Source: Pseudobutyrivibrio sp. | GTDB taxonomy: Bacteria; Bacillota; Clostridia; Lachnospirales; Lachnospiraceae | DNA length: 43,797 nucleotides | Direction: 5' to 3' | NCBI GenBank assembly: GCA_017934625.1 | Contig: JAGBJE010000116.1 | Location: 1-43,797, forward strand | Shown here: piece by piece, positions 1 to 43,797 of the stretch | How positions within the stretch are numbered: the stretch's first letter is position 1 | Layout: every line of letters begins with the position of its first letter | Notes under the pieces: generated by a model | Told to the model about the DNA's origin: nothing | Seen by the model: only the letters and a program-made list of their open reading frames with translations | The model's database searches: none | Position numbers and translations under genes: made by a program

Positions 1-214
1 AGTATATGCGGCTTCTCCGATTACACTTATAAAATATATAAGTGTTTTTGTATAGCCATTGAAAACCACTTAAATCGCCCCTGAAAAAGTGCGTTTATTT
101 CAGGTTTTCTCCAAAAACACTTAACTTTTTAAAATTGGTGGTAAGTGTTTTCTTTTATAATCATATTCCACTTAACAATTCCGGTGAAAGTTAAGTGTTT
201 TATCGATTCTTGGA
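1..214. repeat. CACTTA/TAAGTG-rich repeat element, copy A (left part outside window)
   Basis: Seven perfect CACTTA or TAAGTG hexamers lie at 24, 39, 67, 118, 142, 169 and 192. They form three hairpins: ACACTTATA/TATAAGTGT (23-31/37-45), AAAACACTTA/TAAGTGTTTT (114-123/142-151) and CACTTAA/TTAAGTG (169-175/191-197). Bases 21-203 align with 41142-41325 at roughly 85 percent identity, and the similarity runs leftward to base 1, so the element continues off the window. The stretch 1-333 holds no convincing ORF. It could be a structured RNA gene, a non-autonomous repeat or a leader of the downstream gene; I cannot tell which. Confidence 0.8.
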
Positions 215-339
215 ATATCGCTTACATTAGCTAAACTAAAAACATTATTTCTACAGAAATGAATTTCTTTTTGAGTGTGTATTAGTATAATAATATTCAG
301 AATTCTAACTATACAAATTATATTCAAGAGGAAATGCTT

Positions 340-1197
340 ATGAAAAAAGGACTAGTTATGGAAGGCGGTGCCATGAGAGGCATGTTTACCTGCGGTGTAA
401 TAGATGTTCTTATGGAAAATGGAATTGATTTTGACAGTGCTGTAGGGGTATCTGCCGGTGCCACATTTGGACTTAATATTAAATCGAAGCAGATTGGGAG
501 AGGCTTAAGATATAACAAGATTTATTGTAATGACAAGCGCTACGCCAGCATTCAATCTCTTATTAAAACTGGTGATATCTACAACGTGCCATTTTGCTAT
601 GGCACACTTCCTTATGAATTAGATAAATGGGACATTAATACATTTTACAGTAATCCAATGGATTTCTATTGCGTAGCAACAGATATAAAGACAGGCCAGG
701 CTGTGTATCATAAATGCAATAATTATGATACAACTCCTGCTGGTGAAGATATCAAATGGATTAGAGCATCTGCATCTATGCCTATAGTTTCTAGGCCTGT
801 GCAGATTGATGATGGGCTATATCTCGATGGTGGAATGTCAGATTCCATTCCACTTAAATTTATGGAGGGTCAGGGTTGCGATAAGATTCTTGTAATTGAA
901 ACCCAACCTGCCAGCTACGTGAAAAAGCCGCAGAAATATATGGGCCTTATCAAGCTAAAGCTTCGCAAATATCCTAAGATGATTGCCACTATGGCTGGTA
1001 GGCATGATATGTATAACGACCAAAAAGCCTATGTAAAATCCAAGGAAGAGGCAGGCGATATCTTTGTCATTCGCCCAGATGCTCCCCTTAACATCGGCGC
1101 CACTGAAAAGAATCCTGATGAGCTGCAGCGGGTATATGATGAGGGTCGTCGCATAGCCATAGAACGATTAGATGATTTAAAGAAATACTTAGCTTAG
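340..1197 (+). CDS. patatin-like phospholipase family protein (YjjU-type)
   Basis: This is a probable serine lipid acyl hydrolase of about 285 residues with no signal peptide, so cytoplasmic. The N-terminus carries the glycine-rich oxyanion motif EGGAMRG. The nucleophile elbow GVSAG sits about 30 residues later, and the catalytic aspartate motif DGG occurs in YLDGGMSDSIPL near residue 168. The length and C-terminal region suit the YjjU/RssA branch of the patatin family. An ATG at 334 exists, but the AGAGGA ribosome site ends at about 332, leaving no room; the ATG at 340 gives normal spacing. The physiological substrate is unknown. It stands alone, about 70 bases before the lipoprotein gene. 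Confidence 0.85.
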   Translation: MKKGLVMEGGAMRGMFTCGVIDVLMENGIDFDSAVGVSAGATFGLNIKSKQIGRGLRYNKIYCNDKRYASIQSLIKTGDIYNVPFCYGTLPYELDKWDINTFYSNPMDFYCVATDIKTGQAVYHKCNNYDTTPAGEDIKWIRASASMPIVSRPVQIDDGLYLDGGMSDSIPLKFMEGQGCDKILVIETQPASYVKKPQKYMGLIKLKLRKYPKMIATMAGRHDMYNDQKAYVKSKEEAGDIFVIRPDAPLNIGATEKNPDELQRVYDEGRRIAIERLDDLKKYLA

Positions 1198-1266
1198 TCT
1201 ATTGAATATAAAGCTCAGAGTGCTAGAATTACTGTTGCAAAATTAAAGGACACAAAGGAGATATAT

Positions 1267-2094
1267 ATGAAAAAGTTATTAGTAGTTCTATGTATGCTTA
1301 CACTAGCTGTAACAGCCTGTGGAAAAAAGGAAGAAGCTGTTGATACACCAGCCACAGCAAATACAGGCAATAATACAGTTGCACCAGAGGAATCAGAAGA
1401 TACAAATAATTCCGAAGAAACTGTAAATTTAGCAGAGTATGTTGGGCGCTATAGCAGCGAGGAAGCCGAAGTTAATATAAATAAAACAGGGGATAGTTAT
1501 TCCATGGAAGTGGCAATCTACGGTCTTGCTAATATGGACGAAGGCCAAGTATCTGTTTCAGATAGCGGTGTGTTTTTCAATTCCATTGATCCTAATGGAA
1601 ATCCTATGACTCTTTCTTTTATCAGTAACGATGATGAAACATATACTCTTAAGGTTGAGGCAAGTTCATGGGAATTGCTAGATACAGGCACTGTATTCGA
1701 GGGGCTTATCAAGGGTAGTGCTGAAGAATCTAATAGTGCTACAAGCGATTTAGAAGATGGTACATATTATACAACTCTTTCCTCTGAGCCAGCTGATTAT
1801 GCTCCATCCTATGCAACTGAATTTGTACTAGAGGCTGACTGCATTGTTGTTGATGCATCTTTTGACTTAATGAGTGATGATGGCTATGAAGCTCTTTCAA
1901 CACTGGAAAAGAAGCCATATACAATTGCAATTGATGGTAACACAAAGTTCTTAGCAGGTGGTGGCGAAGGCGAGCCACAGTACATGAGCGCTACAGAGTT
2001 CAACGACTACATTGAGCAGTGCATGGGCTCAGGACTTGGTCTAAATATCATTATTAAAAATGGTGTAGCTGTAGAAATTGGAATTTGGTCTTAA
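1267..2094 (+). CDS. secreted lipoprotein of unknown function
   Basis: A 275-residue protein starting with a lipoprotein signal peptide: positive KK, a hydrophobic run, then lipobox LAVTAC with Cys near residue 18 as the lipidation site. An acidic Thr/Asn/Glu-rich spacer follows at residues 20-55. The rest looks like two small beta-rich segments (about 55-150 and 165-275). The second starts with DLEDGTYYTTL, a pattern seen in Firmicute surface lipoproteins without a clear biochemical role. The ribosome site AAAGGAG lies at a good distance from the ATG. I do not recognise a catalytic motif. Confidence 0.75.
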   Translation: MKKLLVVLCMLTLAVTACGKKEEAVDTPATANTGNNTVAPEESEDTNNSEETVNLAEYVGRYSSEEAEVNINKTGDSYSMEVAIYGLANMDEGQVSVSDSGVFFNSIDPNGNPMTLSFISNDDETYTLKVEASSWELLDTGTVFEGLIKGSAEESNSATSDLEDGTYYTTLSSEPADYAPSYATEFVLEADCIVVDASFDLMSDDGYEALSTLEKKPYTIAIDGNTKFLAGGGEGEPQYMSATEFNDYIEQCMGSGLGLNIIIKNGVAVEIGIWS

Positions 2095-2104
2095 TTAAAA
2101 ATAA

Positions 2105-2132
2105 GCCCCTCCCATTAGTCAATGGGAGGGGC
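2105..2132. terminator. bidirectional terminator between lipoprotein and hsp20
   Basis: Perfect 12-bp arms GCCCCTCCCATT and AATGGGAGGGGC around a 4-base loop lie between two convergent genes. The T-rich tail is better on the minus strand (complement of the A-rich stretch 2094-2103), so it mainly ends hsp20 transcription. Confidence 0.8.
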
Positions 2133-2148
2133 CATGTAAACAAGACTG

Positions 2149-2592
2149 TTATCCTTCAATAGCTATATATTTTGTTTCTTCTTTTTCAGGAATAGCTTCC
2201 TTCTTAGGAATGTTCAAGCTAAGGACACCATCCTTGAATGCTGCGTGAATATCATCCTGTGTTACAGCATCACCTACATAAAAGCTTCTTGAGCAAGAAC
2301 CTGTGTAACGCTCACGTCTGATGAAGTTACCATCATCATCCTTCTCATCATTGCTACTGTTAGACTGGGCATTGATTGTAAGATATCCATCCTTAAGCTC
2401 TGCTTTGATATCTTCTTTAGCAAATCCTGGAAGGTTCATATCTAGCTGATAACCATTATCAGTTTCTTTTACATCTGTTGTCATCATTCGTGAAAAATCA
2501 CGATCGAATCTGGAACCACCAAAACCTGTTACACGTGGTACTGTGAAGAAATCATCCATAAAATCATTTGATAAAATACTAGGCATTAACAT
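2149..2592 (-). CDS. small heat shock protein, Hsp20/alpha-crystallin family
   Basis: A 147-residue ATP-independent holdase chaperone that binds unfolding proteins. The alpha-crystallin domain spans about residues 37-132. It shows the family's conserved segments, MNLPGFAKEDIKAEL near the start and the GVLSLNIPK signature near residue 127, flanked by a short N-terminal arm and a charged tail. The ribosome site AGGAGG (2601-2606) is 8 bases before the ATG at 2592. A second ATG two codons in is less well placed. The upstream promoter is overlapped by a perfect CIRCE operator, so HrcA repression and heat induction are expected. Confidence 0.95.
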   Translation of the reverse strand: MLMPSILSNDFMDDFFTVPRVTGFGGSRFDRDFSRMMTTDVKETDNGYQLDMNLPGFAKEDIKAELKDGYLTINAQSNSSNDEKDDDGNFIRRERYTGSCSRSFYVGDAVTQDDIHAAFKDGVLSLNIPKKEAIPEKEETKYIAIEG

Positions 2593-2690
2593 AATACTTA
2601 CCTCCTTTTATTGACGCTAGGCTTTTGGTCTAGTGGTTTTAATTGTTAGTGTCAAACTTGGGAACTTTTCTTTTCCCTTGTTCTGATTAT

Positions 2691-2719
2691 GTTATACACC
2701 CAATATTAGCACTCGTCAA
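2691..2719 (-). promoter_or_regulatory. sigma-A promoter of hsp20
   Basis: On the minus strand a -35 TTGACG (2714-2719) and a -10 TATAAC (2691-2696) are separated by exactly 17 bases. The -35 lies inside the CIRCE spacer and arm, so a bound repressor would block polymerase. Confidence 0.7.
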
Positions 2720-2732
2720 GTGCGAGTGCTAA
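2706..2732. promoter_or_regulatory. CIRCE operator (HrcA binding site)
   Basis: TTAGCACTC (2706-2714), a 9-base spacer, then GAGTGCTAA (2724-2732): a perfect match to the CIRCE consensus bound by the heat-shock repressor HrcA. CIRCE usually controls groESL and dnaK operons; here it sits in front of hsp20. Confidence 0.95.
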
Positions 2733-2777
2733 TAATTTATAATTATTTTATAATTTGTTAATAAATTGTCTGATATT

Positions 2778-4319
2778 TTACCAACACAGCGAATCGTCGA
2801 ACTCCTCTAAGCTGGCATCTACAGGCTCTTCCTTAAGGATGGTGCGCATGTAGCGGTTGACTTCGGTGCGCATGTCTCGTCTGGTGCCATCTAGAGGAAC
2901 CATCAGGTTGTGGTTTACCCAAATCCAGTGGATGCCACGCTTTCTGGCTTCTTCCTCAAAGAGGCCGTGGTAACCTGACATGGCTTTGCAGCCGATGTGA
3001 ACATACATGATAACCATATCCACATTCATCTGCTCACAGATTCTAAACAGGTCTTCAACACCAGTTTCGTAACCACCATTAGAGCGATTACGCATAATCA
3101 TATTTTCGTAAAGATGGCCCAGATCAAGAAGTGCCTGGTGCTTGTCGGTGGTGCTGACCATTTCTGTGGAAACGCAACAAAGCATATCGTTAATAGGTAG
3201 GATTCCCCAGCAATTCATAAGCCAGTTAGGGAATGCTGTATAGTAGGCAGCCTGCACACCCCAAAGGATGGCGCGATGTCTGTATTCCTTGCAGGCCATT
3301 TCCTTATTTTGATATGCCTTTGTGGCAAGGGCTGTTATCTTTTTGTCTGTATCTAAGAATATTTGGCTACGACCACCTGCTGCCATGTAAACGCCATAGC
3401 GGTAAAAGCCAAGTGTGGCACCAAGGAGCTGAGGATATGGGCTTTTGTTAATCTCCAGCCACTCTAAGAATTCCTTTGTCTCCTCGTTAAATCTAGCCAT
3501 ATTGCTAAATAGATAATCCCAATCGTACTTTTCACCAGTGTGGTCTTCGATAAATTTGATTGCATTAAGAACTTCCTCACCAGCGTATTCCTGTACACTC
3601 TCCTGCCTATGGCGGATAGGTGATGCCAGCTGGAAGGTAGGAATCCCCATACTCCTTGCCATAAGGCCACCACCCATAAGACTTCCATCACAGGTGGTAT
3701 TGCACTGAATAGCACATGCTCCAATAAGAGGAAAATCATCCTCTAGTGCTGCGCCAAATTCTGCTGCAGGCATAGGGCATACATCTGTTGGCACACCGTA
3801 TTCGTGGGTCTTGTCAACATAATGCATTACGCCGTTTTGGCACATAAATGAGCTGGTGTAGATAGCAGGCACCTCGTAGCTAACCCATTTAAGATTAGGA
3901 AAGCCGCCCATCAAGGTGCTCATCATGTTTTCATCGAAGACTACCATCTTCTTTGAAAGCTCTACATCATTACCAATCTCAGGATCGGCCCTAAACATAT
4001 CTGTAAGCGAAATAGTCATATCGATGATAATGAGACCAATTGCCTCGTGGGCAAGCCTAAGCTGAGTACCTCTTAAGCCCTCTGTATGTCTGTCCATAAA
4101 ATCAGGCACAGCCAGGTAATTACTCATCCAGCGATATCTAAAAAAGCCCTTGAAGTTATTAGGCTTCATCATGAATTTTCCAAGTGTAAAAAGATAGTAA
4201 AGCCATCTGGTGTAGTCGTACCAGGTATCCCTAAACCCACGCCATTCCCTGCGACGACGGGGACGTTTTCCAGAATATATTACCTTGCCAAGAGGCTCAC
4301 TTCCTAAAGCCTTTCCCAT
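2778..4319 (-). CDS. 2-hydroxyacyl-CoA dehydratase family protein, larger (HgdA-like) subunit
   Basis: A 513-residue member of the HgdA/HgdB/BcrC family, iron-sulfur enzymes that remove water from (R)-2-hydroxyacyl-CoA or reduce aromatic-CoA thioesters. Candidate cluster ligands are C181 (DVCPMP), C202, C206 and C210 (ACAIQCNTTCDGS) and C444 (HIGCKAMSG). The length is close to that of family alpha subunits. Its ATG overlaps the stop of the upstream gene by one base (TAATG), so the two are translationally coupled and probably form a heterodimer. No HgdC-type activator ATPase, CoA transferase or acyl-CoA dehydrogenase lies beside it, so the substrate cannot be told. Confidence 0.85.
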   Translation of the reverse strand: MGKALGSEPLGKVIYSGKRPRRRREWRGFRDTWYDYTRWLYYLFTLGKFMMKPNNFKGFFRYRWMSNYLAVPDFMDRHTEGLRGTQLRLAHEAIGLIIIDMTISLTDMFRADPEIGNDVELSKKMVVFDENMMSTLMGGFPNLKWVSYEVPAIYTSSFMCQNGVMHYVDKTHEYGVPTDVCPMPAAEFGAALEDDFPLIGACAIQCNTTCDGSLMGGGLMARSMGIPTFQLASPIRHRQESVQEYAGEEVLNAIKFIEDHTGEKYDWDYLFSNMARFNEETKEFLEWLEINKSPYPQLLGATLGFYRYGVYMAAGGRSQIFLDTDKKITALATKAYQNKEMACKEYRHRAILWGVQAAYYTAFPNWLMNCWGILPINDMLCCVSTEMVSTTDKHQALLDLGHLYENMIMRNRSNGGYETGVEDLFRICEQMNVDMVIMYVHIGCKAMSGYHGLFEEEARKRGIHWIWVNHNLMVPLDGTRRDMRTEVNRYMRTILKEEPVDASLEEFDDSLCW

Positions 4320-5521
4320 TAGCTGATTCTCCCTTCCTGTTTCTTAGCAGAAATCTTCTTCATTTCCACCCTTTCTACAAAAGCCTGAATACGAGTGCGA
4401 AGCTGTCCTGATGAACGAACAGCATAAGGCCTATCCACTGATAACACAGGATAGCCGTATTCCTCAGCCATCACATGGAAGGCGCTGGCTCGCTCATAGC
4501 CCCAATAATCGCAAAACTTAATCTGCTCATAGATTAGGCCATCGGCCTTGTATTCCTTGGCAAGCTTATCCACATATTCCCTGCGCTCCATTATCTTATC
4601 CTGGTTGAAAAAGCGTGGGCACTTGCCCCACTCTAGATATGTGCGGCAAATCTGAGTAAGCACATCCTCCTCATCATTAAGCTCAATCACCTGTCTGCCA
4701 GGAAGCGAACCAAAGCAATATCTATCTGCAACAACTAATGCTCCGCATTCCTCAGCAAGACCAATAAATTCCGGGTCGTCTATTTCAGAGCCTACCATGA
4801 CCACTCTGATGCGAGCCTTCTTTTCATTAGGTTCACGATGCTTTATTTCTTCTAAAGTATCCTGCAATTTATCAATAATCATATCCTTAGGACAACAGTA
4901 GCTTGCCAGGCAAAGCACTGCAAACTCATAGCCTGTGATAGGAGGATTATCGCATTTACGATAGTCACCAATTGCGGTAAGAAGCCTGCTCACTTCATTT
5001 TGCTGTTCCACAGCCGCACGCATTGCCTCATCTGATATATCCACTCCAAGCTTTTCATGAAGTGGCTCAAGCACATGCACACGCATTTGCTTAACATAAT
5101 GCTTTAGCGCCGTTTCGTCAGATTTCATAGGAACATCAGAATAGGTGACAAAGAAATCCTTGTTAGGATTGGTATCAAGACGCTCAATATTTTCCACGCA
5201 ACGATTCATCTGGGCGCAGGCATCTGGCGCAATGATGCAATCCAAGAAATTGAACCCACCTTCTATAGCGCGCTCCAAATAAGCGCGACAAGCCTCACAC
5301 AAGGTGGAGCTCATGTAGTAGGTTCCCATTTCGATGGAGCCAGTTCGAGGCGCCCTAAGCCTTACAGAAAAACAACCTGGCAGATTAAGTAAAGGTTCAG
5401 GAATCTGAAAGCACACATGCCCAATGGCATATCTGCCCTCTTCCTTGGCCGCTCTTGCCAGGTCGTTATAAGTATCATCAAGAAGTTTTTCAAAATAATA
5501 AAGATGTTTTAAATCCTTCAT
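4319..5521 (-). CDS. 2-hydroxyacyl-CoA dehydratase family protein, smaller (HgdB-like) subunit
   Basis: A 400-residue partner of the downstream dehydratase subunit and first gene of the pair. It has the cysteines expected in the family: STLCEACRAYL and IIAPDACAQMNR in the N-terminal half, KFCDYWGYERA in the C-terminal half, followed by the conserved end LSVDRPYAVRSSGQLRTRI. The ribosome site AAGGGGG lies upstream of the ATG at 5521. The 160-base gap to the divergent gene at 5682 should hold promoters for both directions, but I could not assign boxes with confidence. Confidence 0.85.
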   Translation of the reverse strand: MKDLKHLYYFEKLLDDTYNDLARAAKEEGRYAIGHVCFQIPEPLLNLPGCFSVRLRAPRTGSIEMGTYYMSSTLCEACRAYLERAIEGGFNFLDCIIAPDACAQMNRCVENIERLDTNPNKDFFVTYSDVPMKSDETALKHYVKQMRVHVLEPLHEKLGVDISDEAMRAAVEQQNEVSRLLTAIGDYRKCDNPPITGYEFAVLCLASYCCPKDMIIDKLQDTLEEIKHREPNEKKARIRVVMVGSEIDDPEFIGLAEECGALVVADRYCFGSLPGRQVIELNDEEDVLTQICRTYLEWGKCPRFFNQDKIMERREYVDKLAKEYKADGLIYEQIKFCDYWGYERASAFHVMAEEYGYPVLSVDRPYAVRSSGQLRTRIQAFVERVEMKKISAKKQEGRIS

Positions 5522-5681
5522 TCATACCCCCTTAAATATATTGCTTATAATTTTATCAATAATTTGCCTAATACTCAACTGGTGTTTTTGTACAATCCTA
5601 TAAATAAATCACAAAATATAGTAATGATATTGCCCGCATCATACTAGATATGCTATTATATGGTTGAGTGGAGGATAAATA

Positions 5682-6479
5682 ATGTACAGGAATGATTTTC
5701 TTTTCAGTGCACAACTTAATTATCATTTAAATGTAGCAAATCCAAAGGATATAGAAACTTCTGCTTCTTCTGAAGATATTACTTCTATAAATCTTAGAAG
5801 CTGCACCTTTGAAAGCTTTTCTAATGCTCTTTTATATGAGCGTGCCCAAGATCCTGATTACAGCTTTATGGATTCTAGCTTAGATGCTGTTAAGCCATCT
5901 GATTTTGACGAATCTAAAAAATATAACTTTATTGATTTAACAGAATACGCTAAGCATACAGCAATCGCTATTGGCAACATGACTCTTTTCAGCGAGCTTC
6001 AAAAAATAGCCAGTGCAATAGAATCATTTATGGCTAATTCAGCCAGCACAAACAATTCTCCATCAAATGTAATCAGGCCTTTCGACGACTATAACAGCTT
6101 TGACATCAAGTCTCAGCCTGCCACTATGGAGGAGCTTGGCAGCTGTGTCATAGGTGGTGGAAGCGAAGGCGCTATCAAGATTGCAGCCACCTTCCATGAA
6201 AGTAGTACAGGAGAACATCCTATTGTTTCCATTAGATTTTATTCTATCAATAATAGGGTATATCTTACCAATCGTGACATTATTGGAATTGACAACATAT
6301 ATAAGGCTAATGCTTCATTAATGGAAGCCTTCGCATACATGAGCTATCGTGATTATCTTAATAATCATTTCAACTATTCTTTCGATAAGCTTCTCATAAG
6401 CGACTCAATCGAAATTGATAGCTTAGACGATATGTACAACAAGCATTACGACCTTCGTATATACGATAAACTATATTAA
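5682..6479 (+). CDS. protein of unknown function next to an AraC regulator
   Basis: A 265-residue soluble protein with no signal peptide or membrane segment and no motif I recognise. It has an excellent ribosome site (GGAGG) before the ATG. It is followed 21 bases later by the AraC-type regulator at 6501 and is probably co-transcribed with it. Its 3' end contains one copy of the palindrome TCGTATATACGA (6455-6466). Confidence 0.6.
   Translation: MYRNDFLFSAQLNYHLNVANPKDIETSASSEDITSINLRSCTFESFSNALLYERAQDPDYSFMDSSLDAVKPSDFDESKKYNFIDLTEYAKHTAIAIGNMTLFSELQKIASAIESFMANSASTNNSPSNVIRPFDDYNSFDIKSQPATMEELGSCVIGGGSEGAIKIAATFHESSTGEHPIVSIRFYSINNRVYLTNRDIIGIDNIYKANASLMEAFAYMSYRDYLNNHFNYSFDKLLISDSIEIDSLDDMYNKHYDLRIYDKLY
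6455..6466. repeat. palindrome TCGTATATACGA, copy 1
   Basis: Perfect 12-base palindrome near the 3' end of the unknown gene, read there as codons for R-I-Y-D. See the finding on the TCGTANNTACGA family. Confidence 0.7.
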
Positions 6480-6500
6480 GGGACTTTATGGAGCATAGTT

Positions 6501-7283
6501 ATGCAAGACAAGAACTTAAAATACGCCGTTGCCTCAGAGGATGATGAAATAGTTCATCGCCACCAAAACAGCGAGCTTTTATTCTATCAACAGGTGGCAA
6601 AGGGAGATGTGGAAGCTATTCATGAAAACTGCCTTAGGCATGAATTTTTAAATCAGGCTGGTGTTGGCCAGCTTTCTAAGGACCCTATCCAAAATCTTAA
6701 ATATCATTTTGTTGTTTCTGTTGCTATTATTTCCAGACTTTGTGTGGATAATGGAATGGAAATGGAAAAATCCTATAGACTTAGCGATCACTATATCCAA
6801 AAACTGGATAATATTTCTACCATAGAAGAAATGGAAGAAATCCACGATAGAATGGTATCTGATTACACCTATCGAATGCAGATTATCAGGCAAAATGCCG
6901 GCCTTTCCCGCCCTATGACAGAATGTATGAATTACATATACTCTCATATCAAGGAGCGAATCACTGTAAAAGATTTGGCAGAATATACCAGCAACTCTAC
7001 CAGCTATATTTCCAGACTTTTTAAGGAAGAGGTTGGGATTTCTACCAGTGATTACATCAGAAATGCCAAGCTTGAGGCATCTAAGAACTTACTTAGATTT
7101 AGCGATTATAGTCTTGCTGATATTGCAAACTATTTTTCATTTACATCGCAAAGTCATTTCAGCCAGCTCTTTTTAAAGAAAACTGGCCTGACACCAAAAA
7201 AGTACCGTGAGAAATACTACGGTACTCATTGGAAGGGGACCAAAGGCGATATAATGTCTTATACCGAACGGTCCCAAGAATGA
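6501..7283 (+). CDS. AraC/XylS-family transcriptional regulator
   Basis: A 260-residue regulator. The last third (about 145-245) is a double helix-turn-helix AraC domain. It has the recognition pattern TSYISRLFKEEVGISTSDYI and the second-helix signature SLADIANYFSFTSQSHFSQL ending in TPKKYREKYY. The N-terminal 140 residues are helical and match no cupin, so the effector is unknown. It reads convergently toward the GH94 gene, with only 8 bases between their 3' ends, and lies next to the beta-glucan operon. Control of that operon is plausible but unproven. Confidence 0.85.
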   Translation: MQDKNLKYAVASEDDEIVHRHQNSELLFYQQVAKGDVEAIHENCLRHEFLNQAGVGQLSKDPIQNLKYHFVVSVAIISRLCVDNGMEMEKSYRLSDHYIQKLDNISTIEEMEEIHDRMVSDYTYRMQIIRQNAGLSRPMTECMNYIYSHIKERITVKDLAEYTSNSTSYISRLFKEEVGISTSDYIRNAKLEASKNLLRFSDYSLADIANYFSFTSQSHFSQLFLKKTGLTPKKYREKYYGTHWKGTKGDIMSYTERSQE

Positions 7284-7291
7284 AGAAAATT

Positions 7292-9982
7292 TTATCCTAA
7301 TAACACAAGAATATTATTGTTATTTTCAAGCCTCTCAATAATATCTCTGTTAATTATTAGCTGTGAATCTTTAACAGGTAGCTCATTTTCATTTAAATGA
7401 GCTGCCTTTATTTTATATTCTCCAAAGTCCTTACCCTCTGGATTTTGGATTGTAATATCAAATCTCTTGTCTGCAAAATTAAGCGAAATAGCTGCAGCAT
7501 GATTAGCATCAAACTGTTCCTTCAGTAAAGCTGGAGCAATCTGAAGATTGCCACCATTTCCTCTTATTCCAAACACCTCTGTTATCATAGTAAGCAGATA
7601 CCACGAAGCAGCCCCTGTAAGATATGGATATTTGCCTCTTCCATCTGCTGCAAAATATTCAGGAATGCCTGGATATATATGGCTCACCTTAAAATTCATT
7701 GAAGCATCAAAAAGTGCCTTTAGGGATTTGTTACCCTCCTTGGCAAAGCCTCTTTGATACAAAGCATTTGCATACATTACAGACATGTGTGAGAAAACCG
7801 CTCCATTTTCCTTTTCCCCGTACGCAAATCCAAACATTCTTCCAAGGTCAGATTTTACTTCTCCAAAATCTGTATTTAATCTGTATCCACCAATCTCACC
7901 TTTATATAAGTATCTATCTGCAGCCCTTGTAATCTGCCTAATCTGGTCTTCATTTGCAACATTTCCCATTATTGCAAACACCTGACCTGTAAGCATCATG
8001 CGAGTCTTTTCATCTGCCTTATCAAAGAACTCTACCTGTCTTTTACTGTTATCATAGTAGCTGTTGAACCAGCCCTCATTTTCATGACCAGCAATCCATT
8101 CCTTTGAATTAAGCTCAGCTGAAAAATCATCAGCCATTTCTCGCAAAGTATCTACAAGACTTGTAGCTGTTACCATGCTCTGTTTTCCAGTAATGTCACC
8201 CTCAACAAGCTTCATATAGCTTGCGAGTATTTCTTTTTTGCTGGCAACCCTTTTATCACTTCGTATATACGAATTAATAAGAGTAACCAATTCCTCTGCA
8301 ACTGCAATTGTATCAATACTTTTCTTTTTGGAATAATCCTCTATAAGTTTAGCAAGCTCCCTAAGATTTCCTGCGTATGCATAAGAGAATGCTACAGATT
8401 CTCCATTTGCCTCTGCCATATCAAGAGCATCATTCCAGTCAGCCCCACGAAGTCTAAGTGCACCATGCTCTCCCACTTCATAGAAGGCAGCCAGATTTTG
8501 AATCAAAAGATGCTCGATTATGGAACCAAAATACACTTTACCATCCGATGTAAGCTGCTTATTTGCAGCATTTTCGTACTTTTTATCTACAATAGCTCCC
8601 CTGTGAACAATTGCATCCTTAAAATATGGAACCTGTTCCTTTAAAATATCATAGTCTCCAGACTGATTGATGTATAAAAGAAGTGTCTTTAGTGGCCAAT
8701 ATGCATGGTCCATCCAAACTCTGGCTATACCATTTCTATCTGCTATAAAATTACCAAGACCATCTCCTATAATAGTTGCATTACTTCCATCCATTCTAAC
8801 GCCACCAAAATTGGCAACTATCATTTTTCTAACATCCTTTGGCTCCATGAAAAGAAGTGATAAGCAATCCTGCCACAAATCTCTCCAGCCACGGCCACCT
8901 CTGCCATAATCATGATATGGAAGGAATGAACAGCCGTAGACTCTTCTAAGGAATGGCTGAAAGGCTACCCACTGCATGTATTTGTCAAAATCAGCATTTC
9001 CTGTTTTAAAGCCGACATTTACCTTTTTGAGCCAGTAATCCTTTGTAGCTTCAAGTTCACTAGCTACAGCTTCCTTAGTGTTAAATCTCTTTAGGACAGC
9101 ATCAATTATAGCTGTATCCTCTGTCACTCCAAGGATTATCGTATATACGATAGTTTTTCCTGGTTCCAAAGTGATTGTAGAAAATCTAAGGCCACCTACA
9201 GCTTCTTTTCCTGCCTCATGGTACCCTTCGCCTACGCCACTTTCCTGGCGATAAACACTTCTTGGCTTGGCAAAGCTACCGCCCTCACCAATATAGCTTT
9301 CCACCGTAGGGAAAAAGCCCTCTGGTGCATTCCCCTTTTCATCCATTCCAACCACATAATAGGTCTTTTTATTCATACGATGTCCCTTTTCATCAAAGGA
9401 CATTGTTGGTGTAACAAGCACGCCGGATTTTGTTGTTTCAATCCTGTGCAGCATAGATGTTACGTTTCTATGATCTCTAAGATTATCCGCAGACCTGCCA
9501 TAGATAGGAATAGCTGCAATAGGTGTTATTGTCTTTGCAGTCTCATCCTGATTCTTTATTTCTACAGACATAATCTCAACATTTTCGTCTACAGGAATAA
9601 ACGAAGTTATCTTAGCGCCAATCTTGTATTCATGGCTAAATCTGCTAGCCGTGTGCCACATAAAGCCTGCCGACACACTGCTTTCATCCTGACTAAGAGT
9701 GAACTTTTTACTTTCCTGCTCGGCAGAATTTCCAACTGCAGACCACACCTTACAGTTGTCCATATAAAGCCAGAAATTTCTACCATTCTTATTGTTGTGT
9801 AGGTTTTCAACGCTGACAGGCTCCAACAAAAATGTTTCTTGGTCAACCATTGCATCACCTGAAAGATTTGGTGAAACAGATGCCTTTAATCCCTTCTCTC
9901 CTGCTATAGGAAAATATAAATAGCTGGTATCCTCAGCCTTTGGTACTTTGAAGCTTCCATTTTTATCAATAAACTCTATCAA
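7292..9982 (-). CDS. GH94-family glycoside phosphorylase (probable beta-1,3-oligoglucan/laminaribiose type)
   Basis: An 896-residue cytoplasmic enzyme expected to split beta-glucosides with phosphate, giving alpha-glucose-1-phosphate. It shows family signatures YHDYGRGGRGWRDLWQD (about residue 356), AYWPLKTLLLYI (about 427) and the catalytic-acid region RGADWNDALD with Asp 515/518. It lacks a signal peptide. It is somewhat longer than cellobiose phosphorylases (about 810). Its position as third gene after a laminarinase-type GH16 and a GH3 suggests laminaribiose or short beta-1,3-glucans, although cellobiose or cellodextrin cannot be excluded. It starts at TTG (9980-9982), with AAAGGAG in front and 12 bases after the GH3 stop. 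Two TCGTATATACGA palindromes lie within it. Confidence 0.8.
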   Translation of the reverse strand: MIEFIDKNGSFKVPKAEDTSYLYFPIAGEKGLKASVSPNLSGDAMVDQETFLLEPVSVENLHNNKNGRNFWLYMDNCKVWSAVGNSAEQESKKFTLSQDESSVSAGFMWHTASRFSHEYKIGAKITSFIPVDENVEIMSVEIKNQDETAKTITPIAAIPIYGRSADNLRDHRNVTSMLHRIETTKSGVLVTPTMSFDEKGHRMNKKTYYVVGMDEKGNAPEGFFPTVESYIGEGGSFAKPRSVYRQESGVGEGYHEAGKEAVGGLRFSTITLEPGKTIVYTIILGVTEDTAIIDAVLKRFNTKEAVASELEATKDYWLKKVNVGFKTGNADFDKYMQWVAFQPFLRRVYGCSFLPYHDYGRGGRGWRDLWQDCLSLLFMEPKDVRKMIVANFGGVRMDGSNATIIGDGLGNFIADRNGIARVWMDHAYWPLKTLLLYINQSGDYDILKEQVPYFKDAIVHRGAIVDKKYENAANKQLTSDGKVYFGSIIEHLLIQNLAAFYEVGEHGALRLRGADWNDALDMAEANGESVAFSYAYAGNLRELAKLIEDYSKKKSIDTIAVAEELVTLINSYIRSDKRVASKKEILASYMKLVEGDITGKQSMVTATSLVDTLREMADDFSAELNSKEWIAGHENEGWFNSYYDNSKRQVEFFDKADEKTRMMLTGQVFAIMGNVANEDQIRQITRAADRYLYKGEIGGYRLNTDFGEVKSDLGRMFGFAYGEKENGAVFSHMSVMYANALYQRGFAKEGNKSLKALFDASMNFKVSHIYPGIPEYFAADGRGKYPYLTGAASWYLLTMITEVFGIRGNGGNLQIAPALLKEQFDANHAAAISLNFADKRFDITIQNPEGKDFGEYKIKAAHLNENELPVKDSQLIINRDIIERLENNNNILVLLG
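8271..8282. repeat. palindrome TCGTATATACGA, copy 2
   Basis: Inside the GH94 gene, read on the minus strand as N-S-Y-I-R-S. Confidence 0.7.
9139..9150. repeat. palindrome TCGTATATACGA, copy 3
   Basis: Inside the GH94 gene, read as I-V-Y-T-I, a different reading frame from copy 2. Confidence 0.7.
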
Positions 9983-9994
9983 CGCTGTTCTCCT

Positions 9995-12799
9995 TTATTC
10001 ACCCATCCTTGCAAACATTAATCTGATTTCTTCTTCCTTGGATTTTGCAAGGGAGATTTTTATATCCTCTATTTCCATTCCATCCTGTGCGAAATACATT
10101 CTAAGGAAGAAGGTCATTGCACAGTTTTCAAACATCACCTCAACATCCTGCCAATCTCTATCTGCACCTGTTAAGGTTACCATCTTTACCAATTCCTTAT
10201 CCTTAAAGATACTAAGAGGAATCTGAGCCAAATCGCTTGTGGCCTTTGAGCGCACACGCATTGTCAGCTTGTAATCGCCTCTTTCCTTAAAGGATACTGA
10301 AACAATATTATTACTATTTCTTGCTGTTTCGATTAATCCGGCATCAATAGCTTGAATACCTGTTTCATCAATTCTGCAATCTATTATCTTATCAATATCA
10401 AGCTCGTCATCATCAGCCTCATTTGAAAGGGCGATATCAAGCTCGTTATTTCTTTCAATAAATCTTAAAAATGTAGGTGTACCCATTACGTACTTACAAA
10501 TGTTCTTGGCACATCTTTGAAGCTCTGCTCTATCTAAAGTGCCATCTAAGAGTGCTTTTTCAAGGTTGTCCTTGTTGGTGTTATCTATAGCACTTTGAGT
10601 TACCATATACAAATCATTCTGAGCTCTTACAATAGATGCCATATCTGATGAATCACCTGAAGTGGCCTTTCCGCCCTTTGCCCACCAGTCAGTCATTACG
10701 ATTCCTTCAAATCCCCATTCCTCTCTAAGGATTTTTGTAACCAAATCGTAGCTTGATGATGTGTAATAGCCATTGATTGACCCATAAGTAGTCATTACAG
10801 CTGAAGCACCTGCCTCCTTAACTGCAATCTCAAAGCCTTTAAGATAAATCTCTCGAATAGCACGTTCACTTGCCACATGCTCTACAGAATGTCTATAAGC
10901 CTCCTGAGTATTCATGGCGAAATGCTTGATTGTTCCAGTCACGCCATATTTATGCATACCCTTAAGCTGTGCTGCAGCATTTTTTCCTGTAACTAGTGGA
11001 TCCTCACTAAAATACTCAAAGTTACGTCCGTTAAGTGGATTTCTGTGAAGATTCATTCCCGGTCCAAGAAGAATATCAATCTTGTTTTTACGAAGCTCCA
11101 AGCCCTCATAATTGTACAGCTCCTCTGTTAAATCCAGATTCCACATGCATGCAAGAAGAGTGCCATTTGGCATTGCAAAAGCCTTCTTGCCAGAGTCCAT
11201 TCTGATTCCAGAAGGACCATCTGTACAACAGCATGTAGGAATACCCTTTTCTACAAGAGATTCTGTTACACCACCAAAGGCGCCGCCGCAGCCTGGTGTT
11301 ACCTTAGGCGAGCTCATGCCCTCGCCTCTTACAATTGCGCAGAGCTCCTCATCACTTAACTGTGCCACAAACTCGTCCAATGTGCATTTTTCATCCAAAA
11401 CATCCACAAGCTTGTAGGTTGTATTCGACTTAGCTAAAGGGGTTTGTAAATTAGCTAGTCTTGCCTCCTGCCAATTAACTGTAGCGTTTGGAACATCCTC
11501 GTAGGATATGGCAAATCCATCATCCCTGGATTCCGGCTTAATGCGGGTGAAATCAATGGTCGGTGCCAAAGCCTCAGAGAGCTGCTCAACAACCTTTGTT
11601 TTGCCCACATTATAAGTGCCAACTCGTGTGAGATTTCTTACACTATCACCTACATAGAAAATATAGGTTCCTTCCTCTAACACATATGCGCTTTTAAATC
11701 CAGTAACACCGCTATCGTCGTAGCTTGCCATTTGATAATTCGTAAATACGATATCAAGAGTTTCACTTTCGTCTGCCTTAAGCTCTTTTGTCTTCGCGAA
11801 TCCTACAAGCTCTAACACTGGCTTCCCAAGCTTTCCCTGTGGCTTTGCCACATAAGCCTGCACCACCTGCTTACCCTTGTAATCTCCAATATTTGTAACA
11901 GTAACGGAAACTGTAACCTTACCGGCCTCCACATCAAATCCATTTGATATGATGTCAAAGTATGTGTAGGAAAGACCAAAGCCAAATGGATACAACACCC
12001 TATCCTTTGCGAAGGTCTCAAAATATCTATAGCCTACATATATATCCTCCTGCTGGATATTGCGCTTGTTGCTTCCGAAGTTTTTGGTAGATGGGTAATC
12101 TTCGATATCATAAGCAATAGTATCTGTCAGCTTTCCGGAAGGAGAAACTACACCTTTTAGCACATCGATTACACCATTTCCACCTTCCTGACCACCCTGC
12201 CAGATATATGCCACTGCAGCTGGATTATATTTTTCAACCCACTTCATATCGATGATATTTCCAACATTAAGTAAAACGATTGTTTTATCAAATGCCTTAG
12301 TTACATTTTCCAGCATCTGCTCTTCATCATCTGTAAGTAAGTAGCTACCTTTAGCATTGCTGTTATCCTGATCCTCACCAGCTGTACGGCCAATCAAGAC
12401 AACAGCAACATCTGATTCTTTACTTGTACTATCAGCCAATTCCTTAGTGATTGGCATTTCTTTTTGGAACCATGGTTCTGCAGCCCAGCCTGCTCCTGCA
12501 TCAAAAGGATTGTCCTTTATCCAATTCTCATAGGTAGCGCGAAGTTCTTTATTTAGCTGGAAATATTCATCCTTTATGATGGCCTCGTACAAGCCGATTA
12601 CGTAGCTTGTATTTACCATTCCGCCAGAGCCTGTACCACTTTTATAGTAGTTAAACTGACTTCTACCAAACAAAGCTATCTTCGAACCCTTAGCCAGTGG
12701 AAGCACCTTGTTTTCATTTTTAAGTAATACAACTCCCTCTGCGACAGCTTCTCTTGCTACTTTTGCAAACTGTTCTGTGTCAAAAATCTTGTCTGCCAT
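9995..12799 (-). CDS. GH3 beta-glucosidase with reversed domain order
   Basis: A 934-residue intracellular exo-beta-glucosidase. The usual order is inverted. The GH3 C-terminal alpha/beta sandwich comes first (about 1-260, starting VAEGVVLLKNENKVLPLA, with the likely acid/base Glu142 in GEDQDN). A fibronectin-III-like domain follows (about 285-400), and then the TIM barrel (about 470-790). The barrel holds KHFAMN (625-630) and the nucleophile Asp704 in GIVMTDWW. Residues 820-934 form an extra beta-rich, CBM-like tail. This permuted architecture is known from Butyrivibrio fibrisolvens and Ruminococcus albus beta-glucosidases. There is no signal peptide. It is the middle gene of the GH16-GH3-GH94 operon. 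Confidence 0.9.
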   Translation of the reverse strand: MADKIFDTEQFAKVAREAVAEGVVLLKNENKVLPLAKGSKIALFGRSQFNYYKSGTGSGGMVNTSYVIGLYEAIIKDEYFQLNKELRATYENWIKDNPFDAGAGWAAEPWFQKEMPITKELADSTSKESDVAVVLIGRTAGEDQDNSNAKGSYLLTDDEEQMLENVTKAFDKTIVLLNVGNIIDMKWVEKYNPAAVAYIWQGGQEGGNGVIDVLKGVVSPSGKLTDTIAYDIEDYPSTKNFGSNKRNIQQEDIYVGYRYFETFAKDRVLYPFGFGLSYTYFDIISNGFDVEAGKVTVSVTVTNIGDYKGKQVVQAYVAKPQGKLGKPVLELVGFAKTKELKADESETLDIVFTNYQMASYDDSGVTGFKSAYVLEEGTYIFYVGDSVRNLTRVGTYNVGKTKVVEQLSEALAPTIDFTRIKPESRDDGFAISYEDVPNATVNWQEARLANLQTPLAKSNTTYKLVDVLDEKCTLDEFVAQLSDEELCAIVRGEGMSSPKVTPGCGGAFGGVTESLVEKGIPTCCCTDGPSGIRMDSGKKAFAMPNGTLLACMWNLDLTEELYNYEGLELRKNKIDILLGPGMNLHRNPLNGRNFEYFSEDPLVTGKNAAAQLKGMHKYGVTGTIKHFAMNTQEAYRHSVEHVASERAIREIYLKGFEIAVKEAGASAVMTTYGSINGYYTSSSYDLVTKILREEWGFEGIVMTDWWAKGGKATSGDSSDMASIVRAQNDLYMVTQSAIDNTNKDNLEKALLDGTLDRAELQRCAKNICKYVMGTPTFLRFIERNNELDIALSNEADDDELDIDKIIDCRIDETGIQAIDAGLIETARNSNNIVSVSFKERGDYKLTMRVRSKATSDLAQIPLSIFKDKELVKMVTLTGADRDWQDVEVMFENCAMTFFLRMYFAQDGMEIEDIKISLAKSKEEEIRLMFARMGE
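11740..11751. repeat. palindrome variant TCGTAAATACGA, copy 4
   Basis: Inside the GH3 gene, read on the minus strand as I-V-F-T-N. Confidence 0.65.
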
Positions 12800-12828
12800 A
12801 ATCCCTTAATTCCTTTTTTTCTAAATTG

Positions 12829-15800
12829 TTAGCTAAAAAGCGATTTGAAGAAGTTTAGTATAGCCATAAAGAAGTTTAGAATTGCCCCGAAAAAGCCTAC
12901 ATGCTCCTCAGCAGCTGCCTTTGCAGTCTCTGGCTCTTCTATTGTTTCTTCTGATGATTTAACATCTGCTTTTTCTTCCTCTGGCTGCTCTATTGTATCT
13001 TTTGTTTCTTCTGTCTGCTCTACCTCTGTCTTAGAGCTTTCCTCTCGCTTTTCCTCTGCCTTCTTATTTGACTGACTCTTACCTGAAGCCTTGGCATTAT
13101 CTGCCTTCTTTGACTCATCATTATTATATACAATGCCAGTATTACCTGCCATTGGTACTTTCTCATCAGCAATCTTTGCAGGTGCCTGTGCCACTGATGT
13201 GCCATTGCTTACCGATGTACTTCCTGAATATGCCTGACCACTTGGCTGTACTGGATTCTCAGGCTGTGCTGGCTTCTCAGACTCTGCTGGCTTTTCTGGC
13301 TCTGCTGGTTTTTCAGGTTGTACTGGCTTTTCTGGCTCTACTGGTTTTTCTGGCTCTGCTGGCTTTTCTGGCTCTGCTGGCTTTTCTGGCTCTACTTCCT
13401 TTTCGTCAGTAAGCTCGATTAGGCTGATGTCATCAATGTAAACATCATGCTTTTCAGTTATTCTGATTCCATCAACAGAACCCATTGTAATGTTGAATCT
13501 TGTGTTAGGATCTGTCTCACTTTCCATTACAAAATCAGTTGTAAATGTCTTCCATTCATTTCCAATTTCTACAGAGCCTGTGCCACTGTAGTTAGTCCAG
13601 TTTCCTTCGAATTCCTGTAATGAATATTTGATTACTCTATCAATAGAAGACTTTGCCTTAAAGGACACTCTATATTTCTTGCCCTTTTCAAGCTTGATTC
13701 CATCCTGGTTAAGCTGAATGTACCAGCAGTTATCATCTGTATCTGCAACTGTATCGTCGATTGTGATAGCAAATGCATTGTCATTTCCATTCATGTTATC
13801 AATGACATAATTAGCCTTTACACTGTCATAGATATATGGTGAAAATCCTGCAAGGCCAGCATTGAATGAACCATTCTTAAGTAGTGCAGCCTCCGCCAAA
13901 AATACATTATCAATGTAATACTCACCTGGCTTCGTAAATACGAATTCAATGTTAGAAGCCTTACGGTCAAGATTCTTATCTACAACAAACTTATGAGAGA
14001 AATTACTATTCTCATTAGCAAGCTGTGGCGCGTATGTCTTACCAGCCACATTTACTGTAAGCCCATCCTTCACATCTGCATATCCGTTGAAGCTAAGCTC
14101 GTACTGACCTGCCATAAGAGGAGATAACTCACTCTGTGACACCTTCACTGGATTAGCCTTAGATGTGCCCTTAGGAGCAACTACCTTAAGAAGCCTAGAA
14201 TTGCGCTTGTTAGTAACACTAACTGCCTCTTGATTATTGATATCCCAATAGCCCAATCGATTTTCACCTTGATCAAAACCTCCATTGTAAATGTAATTAC
14301 CATCAGGACGAATTGTCTTTGCATCGTCTTCCACTATTTCATCACCTGACTTGTGAGTCAGCTTAACATTTGATATGGTCACCGGACTTACTGAGTTCTG
14401 CTTACCAAGGTTAAACTCCAGTGAACCATTAGCATCTGTCTTTTCATTCATTGTGAATGTGTAGGTATATGACTGCTTCTTTGTGGTAACTGGCACTGAG
14501 GTATCTGGCATGTATCTCATCCAGCCTCTATCTGGACCTTCCGCATCGATAATGATATCTCTGTCTTCCTCTGCCACAGCATCAAATGTAAGCTCATACT
14601 CGTAGCCCTTATACATTGGAATGTTCTGTTGCTTCAGCTGAACACTGTGTGGCTGTGAGCCTACAGCAGATGGACTAATCTTTATTGCATTATTCTTAAC
14701 TGTATATTTTGTATCCTTAGCATCGCTTTCTAAGTGAAGCTTCCAGTTGTCATCACTGGCATCCTCTGCTCCATCTATTGCAATGTCCTTTGCAAAGTCA
14801 CCGTTAATCACATAGTTACCAGCTTCATCTGGCTCTCTAAACTTTACAGGCTCTTTTTCCGGGCGCTTAGCAGCGGCCTCTTCCTTTTCATATTCCTCAG
14901 CAGATTTCTGATATACACGCACATAATCAACAGCATAGCTATCATCATTCATGTGCTCATAAACGCTGTCATCTGGATAACCTACCCAGCTGCCACCTAC
15001 AGCAAGATTAAGTATGATGTAAAAATCCTGGTCAAATGGTGCAGGATATGTTACCTGATTATTATCGTCACTTCCTGTATACCAATCATTGGTGCTATAT
15101 ACCTTTTCATCATCTACATACCATGTAATGAGGCCAGGCTCCCAGTCCACGCGGTATGTGTGATAATCATCTGCAAAGCTTCCATCATTAAGGACCTTGC
15201 TGCCCTGATTTTCCTTGTGACCACTGCCTGCGCTGTAGCCGTAATGAATGGTATGATAGGATTTTGAAACATCCTGCCCCATGACCTCCATAATATCTAT
15301 CTCACCGCACTTAGGCCACTGACCATAAAGGCCCTCATCTGTTGCCATCAGCCAAAATGCTGGTAAGTATCCCTTGCCCTCAGGTACCTTTGCTCTTGCT
15401 TCAAATCGTCCGTAGGTAAAATCGTGAAGGCCTTGAGTGGTAATTCTGCCTGATGTGATTTCACGCTTTGATGAGCCAGCGCCTGCTGCACCACCCATAG
15501 CTGACTTTTCAATAGTAGCCTTTGTGCCTGCATACCAATCATATCCGTTATCAGGGTCCAGCAAGCTAACCTCTACCATTCTATCTGCATCTGCTACAGC
15601 ATCCATGGAAAACCTGTAGGTGTGCCCCTGTTCAAGCTTAAGGCCACTTTGCTGCAGCTGATAATTCCAGTTAGCATCACCAGATTTTTCAATATCAAGT
15701 AATACGCTGCCATCTTCATATTTGTAAGAGCCTTCTGCAGGTGATGTGATTCCGCAATACCAATCATCTCCATTTGAAAAGCTGCCGTTTCTAACAAGCT

Positions 15801-16320
15801 CACTATCATCTGCTGTATCAACTAATGAGATATTAGAAAGCTTTACCTTTGCCTTTGCATTTCCTGCATCCGAATCATCAATCTTTCCAAAATTAACCTG
15901 TAGTGCAATACTCTCGGATGTTTTCTTGTCATCTCCTACTGTAAACTCAAAGCTTACATGAGTTATCTTTTCTTCCTCAGGTTCACTTGATTCGCCATCC
16001 TTGACTTCTTCCACATGAGGCTTGATATACATTTTGCCATCCTTAACCTCAATGTTTCCTTCGCCGATGCCTGTGTATCTTTGCAGCTCCGAATTTACCC
16101 AGCCTGGCTCATGCTTTTCCACATTCCAATCATTTAGATTAAGGCTGTCTCCATCAAATTCATCGTTCCATTTAAGCTCATAGCCTTCATCTAAATACTT
16201 GTCCTTAACATCATCCTTAGCAGTAGTCTTAGCTTCCACCGGCAAGGCTGTAAGGACCATCATGCCAGCCATCCCCAAGGCCAGCGCATGCACTATTTTC
16301 CCATTTCTCATTACATCCAT
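12829..16320 (-). CDS. secreted multimodular GH16 endo-beta-1,3(4)-glucanase with CBM4/9-like modules
   Basis: A 1163-residue secreted enzyme that should cut beta-1,3- or mixed-linkage glucan. The signal peptide spans about residues 1-30 (cut near VEAKT). The GH16 domain runs about 45-472 with catalytic GEIDIMEVMG: nucleophile Glu340, Asp342 and acid/base Glu345. It is interrupted at about 103-275 by a carbohydrate-binding-like segment. Three more CBM4/9-like modules follow (about 500-656, 674-810 and 812-972). Then come a Pro-Glu-Lys-Pro repeat linker (977-1026), an acidic low-complexity stretch and a hydrophobic tail (1141-1163). There is no LPXTG motif. It is first gene of the glucan operon; GH3 starts 29 bases downstream. 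Confidence 0.9.
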   Translation of the reverse strand: MDVMRNGKIVHALALGMAGMMVLTALPVEAKTTAKDDVKDKYLDEGYELKWNDEFDGDSLNLNDWNVEKHEPGWVNSELQRYTGIGEGNIEVKDGKMYIKPHVEEVKDGESSEPEEEKITHVSFEFTVGDDKKTSESIALQVNFGKIDDSDAGNAKAKVKLSNISLVDTADDSELVRNGSFSNGDDWYCGITSPAEGSYKYEDGSVLLDIEKSGDANWNYQLQQSGLKLEQGHTYRFSMDAVADADRMVEVSLLDPDNGYDWYAGTKATIEKSAMGGAAGAGSSKREITSGRITTQGLHDFTYGRFEARAKVPEGKGYLPAFWLMATDEGLYGQWPKCGEIDIMEVMGQDVSKSYHTIHYGYSAGSGHKENQGSKVLNDGSFADDYHTYRVDWEPGLITWYVDDEKVYSTNDWYTGSDDNNQVTYPAPFDQDFYIILNLAVGGSWVGYPDDSVYEHMNDDSYAVDYVRVYQKSAEEYEKEEAAAKRPEKEPVKFREPDEAGNYVINGDFAKDIAIDGAEDASDDNWKLHLESDAKDTKYTVKNNAIKISPSAVGSQPHSVQLKQQNIPMYKGYEYELTFDAVAEEDRDIIIDAEGPDRGWMRYMPDTSVPVTTKKQSYTYTFTMNEKTDANGSLEFNLGKQNSVSPVTISNVKLTHKSGDEIVEDDAKTIRPDGNYIYNGGFDQGENRLGYWDINNQEAVSVTNKRNSRLLKVVAPKGTSKANPVKVSQSELSPLMAGQYELSFNGYADVKDGLTVNVAGKTYAPQLANENSNFSHKFVVDKNLDRKASNIEFVFTKPGEYYIDNVFLAEAALLKNGSFNAGLAGFSPYIYDSVKANYVIDNMNGNDNAFAITIDDTVADTDDNCWYIQLNQDGIKLEKGKKYRVSFKAKSSIDRVIKYSLQEFEGNWTNYSGTGSVEIGNEWKTFTTDFVMESETDPNTRFNITMGSVDGIRITEKHDVYIDDISLIELTDEKEVEPEKPAEPEKPAEPEKPVEPEKPVQPEKPAEPEKPAESEKPAQPENPVQPSGQAYSGSTSVSNGTSVAQAPAKIADEKVPMAGNTGIVYNNDESKKADNAKASGKSQSNKKAEEKREESSKTEVEQTEETKDTIEQPEEEKADVKSSEETIEEPETAKAAAEEHVGFFGAILNFFMAILNFFKSLFS
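13932..13943. repeat. palindrome variant TCGTAAATACGA, copy 5
   Basis: Inside the third CBM-like module of the GH16 gene, read as F-V-F-T-K. Confidence 0.65.
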
Positions 16321-16372
16321 TCTCCTTTCATTTCCTAAATGTTGGGATAATGATATGAAAAATCGAAAAATC

Positions 16373-16402
16373 TTTATATCGAATCTATACTTTTTTTATC
16401 AA
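16373..16402 (-). promoter_or_regulatory. probable promoter of the GH16-GH3-GH94 operon
   Basis: Minus strand: -35 TTGATA (16397-16402) and -10 TATAAA (16373-16378) are 18 bases apart, about 50 bases before the GH16 ATG. No other good box pair lies in this gap. Confidence 0.4.
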
Positions 16403-16416
16403 ATTCATTCATAAAA

Positions 16417-16443
16417 AACGCCAGCCCTTTTCAGGCTGACGTT
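16417..16443 (-). terminator. terminator of the chemoreceptor gene
   Basis: On the minus strand AACGTCAGCC and GGCTGGCGTT pair (one G-U) around a short loop. A run of T follows (A-run 16413-16418 on the plus strand), just after the chemoreceptor stop. Confidence 0.75.
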
Positions 16444-16459
16444 TTGATGTGTCATTATT

Positions 16460-18178
16460 TTATTCTATAGTGAAATAGCTAATCTTTTCATATAGCTGTT
16501 CTGCCAAAGCCTTAAGGGATTCGGAAGCATTGGTGATAACCTCAAATGTAGCATTGAGATTATCCATAGAATCCTTTGTCTCTGCAGATGATGCTGCATT
16601 CTGCTGTGATATTGCTGAAAGACTGTCAATAATCTCTACCAGATTGTTCTTAGCTCCTTCCAGATTATCAACTCTTACTGATATATCCTTGGCATTAGCT
16701 GCCACATTATCTACACCTGCCTGCATCTTCTCCATGTTATGCTTTGTCTCATCCAGATGTCCAGACTGAGCAGAAAGATCACTGTTCATCTGCTCAATTG
16801 TTGTAATTGATTTTTCAGATTCTGTAGTAAGGTCATGAATGATTGCATTAATCTGCTCTGCTGTTTCCGCAGACTGTGATGCAAGCTTTCCAATCTCATC
16901 TGCAACTACTGCAAAGCCCTTTCCTGATTCACCGGCACGGGCTGCCTCAATGGATGCATTAAGAGCAAGCAAATTAGTCTGGGATGCAATATCTGTAATA
17001 AGCTTTGAAGACTCTGCAATATTCTGTACTGATGAATTGGTATTTCTAATCTGCTCATCAATCTGCTTCATAGATTCCATAACAGCAAGATTCTGCTTAA
17101 GCAATATATCAAGAGCCTGCATAGATGTGCTACAAGCTTCCTTCATCTCATCTGTATTATTGCTAAGTGTAGTTACATTATCGGTAATAGTCTCAATATC
17201 TGTTCCGATTTCGTTAACGTTTTCTGCTGAGCTTTGTACACTTTCAGCCTGACTCATTGCTCCTGTTGAAATATCATTTACAGCATTTGCCACAAGTCCT
17301 GATGCACTGGATGCATCCTCTGCTGAATCTGCCAGATTATCACCTGACTCTGTAACCTTGCCAGAAAGCTTAACACTGGTTCCAATAATATCTAACAGCT
17401 TATTTTTCAGATTGTAGATGGATTCTGAAATGTTTCCAAGCTCATCATTTCTATCAATCAATTCCTGAGGAATATCATATGTAAGATTTCCAGCTGCAAC
17501 CTCTTTTATAGATTCTGAAATTGCATTCATTGCCTTGGTGCCACTTCTTGTTGCCATAACACCTATCACTATAAGCACCAACACAACAAGCACTGTAACA
17601 CAAATAAGCACTGCTGATACTCTAAAAATAGTTGCATTGATTGTTGTAGCATCACGGCCAACAAACATCATACCAACCTGTGTGCCATCATCATTTGAAA
17701 GTGGCGAATAGTAAACATAATATTGATGGCCTTCGATTGTCATATCAGGCTTATACAATACCTTGTTACCTTTGATTACAGTATCTACAACCTCAGCTGA
17801 AGCCTGTGTATTTATAAAATACTCATCTGTTCCCTGCTTCTTTAATGTTGTAACCGCTCTGGTGTCATTGTAAAAAATAGTATATTCAAGATTTGTATCT
17901 GCTTTCAATTCCTCCATTGTTGTAAGATACTCGTCATAAACAGGCTCTCCGCCCTTTGTGAGAACAGAATCCGTATAATCCCAATCGCCATCCCACATAT
18001 TTGTAAACTCACTGTTTGCAATGGTTACAGCTGTGTGTAGCTCTTCTTCTGTCATATCTAAGTATGTGTCTTTAACTTCTTTCATTCCAATTATGGATAG
18101 AATGATACAACCTACAGCTGCAGCAATACAAGAAATTCCTACTACCTGCCCAATTAATTTACCTTTCCTCTGTTTCAT
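16460..18178 (-). CDS. methyl-accepting chemotaxis protein with extracellular Cache-like sensor
   Basis: A 572-residue transmembrane chemoreceptor that would signal through CheA/CheW to flagella. TM1 lies at about residues 10-34, an extracellular single-Cache-like domain at about 35-185, TM2 at about 188-211 ([20 protein letters not shown]), HAMP at about 212-265 and the MCP signalling coiled coil to the end. The highly conserved hairpin tip [20 protein letters not shown] is present. An upstream in-frame ATG (18232) would add 18 residues, but the ribosome site GAGGGG sits just before the ATG at 18178, so I chose that. The ligand is unknown. The adjacent glucanase operon makes a sugar signal an attractive guess. 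Confidence 0.9.
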
Positions 18179-18309
18179 TTCACACCCCTCAAAAATAATA
18201 TTATAAAAAGATTTTGCTGACTTTATTATCACTCAGCATAGCTTCTCCCATATACTACTAAGCATGATAACATTAAATTAAGGAAAAACAGTGAAATAAT
18301 TCAATCGTC

Positions 18310-18319
18310 TAACCATTAT
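18310..18319. promoter_or_regulatory. candidate PerR-family operator half, upstream of perR-like gene
   Basis: TAACCATTAT; its complement ATAATGGTTA recurs at 18829-18838 in front of rubrerythrin. AT-rich, PerR/Fur-box-like; a further GATAATTATT lies at about 18334-18343. Confidence 0.3.
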
Positions 18320-18355
18320 TAGGCTTGTAAAACGATAATTATTCCTATTTTTATA

Positions 18356-18383
18356 TTGACATTCCCAATTCTTTTGATATTAT
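18356..18383 (+). promoter_or_regulatory. probable promoter of the PerR-like gene
   Basis: -35 TTGACA (18356-18361) and -10 TATTAT (18378-18383), 16 bases apart, about 40 bases before the start codon. Confidence 0.5.
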
Positions 18384-18423
18384 ATAGATAGTCATTATTA
18401 GTTTTTGGGATTGGCGGTGTTAT

Positions 18424-18813
18424 ATGAATTACAGCAGACAACGTGAATCAATTAAAGAATATTTGATGTCGACCAAAGAGCATCCTACAGCTGATGTTAT
18501 CTATCAGCATGTTAAGGAGGCTTACCCTAAGATAAGCTTAGGCACTGTTTACAGGAATCTTACTCTTCTTGTTGATTTAGGGGAGGTTCGCAAGATTTCC
18601 ACTGGAGATGGCACAGAGCATTACGATGCAGATACATCGGCTCACAGCCATTATTATTGCAGGTGCTGTCACAGGGTAATGGATTTGGAGGTTACTCCTA
18701 GCGTCGACCAAATCTTAGCTGCATCTAGCGCGGGACTTGGCACAATTGAAATAGCTAATTTGCTTTTCACCGGTGTGTGCCAAAGCTGTCTAAATGAGCA
18801 AAGCCAGAAATAG
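18424..18813 (+). CDS. Fur-family regulator, PerR-like peroxide sensor
   Basis: A 129-residue metal-dependent repressor. An N-terminal winged helix (about 1-80) has the recognition region ISLGTVYRNLTLLVDLGEVR. The C-terminal dimer/metal domain has the His/Asp-rich strand (HYDADTSAHSHYYC) and cysteines CRCC near residue 80 and CQSC near residue 121 for the structural zinc. The position 60 bases before rubrerythrin argues for PerR rather than an iron-responsive Fur. In PerR, oxidation of the metal-binding histidines by peroxide releases DNA. The pair probably forms an oxidative-stress unit with autoregulation. Confidence 0.85.
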   Translation: MNYSRQRESIKEYLMSTKEHPTADVIYQHVKEAYPKISLGTVYRNLTLLVDLGEVRKISTGDGTEHYDADTSAHSHYYCRCCHRVMDLEVTPSVDQILAASSAGLGTIEIANLLFTGVCQSCLNEQSQK

Positions 18814-18828
18814 AATAATGATAAATTG

Positions 18829-18838
18829 ATAATGGTTA
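18829..18838. promoter_or_regulatory. candidate PerR operator half before rubrerythrin
   Basis: ATAATGGTTA, the exact inverted copy of 18310-18319. It lies in the 59-base gap before rubrerythrin together with other ATAAT-type half sites (AATAATGATAAA). Confidence 0.3.
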
Positions 18839-18872
18839 CTATTTTTATTTAAATGTGAAAGGAGTTTAATTT

Positions 18873-19460
18873 ATGGCAAAGTATGTATGTTCAGTTTGTG
18901 GTTATGTTTACGAGGGAGATAATCCTCCAGCAGAGTGCCCTGTATGTCACGTAGGCGCTGACAAGTTTAAAAAGGTAGAGGGCGAGCTTAAGCTTGCTGC
19001 AGAGCATGAATTCGGCATCTATGCTAAGACAGTTAAGAACAATCCTGATATCACAGATGAAGATAAAAAATATATCTTAGATCAGTTAAAGTCTAACTTC
19101 ACTGGCGAGTGCTCAGAGGTTGGTATGTATCTTTGCATGGCACGTGTTGCTCACAGAGAGGGTTATCCTGAAATCGGTTTATACTGGGAGAAGGCAGCTT
19201 TCGAAGAGGCTGAGCATGCTGCTAAGTTTGCAGAGCTCTTAGGCTCAGAGCTTGAGGTTAACATGACAGATTCTACAAAGAAGAATCTTGCTTGGAGAGT
19301 TGACTGCGAGTACGGCGCTACAGCTGGTAAGTTTGACCTTGCTTCTTGCGCTAAGAAGAACAACCTTGATGCAATCCACGACACAGTTCATGAGATGGCT
19401 CGTGACGAGGCTAGACACGGCAAGGCTCTTGAGGGTCTTCTTAACCGTTACTTTAAGTAA
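18873..19460 (+). CDS. reverse rubrerythrin (peroxide reductase)
   Basis: A 195-residue cytoplasmic non-heme iron protein that reduces hydrogen peroxide in anaerobes. The rubredoxin-like FeS4 domain is at the N-terminus (C6, C9, C22, C25: [10 protein letters not shown] and CPVCHVG). The ferritin-like diiron four-helix bundle follows (about 45-195) with ligand motifs EEAEHAAKF and [12 protein letters not shown]. This domain order is the reverse of classical rubrerythrin and matches the clostridial revRbr type. Codon use looks highly optimised, as expected for an abundant protein. The ribosome site AAAGGAG is good. Confidence 0.92.
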
Positions 19461-19474
19461 ATCACAGTAAAACG

Positions 19475-19512
19475 AAAGCTAGGAGTTTGATGATATCAAT
19501 GCTCCTAGCTTT
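19475..19512 (+). terminator. terminator after rubrerythrin
   Basis: Arms AAAGCTAGGAG (19475-19485) and CTCCTAGCTTT (19502-19512) are followed by T residues. Confidence 0.8.
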
Positions 19513-19521
19513 TTGTTTGTC

Positions 19522-20565
19522 TTATATATTCTTCCAATCATTGAAGGTTTTGGTATGTTTTACGTCTGACATTGCCGAATCTACCTCTTCAATCCTTGCA
19601 AAAGAAGCCCTAAGGCGTTTGCCCATACTAGGATGATTTACAATGTTGCCATAGTCTAATTCCATGCCATATTTATTGTTAAGGTATTCCTGCCACAATC
19701 CATCCAGATAAGCGCATATATCAGATGCAGTTCCCACTATCTCCTTATATGTTCCATCAGCCTTTGTTTCAAAGGTAAGCTTTAGGCCAGGAATTTCAGT
19801 AAGCTTAGGTGCATCATATCCATTCATCCCCAAGTACTTTGTAAAATTCTTAGTTCCATAGCCATTCATGTAATCATCTATAACAATATCAGTTATGGTA
19901 ATCCCTGCCGCCTCTAAATACTGCAAAAGCCTAAGGTTTGCCTCATTATGGATTCTGGTAAGAACCTCGTTGGCATTGATACCTGCTTCGTGATACTTGT
20001 TATATTCAGCATTGCTAAGTATATATGGACAGTATGTAAGGCCATACTCTTCGTTCTCATATACCTTGCCTGATTCAAACTGTTCAAAGCAATCAAAGCC
20101 TGTGAGTGTCTTTCCAATCTTACTAATCTTAGTTGGAATCTTCTTAGAATCATCTACGCCAAGCTTAAGCATTGCATCAAACTTATCCGCCTTTACATGA
20201 ACAGCCACCACAATCAGCTGTTTAAGCGGCTCTATCTTTCCTACCTCATCTGAACCGATGTAGGCGCCAGGTGTAAGCTTTGATGACGCTGCTGCCTTCT
20301 TTGCAATAGCGGTATTTGTCGATTTCGCTATTGCCTTATTACCGCTTGTGGATGTTTTCTTAGGCTTAGCCTGTGAGCCGCCACTAAAAGCTGCCTCTGC
20401 ATCAGCCTGTGATTCATACCCTTTATTTGATCCGCTTATATAATAAATGGTTCCATCAGTGCCTTCTACATAATTAGACTTGTGCTTCACCTTATCAGCC
20501 ATTCTATAAGTGCCCTTGACTACCTTATCCACACCTTCAAGAACCCAGTATTTTACCTTTGCCAT
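19522..20565 (-). CDS. RNase HII/HIII-like protein with atypical N-terminal domain
   Basis: A 347-residue protein. Residues about 98-347 resemble RNase HIII, which cuts RNA in RNA:DNA hybrids. It has the DE pair in YIGSDEVG (Asp106, Glu107), the GVDDSKK motif (about 137-142), and an acidic residue in the later strand DIVIDDYMNG. The usual glycine after the DEVG motif is replaced (DEVGKIEP), so activity is uncertain. The N-terminal 60 residues do not look like the usual RNase HIII TBP-like domain; the segment GYESQADAEAAF recalls viroplasmin/RNase H1 N-domains. A Lys/Ala/Ser linker (about 62-96) joins the parts. It appears monocistronic. Confidence 0.6.
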   Translation of the reverse strand: MAKVKYWVLEGVDKVVKGTYRMADKVKHKSNYVEGTDGTIYYISGSNKGYESQADAEAAFSGGSQAKPKKTSTSGNKAIAKSTNTAIAKKAAASSKLTPGAYIGSDEVGKIEPLKQLIVVAVHVKADKFDAMLKLGVDDSKKIPTKISKIGKTLTGFDCFEQFESGKVYENEEYGLTYCPYILSNAEYNKYHEAGINANEVLTRIHNEANLRLLQYLEAAGITITDIVIDDYMNGYGTKNFTKYLGMNGYDAPKLTEIPGLKLTFETKADGTYKEIVGTASDICAYLDGLWQEYLNNKYGMELDYGNIVNHPSMGKRLRASFARIEEVDSAMSDVKHTKTFNDWKNI

Positions 20566-20660
20566 GTTAATTATTTCCTTTTCTTTTTCTTAAGGCTGGC
20601 TCCACCGCCCTTCTCCTCAAGTATGACTATAGTATGCCACAGTTGAGCAGGATGTGCCAT

Positions 20661-20693
20661 AAAAAAGTGGCCTAGCAATGCTAGACCACTTTT
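20661..20693 (-). terminator. terminator of the GH36 gene
   Basis: Hairpin GTGGCCTAGC / GCTAGACCAC (one C-A mismatch) flanked by A6 and T4, placed just after the GH36 stop on the minus strand. The 33 bases are identical to 37472-37504 after tRNA-Leu. Confidence 0.75.
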
Positions 20694-20727
20694 AGATTTT
20701 GTCATTTAATCTGCTTCTTACCTACAA

Positions 20728-22920
20728 CTATACCCTGACAAAATGCAACTGGGCACTTGGATAATCACCGTATGAGATATTGATAGCAAATCCACCATAC
20801 ATTAATGCAGCTCCAGAAAGTGTTGTTTTTGTACCTTCAAGGTTATACATTGCATTTTCCTCCAGTCCTCGAAGCTTTATAACCTTAATCTTTGCATTAG
20901 CCTGCACCTTTTTAACAACAATATTTACAAGTGCCTCGGACTTATCTGTTGCTACAAACTCCCAGGCTTTGTAAATTTCTGCATACTCCTCATTGTAAAG
21001 TCGATAATAGTCTCCCTTTTGAATCAACCAATAGTATTTGTTATAAGAGGCTATCTGTTCTTTGATTTCAGCCTTTTCCTCTGCTGACATTTTTGTAATA
21101 TCAAGCTCATAGCCAAAGGTACCTGCCATAGCAACAACTCCACGGGTAGAAAGTGGTGTGCTTCTTCCAGTCTGATGATTTGGAGATGCTGATACATGAG
21201 AGCCTACTGCACTAACTGGATATCCAAAAGAAGTTCCCTCCTGAATCTCAAGTCTTTCAATAGCATCTGTATCATCTGAGCACCAAATCTGTGGACAATA
21301 GTAAAGCATACCTGCATCAAAACGTCCACCTCCGCCTGAGCAGCCTTCAATCATAAGATTTGGATAAGCTGATAATAATCTTTCAAGTAAAGAATATGTT
21401 CCTAAAACAAATCTGTGGGAAACCTCTCCCTGCTTTTTATTAGGAAGATTCTTTGAATAAACATTACTTAAACTTCTATTGAAGTCCCACTTGATGTATG
21501 AAATATTGTTTTCATCAAGAATCTTGCTAATACAATTAAACAGATAATCTTCTACCTTTTTATTACTCATATCAAGCACCAGCTGATTACGTGCCATAGT
21601 AGGATGTCTATCTGGATCAACCAATGCCCAATCTGGATGCTCTCTATACAAATTTGAATCCTCATTAACCATTTCCGGTTCAAACCAAAGGCCAAATTTC
21701 ATTCCCAGCTTTTCAATCTCATCTGAAAGTCTCTTTAAGCCTCCATCCAGCTTTTTCTCATTAACGAACCAGTCACCAAGACCCGAATTGTCATCATCAC
21801 GTTTTCCAAACCAGCCATCATCTAAAACCAACATTTCAATTCCCAGTTCAGAAGCATCTTTTGCAATATCAATAATCTTTTCGGAAGTAAAATCAAAGTA
21901 TGTTGCTTCCCAGTTATTGATAAGTATTGGTCGTTTTACATCCATATATTTTCTATCACATACATTTCTTCGAATAATATTGTGATAAATATGGCTCAAA
22001 CTTTCCAGGCCATCCTTTGTATATGCCATAATAGCTTCTGGTGTATCAAAGCTCTCAGCCGCCTCTAAACACCATGAAAAGTTTTCTTCATTAATACCTG
22101 CAACGATTCTAGTGCTTCCAGCCTGATCCTGCTCGATTTCTATCTTATGATTTCCAGAATACATAAGCATCATTCCATAGCATTCACCATAAGCTTCTGT
22201 TGCCCCATGGTCGCATAAAATCACAAAAGGATTCTCATGATGACTGCTCATTCCACGCTTTGAGCTGATAACCTTTATATCCTGGGTAAGCTTATTTCTA
22301 GACATCACTCTTTCCATGCAATGTCTTCCAGCGAAATGAATTTCATCCCAACAACCATATTGAACATCAAGCATAGCAGATGCAGCCTTCTCTAAATGAA
22401 TTTTCTTGTCGCTGACATTGATAAACTTTGTGTGTCGTGTGATTACATCCTTGTCTTCAAAAACAGAATAATGTAGCTCCACTTCTAGTCCAACAACCTT
22501 ATCTTCCAAAGTGATAACAAGTGATGTTACATCATCATCGTATTTACGAACTGATGGAAGACCTTCTATTTCTTCCTTGCCTTCGTATATACGATGTGAC
22601 TTATATCTTAAATCACAGCTACGGCTTCCGTTTTTGGCAACAATCCCTACAGAGCTAATCCTATAGTCTCCCACTCCACAACCTGAATATTCCTGTGGTA
22701 GCACATCGATTGAACGACCTCTATCTACTCTATTCTCAAACAGATTTCCAGAAAATCCTCTATCAACAGATATAATCTGGTATGTCATATCTGTATCGCA
22801 AGCAGGTCTACCATAATAGTTGTGAATCAATAGACCTATATCATCTATTTTAATCTGATATTCACTGTTCAAAGTCAACAATCTAAAAATCTTTCTTGAA
22901 TCATCAAATACTATACTCAA
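20728..22920 (-). CDS. GH36 alpha-galactosidase
   Basis: A 730-residue enzyme removing alpha-1,6-galactose from melibiose, raffinose-type oligosaccharides or galactomannan side chains. There is no signal peptide, so it is intracellular. A beta-sandwich N-domain is followed by a TIM barrel with WEATYFDF, LVLDDGWFG and YIKWDFNR (nucleophile Asp479). The acid/base Asp549 lies in WCSDDTD, preceded by CSGGGGRFD. These positions match Geobacillus AgaA (478/548) closely. It starts at TTG (22918-22920) with AGGAGG 8 bases before it. The divergent AraC regulator at 23161 is the likely activator. Upstream remains of a sugar permease show that a transporter once stood here. Confidence 0.92.
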   Translation of the reverse strand: MSIVFDDSRKIFRLLTLNSEYQIKIDDIGLLIHNYYGRPACDTDMTYQIISVDRGFSGNLFENRVDRGRSIDVLPQEYSGCGVGDYRISSVGIVAKNGSRSCDLRYKSHRIYEGKEEIEGLPSVRKYDDDVTSLVITLEDKVVGLEVELHYSVFEDKDVITRHTKFINVSDKKIHLEKAASAMLDVQYGCWDEIHFAGRHCMERVMSRNKLTQDIKVISSKRGMSSHHENPFVILCDHGATEAYGECYGMMLMYSGNHKIEIEQDQAGSTRIVAGINEENFSWCLEAAESFDTPEAIMAYTKDGLESLSHIYHNIIRRNVCDRKYMDVKRPILINNWEATYFDFTSEKIIDIAKDASELGIEMLVLDDGWFGKRDDDNSGLGDWFVNEKKLDGGLKRLSDEIEKLGMKFGLWFEPEMVNEDSNLYREHPDWALVDPDRHPTMARNQLVLDMSNKKVEDYLFNCISKILDENNISYIKWDFNRSLSNVYSKNLPNKKQGEVSHRFVLGTYSLLERLLSAYPNLMIEGCSGGGGRFDAGMLYYCPQIWCSDDTDAIERLEIQEGTSFGYPVSAVGSHVSASPNHQTGRSTPLSTRGVVAMAGTFGYELDITKMSAEEKAEIKEQIASYNKYYWLIQKGDYYRLYNEEYAEIYKAWEFVATDKSEALVNIVVKKVQANAKIKVIKLRGLEENAMYNLEGTKTTLSGAALMYGGFAINISYGDYPSAQLHFVRV
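22538..22549. repeat. palindrome variant TCGTATTTACGA, copy 6
   Basis: Inside the GH36 gene, read on the minus strand as V-R-K-Y-D. Confidence 0.65.
22583..22594. repeat. palindrome TCGTATATACGA, copy 7
   Basis: Inside the GH36 gene, only 33 bases from copy 6, read as H-R-I-Y-E. Confidence 0.7.
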
Positions 22921-22932
22921 TCTACTGTCCTC

Positions 22933-22989
22933 CTACCCTTTAACACTTCCAAGGACTAATCCCTTGGTAAAATATTCTTGTAGGAAAAA
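22933..22989 (-). pseudogene. 3' remnant of a sugar ABC transporter permease gene
   Basis: The minus strand reads FFLQEYFTKGLVLGSVKG and then TAG, 13 bases before the GH36 start. This is the characteristic C-terminus of MalG/MsmG-type carbohydrate permeases. An in-frame stop (22990-22992) precedes it and no membrane-spanning region remains. I infer that the permease gene, and probably the rest of its operon, was deleted, leaving the last 18 codons fused to the regulatory region. Confidence 0.75.
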
Positions 22990-23160
22990 TTATAGTATCA
23001 GACTGCCTTTTATGAAATGGATATGAATGTGTAATTTATGGAAAAATGTAAAATAATATGTAATATATCTCGTTAATATTGTTATTCCCCCTTATATTTG
23101 CTAGTATTTTCTAGTAAATATATCAACCGATTAACATGGAAATAAAAACAGGTAATAGTC

Positions 23161-24048
23161 ATGAATGCTTTTAAGCCATCACGTTATACAGATGCAGTTC
23201 AATATAAATGCCTTGAGGATTTAAGAGAGTCATCTATGGAACTTTCCCTTATTCATTGCGGGAAAGAAAAATGCAAGCCTCTACATATTGTTCAAGGGAA
23301 AAGAGATGAAATAATCATTCATTTTGTCTTTGACGGGAAGGGAACTTTTTCAGTCGGAGATAGAATTTGGCATATTGAAAAAGGTCAAATGTTCATATTA
23401 TATCCAGGCATTACCACTACTTATATATCAGATGCTGATGACCCTTGGCGATATGCATGGATAGCCTTTAAAGGTATTCACACAGAAAACATTCTTCTTC
23501 ATATGGGTTTTTCAAAAGACAACCCCGTCGTCCCTTTTGATGATATTACAAGCATACAGGAATTTATTGACAAGATTTTGGATGCTAGAAAACTGACTTT
23601 TGGAAATGATTTATTGCGAAATGGTTTCCTTTTGGAATTGCTAGGTAGTCTATGTGAAAATCATACCAATAGAACGAAACAAAATGGTGGGCATGATTAC
23701 AGTTCAAACATATATGTAAACCATGCCATTGAATTCATTTCAAAATTTTACTCACAAAGCATTAACGTTACCTCAATATCAGAATATATTGGAATAACAA
23801 GGGCTCACTTAAACAATTGCTTCCAAAAAGAATTAGGTATTACAGTACAGTCATACTTAATAGATTATCGACTTCATCAAGCCTCTCAGCTTTTGAGCAG
23901 CACCACTGATTCAATCAATGAAATCGCAGCCAAAGTAGGCTATCCAGACCCTTTGGCTTTTTCAAAAGCCTTTAAGAAAAAATATAAGGCAAGCCCTAAA
24001 TTCTATCGTCAAAATCAGCTTGAGCTTCTTCAATTTAATAATAAATAA
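23161..24048 (+). CDS. AraC-family regulator, MsmR-like, divergent from alpha-galactosidase
   Basis: A 295-residue regulator. The N-terminal cupin-like sugar-sensing domain (about 20-150) includes IIIHFVFDGKGTFSVG and IEKGQMFILYPG. The C-terminal double HTH (about 190-290) includes ISEYIGITRAHLNNCF, SINEIAAKVGYPDPLAFSKA and SPKFYRQ. It is transcribed away from the GH36 gene, the usual arrangement for MsmR/RafR-type activators of alpha-galactoside genes, so control of GH36 is likely. It is the last gene before the putative island. Confidence 0.88.
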   Translation: MNAFKPSRYTDAVQYKCLEDLRESSMELSLIHCGKEKCKPLHIVQGKRDEIIIHFVFDGKGTFSVGDRIWHIEKGQMFILYPGITTTYISDADDPWRYAWIAFKGIHTENILLHMGFSKDNPVVPFDDITSIQEFIDKILDARKLTFGNDLLRNGFLLELLGSLCENHTNRTKQNGGHDYSSNIYVNHAIEFISKFYSQSINVTSISEYIGITRAHLNNCFQKELGITVQSYLIDYRLHQASQLLSSTTDSINEIAAKVGYPDPLAFSKAFKKKYKASPKFYRQNQLELLQFNNK

Positions 24049-24078
24049 ATGTTTTCTATACGTACATAAAGAAAATAC

Positions 24079-24104
24079 CTCTAGCACATGCTAGAGGTAT
24101 TTTT
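24079..24104. terminator. terminator hairpin at the left island boundary
   Basis: ACCTCTAGCA and TGCTAGAGGT pair perfectly (24079-24100), with T5 on one side and an A-rich tract on the other. It ends the AraC gene. It was probably once the terminator of the opposing tRNA-Leu, whose 3' fragment follows directly. Confidence 0.75.
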
Positions 24105-24127
24105 ATGCCGGCTGCGGGACTTGAACC
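24104..24127 (-). repeat. attL-like direct repeat: 3' fragment of tRNA-Leu
   Basis: These 24 bases (core TGCCGGCTGCGGGACTTG from 24106) are identical to 37509-37532, the 3' end of tRNA-Leu, in the same orientation. The fragment stops in the T-arm and is followed by TTAAACAG and the inverted GGTTCA (24136-24141). TGAACC and GGTTCA thus flank an 8-base centre, as in tyrosine-recombinase core sites. Confidence 0.85.
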
Positions 24128-24170
24128 TTAAACAGGGTTCACAAATACTATAAAATCAAGGAGGAAAAGC

Positions 24171-24266
24171 ATGTCGGACGTCTCGTTGCCCTTTTGGTTG
24201 CCCTTTTTTATTTTGTGGCCAAAAATCATTGAAAATAATGGGAATATTCTATTTGCTTATGTCTAA
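24171..24266 (+). CDS. possible 31-residue peptide beside attL
   Basis: An ORF with a good AAGGAGGA ribosome site encodes a hydrophobic peptide (MSDVSLPFWLPFFILWPK and 13 more residues). It contains two GTTGCCC repeats (24185-24191 and 24197-24203). Those could instead be integrase arm sites, which would make the ORF accidental. Confidence 0.2.
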   Translation: MSDVSLPFWLPFFILWPKIIENNGNILFAYV

Positions 24267-24313
24267 TGGCTGATATAAAATTTATGATATAAGATTTTCA
24301 GGAGGCATTTTAA

Positions 24314-25528
24314 ATGACCAATAATGACATGAATAAACCAAGGGTTGTAAAATCGCATGATATAACTCTTGATAATGATTATACTAATTGGATAATTGAG
24401 CTCAAACAACGATATCGTAATACTCAAATCAAGGCAGCAGTTAAAGTGAATTCTGAGCAGCTACTCTTTAATTGGCAGCTTGGCAGAGATTTAGTTATAA
24501 GAAAAGCTGAGGAAAAGTGGGGCACAGGTATCGTTGAGCAAATCAGTTTAGATTTGCAAGCAGAGTTTCCAAATGTAAAAGGTTTTTCTGCCCGCAACTT
24601 ATGGAATATGAAAAAATGGTACACTTTCTATTCCACAAATGATTCTTTTGAATCTACAATCAGACAGTTAGATTCAATTCTTGATAATAATCAAAAACTG
24701 CAACAAGTTGCTGCAGAAATACACGAGACCGGTTCATCTGCAAAACTGCAACAGGCTGTTGCAGAAATTGAGTTTCCAACTGTTTTTAGTTTTGTTCCTT
24801 GGGGACATCACATCGAAATCATAACTAAATGTAAGGATGTAGATGAAGCTTTATTCTACATAAAACGAACTATAGAGCGTGGTCTTAGCCGATCGGCGCT
24901 GGATGATTGCATTAGAGCAGATTTATTTCATACTTCAGGTGCGGCTCTTACAAATTTCTCAGAGAAGCTTCCTGATGCTCAAGGAAAAATCGCTCAGGAG
25001 ATTCTTAAAAGCAATTATGATTTAGGATTTGTTACATTGCCAGAAGGCTATGATGAAACTGATCTAGAAGATGTTATAGAAACACGTATGACCCGTTTCT
25101 TGCTTGAACTTGGTGAAGGATGGGCTTTCATCGGAAGACAAAAAGAATTAATTATAGCTGGAAAGACCCGAAAAATTGACTTACTTTTCTATCACATATA
25201 TCTTCGTTGTTATGTAGTTATAGAATTAAAAGTCACATCCTTTGACCCTGAGCATGCCGGTAAGTTAAATTTCTACGTCAATGCTGTAAATGAATTCATA
25301 CGTAAGGATAGCGATAATCCTACAATTGGTCTTTTAATTTGCAAAGACATGGATAAAACAGAGGTACAGTTGGCATTTCAGGGCATTACCACTCCAATGG
25401 GAGTCGCCACATATGATAATGTCAAGATTAAAGAAATTCAGGAACATTTGCCTACACCTGAGCAAATACAGCAACAGATGGAAATTGCTGAAGAAGAGTA
25501 TAAGCAACGACAACAGCGTGACAAATAA
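24314..25528 (+). CDS. DUF1016 (YhcG-type) PD-(D/E)XK nuclease-like protein
   Basis: A 404-residue protein typical of mobile and defence-rich regions. The N-terminal DUF1016_N helical domain spans about 20-105 (NWQLGRDLV, GFSARNLWNMKKWY). The C-terminal PD-(D/E)XK-like domain spans about 220-370, with Asp289 (TRKIDLLFYH) and the ELK motif at 304-306 (CYVVIELKV). An insert between them repeats KLQQxxAEI twice (about residues 128 and 144). The family's role is not settled; some members sit beside restriction genes, but none is present here. It has a good GGAGG ribosome site and is the first island gene. Confidence 0.88.
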   Translation: MTNNDMNKPRVVKSHDITLDNDYTNWIIELKQRYRNTQIKAAVKVNSEQLLFNWQLGRDLVIRKAEEKWGTGIVEQISLDLQAEFPNVKGFSARNLWNMKKWYTFYSTNDSFESTIRQLDSILDNNQKLQQVAAEIHETGSSAKLQQAVAEIEFPTVFSFVPWGHHIEIITKCKDVDEALFYIKRTIERGLSRSALDDCIRADLFHTSGAALTNFSEKLPDAQGKIAQEILKSNYDLGFVTLPEGYDETDLEDVIETRMTRFLLELGEGWAFIGRQKELIIAGKTRKIDLLFYHIYLRCYVVIELKVTSFDPEHAGKLNFYVNAVNEFIRKDSDNPTIGLLICKDMDKTEVQLAFQGITTPMGVATYDNVKIKEIQEHLPTPEQIQQQMEIAEEEYKQRQQRDK

Positions 25529-25595
25529 GATTCAAGTCATTTGGGTAGTTTGCTACGTGCCTATTACGTGCGTTCCTTTGCTTGATTAAAAAGTA

Positions 25596-25666
25596 TCCAG
25601 AAAATATGCGCCATCAAGGATGACTTTAGTCACTTGCGAAGTCCTTGATGGCTTATATTATCTGGA
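25596..25666. repeat. long hairpin between convergent genes
   Basis: Arms 25596-25620 and 25642-25666 pair over 25 positions with two mismatches and one G-U. The outer part is TCCAGA/TCTGGA and the inner part GCCATCAAGGA/TCCTTGATGGC. It lies between the DUF1016 gene and the first sensor kinase and could be a bidirectional terminator; there is no clear T-run. Confidence 0.7.
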
Positions 25667-25692
25667 CATAACCGCCAACTCGTCACATTCTT

Positions 25693-27096
25693 CTAAATGT
25701 TTTTCTTCAGCATGACTCTATTTATAAACCTACCATCATTCTGCTCCACCTTCATTGTGCCATTATATCTAGTTGCGATTGCCTCAACATTTTTCAAGCC
25801 AAGTCCGTGCCATAATTCAGGCTCTTCCAATTTGACATCGTGAGTATAATAAGGATTTTCACATTTAATTATAATAACAGGTGCCTTTTCCACAATAGAA
25901 AAAGCTATTGTTCTACAACCATCAGGATAAGCTACCGTTGCTTTTATTGCATTATCAAGCAGATTAGATATAACAATTCCAATATCGTAGGCCTGTATTC
26001 CCCAAGCATCATCAAAACCAACGGACAAATTTATAGCAACATCCAAAGCTTTCGCCCTTGCAACCTTGTCATTTAATATAACATCGATGATTACATTACC
26101 TGTGTAGCTTGTAGTATCAATTGAAGTGATATCTATATCAAGCCTGTCTATATATTCCGCAAGAGCATCGTACTTACCTTCATCAACAAGCCCTTTTATA
26201 TTTGCAAAATGATTAACTATTTCATGCTTTACACTACGAACCTGCTCATTGACACGGGTCGTTTCTTGAAGTCGATTTTCGATTGCTTCCTTTTCCAAAT
26301 GCTCTGTGAAATATAATTGCTGTGCCCGTTTCGCTTCCTGACTCTTTTTAAAGCGTAAAAGTGCTGCTATCTCACCAAGATATATCAACACTGCAAGAGC
26401 TGGCAGTATAAATAATAGCTCTGGCTTTTGCTCCATCAAGATAAAAGGAGTTCCATCCACAACAATTATAATTATGCTTATCATTATCCAAGTTATCAGA
26501 ATTCCTAGTACATTCGGTACCAGCAGGTATGTTAAATCATTCCAATCGATAGGCTCATAGGTTTTAATAATTTTTCTGATTGGTATAAGAGCCAGAACGA
26601 TAATGCAAACATACATTATCTCAACTGAAATCTGAAGGATACCTGTTCTGACTTCTACATATTCTTCGATATTCGAAACTGTCAAAATATCCTTCAGCAA
26701 ATAGTCAGAGAACCAGTCCGTAAGGGAATTTATCAAGAAAAATGATACAGACCTTAGGCTCCACCACAGACTTATAACATAAATAGTTTCAGTGATGTAG
26801 CCTTTAAATCGTACCAAGGTATATGGGACAGCAACACCGATTATACCTAATGCACTTATTGGAAATGTAGTTGCCGGTATCTGCCATAAAAGAAGTTGCA
26901 CTATTGTTACTATAATCGCAAGGCTAAGGAAATCTTCTTTCTTTACTAAGACATCTTGATTAATATAGTTGCAACGATTGTGCGCTTTTTTGATAAATAG
27001 TTCTACTGGAATGAACAAATAAAATAAATATAAGAATACCGTGACCTTGGCAAAAACACCCAGATATCCAAATATACTTAATAATTGTTTAATCAT
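25693..27096 (-). CDS. AgrC-like sensor histidine kinase 1 (GHKL ATPase)
   Basis: A 467-residue membrane sensor. About six hydrophobic segments fill residues 10-250, then a helical linker leads to the kinase core. The phospho-acceptor histidine is in SVKHEIVNHFANIKG (about residue 293). The N-box is DIGIVISNLLDNAIKA and the GHKL lid is LWHGLGLKNVEAIA near the C-terminus. Its ATG overlaps the stop of the upstream regulator by four bases (ATGA). Kinases of this class usually sense peptides, but no agrB/agrD lies next to it, so the signal is unknown. Confidence 0.88.
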   Translation of the reverse strand: MIKQLLSIFGYLGVFAKVTVFLYLFYLFIPVELFIKKAHNRCNYINQDVLVKKEDFLSLAIIVTIVQLLLWQIPATTFPISALGIIGVAVPYTLVRFKGYITETIYVISLWWSLRSVSFFLINSLTDWFSDYLLKDILTVSNIEEYVEVRTGILQISVEIMYVCIIVLALIPIRKIIKTYEPIDWNDLTYLLVPNVLGILITWIMISIIIIVVDGTPFILMEQKPELLFILPALAVLIYLGEIAALLRFKKSQEAKRAQQLYFTEHLEKEAIENRLQETTRVNEQVRSVKHEIVNHFANIKGLVDEGKYDALAEYIDRLDIDITSIDTTSYTGNVIIDVILNDKVARAKALDVAINLSVGFDDAWGIQAYDIGIVISNLLDNAIKATVAYPDGCRTIAFSIVEKAPVIIIKCENPYYTHDVKLEEPELWHGLGLKNVEAIATRYNGTMKVEQNDGRFINRVMLKKNI

Positions 27097-27830
27097 AATA
27101 TATTCCCCGACTGATAATCCAAAAACGTATTTACGAATTCTTTATACTTATACTTTGAAATTGGAATACTGACCCCACCAGACATTTCCACTGTGCTAGA
27201 AGAATAATTTCTAATATGCTGAAGATTAACTATATAACTACGATGAATTTTAAAGAAGCTCTCTGGCAGTCTTTCTTCAAGCTCACCAATCTTTGCATAG
27301 GATTCATATTCGCCACTACCTGTTACAACTCTAATCTTTCTTCCAATGCTTTCAATGTACAAAATATCTGAGAGACTAACTAAATTTGTGTTGCCATTTA
27401 TCTTTAGTTCCAGCTTACAAGTTGAATCTGTCTTTCCCTGTGCTTCAACTTCTGTCTGTGCTTGTAATAAAACTTCTTTGAGAATATTTGACTTAAGAGG
27501 CTTAACTAGGTACCAAAATGCCCTGACAGAAAAGGCTTCAGGCATTCTTTCAGCGAGAGCAGTAACAAATACTATTAATGGCAAAGAATTATGCCCATTG
27601 CCTTCTGCTAAAGTTTCTTGGCGCATTTCCTTTATAAAATGCATTCCGTCTGTCTCTTTGCCAAGGTCTATATCCATAAATAGCAAGTCGACTGCATGAG
27701 TCTTTATATAAGCCTGTAATGTGATAATGTCCTGAAAACATTTAATTTCAACATCTGGCAGTATGCTTTTTGTCACGGCTTCAAGCCTATCACAAGCTGT
27801 TTTTGAATCATCACATATTACAATCTTCAT
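27093..27830 (-). CDS. LytTR response regulator 1 (AgrA-like)
   Basis: A 245-residue regulator with a receiver domain (about 1-122; acidic pocket CDDS, phospho-Asp in LLFMDIDLG, conserved Lys in WYLVKPLK). A LytTR DNA-binding domain follows (about 140-240; DILYIESIGRKIRV, FFKIHRSYIVNLQHIRNY). It is the first gene of the pair with kinase 1. Two copies of ATGTAATGA(A/G)AGG spaced 21 bases apart lie 64-97 bases upstream, consistent with autoregulation by a LytTR protein. Confidence 0.9.
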   Translation of the reverse strand: MKIVICDDSKTACDRLEAVTKSILPDVEIKCFQDIITLQAYIKTHAVDLLFMDIDLGKETDGMHFIKEMRQETLAEGNGHNSLPLIVFVTALAERMPEAFSVRAFWYLVKPLKSNILKEVLLQAQTEVEAQGKTDSTCKLELKINGNTNLVSLSDILYIESIGRKIRVVTGSGEYESYAKIGELEERLPESFFKIHRSYIVNLQHIRNYSSSTVEMSGGVSIPISKYKYKEFVNTFLDYQSGNIL

Positions 27831-27893
27831 CTATTTCCCACCCCAAAGTCTTTTAAATCAGTATAAATCTATTTAATAATATTATTACTCTAT

Positions 27894-27927
27894 ATGTAAT
27901 GAAAGGTCAAAAAAATGTAATGAGAGG
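27894..27927. promoter_or_regulatory. candidate LytTR operator, site 1
   Basis: ATGTAATGAAAGG (27894-27906) and ATGTAATGAGAGG (27915-27927): 12 of 13 bases identical, period 21, upstream of regulator 1. The best-conserved of the five sites. Confidence 0.55.
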
Positions 27928-27942
27928 ACACCAGGCCCTCTC
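27922..27942 (-). terminator. terminator of the paralogous-pair operon
   Basis: On the minus strand GAGAGGGC and GTCCTCTC form a hairpin, followed 5 bases later by T7. Confidence 0.6.
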
Positions 27943-27955
27943 ATAATAAACAATA

Positions 27956-28807
27956 TTAATTTCCAGCTCCATCTCCAGTAGCGCCACCACCATTAGCAAT
28001 CATCATAAAAAATTCTGCTGCAGCACTGATTTCGCCACCTAAATAACTACTGTCGTCTAAGGTATTATTTGCACCTTTAGAACCAAAAATTGCAGCTGTA
28101 TCAGTTACTGTAATTCTACCGACATTTTTCTTCATGGCAGCTTCGCGCTCATTATATCGCTTCTCGTAGTATTTTGCCATTTGCTCCATCAACATATCAT
28201 GACGCTTTTGACGTTTTTCCCACCAGCTATCATCATCTTTTCCATCGCCATAATTCATAGGATAACTTTCACCATGATGTTCCTCTATGGATGCCCCGAA
28301 ATGCTCACTGTGATAATTTCCTTGAGCACCAAATGGAAAGTGAACCGACCTGTCAATCTTAAAATATCCAAGTACCCAGGCTTCATACTTCGGATCTGAC
28401 TTCATTTGCTTATAGCCGTCCTCAGTTATATTCAAGTACTCTACATCATTTAACTGGCTGGAATCATAAGGAATTTTTGAAATAACATCATTTATTAGTT
28501 CTTTGTATTCCTCCAAGGTTAAGTCATCTGGATTATAGTTTTTACCAAGATATTGTTTGATTACATTGTTTCCAGCAGTAACCATTTTCTCAACATCAGC
28601 TTTTCTATCTGGATGCTTAGAAATATATTTATCCACTGTACTCTGTTCAGGTTGTATTCTTTTCTTGCCAGACGTTTTTGCTGCTTCGACTTTCGACAAT
28701 GTTTCTGAAAAGCTAGATGCTTCATTCAATTTTGTGTAGCTCCTCATTCCAGTTATAAAAGTATTAGTGTAACTTAAAAGAGCTTGCTGTACTGACATTC
28801 CATACAT
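27956..28807 (-). CDS. island protein, paralog B of the DPKYEAWVLGY family
   Basis: A 283-residue protein without signal peptide or membrane segment. It is clearly homologous to its upstream neighbour. Shared segments are a KHPxxKxxVxxMV helix (about residue 62), a 'DxTxEEYKxxIxDxIxKxPxDxSQ' region (about 100-120), DPKYEAWVLGY (about 138-148) and FGASIEEHHGESY (about 170-182). The end is helical and charged (WWEKRQKRHDMLMEQMAKYY) and then Gly/Asn-rich. The function is unknown. A good AGGAGG site lies 12 bases after the neighbour's stop. Confidence 0.65.
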   Translation of the reverse strand: MYGMSVQQALLSYTNTFITGMRSYTKLNEASSFSETLSKVEAAKTSGKKRIQPEQSTVDKYISKHPDRKADVEKMVTAGNNVIKQYLGKNYNPDDLTLEEYKELINDVISKIPYDSSQLNDVEYLNITEDGYKQMKSDPKYEAWVLGYFKIDRSVHFPFGAQGNYHSEHFGASIEEHHGESYPMNYGDGKDDDSWWEKRQKRHDMLMEQMAKYYEKRYNEREAAMKKNVGRITVTDTAAIFGSKGANNTLDDSSYLGGEISAAAEFFMMIANGGGATGDGAGN

Positions 28808-28819
28808 AGCTTTTTCCTC

Positions 28820-29734
28820 CTAGAATAGTAGATTACTCCAGTTATTATTAAAACTCGACATCATCTCAATCTGGCTAATTCTCATTTTTTCGTAATATTT
28901 ATTATTTAAATCTTGTTGAAGCTTCTTGCTTTGATACAACCTTGCTTCATATACTTCATCCCAATAATCTTTATTCTTTCTATTCTTCTTAAGTTGTTCT
29001 TCTAAAGTCCAATCTGGGTCAGGTTGTAAATCTGCTTGAGGTGCTTTTGTTTTAATAGCGCCTGAACCTGATGAAGCTGTTTCATACATAGAACGAGCGG
29101 TTCTTGCTGAGCCTGTATAAACCTTAGAATATCCAGCGCCTTTGTGTTCCTCTATTGATGCACCAAAATTCTCTATACAATATGCTCCTTTATCACCCAT
29201 GCCAAAAAATGGATTTTTTACAGCTCTATTTTCGACAGTATATCCTAGCACCCAGGCTTCATATTTAGGATCTTTTTTCATCTGTTCCCAGCCTTCTTCT
29301 GAAATATAAACTGTTTCTTCATCATAGGGATGCGATGCATCAAATGGAGTTTTGCCAATGATATCTGAAATATAACTTTTATATTCATCCATTGTCATAG
29401 AATCAACATCTACATTCTTAGCACCATACATTTCTCTAGCCTTTATTCCAGAATCTACCATGCTGTTCACGCTTTCCTTCCATTCTGGATGTTTTTTTAA
29501 TGATTCATCAACGCTGCTGGTTGCAACTGAACTTCTTGTTGACCCAACATTTTTAGTCTCCGCAGTCGAGCTAAGCTCATCAGTTTTATTAGCAGCACTT
29601 TTCATTTTCTCTAAATAGGCCATATTGCTAGACAGCTTGCTTTTATCAACCTTACCAGTGTTTTGCCTATTATCGTAATTGTAAAGTGCCTTATAAACGC
29701 TTGCTGAAATATTGGAATCAAAACTTATACTCAT
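28820..29734 (-). CDS. island protein, paralog A of the DPKYEAWVLGY family
   Basis: A 304-residue soluble protein, first gene of a two-gene operon with its paralog. The conserved core covers about 75-200: KHPEWKESVNSMV, SYISDIIGKTPFDASH, DPKYEAWVLGYTVENRAVKNPF and FGASIEEHKGAGY. The C-terminal 60 residues form a charged helix. The N-terminus (SFDSNISASVYKALYNY) resembles those of other signal-less proteins in this block. The upstream gap holds a sigma-28-like box pair and a 21-base direct repeat. I do not recognise a known domain. Confidence 0.65.
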   Translation of the reverse strand: MSISFDSNISASVYKALYNYDNRQNTGKVDKSKLSSNMAYLEKMKSAANKTDELSSTAETKNVGSTRSSVATSSVDESLKKHPEWKESVNSMVDSGIKAREMYGAKNVDVDSMTMDEYKSYISDIIGKTPFDASHPYDEETVYISEEGWEQMKKDPKYEAWVLGYTVENRAVKNPFFGMGDKGAYCIENFGASIEEHKGAGYSKVYTGSARTARSMYETASSGSGAIKTKAPQADLQPDPDWTLEEQLKKNRKNKDYWDEVYEARLYQSKKLQQDLNNKYYEKMRISQIEMMSSFNNNWSNLLF

Positions 29735-29827
29735 GAAAACACCCCTCTCGTACCCATAAAAGAAAGCATTGCTTCAAAAAAACTTTCATTCCATTGAAAC
29801 AATGCTTAAACTTCCTTGCTATTAAAT

Positions 29828-29855
29828 TTATCGTGAGAGTAGAGTAACACTTTTA
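29828..29855 (-). promoter_or_regulatory. possible sigma-28 (flagellar-type) promoter of paralog A
   Basis: Minus strand TAAA (29852-29855), 16 bases, then CACGATAA (29828-29835). The sigma-28/sigma-D consensus is TAAA-N15-GCCGATAA. Confidence 0.3.
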
Positions 29856-29860
29856 TAGAT

Positions 29861-29895
29861 ATGTAACCAGTGGTAAGTTATTTGTAATGAGTAGG
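29861..29895. promoter_or_regulatory. candidate LytTR operator, site 2
   Basis: ATGTAACCAGTGG (29861-29873) and TTGTAATGAGTAG (29882-29894), period 21, upstream of paralog A. Confidence 0.4.
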
Positions 29896-29905
29896 TAATC
29901 CAGTG

Positions 29906-30799
29906 TTATTCTAGAACTACTTTATATACATTAGGTAGGATGGCTGGCAACACCTCTTCAACACTACCGTCGAACCAAACTCTTACAGTGTCACCTTCTG
30001 AAAATTCGCTTTCTAAAGTTGTGCTGTCAACTACATAATCACCTTCCGAAAGTGATTTAAACATATCATCCATTTCTACAAAGGTAACTAACAAATGTCC
30101 ATCATTTCTAACTTCTTTGATAGTCGCAGTAAAATTCGCAACTTCCGAAGGAATGGATGTATCAGTGGATTTTGAATCTCTAAAAATAAGACTCTCTCCA
30201 TCAATATCAACCATAATTTGCCCTTCAGAACTATACTGATAATCATAGCCAGAACCAAAATTAGATTGGTCGTTTTCAGTAGGAGTTTCTGAGGAATTGA
30301 CAGAAGTTGAAATCTTCCCATCCATGGTGCCACAACCAACAGCCGAGCAAACATATCCAGTATTCTTATAAACAACATCATTTACCATGACTAGCATAGG
30401 TGCTTCTGATGTACAGCTTTCTTCTGTGACAATATTATTCCAATCGTAGTCAGAGGCTATATCGTCTGGAATGTCGTCAACATTTTGTTCGCGGTAGAGC
30501 ATTGGTACATCCATTTCGCCTGACTCATAGTATTCAATTATCCATTCATCAGCACTGAAATCCTTGTATTCGTAGATTTTATCCTTTGAATCAGCGCCCA
30601 CAATTCCAATCTGATTACCGCAATCAGCAGGTGAGACTGATGTAAATGGAACAAAGATCTTATCGTCTATCAGCAAAGTTTGAAAGCCTTCAGCCTCACT
30701 TATAGTATAACTTGAAAAATTTCCATTGGCAGTCTTTTCGCAAGCTGATGTACAAAGACATACCATGATTGCAAATAATAAAAATTTGATTTTTCTCAT
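29906..30799 (-). CDS. island lipoprotein of unknown function
   Basis: A 297-residue surface lipoprotein. The signal peptide ends in a lipobox with Cys near residue 20 (LCTSAC). Two internal CxxxxC-type cysteines (SAVGCG and EESCTSEAP) might form a disulfide. The last 70 residues look like a small beta-barrel (EGDYVVDSTTLESEFSEGDTV), similar to domains at the end of other clostridial lipoproteins. It has no recognised catalytic motif and a long Ser/Thr/Asn-rich middle. It is separated by a LytTR-like site from paralog A downstream. Confidence 0.65.
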   Translation of the reverse strand: MRKIKFLLFAIMVCLCTSACEKTANGNFSSYTISEAEGFQTLLIDDKIFVPFTSVSPADCGNQIGIVGADSKDKIYEYKDFSADEWIIEYYESGEMDVPMLYREQNVDDIPDDIASDYDWNNIVTEESCTSEAPMLVMVNDVVYKNTGYVCSAVGCGTMDGKISTSVNSSETPTENDQSNFGSGYDYQYSSEGQIMVDIDGESLIFRDSKSTDTSIPSEVANFTATIKEVRNDGHLLVTFVEMDDMFKSLSEGDYVVDSTTLESEFSEGDTVRVWFDGSVEEVLPAILPNVYKVVLE

Positions 30800-30867
30800 G
30801 TAGTATTTCCCCTCATTTACATTATGAATTCATGTTATCATTCCTGAATACTAAATACAATTACCTG

Positions 30868-30893
30868 AAAAAAGGCACACTACTGGTATTGTA
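30868..30893 (-). terminator. probable hairpin downstream of the small broken gene
   Basis: ACACTAC and GTAGTGT form a stem around a 7-base loop between the broken small gene and the lipoprotein, with an A-rich flank on the plus strand. Confidence 0.4.
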
Positions 30894-31000
30894 GTGTACC
30901 CTAATTCATTTTTTAATTACATCTTTCAGTTCATCTGTCAATCAGAACTGTACCACTTTCCTAAAAGTCCAAGTGGTTAACAAAATCATATTGTTGCGTT

Positions 31001-31191
31001 TTAAATAATTACATCAGTATCAATGGCGGAAGATAAATATATAGTTTCAGCAACCATTCCTGACTCATATATTTTTGAAAGGGCAGGCCTATTTATAGAA
31101 TTTGCATTTCCAAAGCTTTAGATGGTAGGTTCTGCATTCCTACGGAATTATAAAATCCCTGCACAACCTGCATATTAATTGGATTAATCAT
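31001..31191 (-). pseudogene. small frameshifted gene (about 63 residues before the break)
   Basis: A strong AGGAGGAGG ribosome site precedes an ATG at 31191. The first frame reads MINPINMQVVQGFYNSVGM, then QNLPSKALEMQIL and a stop at 31093. Shifting by one base at the CTAAAGC run gives a continuation, SFGNANSINRPALSKIYESG, then MVAETIYLSSAIDTDVII and TAA at 31001-31003. The total length of 191 bases is one short of 64 codons. I infer a single-base deletion, or less likely programmed slippage. No homolog is recognised. Confidence 0.55.
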
Positions 31192-31219
31192 TTGGCGCCT
31201 CCTCCTCATTCAATACAAA

Positions 31220-31260
31220 AAGCCAAGACTCATATTATATTCATCCATGAATCTTGGCTT
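31220..31260 (-). terminator. terminator of the FlxA-like/FliD-like operon
   Basis: On the minus strand AAGCCAAGATTCAT and ATGAGTCTTGGCTT (13 of 14 pairs) are followed by T5. Confidence 0.8.
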
Positions 31261-31309
31261 ACAGTTCTTATATTAAATTTCGGAAGCATTGACAATGCTA
31301 TAAAGCTAC

Positions 31310-31343
31310 ATGCTATCAATGGACAGTTCCATGTAATGAATAG
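31310..31343. promoter_or_regulatory. candidate LytTR operator, site 3
   Basis: ATGCTATCAATGG (31310-31322) and ATGTAATGAATAG (31331-31343), period 21, upstream of the broken small gene. Confidence 0.4.
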
Positions 31344-31345
31344 AC

Positions 31346-31984
31346 TTAATACATCATAAACCCATTAGCATTATATGTTCCAGAACGCATTGATAAAGCT
31401 TTATTTATGATTGAATCCATCGAATTGGCACTACTGATAAGTTCTCTTCTGTATAATGAACCGTTACCTAACAGTGCTTTTATATCTTCCTGATTAGCTG
31501 CGTTCAATTTTTCTTGATCAACTGAGAGCTTTTTATCAGTGTTAATTGTAATGCCAATCTTTTCAAAAGAAGCTGCATTTTCCTTGAATGTATCAGTGAA
31601 TTCAGTCTTAAAGTTCTTATTTAATGCACCACCGCAACTATCCAAATTAGAAATAGTGCTATTGTAGGCTGCAACAAAATTAGTTACTCCTTTAATGAGC
31701 TTAGATTTATCATATTCTTTACCACTTTCAGCGGTATATAAATCTTTATCATCAAGCTTCTCTAGTGCATCCAAAAGATTATTGGTCGCATTATCCACAT
31801 TTTTGTATTTTGTATTATTTTTCGTGGTGCCAATACCTAATGATTCCATTTTCTGCTGATATTTAATCTCATTGTTTGAAATTAGCTGATTTATTAGAGG
31901 ATTTCCCGATTTACTTTTGTTGAGCATAGAAAGCATGCTCTGATTACACTGATAGTATTCATAAGAATTGTTTATTGAACTCAT
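31346..31984 (-). CDS. FliD-C-terminus-like island protein
   Basis: A 212-residue protein without a signal peptide. The segment FVAAYNSTISNLDSCGG is followed by FEKIGITINTDKKLSVDQEKL (split across about 105-165). This resembles the C-terminal part of flagellar cap protein FliD (a filament-cap export substrate), where a tyrosine-Asn-Ser helix precedes a 'GI..... G.L.lD..kL' strand. It lacks the rest of FliD, so it is not a normal cap protein. The broken gene at 32902-33684 is a paralog. Good AGGAGG ribosome site. It is the last gene of the minus-strand operon. Confidence 0.6.
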   Translation of the reverse strand: MSSINNSYEYYQCNQSMLSMLNKSKSGNPLINQLISNNEIKYQQKMESLGIGTTKNNTKYKNVDNATNNLLDALEKLDDKDLYTAESGKEYDKSKLIKGVTNFVAAYNSTISNLDSCGGALNKNFKTEFTDTFKENAASFEKIGITINTDKKLSVDQEKLNAANQEDIKALLGNGSLYRRELISSANSMDSIINKALSMRSGTYNANGFMMY

Positions 31985-32050
31985 CTAATTCGCCTCCTAT
32001 AACTTTTTCTATTTGATGTTTCGACAAATCCTCTAAGCCAAATAATCTCC

Positions 32051-32084
32051 GTGTAATGAAATGCACTAAAATTGTATTGAATAG
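32051..32084. promoter_or_regulatory. candidate LytTR operator, site 4
   Basis: GTGTAATGAAATG (32051-32063) and TTGTATTGAATAG (32072-32084), period 21, in the gap before the FliD-like gene. Confidence 0.4.
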
Positions 32085-32097
32085 CGTAAATGAAAGA

Positions 32098-32763
32098 CTA
32101 TCCCTTAACCGTCGCCTCGCTAATCACTTCCTTTGATTCACTTTCCTTTGACTTATAATAATTGTCAAATAGCGAATCCGCAGCATCCATGGTTTGTTGG
32201 CAAATAGAAGGTAGTTTTCTTCCCCAAGACTTACCTGCTAAACCAAATCCTTTATGCATTGCCTTTTGCATTTCATGCATTTTTTCTACATCATCACCAG
32301 CTAATGCGCTAGCAAAATCAAAAAGTCTCTGTGATGTTTGTTTTACGCCCCAATAACCATCTTCTCCAATATCAGCCTGAGCTTTGGCCTTTGTGGCAGC
32401 ATCAACTTTGAAATTGCCGCCAGCTAACATTCGCCAAAAGCTGTCATCATTTGCTTTTCCAAATGTTCCAACTTGTCCTGAAAGAGTCTTATTAACTAAT
32501 TCAAGCATCTGCTGCTTCTGCTTTTCCATATTATCCTTTAATTGTTGTACTAGGGCAGCGCGGTCCTCTTTGCTCATCTTATTGATTTTGTATGAACCCG
32601 TTTCAGTTTTATCACCCTTTTCGTATGTAACCCCTTCATCATTCGATTTTTTATTTATACTGTTTATTCTTACTGGTGTTTCTGTATTTTCAATATTACT
32701 AGGTTCATTTGAAGTTAAAGCTGTAGGTGTTACATTTGAAATTCCATTTATATCCATACCCAT
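32098..32763 (-). CDS. island protein with WG..LP signature, unknown function
   Basis: A 221-residue soluble protein. The first half is low-complexity and polar. The second half (about 105-205) is compact: EDGYWGVKQTSQRLFDFASA, then GDDVEKMHEMQKAMHKGF and WGRKLPSICQQT. I associate this pattern with uncharacterised proteins found near flagellar genes in Firmicutes and Proteobacteria (DUF5610-like), from memory and not checked. The ATG at 32778 overlaps the GGAGG ribosome site, so the ATG at 32763, 8 bases after it, was chosen. Its long leader contains four consecutive hairpins. Confidence 0.6.
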   Translation of the reverse strand: MGMDINGISNVTPTALTSNEPSNIENTETPVRINSINKKSNDEGVTYEKGDKTETGSYKINKMSKEDRAALVQQLKDNMEKQKQQMLELVNKTLSGQVGTFGKANDDSFWRMLAGGNFKVDAATKAKAQADIGEDGYWGVKQTSQRLFDFASALAGDDVEKMHEMQKAMHKGFGLAGKSWGRKLPSICQQTMDAADSLFDNYYKSKESESKEVISEATVKG

Positions 32764-32802
32764 AATAAATACCTCCATCCAAAACTATTCTTTGAAGTCA
32801 TA

Positions 32803-32919
32803 GGTTTTTGATTTTCATCAGAAAATCAAAAACCGGACATAGACCAATATTTTCAGAATGAAAATATTGCCTGGCAAAGCCAGGTTCAGGTGTGATTTTC
32901 CTTAAGTATCACACCTGAA
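32803..32919. repeat. block of four abutting perfect hairpins
   Basis: Hairpin 1: 14-bp arms 32803-32816/32821-32834. Hairpin 2: 10-bp arms 32845-32854/32860-32869. Hairpin 3: CCTGGC/GCCAGG 32870-32875/32879-32884. Hairpin 4: 12-bp arms 32885-32896/32908-32919. All four stems are perfect, and the last three touch without a spacer. The block lies between the amber-interrupted gene and the WG..LP gene, and overlaps the final codons of the former. It could be a structured intercistronic RNA or a small inserted palindromic element. Confidence 0.85.
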
Positions 32920-33684
32920 GTCATACTTACTTTTTACTAAGTCATTTAGAGAATTAGAATAGCGTCCTTGTTTGTTATAAGAGCTTCCTACACCAGCAGC
33001 ATTCGCAATTGAATTTCCCTTATTCATTAACTGTGAAGCATATGAATTATGGCCAGTGAATAGCGATTTTAGGGCTCCTATATCAGCCTTTTTTAACTGG
33101 TCCACATCTAACGAAAGCTTATTTCCCTTTCCAATATAAATTCCTACTTTGTTAAGAGTTTTCTAGTGTGCAGAAGTTGTTTTTGTCATCCACGCACCAT
33201 TTCGTAAAACGCTTTTAGTGTTGGAATTACCTGCAGCTTCAACAGTACTGTTATAGTCTTCAATAAATGCATTTAAAGCCTTCTCAATATCGGTCCAGTT
33301 ATAATCTGATTTATTTTTTTCTTCTCCTGTTAATTCATCTTTTTCTGTAATTGTTTTCTGTTCCCACAAGGATGCACTCATGAGCCTTTCAGAAGATTTG
33401 GATAAAGCACTTGCTGCTTCAGCCATTGCTGTTAACTTAGCCGAAGAGTCTTTTCCAGCGTTGGCTTTCTGGGCTTTGTCCTGTGCATAATAAGCCTTCA
33501 TTAGCTTTCCGTAAGTTCCACTTTTGATGAGTGAATAGTCGGATAGACTAAATGATCCACTTGAAACTTTAGGCGCTGATGCACTTAACCCATCTAAGAA
33601 ATCATTTGAATAGTTTTGATTGTTCACGTTGTAGTTCTCATCGAAATACTTGTGATTTGATACATAGTCGCTAATCCTTGCCAT
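32902..33684 (-). pseudogene. FliD-like island gene interrupted by an in-frame amber codon
   Basis: The reading frame from ATG 33684 (strong AAGGAGG site) runs 173 codons to TAG at 33163-33165. It then continues in the same frame for 87 codons to TAA at 32902. After the TAG the frame reads KTLNKVGIYIGKGNKLSLDV and DQLKKADIGALKSL, which aligns with the FliD-like protein at 31346-31984, so the continuation is real former coding sequence. The first part includes FIEDYNSTVEAAGNSNTKSV. A truncated 173-residue product may still be made. The 3' end runs into the hairpin block. Confidence 0.75.
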
Positions 33685-33718
33685 AATAATCGACCTCCTT
33701 GTCTATAACCCAATCCTT

Positions 33719-34294
33719 TTAAATACGATAATCAAATGGTATATAATTCACAGGAATCCTCTTTTCCTGTTCAAGTTTTTCTAACTCTTCTTCAGTCAGC
33801 ATCATCTGATTCAACTCATCCTCGGATAGTATCTCTTCTGATGATTGCTGTAAGTCTTCAACCATTTCCTCAGTAACTTCTTCAACTGCATCTGTAAGAT
33901 TATCCATTAATTCGTCAAGCATTCCGTCATTCTCAACGCCAGTTGCTTCTTCAATCATATCTTCACGACGCTCTTCAGGCGTCTTAGGTTCATTCTTTTC
34001 AGCAGCTTCAGCAATCTTTTCTGCGAGTTCCTGAGCCTCATCAAATACATGGAACATTTGAGCATTGTTGTATTCCATTTTTGCTGCTGCAATCTGATCC
34101 TCATATCCATGAAACATAGCAAGCTTTTTGGCGATTTCATCAATTGTGTCCGCTTTCATATTTTTCAGATTTTCTTTTTGCTGCTCAAAGAATGCTATTT
34201 TATTGTCCCTCTCTGCTTGTCTATTTAATCTATCTTGCGTACTTTTTAATCCAAGATTACCTAATAAATCTATGCCCTGTAACTTTATATTCAT
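33719..34294 (-). CDS. coiled-coil acidic island protein
   Basis: A 191-residue, very acidic and helical protein (many Glu/Asp/Met) predicted to be mostly coiled coil from about 20 to 180. It has no signal peptide and no recognised domain. A TTG six bases earlier is possible, but the AGGAGG site fits the ATG at 34294 with 8-base spacing. It is the second gene of the operon, 16 to 35 bases from each neighbour. Confidence 0.6.
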   Translation of the reverse strand: MNIKLQGIDLLGNLGLKSTQDRLNRQAERDNKIAFFEQQKENLKNMKADTIDEIAKKLAMFHGYEDQIAAAKMEYNNAQMFHVFDEAQELAEKIAEAAEKNEPKTPEERREDMIEEATGVENDGMLDELMDNLTDAVEEVTEEMVEDLQQSSEEILSEDELNQMMLTEEELEKLEQEKRIPVNYIPFDYRI

Positions 34295-34316
34295 AGGCAA
34301 ATCCTCCTAGAATGAT

Positions 34317-35072
34317 TTACAACAACTCATCAATATTATTACCAACAGGGTTATCTGGATTAATCTCAACTCCCTCTGGAATTGAGTTGTCTACAGTAGC
34401 TTCATGCGGTTCTTTATTTGAATTAGTTGATTTATCTGCAATTTCATAATTATTATTTTCAGCAGCCTTATCTAATTCTTTATCTGCTCGATTTAATACT
34501 TCTAGCTGATCTGATTCTATATCCCTATTTCTAGATTCAATATCAGCAAGTTGTTCCTGTTTCTTTTCTACATCTTTGCCTCTGGCAGAATCTAGTTTGA
34601 TTTCTGTTTCAAGAATACCTGCTTCGCCTTTCAGATTGGCCTTAACAGCGCCACCTGCTTCCACTTGATTTATAGCACTATCTGCTGATATAAGAGCTTT
34701 CATACTAGTTGTAGAAATGCCTTTTGCAGCTTTAGATGATTTAGCTGTTTGTTTGCCTCCAAGCATATCCTCCATAGACGAACCTTTGCTCTGTCTGTTT
34801 TCTTTCTTCTGCTCAATTTGATGTTGGCGTAATTGATTTTGCAAATCAGTTATTTGCTTTTGAATTTCTTGACGTTTTTTCATTTTTTCATCTATGGACA
34901 TTTCTTTATCTTCGCCAAGAGATTGAAGTTGTTCATGGGCATTATTTATCTGCTCTTGAAGGCTTTTACTATATGAATCCATCTGTTGATTCTGGTTTAT
35001 CTGAAATGTTGTTCTGGATTTATGTAATTCACTTATACTATTCATATTGATATTCATATAAACTGACCCCAT
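34317..35072 (-). CDS. FlxA-like coiled-coil island protein
   Basis: A 251-residue polar protein and first gene of the five-gene operon. Residues about 35-95 form a Gln-rich coiled coil (SLQEQINNAHEQLQSLGEDK, EIQKQITDLQNQLRQHQIEQ), the pattern of the FlxA-like family, named after the E. coli flxA gene transcribed by sigma-28. The rest is low-complexity and helical, ending in an Asn/Pro-rich tail. No signal peptide. A strong AGGAGG site is present. A sigma-28-like box pair and a 21-base repeat lie upstream. Confidence 0.6.
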   Translation of the reverse strand: MGSVYMNINMNSISELHKSRTTFQINQNQQMDSYSKSLQEQINNAHEQLQSLGEDKEMSIDEKMKKRQEIQKQITDLQNQLRQHQIEQKKENRQSKGSSMEDMLGGKQTAKSSKAAKGISTTSMKALISADSAINQVEAGGAVKANLKGEAGILETEIKLDSARGKDVEKKQEQLADIESRNRDIESDQLEVLNRADKELDKAAENNNYEIADKSTNSNKEPHEATVDNSIPEGVEINPDNPVGNNIDELL

Positions 35073-35144
35073 ACGTTAACCCTCCTTGGTATAAATTCGA
35101 AATCCTTTTCTTATAAAAAAGATAGTAGTAGCTTTCTATAATCG

Positions 35145-35170
35145 CTATCGACTATGAATTTTTCAATCTA
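35145..35170 (-). promoter_or_regulatory. possible sigma-28 promoter of the FlxA-like operon
   Basis: Minus strand TAGA (35167-35170), 14 bases, then GTCGATAG (35145-35152), close to TAAA-N15-GCCGATAA. About 75 bases before the ATG. Confidence 0.35.
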
Positions 35171-35180
35171 AACCCATTTG

Positions 35181-35214
35181 ATGTGGACTGCATCTAATAT
35201 GATGTGAATAGCAC
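35181..35214. promoter_or_regulatory. candidate LytTR operator, site 5
   Basis: ATGTGGACTGCAT (35181-35193) and ATGTGAATAGCAC (35202-35214), period 21, directly upstream of the sigma-28-like boxes. The most divergent site. Confidence 0.35.
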
Positions 35215-35245
35215 TAAAAAAGCCTGCTGCATTTCTGCAGCAGGC
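35215..35245 (-). terminator. terminator of the second two-component system
   Basis: GCCTGCTGCA and TGCAGCAGGC (35222-35245) form a perfect 10-bp stem with T6 on the minus strand. Confidence 0.85.
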
Positions 35246-35259
35246 ACCATTCTATATTC

Positions 35260-36648
35260 TTATCCAACAAACATTATGTTGAGCACAAACCATAACCCAT
35301 CATTTTCACTGAATTGCTTAATTTCAATATCACCATTGTATTTTCTGGCAATCTCCCTTATGTTACGTACACCAAATCCATGGCCATCGTCATTCTTTAT
35401 TGAAATAGGAATACCTTCTTCATCAATCTGAGCCTTTTTATCAGACTTATTCTTAATGCTAATAATGTAAACATTTTCTCGTTCAACAGATGTTATCTCT
35501 ACATATGGCTCATTAACACTAAGTGAGGCTTCATAGGCATTTTGTATGGCATTTGTAAGAACCACACACATTTCAAATGGATTAACAGCTACATTACTTG
35601 GATATTTTAAGGATGTCTTTAGTGTTATGCCATTATCAGCAAACCTATCTACAAACTCTGATATTGCAATATCAGTTACGGCATTTCCGGTTTTAGCTGA
35701 TGGAACTATATTCTTATATGTCTCTTCCCAATTACCAAGGTAATCCCTTAGTTCCTGATACTTTTCTGTCTCCAAAAGACCTTTCATTACAGCCATATGA
35801 TTGCCTGTATCATGACGTAAGGCTCTCATCTGTTGATATACAGTCTCAATTTGACCTACATACTTTTTGCTATCTTCGATCTGTTTAGCCAACACACGAT
35901 TAGCATATTCTATTTCCTTGTTAGCCTTTATGCTCTGATAAAAGTAAAGTGTAACACAAAGCGTTAAATAAGCCATTATGCAAAACAGTATGCGATACAT
36001 ATTGCCTGGAATATTAGCCTTGATGCTTCCGTTTTCAATGCCATCAAACCATAGCATATAGTACGAATAAATAATTCGTGTAGCAAGGAAGATGCTTATA
36101 CATGGAATTAATAACATAATCAGTTCCTTCCAAGATAGGTCTTCTTGCTTATTTTTATATGTTTTTAGAAGCAGCTTGATAGAGAAGAAGAGTAGCAATA
36201 AAGCTAATCCATACTCGACAATCGTTGATACAACATATTCAGCTACTATTGCAGGGATGCTTTCTCTAAATAATTTAAAGTTAAAAACAAAATCTCTTTC
36301 ATAAAAACCAAGCTCAGTGAATATTTCCAAGCTTAACCATCTAATGATAAAAAAGCTAACACATAGAAATATTTTCTGCATAAGATTTCTTTTTTCATCT
36401 AAATAGAAAAGAATCACACCAACAAAAAACAATGAAAGAATCGAGATTATCAGTCTTATTCCATTTTGGAAATCAACATGCCTTAGTATACAGTCTGTAA
36501 TCCATTCGAAAACTACTGCATAATAAACTGACTTCATATTTTTTACAAACGGCCTGAGCCAATATATAAATAACACAGAAGTAATTATGCAATATATCTC
36601 GATTACAGTATTCATAAAATAATTAAAGAATGCATCAGACACCATCAT
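35260..36648 (-). CDS. AgrC-like sensor histidine kinase 2 (GHKL ATPase)
   Basis: A 462-residue membrane kinase. Six or so hydrophobic segments fill about residues 10-240, followed by a helical linker. The phospho-acceptor motif is MRALRHDTGNHMAVMKG (about residue 290). The N-box is MCVVLTNAIQNAYEAS and the G-box DGHGFGVRNIREIA. The start could be GTG 36651 (GTGA overlap with the regulator stop) or ATG 36648 or 36645; AGAGGA before them favours an ATG. It is clearly distinct in sequence from kinase 1, so not a recent duplicate. No peptide-processing partner is adjacent. Confidence 0.87.
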   Translation of the reverse strand: MMVSDAFFNYFMNTVIEIYCIITSVLFIYWLRPFVKNMKSVYYAVVFEWITDCILRHVDFQNGIRLIISILSLFFVGVILFYLDEKRNLMQKIFLCVSFFIIRWLSLEIFTELGFYERDFVFNFKLFRESIPAIVAEYVVSTIVEYGLALLLLFFSIKLLLKTYKNKQEDLSWKELIMLLIPCISIFLATRIIYSYYMLWFDGIENGSIKANIPGNMYRILFCIMAYLTLCVTLYFYQSIKANKEIEYANRVLAKQIEDSKKYVGQIETVYQQMRALRHDTGNHMAVMKGLLETEKYQELRDYLGNWEETYKNIVPSAKTGNAVTDIAISEFVDRFADNGITLKTSLKYPSNVAVNPFEMCVVLTNAIQNAYEASLSVNEPYVEITSVERENVYIISIKNKSDKKAQIDEEGIPISIKNDDGHGFGVRNIREIARKYNGDIEIKQFSENDGLWFVLNIMFVG

Positions 36649-37364
36649 CACAATCCTCTTGTATTAAATGATAAATAAGCTCTTACCAAATCTTGATACT
36701 TGCCTCGGGCAACAGGTATTTCTTCGCCAGCCACTTTTACGATTTTGGAATTATAAGATTGAATTGCTGAAAGATTAATCAGATATGCCCTATGAACCCT
36801 AAAAAAATCATTTTCAACAGTATTCTCTAAATCTGTCATTCGTCCATAGTATTCAATCTCATCATTATCCCTCATGTGAAGCACAATTCTACGGTTAAAT
36901 ACCTCAGCAAATGCAATTTCTGATATAGAAACACTTCGTCTTAATCCATTGGCTTTGATTATAAATGACTTATTATCAGGCACTACTGGCGTTACTCTAG
37001 TTTGTCTATGTATTATTTCTTCAACGGCTGCATGCAACACCTCGTTTAACTTATTTTTATCAATGGGTTTAACAAGATAATTAAAAGCTCTCACATCGAA
37101 GGCATTAAAAACATATTCCTCCAAAGCAGTAACAAAGATAATCACTGCATCACTTCCATTAGCGCGGACTTGCTTAGCGAGCTCCATGCCATCAATTCCA
37201 GGCATCTGTATATCTAGAAACAGAATGTCAGGATTATATGCTGCTTCCAACAAGTTCTCAGCAGATTCATAGCATTTAACAATGGCATCTGTAATCTCAT
37301 CAGAAATGCTTTTTGCTATGAAATCTCTTATATATTTTTCATCATCACATATTGCAATTTTCAT
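36648..37364 (-). CDS. LytTR response regulator 2 (AgrA-like)
   Basis: A 238-residue regulator with a receiver domain (about 1-120; CDDE pocket, phospho-Asp in ILFLDIQMPGIDG, Lys in YLVKPIDK). A LytTR domain follows (about 135-235; FFRVHRAYLINLSAIQSY). An upstream GTG (37376) is in frame, but the GGGGGT just before the ATG at 37364 is the likely ribosome site. It is first gene of the pair with kinase 2 and the last island gene before tRNA-Leu. A different 21-base-spaced repeat (TACGA at 37383 and 37404) lies just upstream. Confidence 0.88.
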   Translation of the reverse strand: MKIAICDDEKYIRDFIAKSISDEITDAIVKCYESAENLLEAAYNPDILFLDIQMPGIDGMELAKQVRANGSDAVIIFVTALEEYVFNAFDVRAFNYLVKPIDKNKLNEVLHAAVEEIIHRQTRVTPVVPDNKSFIIKANGLRRSVSISEIAFAEVFNRRIVLHMRDNDEIEYYGRMTDLENTVENDFFRVHRAYLINLSAIQSYNSKIVKVAGEEIPVARGKYQDLVRAYLSFNTRGL

Positions 37365-37380
37365 TTCTACCCCCACTGTA

Positions 37381-37414
37381 TATACGAATATTATAGCTGA
37401 TTTTACGATATATA
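37381..37414. promoter_or_regulatory. candidate operator upstream of regulator 2
   Basis: TATACGAATATTA (37381-37393) and TTTACGATATATA (37402-37414) have period 21, the spacing of LytTR sites, but a different core (TACGA). Confidence 0.3.
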
Positions 37415-37470
37415 TACCTTGCCTATTGCGTGAAACGCAGTTTTTTTGTTGTCAAATGAATGTTTCATAC

Positions 37471-37504
37471 AAAAAAAGTGGCCTAGCAATGCTAGACCAC
37501 TTTT
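37471..37504 (-). terminator. terminator of tRNA-Leu
   Basis: Hairpin 37478-37500 with T7 on the minus strand directly after the tRNA. The 33 bases at 37472-37504 are identical to the GH36 terminator (20661-20693). Confidence 0.75.
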
Positions 37505-37508
37505 TAAC

Positions 37509-37532
37509 TATGCCGGCTGCGGGACTTGAACC
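37509..37532 (-). repeat. attR-like direct repeat inside tRNA-Leu
   Basis: The tRNA 3' portion identical to 24104-24127. An island bringing its own copy would restore an intact tRNA, as seen here. Confidence 0.8.
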
Positions 37533-37594
37533 CGCACGATGTTGCCACCAACAGATTTTGAGTCTGCCTCGTCTGCCAATTCCGACAAGCCGGC
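37511..37594 (-). tRNA. tRNA-Leu (CAA)
   Basis: An 84-base gene with acceptor arms GCCGGCT/AGCCGGC. The anticodon stem GCAGA/TCTGT surrounds the loop CTCAAAA, giving anticodon CAA. It has a long class II variable arm and T-arm GCGGGTTCAAGTCCCGC. The 3' CCA is not encoded. It is the integration target of the proposed island. Confidence 0.95.
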
Positions 37595-37667
37595 GTCCGC
37601 AGACTAGTATACTAAATCTTGTCTGCGTTTTCAATATTATTTTAGGATTATTTTCCCAAAAATTTCT

Positions 37668-38936
37668 TTATTTTAGGATGCCGTCAACAATGCCCAGATT
37701 ATCAAATGTAGCCAGGTAATCTTTGATTGTTTCAGGGCGACGAATGAGCTTAAATGAACCATCTTCCTTAAGTAAAACTTCTGCGCTCTTAAGCTTGCCA
37801 TTGTAATTGTATCCCATTGAATATCCGTGTGCACCTGTGTCATGAATAAATAAGATATCACCATCGTCAATCTTAGGAAGCTGTCTGTCCACTGCAAACT
37901 TATCGCAGTTCTCACATAGGGAACCTGTGATGTCATAAACATGGTCCTCTGGAGCATTTTCCTTGCCAAGAACTGTAACGTGATGGTATGAACCATAAAC
38001 AGCTGGGCGCATCAAATCTACAGCGCAGGCATCAACACCAATGTATTCCTTATAAGTGTGTTTTTCATGGATGGCTGTTGTAACAAGTCCACCATATGGT
38101 CCTGTCATAAATCGTCCCATCTCTGTAAGAATAGCTACATTACCTAATCCTGCTGGAACTAAAATTTCATCAAAAGCCTTGTGAACACCTTCCCCGATAA
38201 CAGCAATATCATTGGCCTTCTGATCTGGGCGATACGCAATACCTACACCGCCTGAAAGATTTACAAATGAAATCTCTATTCCTGTCTTTTCCTTAAGCTC
38301 TACAATAAGCTCAAACAAAGTTCTTGCAAGAGTTGGATAATAATCATTGGTAACAGTGTTTGATACTAAGAATGCATGGATGCCAAATTCCTCAACGCCC
38401 TTACTTTTAAGCACCTGGTAAGCCTCAAAGATTTGTTCCTTGGTCATGCCGTATTTGCTGTCACCCGGGTTATCCATGATTCCGTTAGATAGCTCGTATA
38501 CTCCACCCGGGTTGAATCTACAGCACATCTTTTTAGGAAAATGACCTACTGATTTTTCATAGAAGTCAATATGTGTGAAATCATCAAGATTTACAATAAC
38601 ACCTAAATCATCTGCATACTTAAATTCGCTTGCAGGGGTATCATTAGATGAAAACATAATGTCATCCTTTTTGAAACCAAGCTCGTCGCTTAGAGCAAGC
38701 TCTACATAAGATGCACAGTCAACACCACATCCCTCTTCCTGCAAAATCTTAAGAAGAAAAGGATTTGGATTTGCCTTTACTGCGAAATACTCCTTAAAGC
38801 CCTTATTCCAACTGAAAGCCTTATTAACAGCTCTGGCGTTTTCTCTGATTCCCTTTTCATCATAAATGTTAAAAGGTGTAGGGATAGTCTTTGTGATTTC
38901 TTCGATTTGGTTCTTTGTTACAAATGGGGTTTTCAT
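37668..38936 (-). CDS. lysA: diaminopimelate decarboxylase
   Basis: A 422-residue PLP enzyme of the alanine-racemase-fold decarboxylases that makes L-lysine from meso-diaminopimelate. The PLP lysine is Lys54 in YFAVKANPNP. Further motifs are GVDCASYVEL, the phosphate-binding glycines in NLSGGVG and the active-site cysteine region GSLCENCDKFA (the usual form is CESGD). GYSMGYNYNG near the C-terminus fits the family. Its ATG overlaps the stop of the lytic transglycosylase gene by four bases. Related ornithine or carboxynorspermidine decarboxylases are alternatives, but the motifs favour LysA. Confidence 0.85.
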   Translation of the reverse strand: MKTPFVTKNQIEEITKTIPTPFNIYDEKGIRENARAVNKAFSWNKGFKEYFAVKANPNPFLLKILQEEGCGVDCASYVELALSDELGFKKDDIMFSSNDTPASEFKYADDLGVIVNLDDFTHIDFYEKSVGHFPKKMCCRFNPGGVYELSNGIMDNPGDSKYGMTKEQIFEAYQVLKSKGVEEFGIHAFLVSNTVTNDYYPTLARTLFELIVELKEKTGIEISFVNLSGGVGIAYRPDQKANDIAVIGEGVHKAFDEILVPAGLGNVAILTEMGRFMTGPYGGLVTTAIHEKHTYKEYIGVDACAVDLMRPAVYGSYHHVTVLGKENAPEDHVYDITGSLCENCDKFAVDRQLPKIDDGDILFIHDTGAHGYSMGYNYNGKLKSAEVLLKEDGSFKLIRRPETIKDYLATFDNLGIVDGILK

Positions 38937-39613
38937 AAATAATTCATCTCCGCTAATGTGTTTCTTAGTGCAGCATATTCGTCAGTTTCAGGCATATCCT
39001 TTAGCAGAGTTTTTAAATCAGCTTCAATTTCTGCTTTGGAGGCAGTACGAGAAATATAGTTAGTATAAGGAACGTCTGCGCCTCTTTCCATGATGGCCTT
39101 AACGTTTTTTACATAGCTTAATGTCTCGCCGTATGGTGGAACACCACCGTACATATCAACAGCACTGCTGCCAGCATTATAGGCAGCCAAAGCCTTGTCC
39201 AAGTCGCCATTATATTCCTTCAGCTTCTGAGAGATATAATCGGCACCTGCCATAATATTCTCATACGCGTCGAATGGATGTGTAAGCTTTAGCTCATTTG
39301 CAGTGGCTGGCATTATCTGCATAATGCCCATGGCGCCAGTATTGCTGACAGCATTTGGATTAAATCCAGATTCCTGCTCTGCAATAGCAGTAAGCAAATC
39401 ATAGCTAACACCGTACTTTTGGCTGGCCTCTATAAAGATATCCTTATAAGAGGTGGCTGTTTTGATATTATCTGCTACAGTTTTTTGATTCAATGCCTTT
39501 ACAAATGCCTTGCTAGTTGCATTTGTATTACTAGTAGAAGTTTCCTTACTTGGACCCTCGATTATTTCCTCGTAGGTAACCACTTGATCCATAGATGCTA
39601 CCGAAATTTTCAT
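38933..39613 (-). CDS. lytic transglycosylase (SLT domain) without signal peptide
   Basis: A 226-residue peptidoglycan-cutting enzyme. The SLT domain spans about 58-175 with AIAEQESGFNPNA (catalytic Glu about 81), GAMGIMQIMPATA and ALAAYNAGSSAV. The N-terminal 55 residues are polar with no Sec signal, so export through a flagellar-type or non-classical route, or a cytoplasmic life, must be considered. A TTG at 39619 is in frame, but the GAGGG site fits the ATG at 39613. The gene is translationally coupled to lysA, an odd pairing united only by cell-wall metabolism. Confidence 0.85.
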   Translation of the reverse strand: MKISVASMDQVVTYEEIIEGPSKETSTSNTNATSKAFVKALNQKTVADNIKTATSYKDIFIEASQKYGVSYDLLTAIAEQESGFNPNAVSNTGAMGIMQIMPATANELKLTHPFDAYENIMAGADYISQKLKEYNGDLDKALAAYNAGSSAVDMYGGVPPYGETLSYVKNVKAIMERGADVPYTNYISRTASKAEIEADLKTLLKDMPETDEYAALRNTLAEMNYL

Positions 39614-39692
39614 ACTCAATCCCTCATAAAATGACTGTCAACTCTTGACATCGCTACCCAACTTTGATATGCTTTTTCTTGCTGAATAGCAA

Positions 39693-39764
39693 GCTGGTGT
39701 GGCTCAGAGGTAGAGCACTTCCTTGGTAAGGAAGGGGTCACGGGTTCAATTCCCGTCACCAGCT
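39693..39764 (+). tRNA. tRNA-Thr (GGT)
   Basis: A 72-base gene. Acceptor GCTGGTG/CACCAGC; anticodon stem CTTCC/GGAAG with loop TTGGTAA giving GGT; T-arm ACGGGTTCAATTCCCGT. CCA is not encoded; a T-run follows. Confidence 0.95.
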
Positions 39765-39882
39765 TTTTTTAGTACCTAAAATCACCTTTACACCAACCAT
39801 TTTTATTTGGTTATACTTTAGCATAATAAAGTGCCGATGTAAACTGATTTTGTGCAATTGATTTTATTTTTAGGAGGCAACC

Positions 39883-40920
39883 ATGGATACAGAAAAATAC
39901 GTAGACTACATTGTAAAACAAACAGAAGATATTCTCGCAATCGACAGCCCTACAGGCTTTACAGCAAATGCTGCTAAGCATCTTATGGCTGAGTACGAAA
40001 AGCTTGGATTTAAGCCAGAGCTTACTACAAAGGGTGGCGTACTTGTTGATTTAGGCGGAAGTGATACAGATGATGCTATTCTTATTGAGGCTCACATGGA
40101 TACACTTGGTGGCATGGTTAGCAAGATTAAAGCTAATGGAAATCTTGAGATTACACCACTTGGCGGTTTCAACCCTAACAATGGTGAATCTGAAAATTGC
40201 CGAATATATACTCGTGATGGTTCTGTTTACGAAGGCACTCTTCAACTTAACAACGCATCTGTACATGTTAATGACGATTATTCTTCTACTACTAGAGAAT
40301 TTAATTGCATGGAAGTAGTTATAGATGAGGAAGTATCTAGTGCCGACGACACTAAGAAGCTTGGCATTATGATTGGTGATATTGTTGCCTTCGAGCCTCG
40401 CACAAGAGTTACTAAATCAGGCTACATCAAGAGCCGTTTCTTAGATGACAAGCTTTCTGTAGGTATTCTTCTTGGTCAGGCTAAATACATTGCTGACAAC
40501 AAAATTACAACAGATAGAAAAATTTACCACCACATCACTGTTTACGAAGAGGTAGGTCATGGTGCCTGTGGCACAGTTCCTGCTGGAGTTACAGAAATCC
40601 TTTCTGTAGATATGGGATGTATTGGCGAAGGCCTTGATTGTAAGGAAACACAGGTCAGCATCTGTGCTAAGGATTCTGCTGGCCCTTACAACTATGATGT
40701 TGTAACAAACCTTATCAATACTGCAAAGGCTAACGATATTGATTTTGCCGTGGATGTATATCCTCACTACGGCTCTGATGCTGATGCTGCACTTAGGGCA
40801 GGATATGATGTAAAGCACGGCCTCATCGGTGCAGGCGTATACGCCAGCCATGGCTACGAGCGTTCTCACAAGAAGGGTGCTGAAAACACCTTCCGTTTAC
40901 TTATTAATTATGTGAAGTAA
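39883..40920 (+). CDS. M42-family metallopeptidase (glutamyl aminopeptidase / CelM type)
   Basis: A 345-residue cytoplasmic aminopeptidase forming large self-compartmentalised complexes in this family. Metal-site residues are visible: His71 and Asp73 in EAHMDTLGG, Asp in SRFLDDKLSVG, Glu pair in VYEEVGHG, Asp in LSVDMGCIG and His in YERSHKKG. Codon use looks optimised, suggesting strong expression. Good AGGAGG site before the ATG. It stands alone between tRNA-Thr and the long CACTTA element. Confidence 0.9.
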   Translation: MDTEKYVDYIVKQTEDILAIDSPTGFTANAAKHLMAEYEKLGFKPELTTKGGVLVDLGGSDTDDAILIEAHMDTLGGMVSKIKANGNLEITPLGGFNPNNGESENCRIYTRDGSVYEGTLQLNNASVHVNDDYSSTTREFNCMEVVIDEEVSSADDTKKLGIMIGDIVAFEPRTRVTKSGYIKSRFLDDKLSVGILLGQAKYIADNKITTDRKIYHHITVYEEVGHGACGTVPAGVTEILSVDMGCIGEGLDCKETQVSICAKDSAGPYNYDVVTNLINTAKANDIDFAVDVYPHYGSDADAALRAGYDVKHGLIGAGVYASHGYERSHKKGAENTFRLLINYVK

Positions 40921-41012
40921 GTTCTTAGAAGCTTTTAGTTGTAGCTCCTATTGTTAATTATTCCTTGATAAACCAGCTGTATTTTCAGCTCTTAATTAAT
41001 TTCCTTGAAAAT

Positions 41013-41399
41013 ATAAGTGTTATTTATATATTTATAAAAAACACTTATCACTCACGAAAAAAAGTTAAGTGTAAACAGGCTTTTATCCTGAAAAGCTTAC
41101 TATTTTTGGGGGCAATTAAGTGGTATATATGTGTTCTACAATTACACTTACAAAATATATAAGTGTTATTATATATCCATCAATAACCACTTAAATTATC
41201 CTTGAAAAAGTGCGTTTATTTCAGCTTTTGCCAAAAAACACTTAACTTTTTAAAACGGGTGGTAAGTGTTTTTCTTCTATAATCATATTCGACTTAACAA
41301 TCCTAGCAATAGTTTAGTGTTTCATTATTTTTTGCAAATCCACTTACATATCCAAATCTCAAATGCTAGGTGGATTTCAAAAAAATCTTTTTCCACTTA
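41013..41399. repeat. CACTTA/TAAGTG-rich repeat element, copy B
   Basis: Eleven perfect hexamers lie at 41014, 41042, 41066, 41117, 41145, 41160, 41188, 41239, 41263, 41341 and 41394, and two degenerate ones at about 41291 and 41314. Hairpins include ATAAGTGTT/AACACTTAT (41013-41021/41040-41048). The segment 41142-41325 matches copy A. The conserved block GAAAAAGTGCGTTTATTTC (from 41204) lacks the full hexamer yet is identical in both copies. The element fills a roughly 500-base gap between two convergent genes and so cannot be their promoter. Apart from it, 40921-41423 shows nothing. Confidence 0.85.
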
Positions 41400-41423
41400 A
41401 CAATAAGTCATGACCTCATAGCC

Positions 41424-42926
41424 TCACAATCTCAAGCTATCCAAAAACACTTCCTGGAACTCAGGCTTCTCATTAAGAATCACCACCTTAGCGTGATCCT
41501 TAATTTCCTGAAGGGCTTCCTCGTCCCCCTCCATCACGAACTTCTTGGCGCCAAGTAGGGATGTGTTTCCTACTGCTTCAAATTTTGGTAGTAGCTCACT
41601 TGGGAATATGCCTATACCTGCAGCGGACCAGACACCGATTGTAGCGCCCAAACCACCTGATACAAATAGATGGTCAATATCATCCATCCGTATGCCAGCT
41701 TCCTTTATAAGCAGCGTAATGGCAGAATAAATGGCAGCCTTAGCTAACAGTACCTGCTGAATATCCTCTCCCTGCACAACTACATTTTCTGCTACAGGGT
41801 AGCCAGTGGCACTATATTCGTCTATAAAAAGCCCACCTTCATCGATTATGTTGTTACGCCTTAGCTCATGAATTAAATCGATTACACCACTACCGCACAA
41901 GCCTATTGGTGCCTCACCACCTATTGTGGTATAGCTACATTTGCCGTGATTAATGCTTAAGTGATTGATGGCACCTCTAACTGCTGCAACACCACAGCTT
42001 AGGCTGGCGCCCTCCAAGGCTGGCCCGGCAGATGCTGATGTACAATAATATGTCGTTCCATCATACAATACTAGCTCAGCGTTAGTTCCCATATCTACCA
42101 GTAGATATGTCCCCCTATCCTTTAGATAATAAAGGCCTGAGACTATATCTCCTCCAACAAAAGCACTAATACTTGGCATGAAGAATATATTTCTTCTATC
42201 CTTCACAAACTTAACGCTATCAAGAGTGTATGGCACAAATGGGTACTTTGCAAAGCCATCCACTACCATGCCAAGAAACAGATGGGTCATTATGGCATTG
42301 CCACTAAATACTATTTTGTGCATCAAAAAATCAGGGCCAATTAACTCCTTGCCCATTTTTATCAAATCGTTTCTTACTGTATTTTTTAAATCCTCACCAT
42401 TTCCATCCATTGCAGCCTTAACTCGGCTCATAACATCTGCACCGTATTTAAGCTGAGAATTAGTACAGTTTCTCTGGCGAAGAAGCTTACCTGTGTCTAA
42501 ATCTATGATAGCTGTAGCGATGGTGGTAGTGCCAATATCCACCGCAATACCGATATTTTTCTTTTCAAGATCTTCATCCTCTGTCACCTCGTCAACTAAT
42601 ACCGAAGTGATTTCAGATGCAAGTGAAGAAGGGACTTCTATTTTGCAGTCCCTAGTGATAGTACATTTGCAGCCTAATCTATATCCTGCTCTCATCTCGG
42701 AAAAATCCAAAGCACGCTCATCATAAGATGTCATAGGCGGCATACCATATACGAATTTAATAACACAGCTAAGGCACTTGCCTATACCACCGCATGGACG
42801 ATAGAAGCTAAGTCCCAGCTGATTCATTGCTTCAACGAAGCTGATTGGTTCATCCGACAAAAGGACATATTCCTTCTGTGGATTGGCACCATCAATAACA
42901 ATTTTAATTTCCATGGCCTCTGTCAT
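41424..42926 (-). CDS. ferredoxin/ASKHA-domain protein (RACo-like, DUF4445)
   Basis: A 500-residue fusion. The N-terminal [2Fe-2S] ferredoxin domain (about 1-95) has cysteines in RPCGGIGKCLSC and RLGCKC. The C-terminal ASKHA ATPase (about 125-500) has the phosphate motif VDIGTTTIATAI and further LVDMGTNAELV and LFVSGGLGA. Proteins of this architecture reductively reactivate corrinoid methyltransferases; others have unknown partners. No corrinoid protein or methyltransferase is in view. It is not the HgdC-type activator expected for the dehydratase at 2.8-5.5 kb. Its start overlaps the upstream gene by 23 bases. Confidence 0.85.
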   Translation of the reverse strand: MTEAMEIKIVIDGANPQKEYVLLSDEPISFVEAMNQLGLSFYRPCGGIGKCLSCVIKFVYGMPPMTSYDERALDFSEMRAGYRLGCKCTITRDCKIEVPSSLASEITSVLVDEVTEDEDLEKKNIGIAVDIGTTTIATAIIDLDTGKLLRQRNCTNSQLKYGADVMSRVKAAMDGNGEDLKNTVRNDLIKMGKELIGPDFLMHKIVFSGNAIMTHLFLGMVVDGFAKYPFVPYTLDSVKFVKDRRNIFFMPSISAFVGGDIVSGLYYLKDRGTYLLVDMGTNAELVLYDGTTYYCTSASAGPALEGASLSCGVAAVRGAINHLSINHGKCSYTTIGGEAPIGLCGSGVIDLIHELRRNNIIDEGGLFIDEYSATGYPVAENVVVQGEDIQQVLLAKAAIYSAITLLIKEAGIRMDDIDHLFVSGGLGATIGVWSAAGIGIFPSELLPKFEAVGNTSLLGAKKFVMEGDEEALQEIKDHAKVVILNEKPEFQEVFLDSLRL

Positions 42927-43407
42927 ATTCCTCTAACGAATGTAAATCCATTTTGAACTCACCTTCATTATCTACCAAAATTGTCATATAAGTGTGTTCT
43001 CGACTATTTTGTCTTGGATAAGCAATACTTCCAGGATTTGCGATGATTAAATCTTCATAGTGATCTATAGTTGGTACGTGTGTGTGACCATAGAGAACAA
43101 CGTCACAACCCTTTCTGTGTGCAGCATCAGCTATTCTGTCATATCCATAATTAACGCCATATCCATGTCCATGGGTAAGAAGAATTACATGCTTTCCTAC
43201 CTCTAGCACTATATCACCTGGAAGATTAGTGCCCCAATCGCAGTTACCACATACACATTCTGCTGGAGCCTCCGACATCATCCATAGATTATCCTCTACA
43301 CCCTGACCATCCCCAAGATGGTATATCCTATCAGGCTTTTCTATTTCTATAGCATCTCTAAGATTTTCCGATTTGCCATGAGTATCACTAACAACTAATA
43401 TTTTCAT
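42904..43407 (-). CDS. YfcE/MJ0936-type metallophosphoesterase
   Basis: A 167-residue calcineurin-like phosphodiesterase. The metal ligands are in SDTHGKSENL, HLGDGQG, GNCD, LTHGHGYG and GHTHVP, in the usual order for the YfcE family. It is cytoplasmic with unknown natural substrate. It overlaps both neighbours (20 bases with the RdgB-like gene, 23 with the ASKHA gene), so the three probably form one operon. rdgB-yfcE adjacency is common in Firmicutes. Confidence 0.92.
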   Translation of the reverse strand: MKILVVSDTHGKSENLRDAIEIEKPDRIYHLGDGQGVEDNLWMMSEAPAECVCGNCDWGTNLPGDIVLEVGKHVILLTHGHGYGVNYGYDRIADAAHRKGCDVVLYGHTHVPTIDHYEDLIIANPGSIAYPRQNSREHTYMTILVDNEGEFKMDLHSLEEYDRGHGN

Positions 43408-43797
43408 GATTAACTATTTCTTCCTTTATCATTCTAAGTGCTTTACCTCTGTGACTGATAGCATTCTTTTCCTCTGGGCTGATGCTGGCCGTGCTTACAT
43501 CCTTATCCCATAGATAAAAAATAGGGTCATAGCCAAATCCATTTGTTCCCATTGGCTCGTAGCCTATATAGCCCTCTATGGTGCCTCGCACACATGCTTC
43601 CTTTCCATCTGGAAATACAGCTGAAACAGCACACACGAATCTGGCACTTCTATTCTCTTTTTCAACTCCATCCAATCTTTCGATTAGATTTGCATTCTTT
43701 ATATCGTAGGATGTATCTTCACCCATATATCTTGCAGAATATATGCCTGGTTCTTTATTAAGAGCATCTATCTCTAATCCACTATCATCCGCAAGAA
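43388..43797 (-). CDS. RdgB/HAM1-like non-canonical purine NTP pyrophosphatase, 5' end beyond window
   Basis: The frame stays open to the window edge. The visible part starts LADDSGLEIDALNKEPG and then IYSARYMGEDTS, the standard middle of RdgB. It continues with FVCAVSAVFPDG, GYEPMGTNGFGYDPIF and the end ISHRGKAL. This house-cleaning enzyme converts ITP, dITP and XTP to monophosphates. The ATG at 43726 is internal, not the start; about 65-70 N-terminal residues lie outside. Confidence 0.92.
   Translation of the reverse strand, partial: LADDSGLEIDALNKEPGIYSARYMGEDTSYDIKNANLIERLDGVEKENRSARFVCAVSAVFPDGKEACVRGTIEGYIGYEPMGTNGFGYDPIFYLWDKDVSTASISPEEKNAISHRGKALRMIKEEIVNHENISC

Follow-up and report, generated by a model that had tools for sequence, protein, structure and literature searches.

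A tRNA-Leu(CAA) island of Pseudobutyrivibrio, probably a composite small integrative element in a decayed state

Main finding

The window, which is the whole 43,797-nucleotide contig from Pseudobutyrivibrio sp. analysed here, contains a region that is very probably a decayed and composite copy of a small integrative element using tRNA-Leu(CAA) as its target. The island is a member of a so far unnamed family of small elements with a tyrosine integrase, located at this tRNA gene in Pseudobutyrivibrio. Its target, its repeats, its left end, the integrase of its relatives, its recent spread between species and the presence of different defence genes in one slot are all shown by the sequence comparisons. 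Genomes are designated by G numbers, wherein G000 is the genome of the window.

The repeat, the tRNA target and the limits of the island

Comparison of the window with itself reveals that 24104-24127 and 37509-37532 are identical over 24 of 24 bp in direct orientation, where 1.4e-5 exact 24-mer direct repeats would be expected by chance at the window's composition. ARAGORN predicts a tRNA-Leu with anticodon CAA on the minus strand at 37511-37594, and thus the repeat comprises the final 22 nucleotides of this tRNA plus two nucleotides downstream. There is nothing beyond the tRNA among Rfam matches with E up to 0.1 over positions 20000-38000. Hairpins resembling terminators are found on the same side of each repeat copy (24072-24103 and 37483-37495) in a scan that yielded 16 sites compared with 8.8 in shuffled sequences. 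The first-pass annotation had described a repeated tRNA-Leu 3' end in one orientation, a terminator hairpin on the same side of both copies, an intact tRNA on the right and a displaced fragment on the left, and all of this is borne out.

20661..20693: copy of terminator type A at an old junction beside an RNase H gene; identical over 33/33 bp to 37472-37504; type A follows tRNA-Leu in relatives
24072..24103, minus strand: terminator hairpin of type B (hairpin scan); type B also follows tRNA-Leu in G007, G013 and G024
24104..24127: left repeat, the displaced 3' end of tRNA-Leu(CAA) (self-comparison)
37509..37532: right repeat, within the intact tRNA except for its first two bases (self-comparison)
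37511..37594, minus strand: intact tRNA-Leu(CAA), the integration target (ARAGORN; Rfam RF00005, 3e-09)

The repeats do bound an island at 24104-37532 as that annotation proposed. To this must be added that positions 20696-24059, immediately to the left, are a separate horizontal arrival, and the disturbed region therefore spans roughly 20.7-37.5 kb.

20696..24059: another segment, acquired by a transfer of its own (98.2% DNA identity to G015 over 3364 bp)
20728..22920, minus strand: GH36 alpha-galactosidase (Pfam Melibiase)
23161..24048, plus strand: AraC regulator (Pfam HTH_18)

The tRNA-Leu neighbourhood of G015 is only 75.6-84.3% identical to that of the window, except for a 113-bp piece carrying a tRNA-Thr, and the AraC segment of G015 resides on a different contig from its tRNA-Leu. 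In G041, a sister genome, the RNase H gene and terminator A lead straight into the left repeat, and AraC is absent. The same order of RNase H, terminator A and repeat is found in G018. The anticipated empty site, with AraC, terminator B, tRNA-Leu and lysA contiguous, was thus sought without success. Likewise, no genome examined carries RNase H, terminator A and tRNA-Leu in succession without the island, and therefore the exact empty site is one that we infer.

A family of elements at the same site

Core genes of the element or its integrase are found beside tRNA-Leu(CAA) in nine of the 29 genus genomes (on a single contig in seven, and judged from contig ends in the other two), and many other genomes of the genus have a single copy of this tRNA. 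This patchy presence at one site disposes of the possibility that an identical 13-kb stretch is common to every relative. Both repeats and the same left end occur on one contig in G000, G003, G007, G009, G018 and G021, as well as in contig SIG270, which is filed as Cellulosilyticum. Beyond the terminator, the host DNA differs among the six genomes. For G041, the two repeat copies and their contexts are found only on two separate contigs.

24128..24203: conserved left end; the motif pair at 24185-24203 (GTTGCCC, 5 bp, GTTGCCC) provides putative arm sites for the integrase (conservation)

Positions 24104-24203 are 96-100% identical in seven of the 29 genus genomes, the window's included. The GTTGCCC pair recurs at the integrase end of those copies that bear the integrase gene, and the integrase probably uses these pairs, one at either end, as its arm-type binding sites. 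After the conserved left end comes a slot with an exchangeable defence gene, which can be DUF1016, AbiD or AbiE.

An integrase of 463 amino acids without stops (Phage_integrase, 4.7e-12) abuts tRNA-Leu(CAA) in G018, G042 and SIG270. It is broken in G003, where it is split by IS110, and in G009, where several genes are hit by frameshifts that are possibly sequencing errors. The duplicated fragment and left end in six genus genomes and SIG270, the uninterrupted integrase beside the tRNA, and the break in identity at the repeat support the proposal of site-specific integration at a tRNA 3' end. The arrangement in G002 counts against an integrative element: this integrase-less copy has the core beside the tRNA, it lacks the left repeat, and a motif of the integrase-side type is located inside the element.

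Gene content of the island

24314..25528, plus strand: gene of the DUF1016/YhcG nuclease fold, occupying the exchangeable defence slot (Pfam YhcG_C, 4.6e-52; PADLOC candidate PDC-S02, 1.2e-126)
25693..27096, minus strand: AgrC-like GHKL sensor kinase 2 (Pfam HATPase_c_5, 1.4e-16)
27093..27830, minus strand: LytTR response regulator 2 (Pfam LytTR, 5.1e-23)
27956..28807, minus strand: uncharacterised 283-aa protein related to the 28820..29734 product by profile search (no family at E<0.01)
28820..29734, minus strand: uncharacterised 304-aa protein (no family match)
29906..30799, minus strand: putative lipoprotein of 297 aa, as read from its N-terminus (weak DUF3221 match, 0.0011, below cut-off)
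31346..31984, minus strand: 212-aa protein resembling the FliD C-terminus (Pfam FliD_C, 8e-07, above cut-off)
32098..32778, minus strand: c228, core cassette protein (genus-wide matches; no Pfam match near cut-off)
32902..33684, minus strand: c258, part of the core and a relative of FliD C-terminus-like proteins (in-frame stop at 33163-33165 in the window; intact in relatives)
33719..34300, minus strand: c193, core protein and cassette marker (no Pfam match above cut-off; 51 loci in the genome contigs searched)
34317..35072, minus strand: FlxA-like protein (Pfam FlxA, 2.2e-16)
35260..36651, minus strand: AgrC-like GHKL sensor kinase 1 (Pfam HATPase_c_5, 6.4e-20)
36648..37376, minus strand: LytTR response regulator 1 (Pfam Response_reg, 7.9e-20; LytTR, 2e-15)

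Thus DUF1016, two GHKL/LytTR pairs and several proteins of no recognised kind are present as first reported, but the two Agr-like systems reduce to receptor/regulator pairs. In Agr quorum sensing, a GHKL sensor adjoins a LytTR regulator, and this pairing is the same here. However, there are no matches to AgrB (PF04647) in G000, by a search of poorly controlled sensitivity whose control matched only one of 14 named genomes, below the cut-off. The island is consequently not assigned to the Agr quorum-sensing systems.

A relative of the putative lipoprotein with 73% identity is found in G043, downstream of a tRNA-Leu(CAA) repeat. Matches to c228 exist in all 29 genus genomes; a 39-45% paralog is present in 28 of these, and G020 has only a 51% one. 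There is no relative of c228 among PDB sequences. In the c258 family, FliD_C is matched at E up to 1 by 20 of the 22 aligned members (best 3.5e-08), but the island-type copy scanned first has no such match. Searches of PDB with c258 gave flagellar hook-associated protein 2 at 0.015, which counts for little because the match is weak and a designed protein (0.012) and a CAG island protein (0.061) score in the same range.

Nine cargo proteins were compared with NCBIfam, and none matches a family at E<0.01. The marker c193 has no match in plasmids, and the c193 alignment has no relative in IMG/VR. Relaxase or conjugation genes are absent from a Pfam scan of the 14 island ORFs (with c258 as two pieces), so the island is not classed as an integrative conjugative or mobilizable element; the relative in G009 has a weak NikA-like protein (2.7e-4, below cut-off). 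There are no phage structural genes above cut-off among the Pfam matches for the window and its relatives' elements, and the 60 phage records with an integrase match are all below 60% identity (25% for the best among the matches listed).

Horizontal spread and composite structure

Between the window and G021, four-fold-site identity is 95% for AgrC1 and 99% for LytTR1, compared with 49% for lysA and 35% for SLT. The corresponding values for G003 are 96% and 98%, compared with 44% and 36%. Over the distant hosts G003, G007 and G021, the two island genes reach 95-99% and the host genes only 35-54%, which indicates recent transfer between species. The island of the nearer host G018 is less similar than those of the distant hosts (85% for AgrC1 and 89% for LytTR1), and the island tree and host tree disagree. 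The islands of G007 and G021 are 98.9% identical over 6844 bp, whereas the host DNA by the tRNA is 78.7% identical. The four-fold-site table omits c258, whose window copy is interrupted and whose alignment is offset. It gives no value where no match covers more than 90% of a gene's length in the stretch compared, examples being AgrC1 of G009, c228 of G002, FlxA of SIG270, M42 of G003, G009 and G021, and the island genes of G041, for which no island locus is given.

Two parts of the window match contig 10 of G043, namely 25940-29871 (84% identical) and 31195-32589 (90% identical). Judged by these alignments, the window's copy is a composite with extra cargo from a second cassette type.

Loss of the integrase and alternative explanations

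The integrase of the relatives left no piece in the window that tblastn detects at E up to 1, in agreement with the first reading that none is visible. Nor is there a close copy in the genomes of the window, G007, G021 or G002. The nearest integrase in the window's genome has 49% identity over part, and 37% over most, of its length. We file the window's copy as a decayed form of the integrase-bearing tRNA-Leu(CAA) element, and of the two earlier suggestions, decay has stronger support than movement in trans.

37461..37508: junction at which similarity with integrase-bearing copies ends, followed by terminator A (c216, integrase and integrase-side arm motifs missing)
25571..25668, minus strand: orphan member of a class of imperfect palindromes found ahead of the integrase gene in integrase-bearing copies (106.8 bits; BLAST)

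The palindrome is possibly a scar of the lost integrase end. Its score comes from a model whose own seven sequences include the window copy, and BLAST finds it independently of the model. It has no Rfam match. We considered whether such palindromes are specific to integrases, perhaps as an oriT or riboregulator, and rejected this since matches are widespread (10 of 29 genus genomes and, in a family sample of 397 genomes, another 11). Some are near UPF0236 genes and many lie between ordinary genes, for which reason we regard the class as an intergenic palindromic repeat.

In intact copies such as those of G018 and SIG270, a tyrosine integrase would recombine the tRNA 3' end with an identical stretch on the element, so that one end of the insert has a complete tRNA and the opposite end a displaced fragment. 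That this integrase is the recombinase, and by what route the DNA moves between cells, we infer. The window's copy would then have gained the cargo at 25.6-32.1 kb from the second cassette type, probably by recombination in c228, and would have lost its integrase end, and hence it is probably fixed in place.

A different explanation, which we consider unlikely, is that the integrase-less form is itself mobile, as a non-autonomous or 'hitcher' element for which a second element at this tRNA supplies the integrase in trans. Integrase-less copies are indeed found in several species (window, G002, G007, G021 and, by contig ends, G041, with 137 bp between the tRNA and the start of LytTR1), and the near-identical islands of G007 and G021 in divergent hosts fit such movement, as do the left arm motifs kept in the window, G007 and G021. 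However, the integrase-side arm motifs are missing in these three, the pair in G002 is inside the element, and the genome of the window has no close integrase. The window and G002 do share a right junction, but this junction, that of G007 and that of G021 all differ, as separate losses would give. The shared junction was also rejected as proof of transfer after integrase loss, because the AgrC1 plus LytTR1 tree places G002 with G015. The conflict between junction and tree also counts against decay of an integrative element, the explanation we prefer.

Less likely again is movement by homologous recombination of the flanks, for example through transformation, in which case the tRNA repeat would be a relic of the first integration. 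A 264-bp repeat of 97% identity surrounds both copies in G021 and is long enough for homologous recombination, and genomes in which a single copy of tRNA-Leu(CAA) is seen likewise have terminators of types A, B and C after it. Nevertheless, in the pairs examined high identity ends at the repeat, and lysA beyond it falls to the host level. Finally, a chance or assembly origin of a fragment unrelated to integration is scarcely credible. The draft assembly has 310 contigs, of which the window is a single one, so a mis-join is conceivable and weighs against our main explanation too, but the repeat's chance expectation is minute and the same layout is found in the better assemblies of G003 (three contigs), G007, G009 and G021.

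Flagellar link of the core cassette

The core cassette consists of an AgrC/LytTR pair, a FlxA-like protein, a FliD C-terminus-like protein and uncharacterised proteins, and it may be a regulated set of small proteins tied to the flagellum. FlhA is present in all 28 Lachnospiraceae genomes with c193 and in 28 of 52 sampled genomes without it (Fisher p=4.4e-6, kinship ignored). This comparison takes c193 as the sole cassette gene and covers every one of the 28 positives together with 52 of the 369 negatives, taken in list order. In these genomes, c193 occurs only together with a flagellar export apparatus. A simple pattern for sigma-28 (flagellar) promoters was also tried and set aside, as it gives four sites in the window where 3.6 are expected, and the sole island site is inside c258.

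Perhaps the series LytTR-AgrC-(DUF6033)-FlxA-c193-c258-c228 represents an undescribed, transferred system of flagellated Lachnospiraceae, although we put this forward only tentatively. The regulator pair, responding to a signal, might control small proteins that are in, exported by or acting on the flagellum. Carried on tRNA-Leu elements beside anti-phage genes, the system could possibly alter motility or the flagellar surface together with defence. A literature search found no papers on DUF6033 and, as far as the accessible text goes, no title on this element and no description of the cargo cassette.

Comparison with known and sister elements

Islander catalogues tRNA-targeted genomic islands with tyrosine integrases (PMC4383910). 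As far as its accessible text describes them, these share integration at a tRNA 3' end, a regenerated gene with a displaced fragment, and the tyrosine integrase seen here in relatives; the window's copy differs in having lost its integrase. P2/P4-type hotspots hold exchangeable antiviral genes (PMC9122126) and, by the portion of that source available, are alike in having one fixed slot with different defence genes in otherwise similar elements. The present family differs in that its host is a Gram-positive anaerobe, its slot is opposite the integrase end and its Pfam matches include no phage structural gene above cut-off.

Homologous integrases (57-61%) are found beside tRNA-Leu(AAG) in G003 (two elements), G011 and G042. 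Two such sister elements of the same genus, L193 and L204, have integrases of 57-58% identity, a tRNA fragment and the left-end motif, and they carry DUF6033 and DUF1016, respectively. They differ in using another tRNA-Leu isoacceptor, in having GTTGTCC at the integrase end and in showing no AgrC/LytTR cassette. The left and right end motifs agree in the CAA elements (GTTGCCC), in L193 (GTTGTCC) and also in L190, where each end has a mixture of GTTGCCC and GTTGTCC. The disagreement in L204, with a single GTTGCCC on the left and a GTTGTCC pair on the right, and the partial agreement in L203 count against our main explanation.

Significance

These elements form a precisely bounded, recently mobile family in rumen Pseudobutyrivibrio, wherein intact, broken and integrase-less forms exist side by side and offer a natural series in which the fixation of islands can be followed. 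One slot holds different defence genes while the remainder of the element is nearly identical, and an uncharacterised, possibly flagellum-linked gene set is moving between species.

Integration at tRNA-Leu

The region belongs to a family of tRNA-Leu integrative elements, as a composite copy that has decayed. It is bounded by two identical 24-bp copies in the same orientation, 24104-24127 and 37509-37532, and the right copy is the 3' end of tRNA-Leu(CAA) (37511-37594, minus strand). The first-pass annotation had proposed this duplication, with a terminator hairpin at each copy. Both points are borne out: the chance expectation for such a repeat within the window is 1.4e-5, and each copy is flanked by a hairpin and then a T run. 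The terminators after tRNA-Leu(CAA) fall into types A, B, C and others that differ by species (20661-20693, 24072-24103 and 37472-37508 in the window), and they appear shuffled between host flanks and element ends.

The window is one entire contig of a draft genome (3.16 Mb, 310 contigs). The named relatives that a protein search brought up belong to Pseudobutyrivibrio; among them are P. ruminis AD2017 (G007), strain MD2005 (G021), 'Butyrivibrio fibrisolvens' 16/4 (G009) and the MAGs SIG315 (G002) and RGIG4783 (G018). The core cassette (LytTR1, AgrC1, FlxA-like, c193, c258 and c228) lies beside tRNA-Leu(CAA) on one contig in 7 of the 29 genus genomes (the window's own, G002, G003, G007, G009, G018 and G021), and contig ends point to two further carriers, G041 and G042. 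Both repeats occur on a single contig in six of the nine carriers. No left repeat was found in G002, the two copies in G041 are split over two contigs, and in G042 the integrase end alone is seen beside the tRNA. Many other genus genomes have a single tRNA-Leu(CAA) copy. In G021, a 264-bp direct repeat (97% identical; L023:8171-8433 and 16220-16483) surrounds both tRNA copies, which could allow homologous excision.

Intact and broken integrases

The G018 element spans about 9.4 kb from a displaced tRNA fragment (L028:6167) to the tRNA (L028:15592-15675), and carries an AbiD gene, c228, c258, c193, FlxA-like, AgrC1, LytTR1, c216 and a 463-amino-acid tyrosine integrase that abuts the tRNA. The SIG270 contig (L124), filed as Cellulosilyticum, holds a complete element with tRNA-Leu(CAA), both repeats, the cassette, AbiE and an uninterrupted integrase (98%); possibly the contig is mis-binned or the host range is wider. 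In G003 an IS110-type transposase breaks the integrase in two; the G009 integrase carries a stop, which might be a sequencing error because several G009 genes are frameshifted. No close integrase copy was found in the window, G007, G021 or G002. Of the two earlier suggestions, decay and movement in trans, decay is the better supported.

Transfer between species

At four-fold degenerate sites, AgrC1 and LytTR1 of the window are 95-99% identical to those of G007, G021 and G003, versus 35-54% for the host genes lysA and SLT. Island genes range from 83% to 99% (tRNA-Leu carriers and G015, c258 left out) and host genes from 35% to 63%, the highest being M42 of G007 (near relatives G018 and G041 left out). 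The island of the nearer host G018 (lysA 76%) is less similar (AgrC1 85%, LytTR1 89%). The island tree places the window with G003, G007, G021 and G009 (support 0.913), whereas the host-gene tree places it with G018 and G041 (1.000). DNA identity to G021 changes sharply at the repeat, being 98% in the core, 91% in DUF1016 and 78.6% outside.

Element ends

Seven genomes share the first 100 bases counted from the left repeat at 96-100% identity; on the host side they diverge, except for terminator types common to some. In G018, G009, G003 and SIG270, GTTGCCC-TTTTG-GTTGCCC is found at the left end, and the integrase gene has GTTGCCC-CTAA-GTTGCCC at its 3' end; the window retains the left pair only. 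Related integrases (57-61%) adjoin tRNA-Leu(AAG) in G003 (twice), G011 and G042. In one of these G003 elements (L193) the left end holds a tRNA-Leu(AAG) fragment, and each end carries a GTTGTCC/GTTGTC pair; in an element of G008 (L190), whose integrase matches at 63%, the pair at each end is mixed, GTTGCCC/GTTGTCC. These motifs are supported as putative integrase arm sites, with exceptions, because the other G003 element (L204) has one GTTGCCC on the left versus a GTTGTCC pair on the right, and the G011 element (L203) matches in part only. L193, L204 and L206 are sister elements or remnants near tRNA-Leu fragments. Among their cargo are DUF6033 proteins, DUF1016 and a relative (73%) of the 297-amino-acid protein in the window.

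A probable separate arrival on the left

The sequence 20696-24059 is 98.2% identical to G015, whereas DNA around tRNA-Leu in the two genomes is 75.6-84.3% identical, a 113-bp tRNA-Thr piece excepted. The 33 bases beside the RNase H gene (20661-20693) are the same as those beside the tRNA, and in G018 and G041 the RNase H gene, terminator and repeat follow in direct succession. The near-identity and this succession argue that the alpha-galactosidase/AraC segment most likely arrived independently at the same spot, and that AraC is most likely not the original neighbour.

Defence slot, cargo and palindrome

Directly behind the left end is a defence slot (names from PADLOC for the window, G018 and G009), occupied by DUF1016 in the window, G007 and G021, AbiD in G003 and G018, and AbiEi/AbiEii in G009, G002 and SIG270. 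The final 15 AbiD codons persist beside DUF1016 in G021 and G007, the scar of a replacement. G043 contig 10 has matches (75-92%) to parts of the additional cargo in the window (25.7-32.1 kb), and the tRNA-Leu core starts at c228. There is one further feature:

25571-25668, minus strand: palindrome of the class preceding the integrase in integrase-bearing copies (sequence match)

This imperfect palindrome, with a CAAGCA tail, is conserved at L028:14020-14117 in G018 and at two other loci (L243:961-1060 and L246). Its stems covary: among 10 sequences, 10 of 21 stem pairs are changed on both sides. The window copy has no Rfam match. In Lachnospiraceae, such palindromes precede integrases, lie close to UPF0236 genes or sit in the gaps between ordinary genes. 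Possibly the window copy is a relic of a lost integrase module.

The cassette and flagella

There are 51 loci in the c193 search, with titles mostly from Lachnospiraceae or its genera. Over 41 of them (L123-L163, leaving out L113-L122, ten loci all from Pseudobutyrivibrio), at least one other cassette protein is near c193 in 28 within the stretch examined, and c193 is alone in 13, some of these on short contigs. LytTR and AgrC-type matches are both present in 14 of the 41, in varying order. In the window, c258 has an in-frame stop that breaks the gene, and intact copies exist. The island-type c258 copy scanned first gave no FliD_C match (E up to 1); at the same threshold, 20 of 22 aligned family members match (best 3.5e-08).

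FlhA is present in all 28 c193-positive genomes (24 genera, of 397 family genomes) versus 28 of 52 sampled c193-negatives (p=4.4e-6, uncorrected for kinship), a test that concerns c193 alone. Sigma-28 promoters showed no enrichment. The proposed link of the cassette proteins to the flagellum is an association. The window's genome also has, on other contigs among ordinary chromosomal genes, a lone c258 relative (L209:9831-10616) and a lone 212-amino-acid FliD-C-like relative (L210:1253-1891). In G008 contig 21 (L087), a relative of the cassette (73-97% by protein) has both a MobA-type relaxase and a tyrosine integrase less than 20 kb away, so a mobilizable or conjugative element may be another vehicle for the cassette.

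The element is ordinary in kind, well bounded and recently mobile, and its cargo system is uncharacterised and possibly new.
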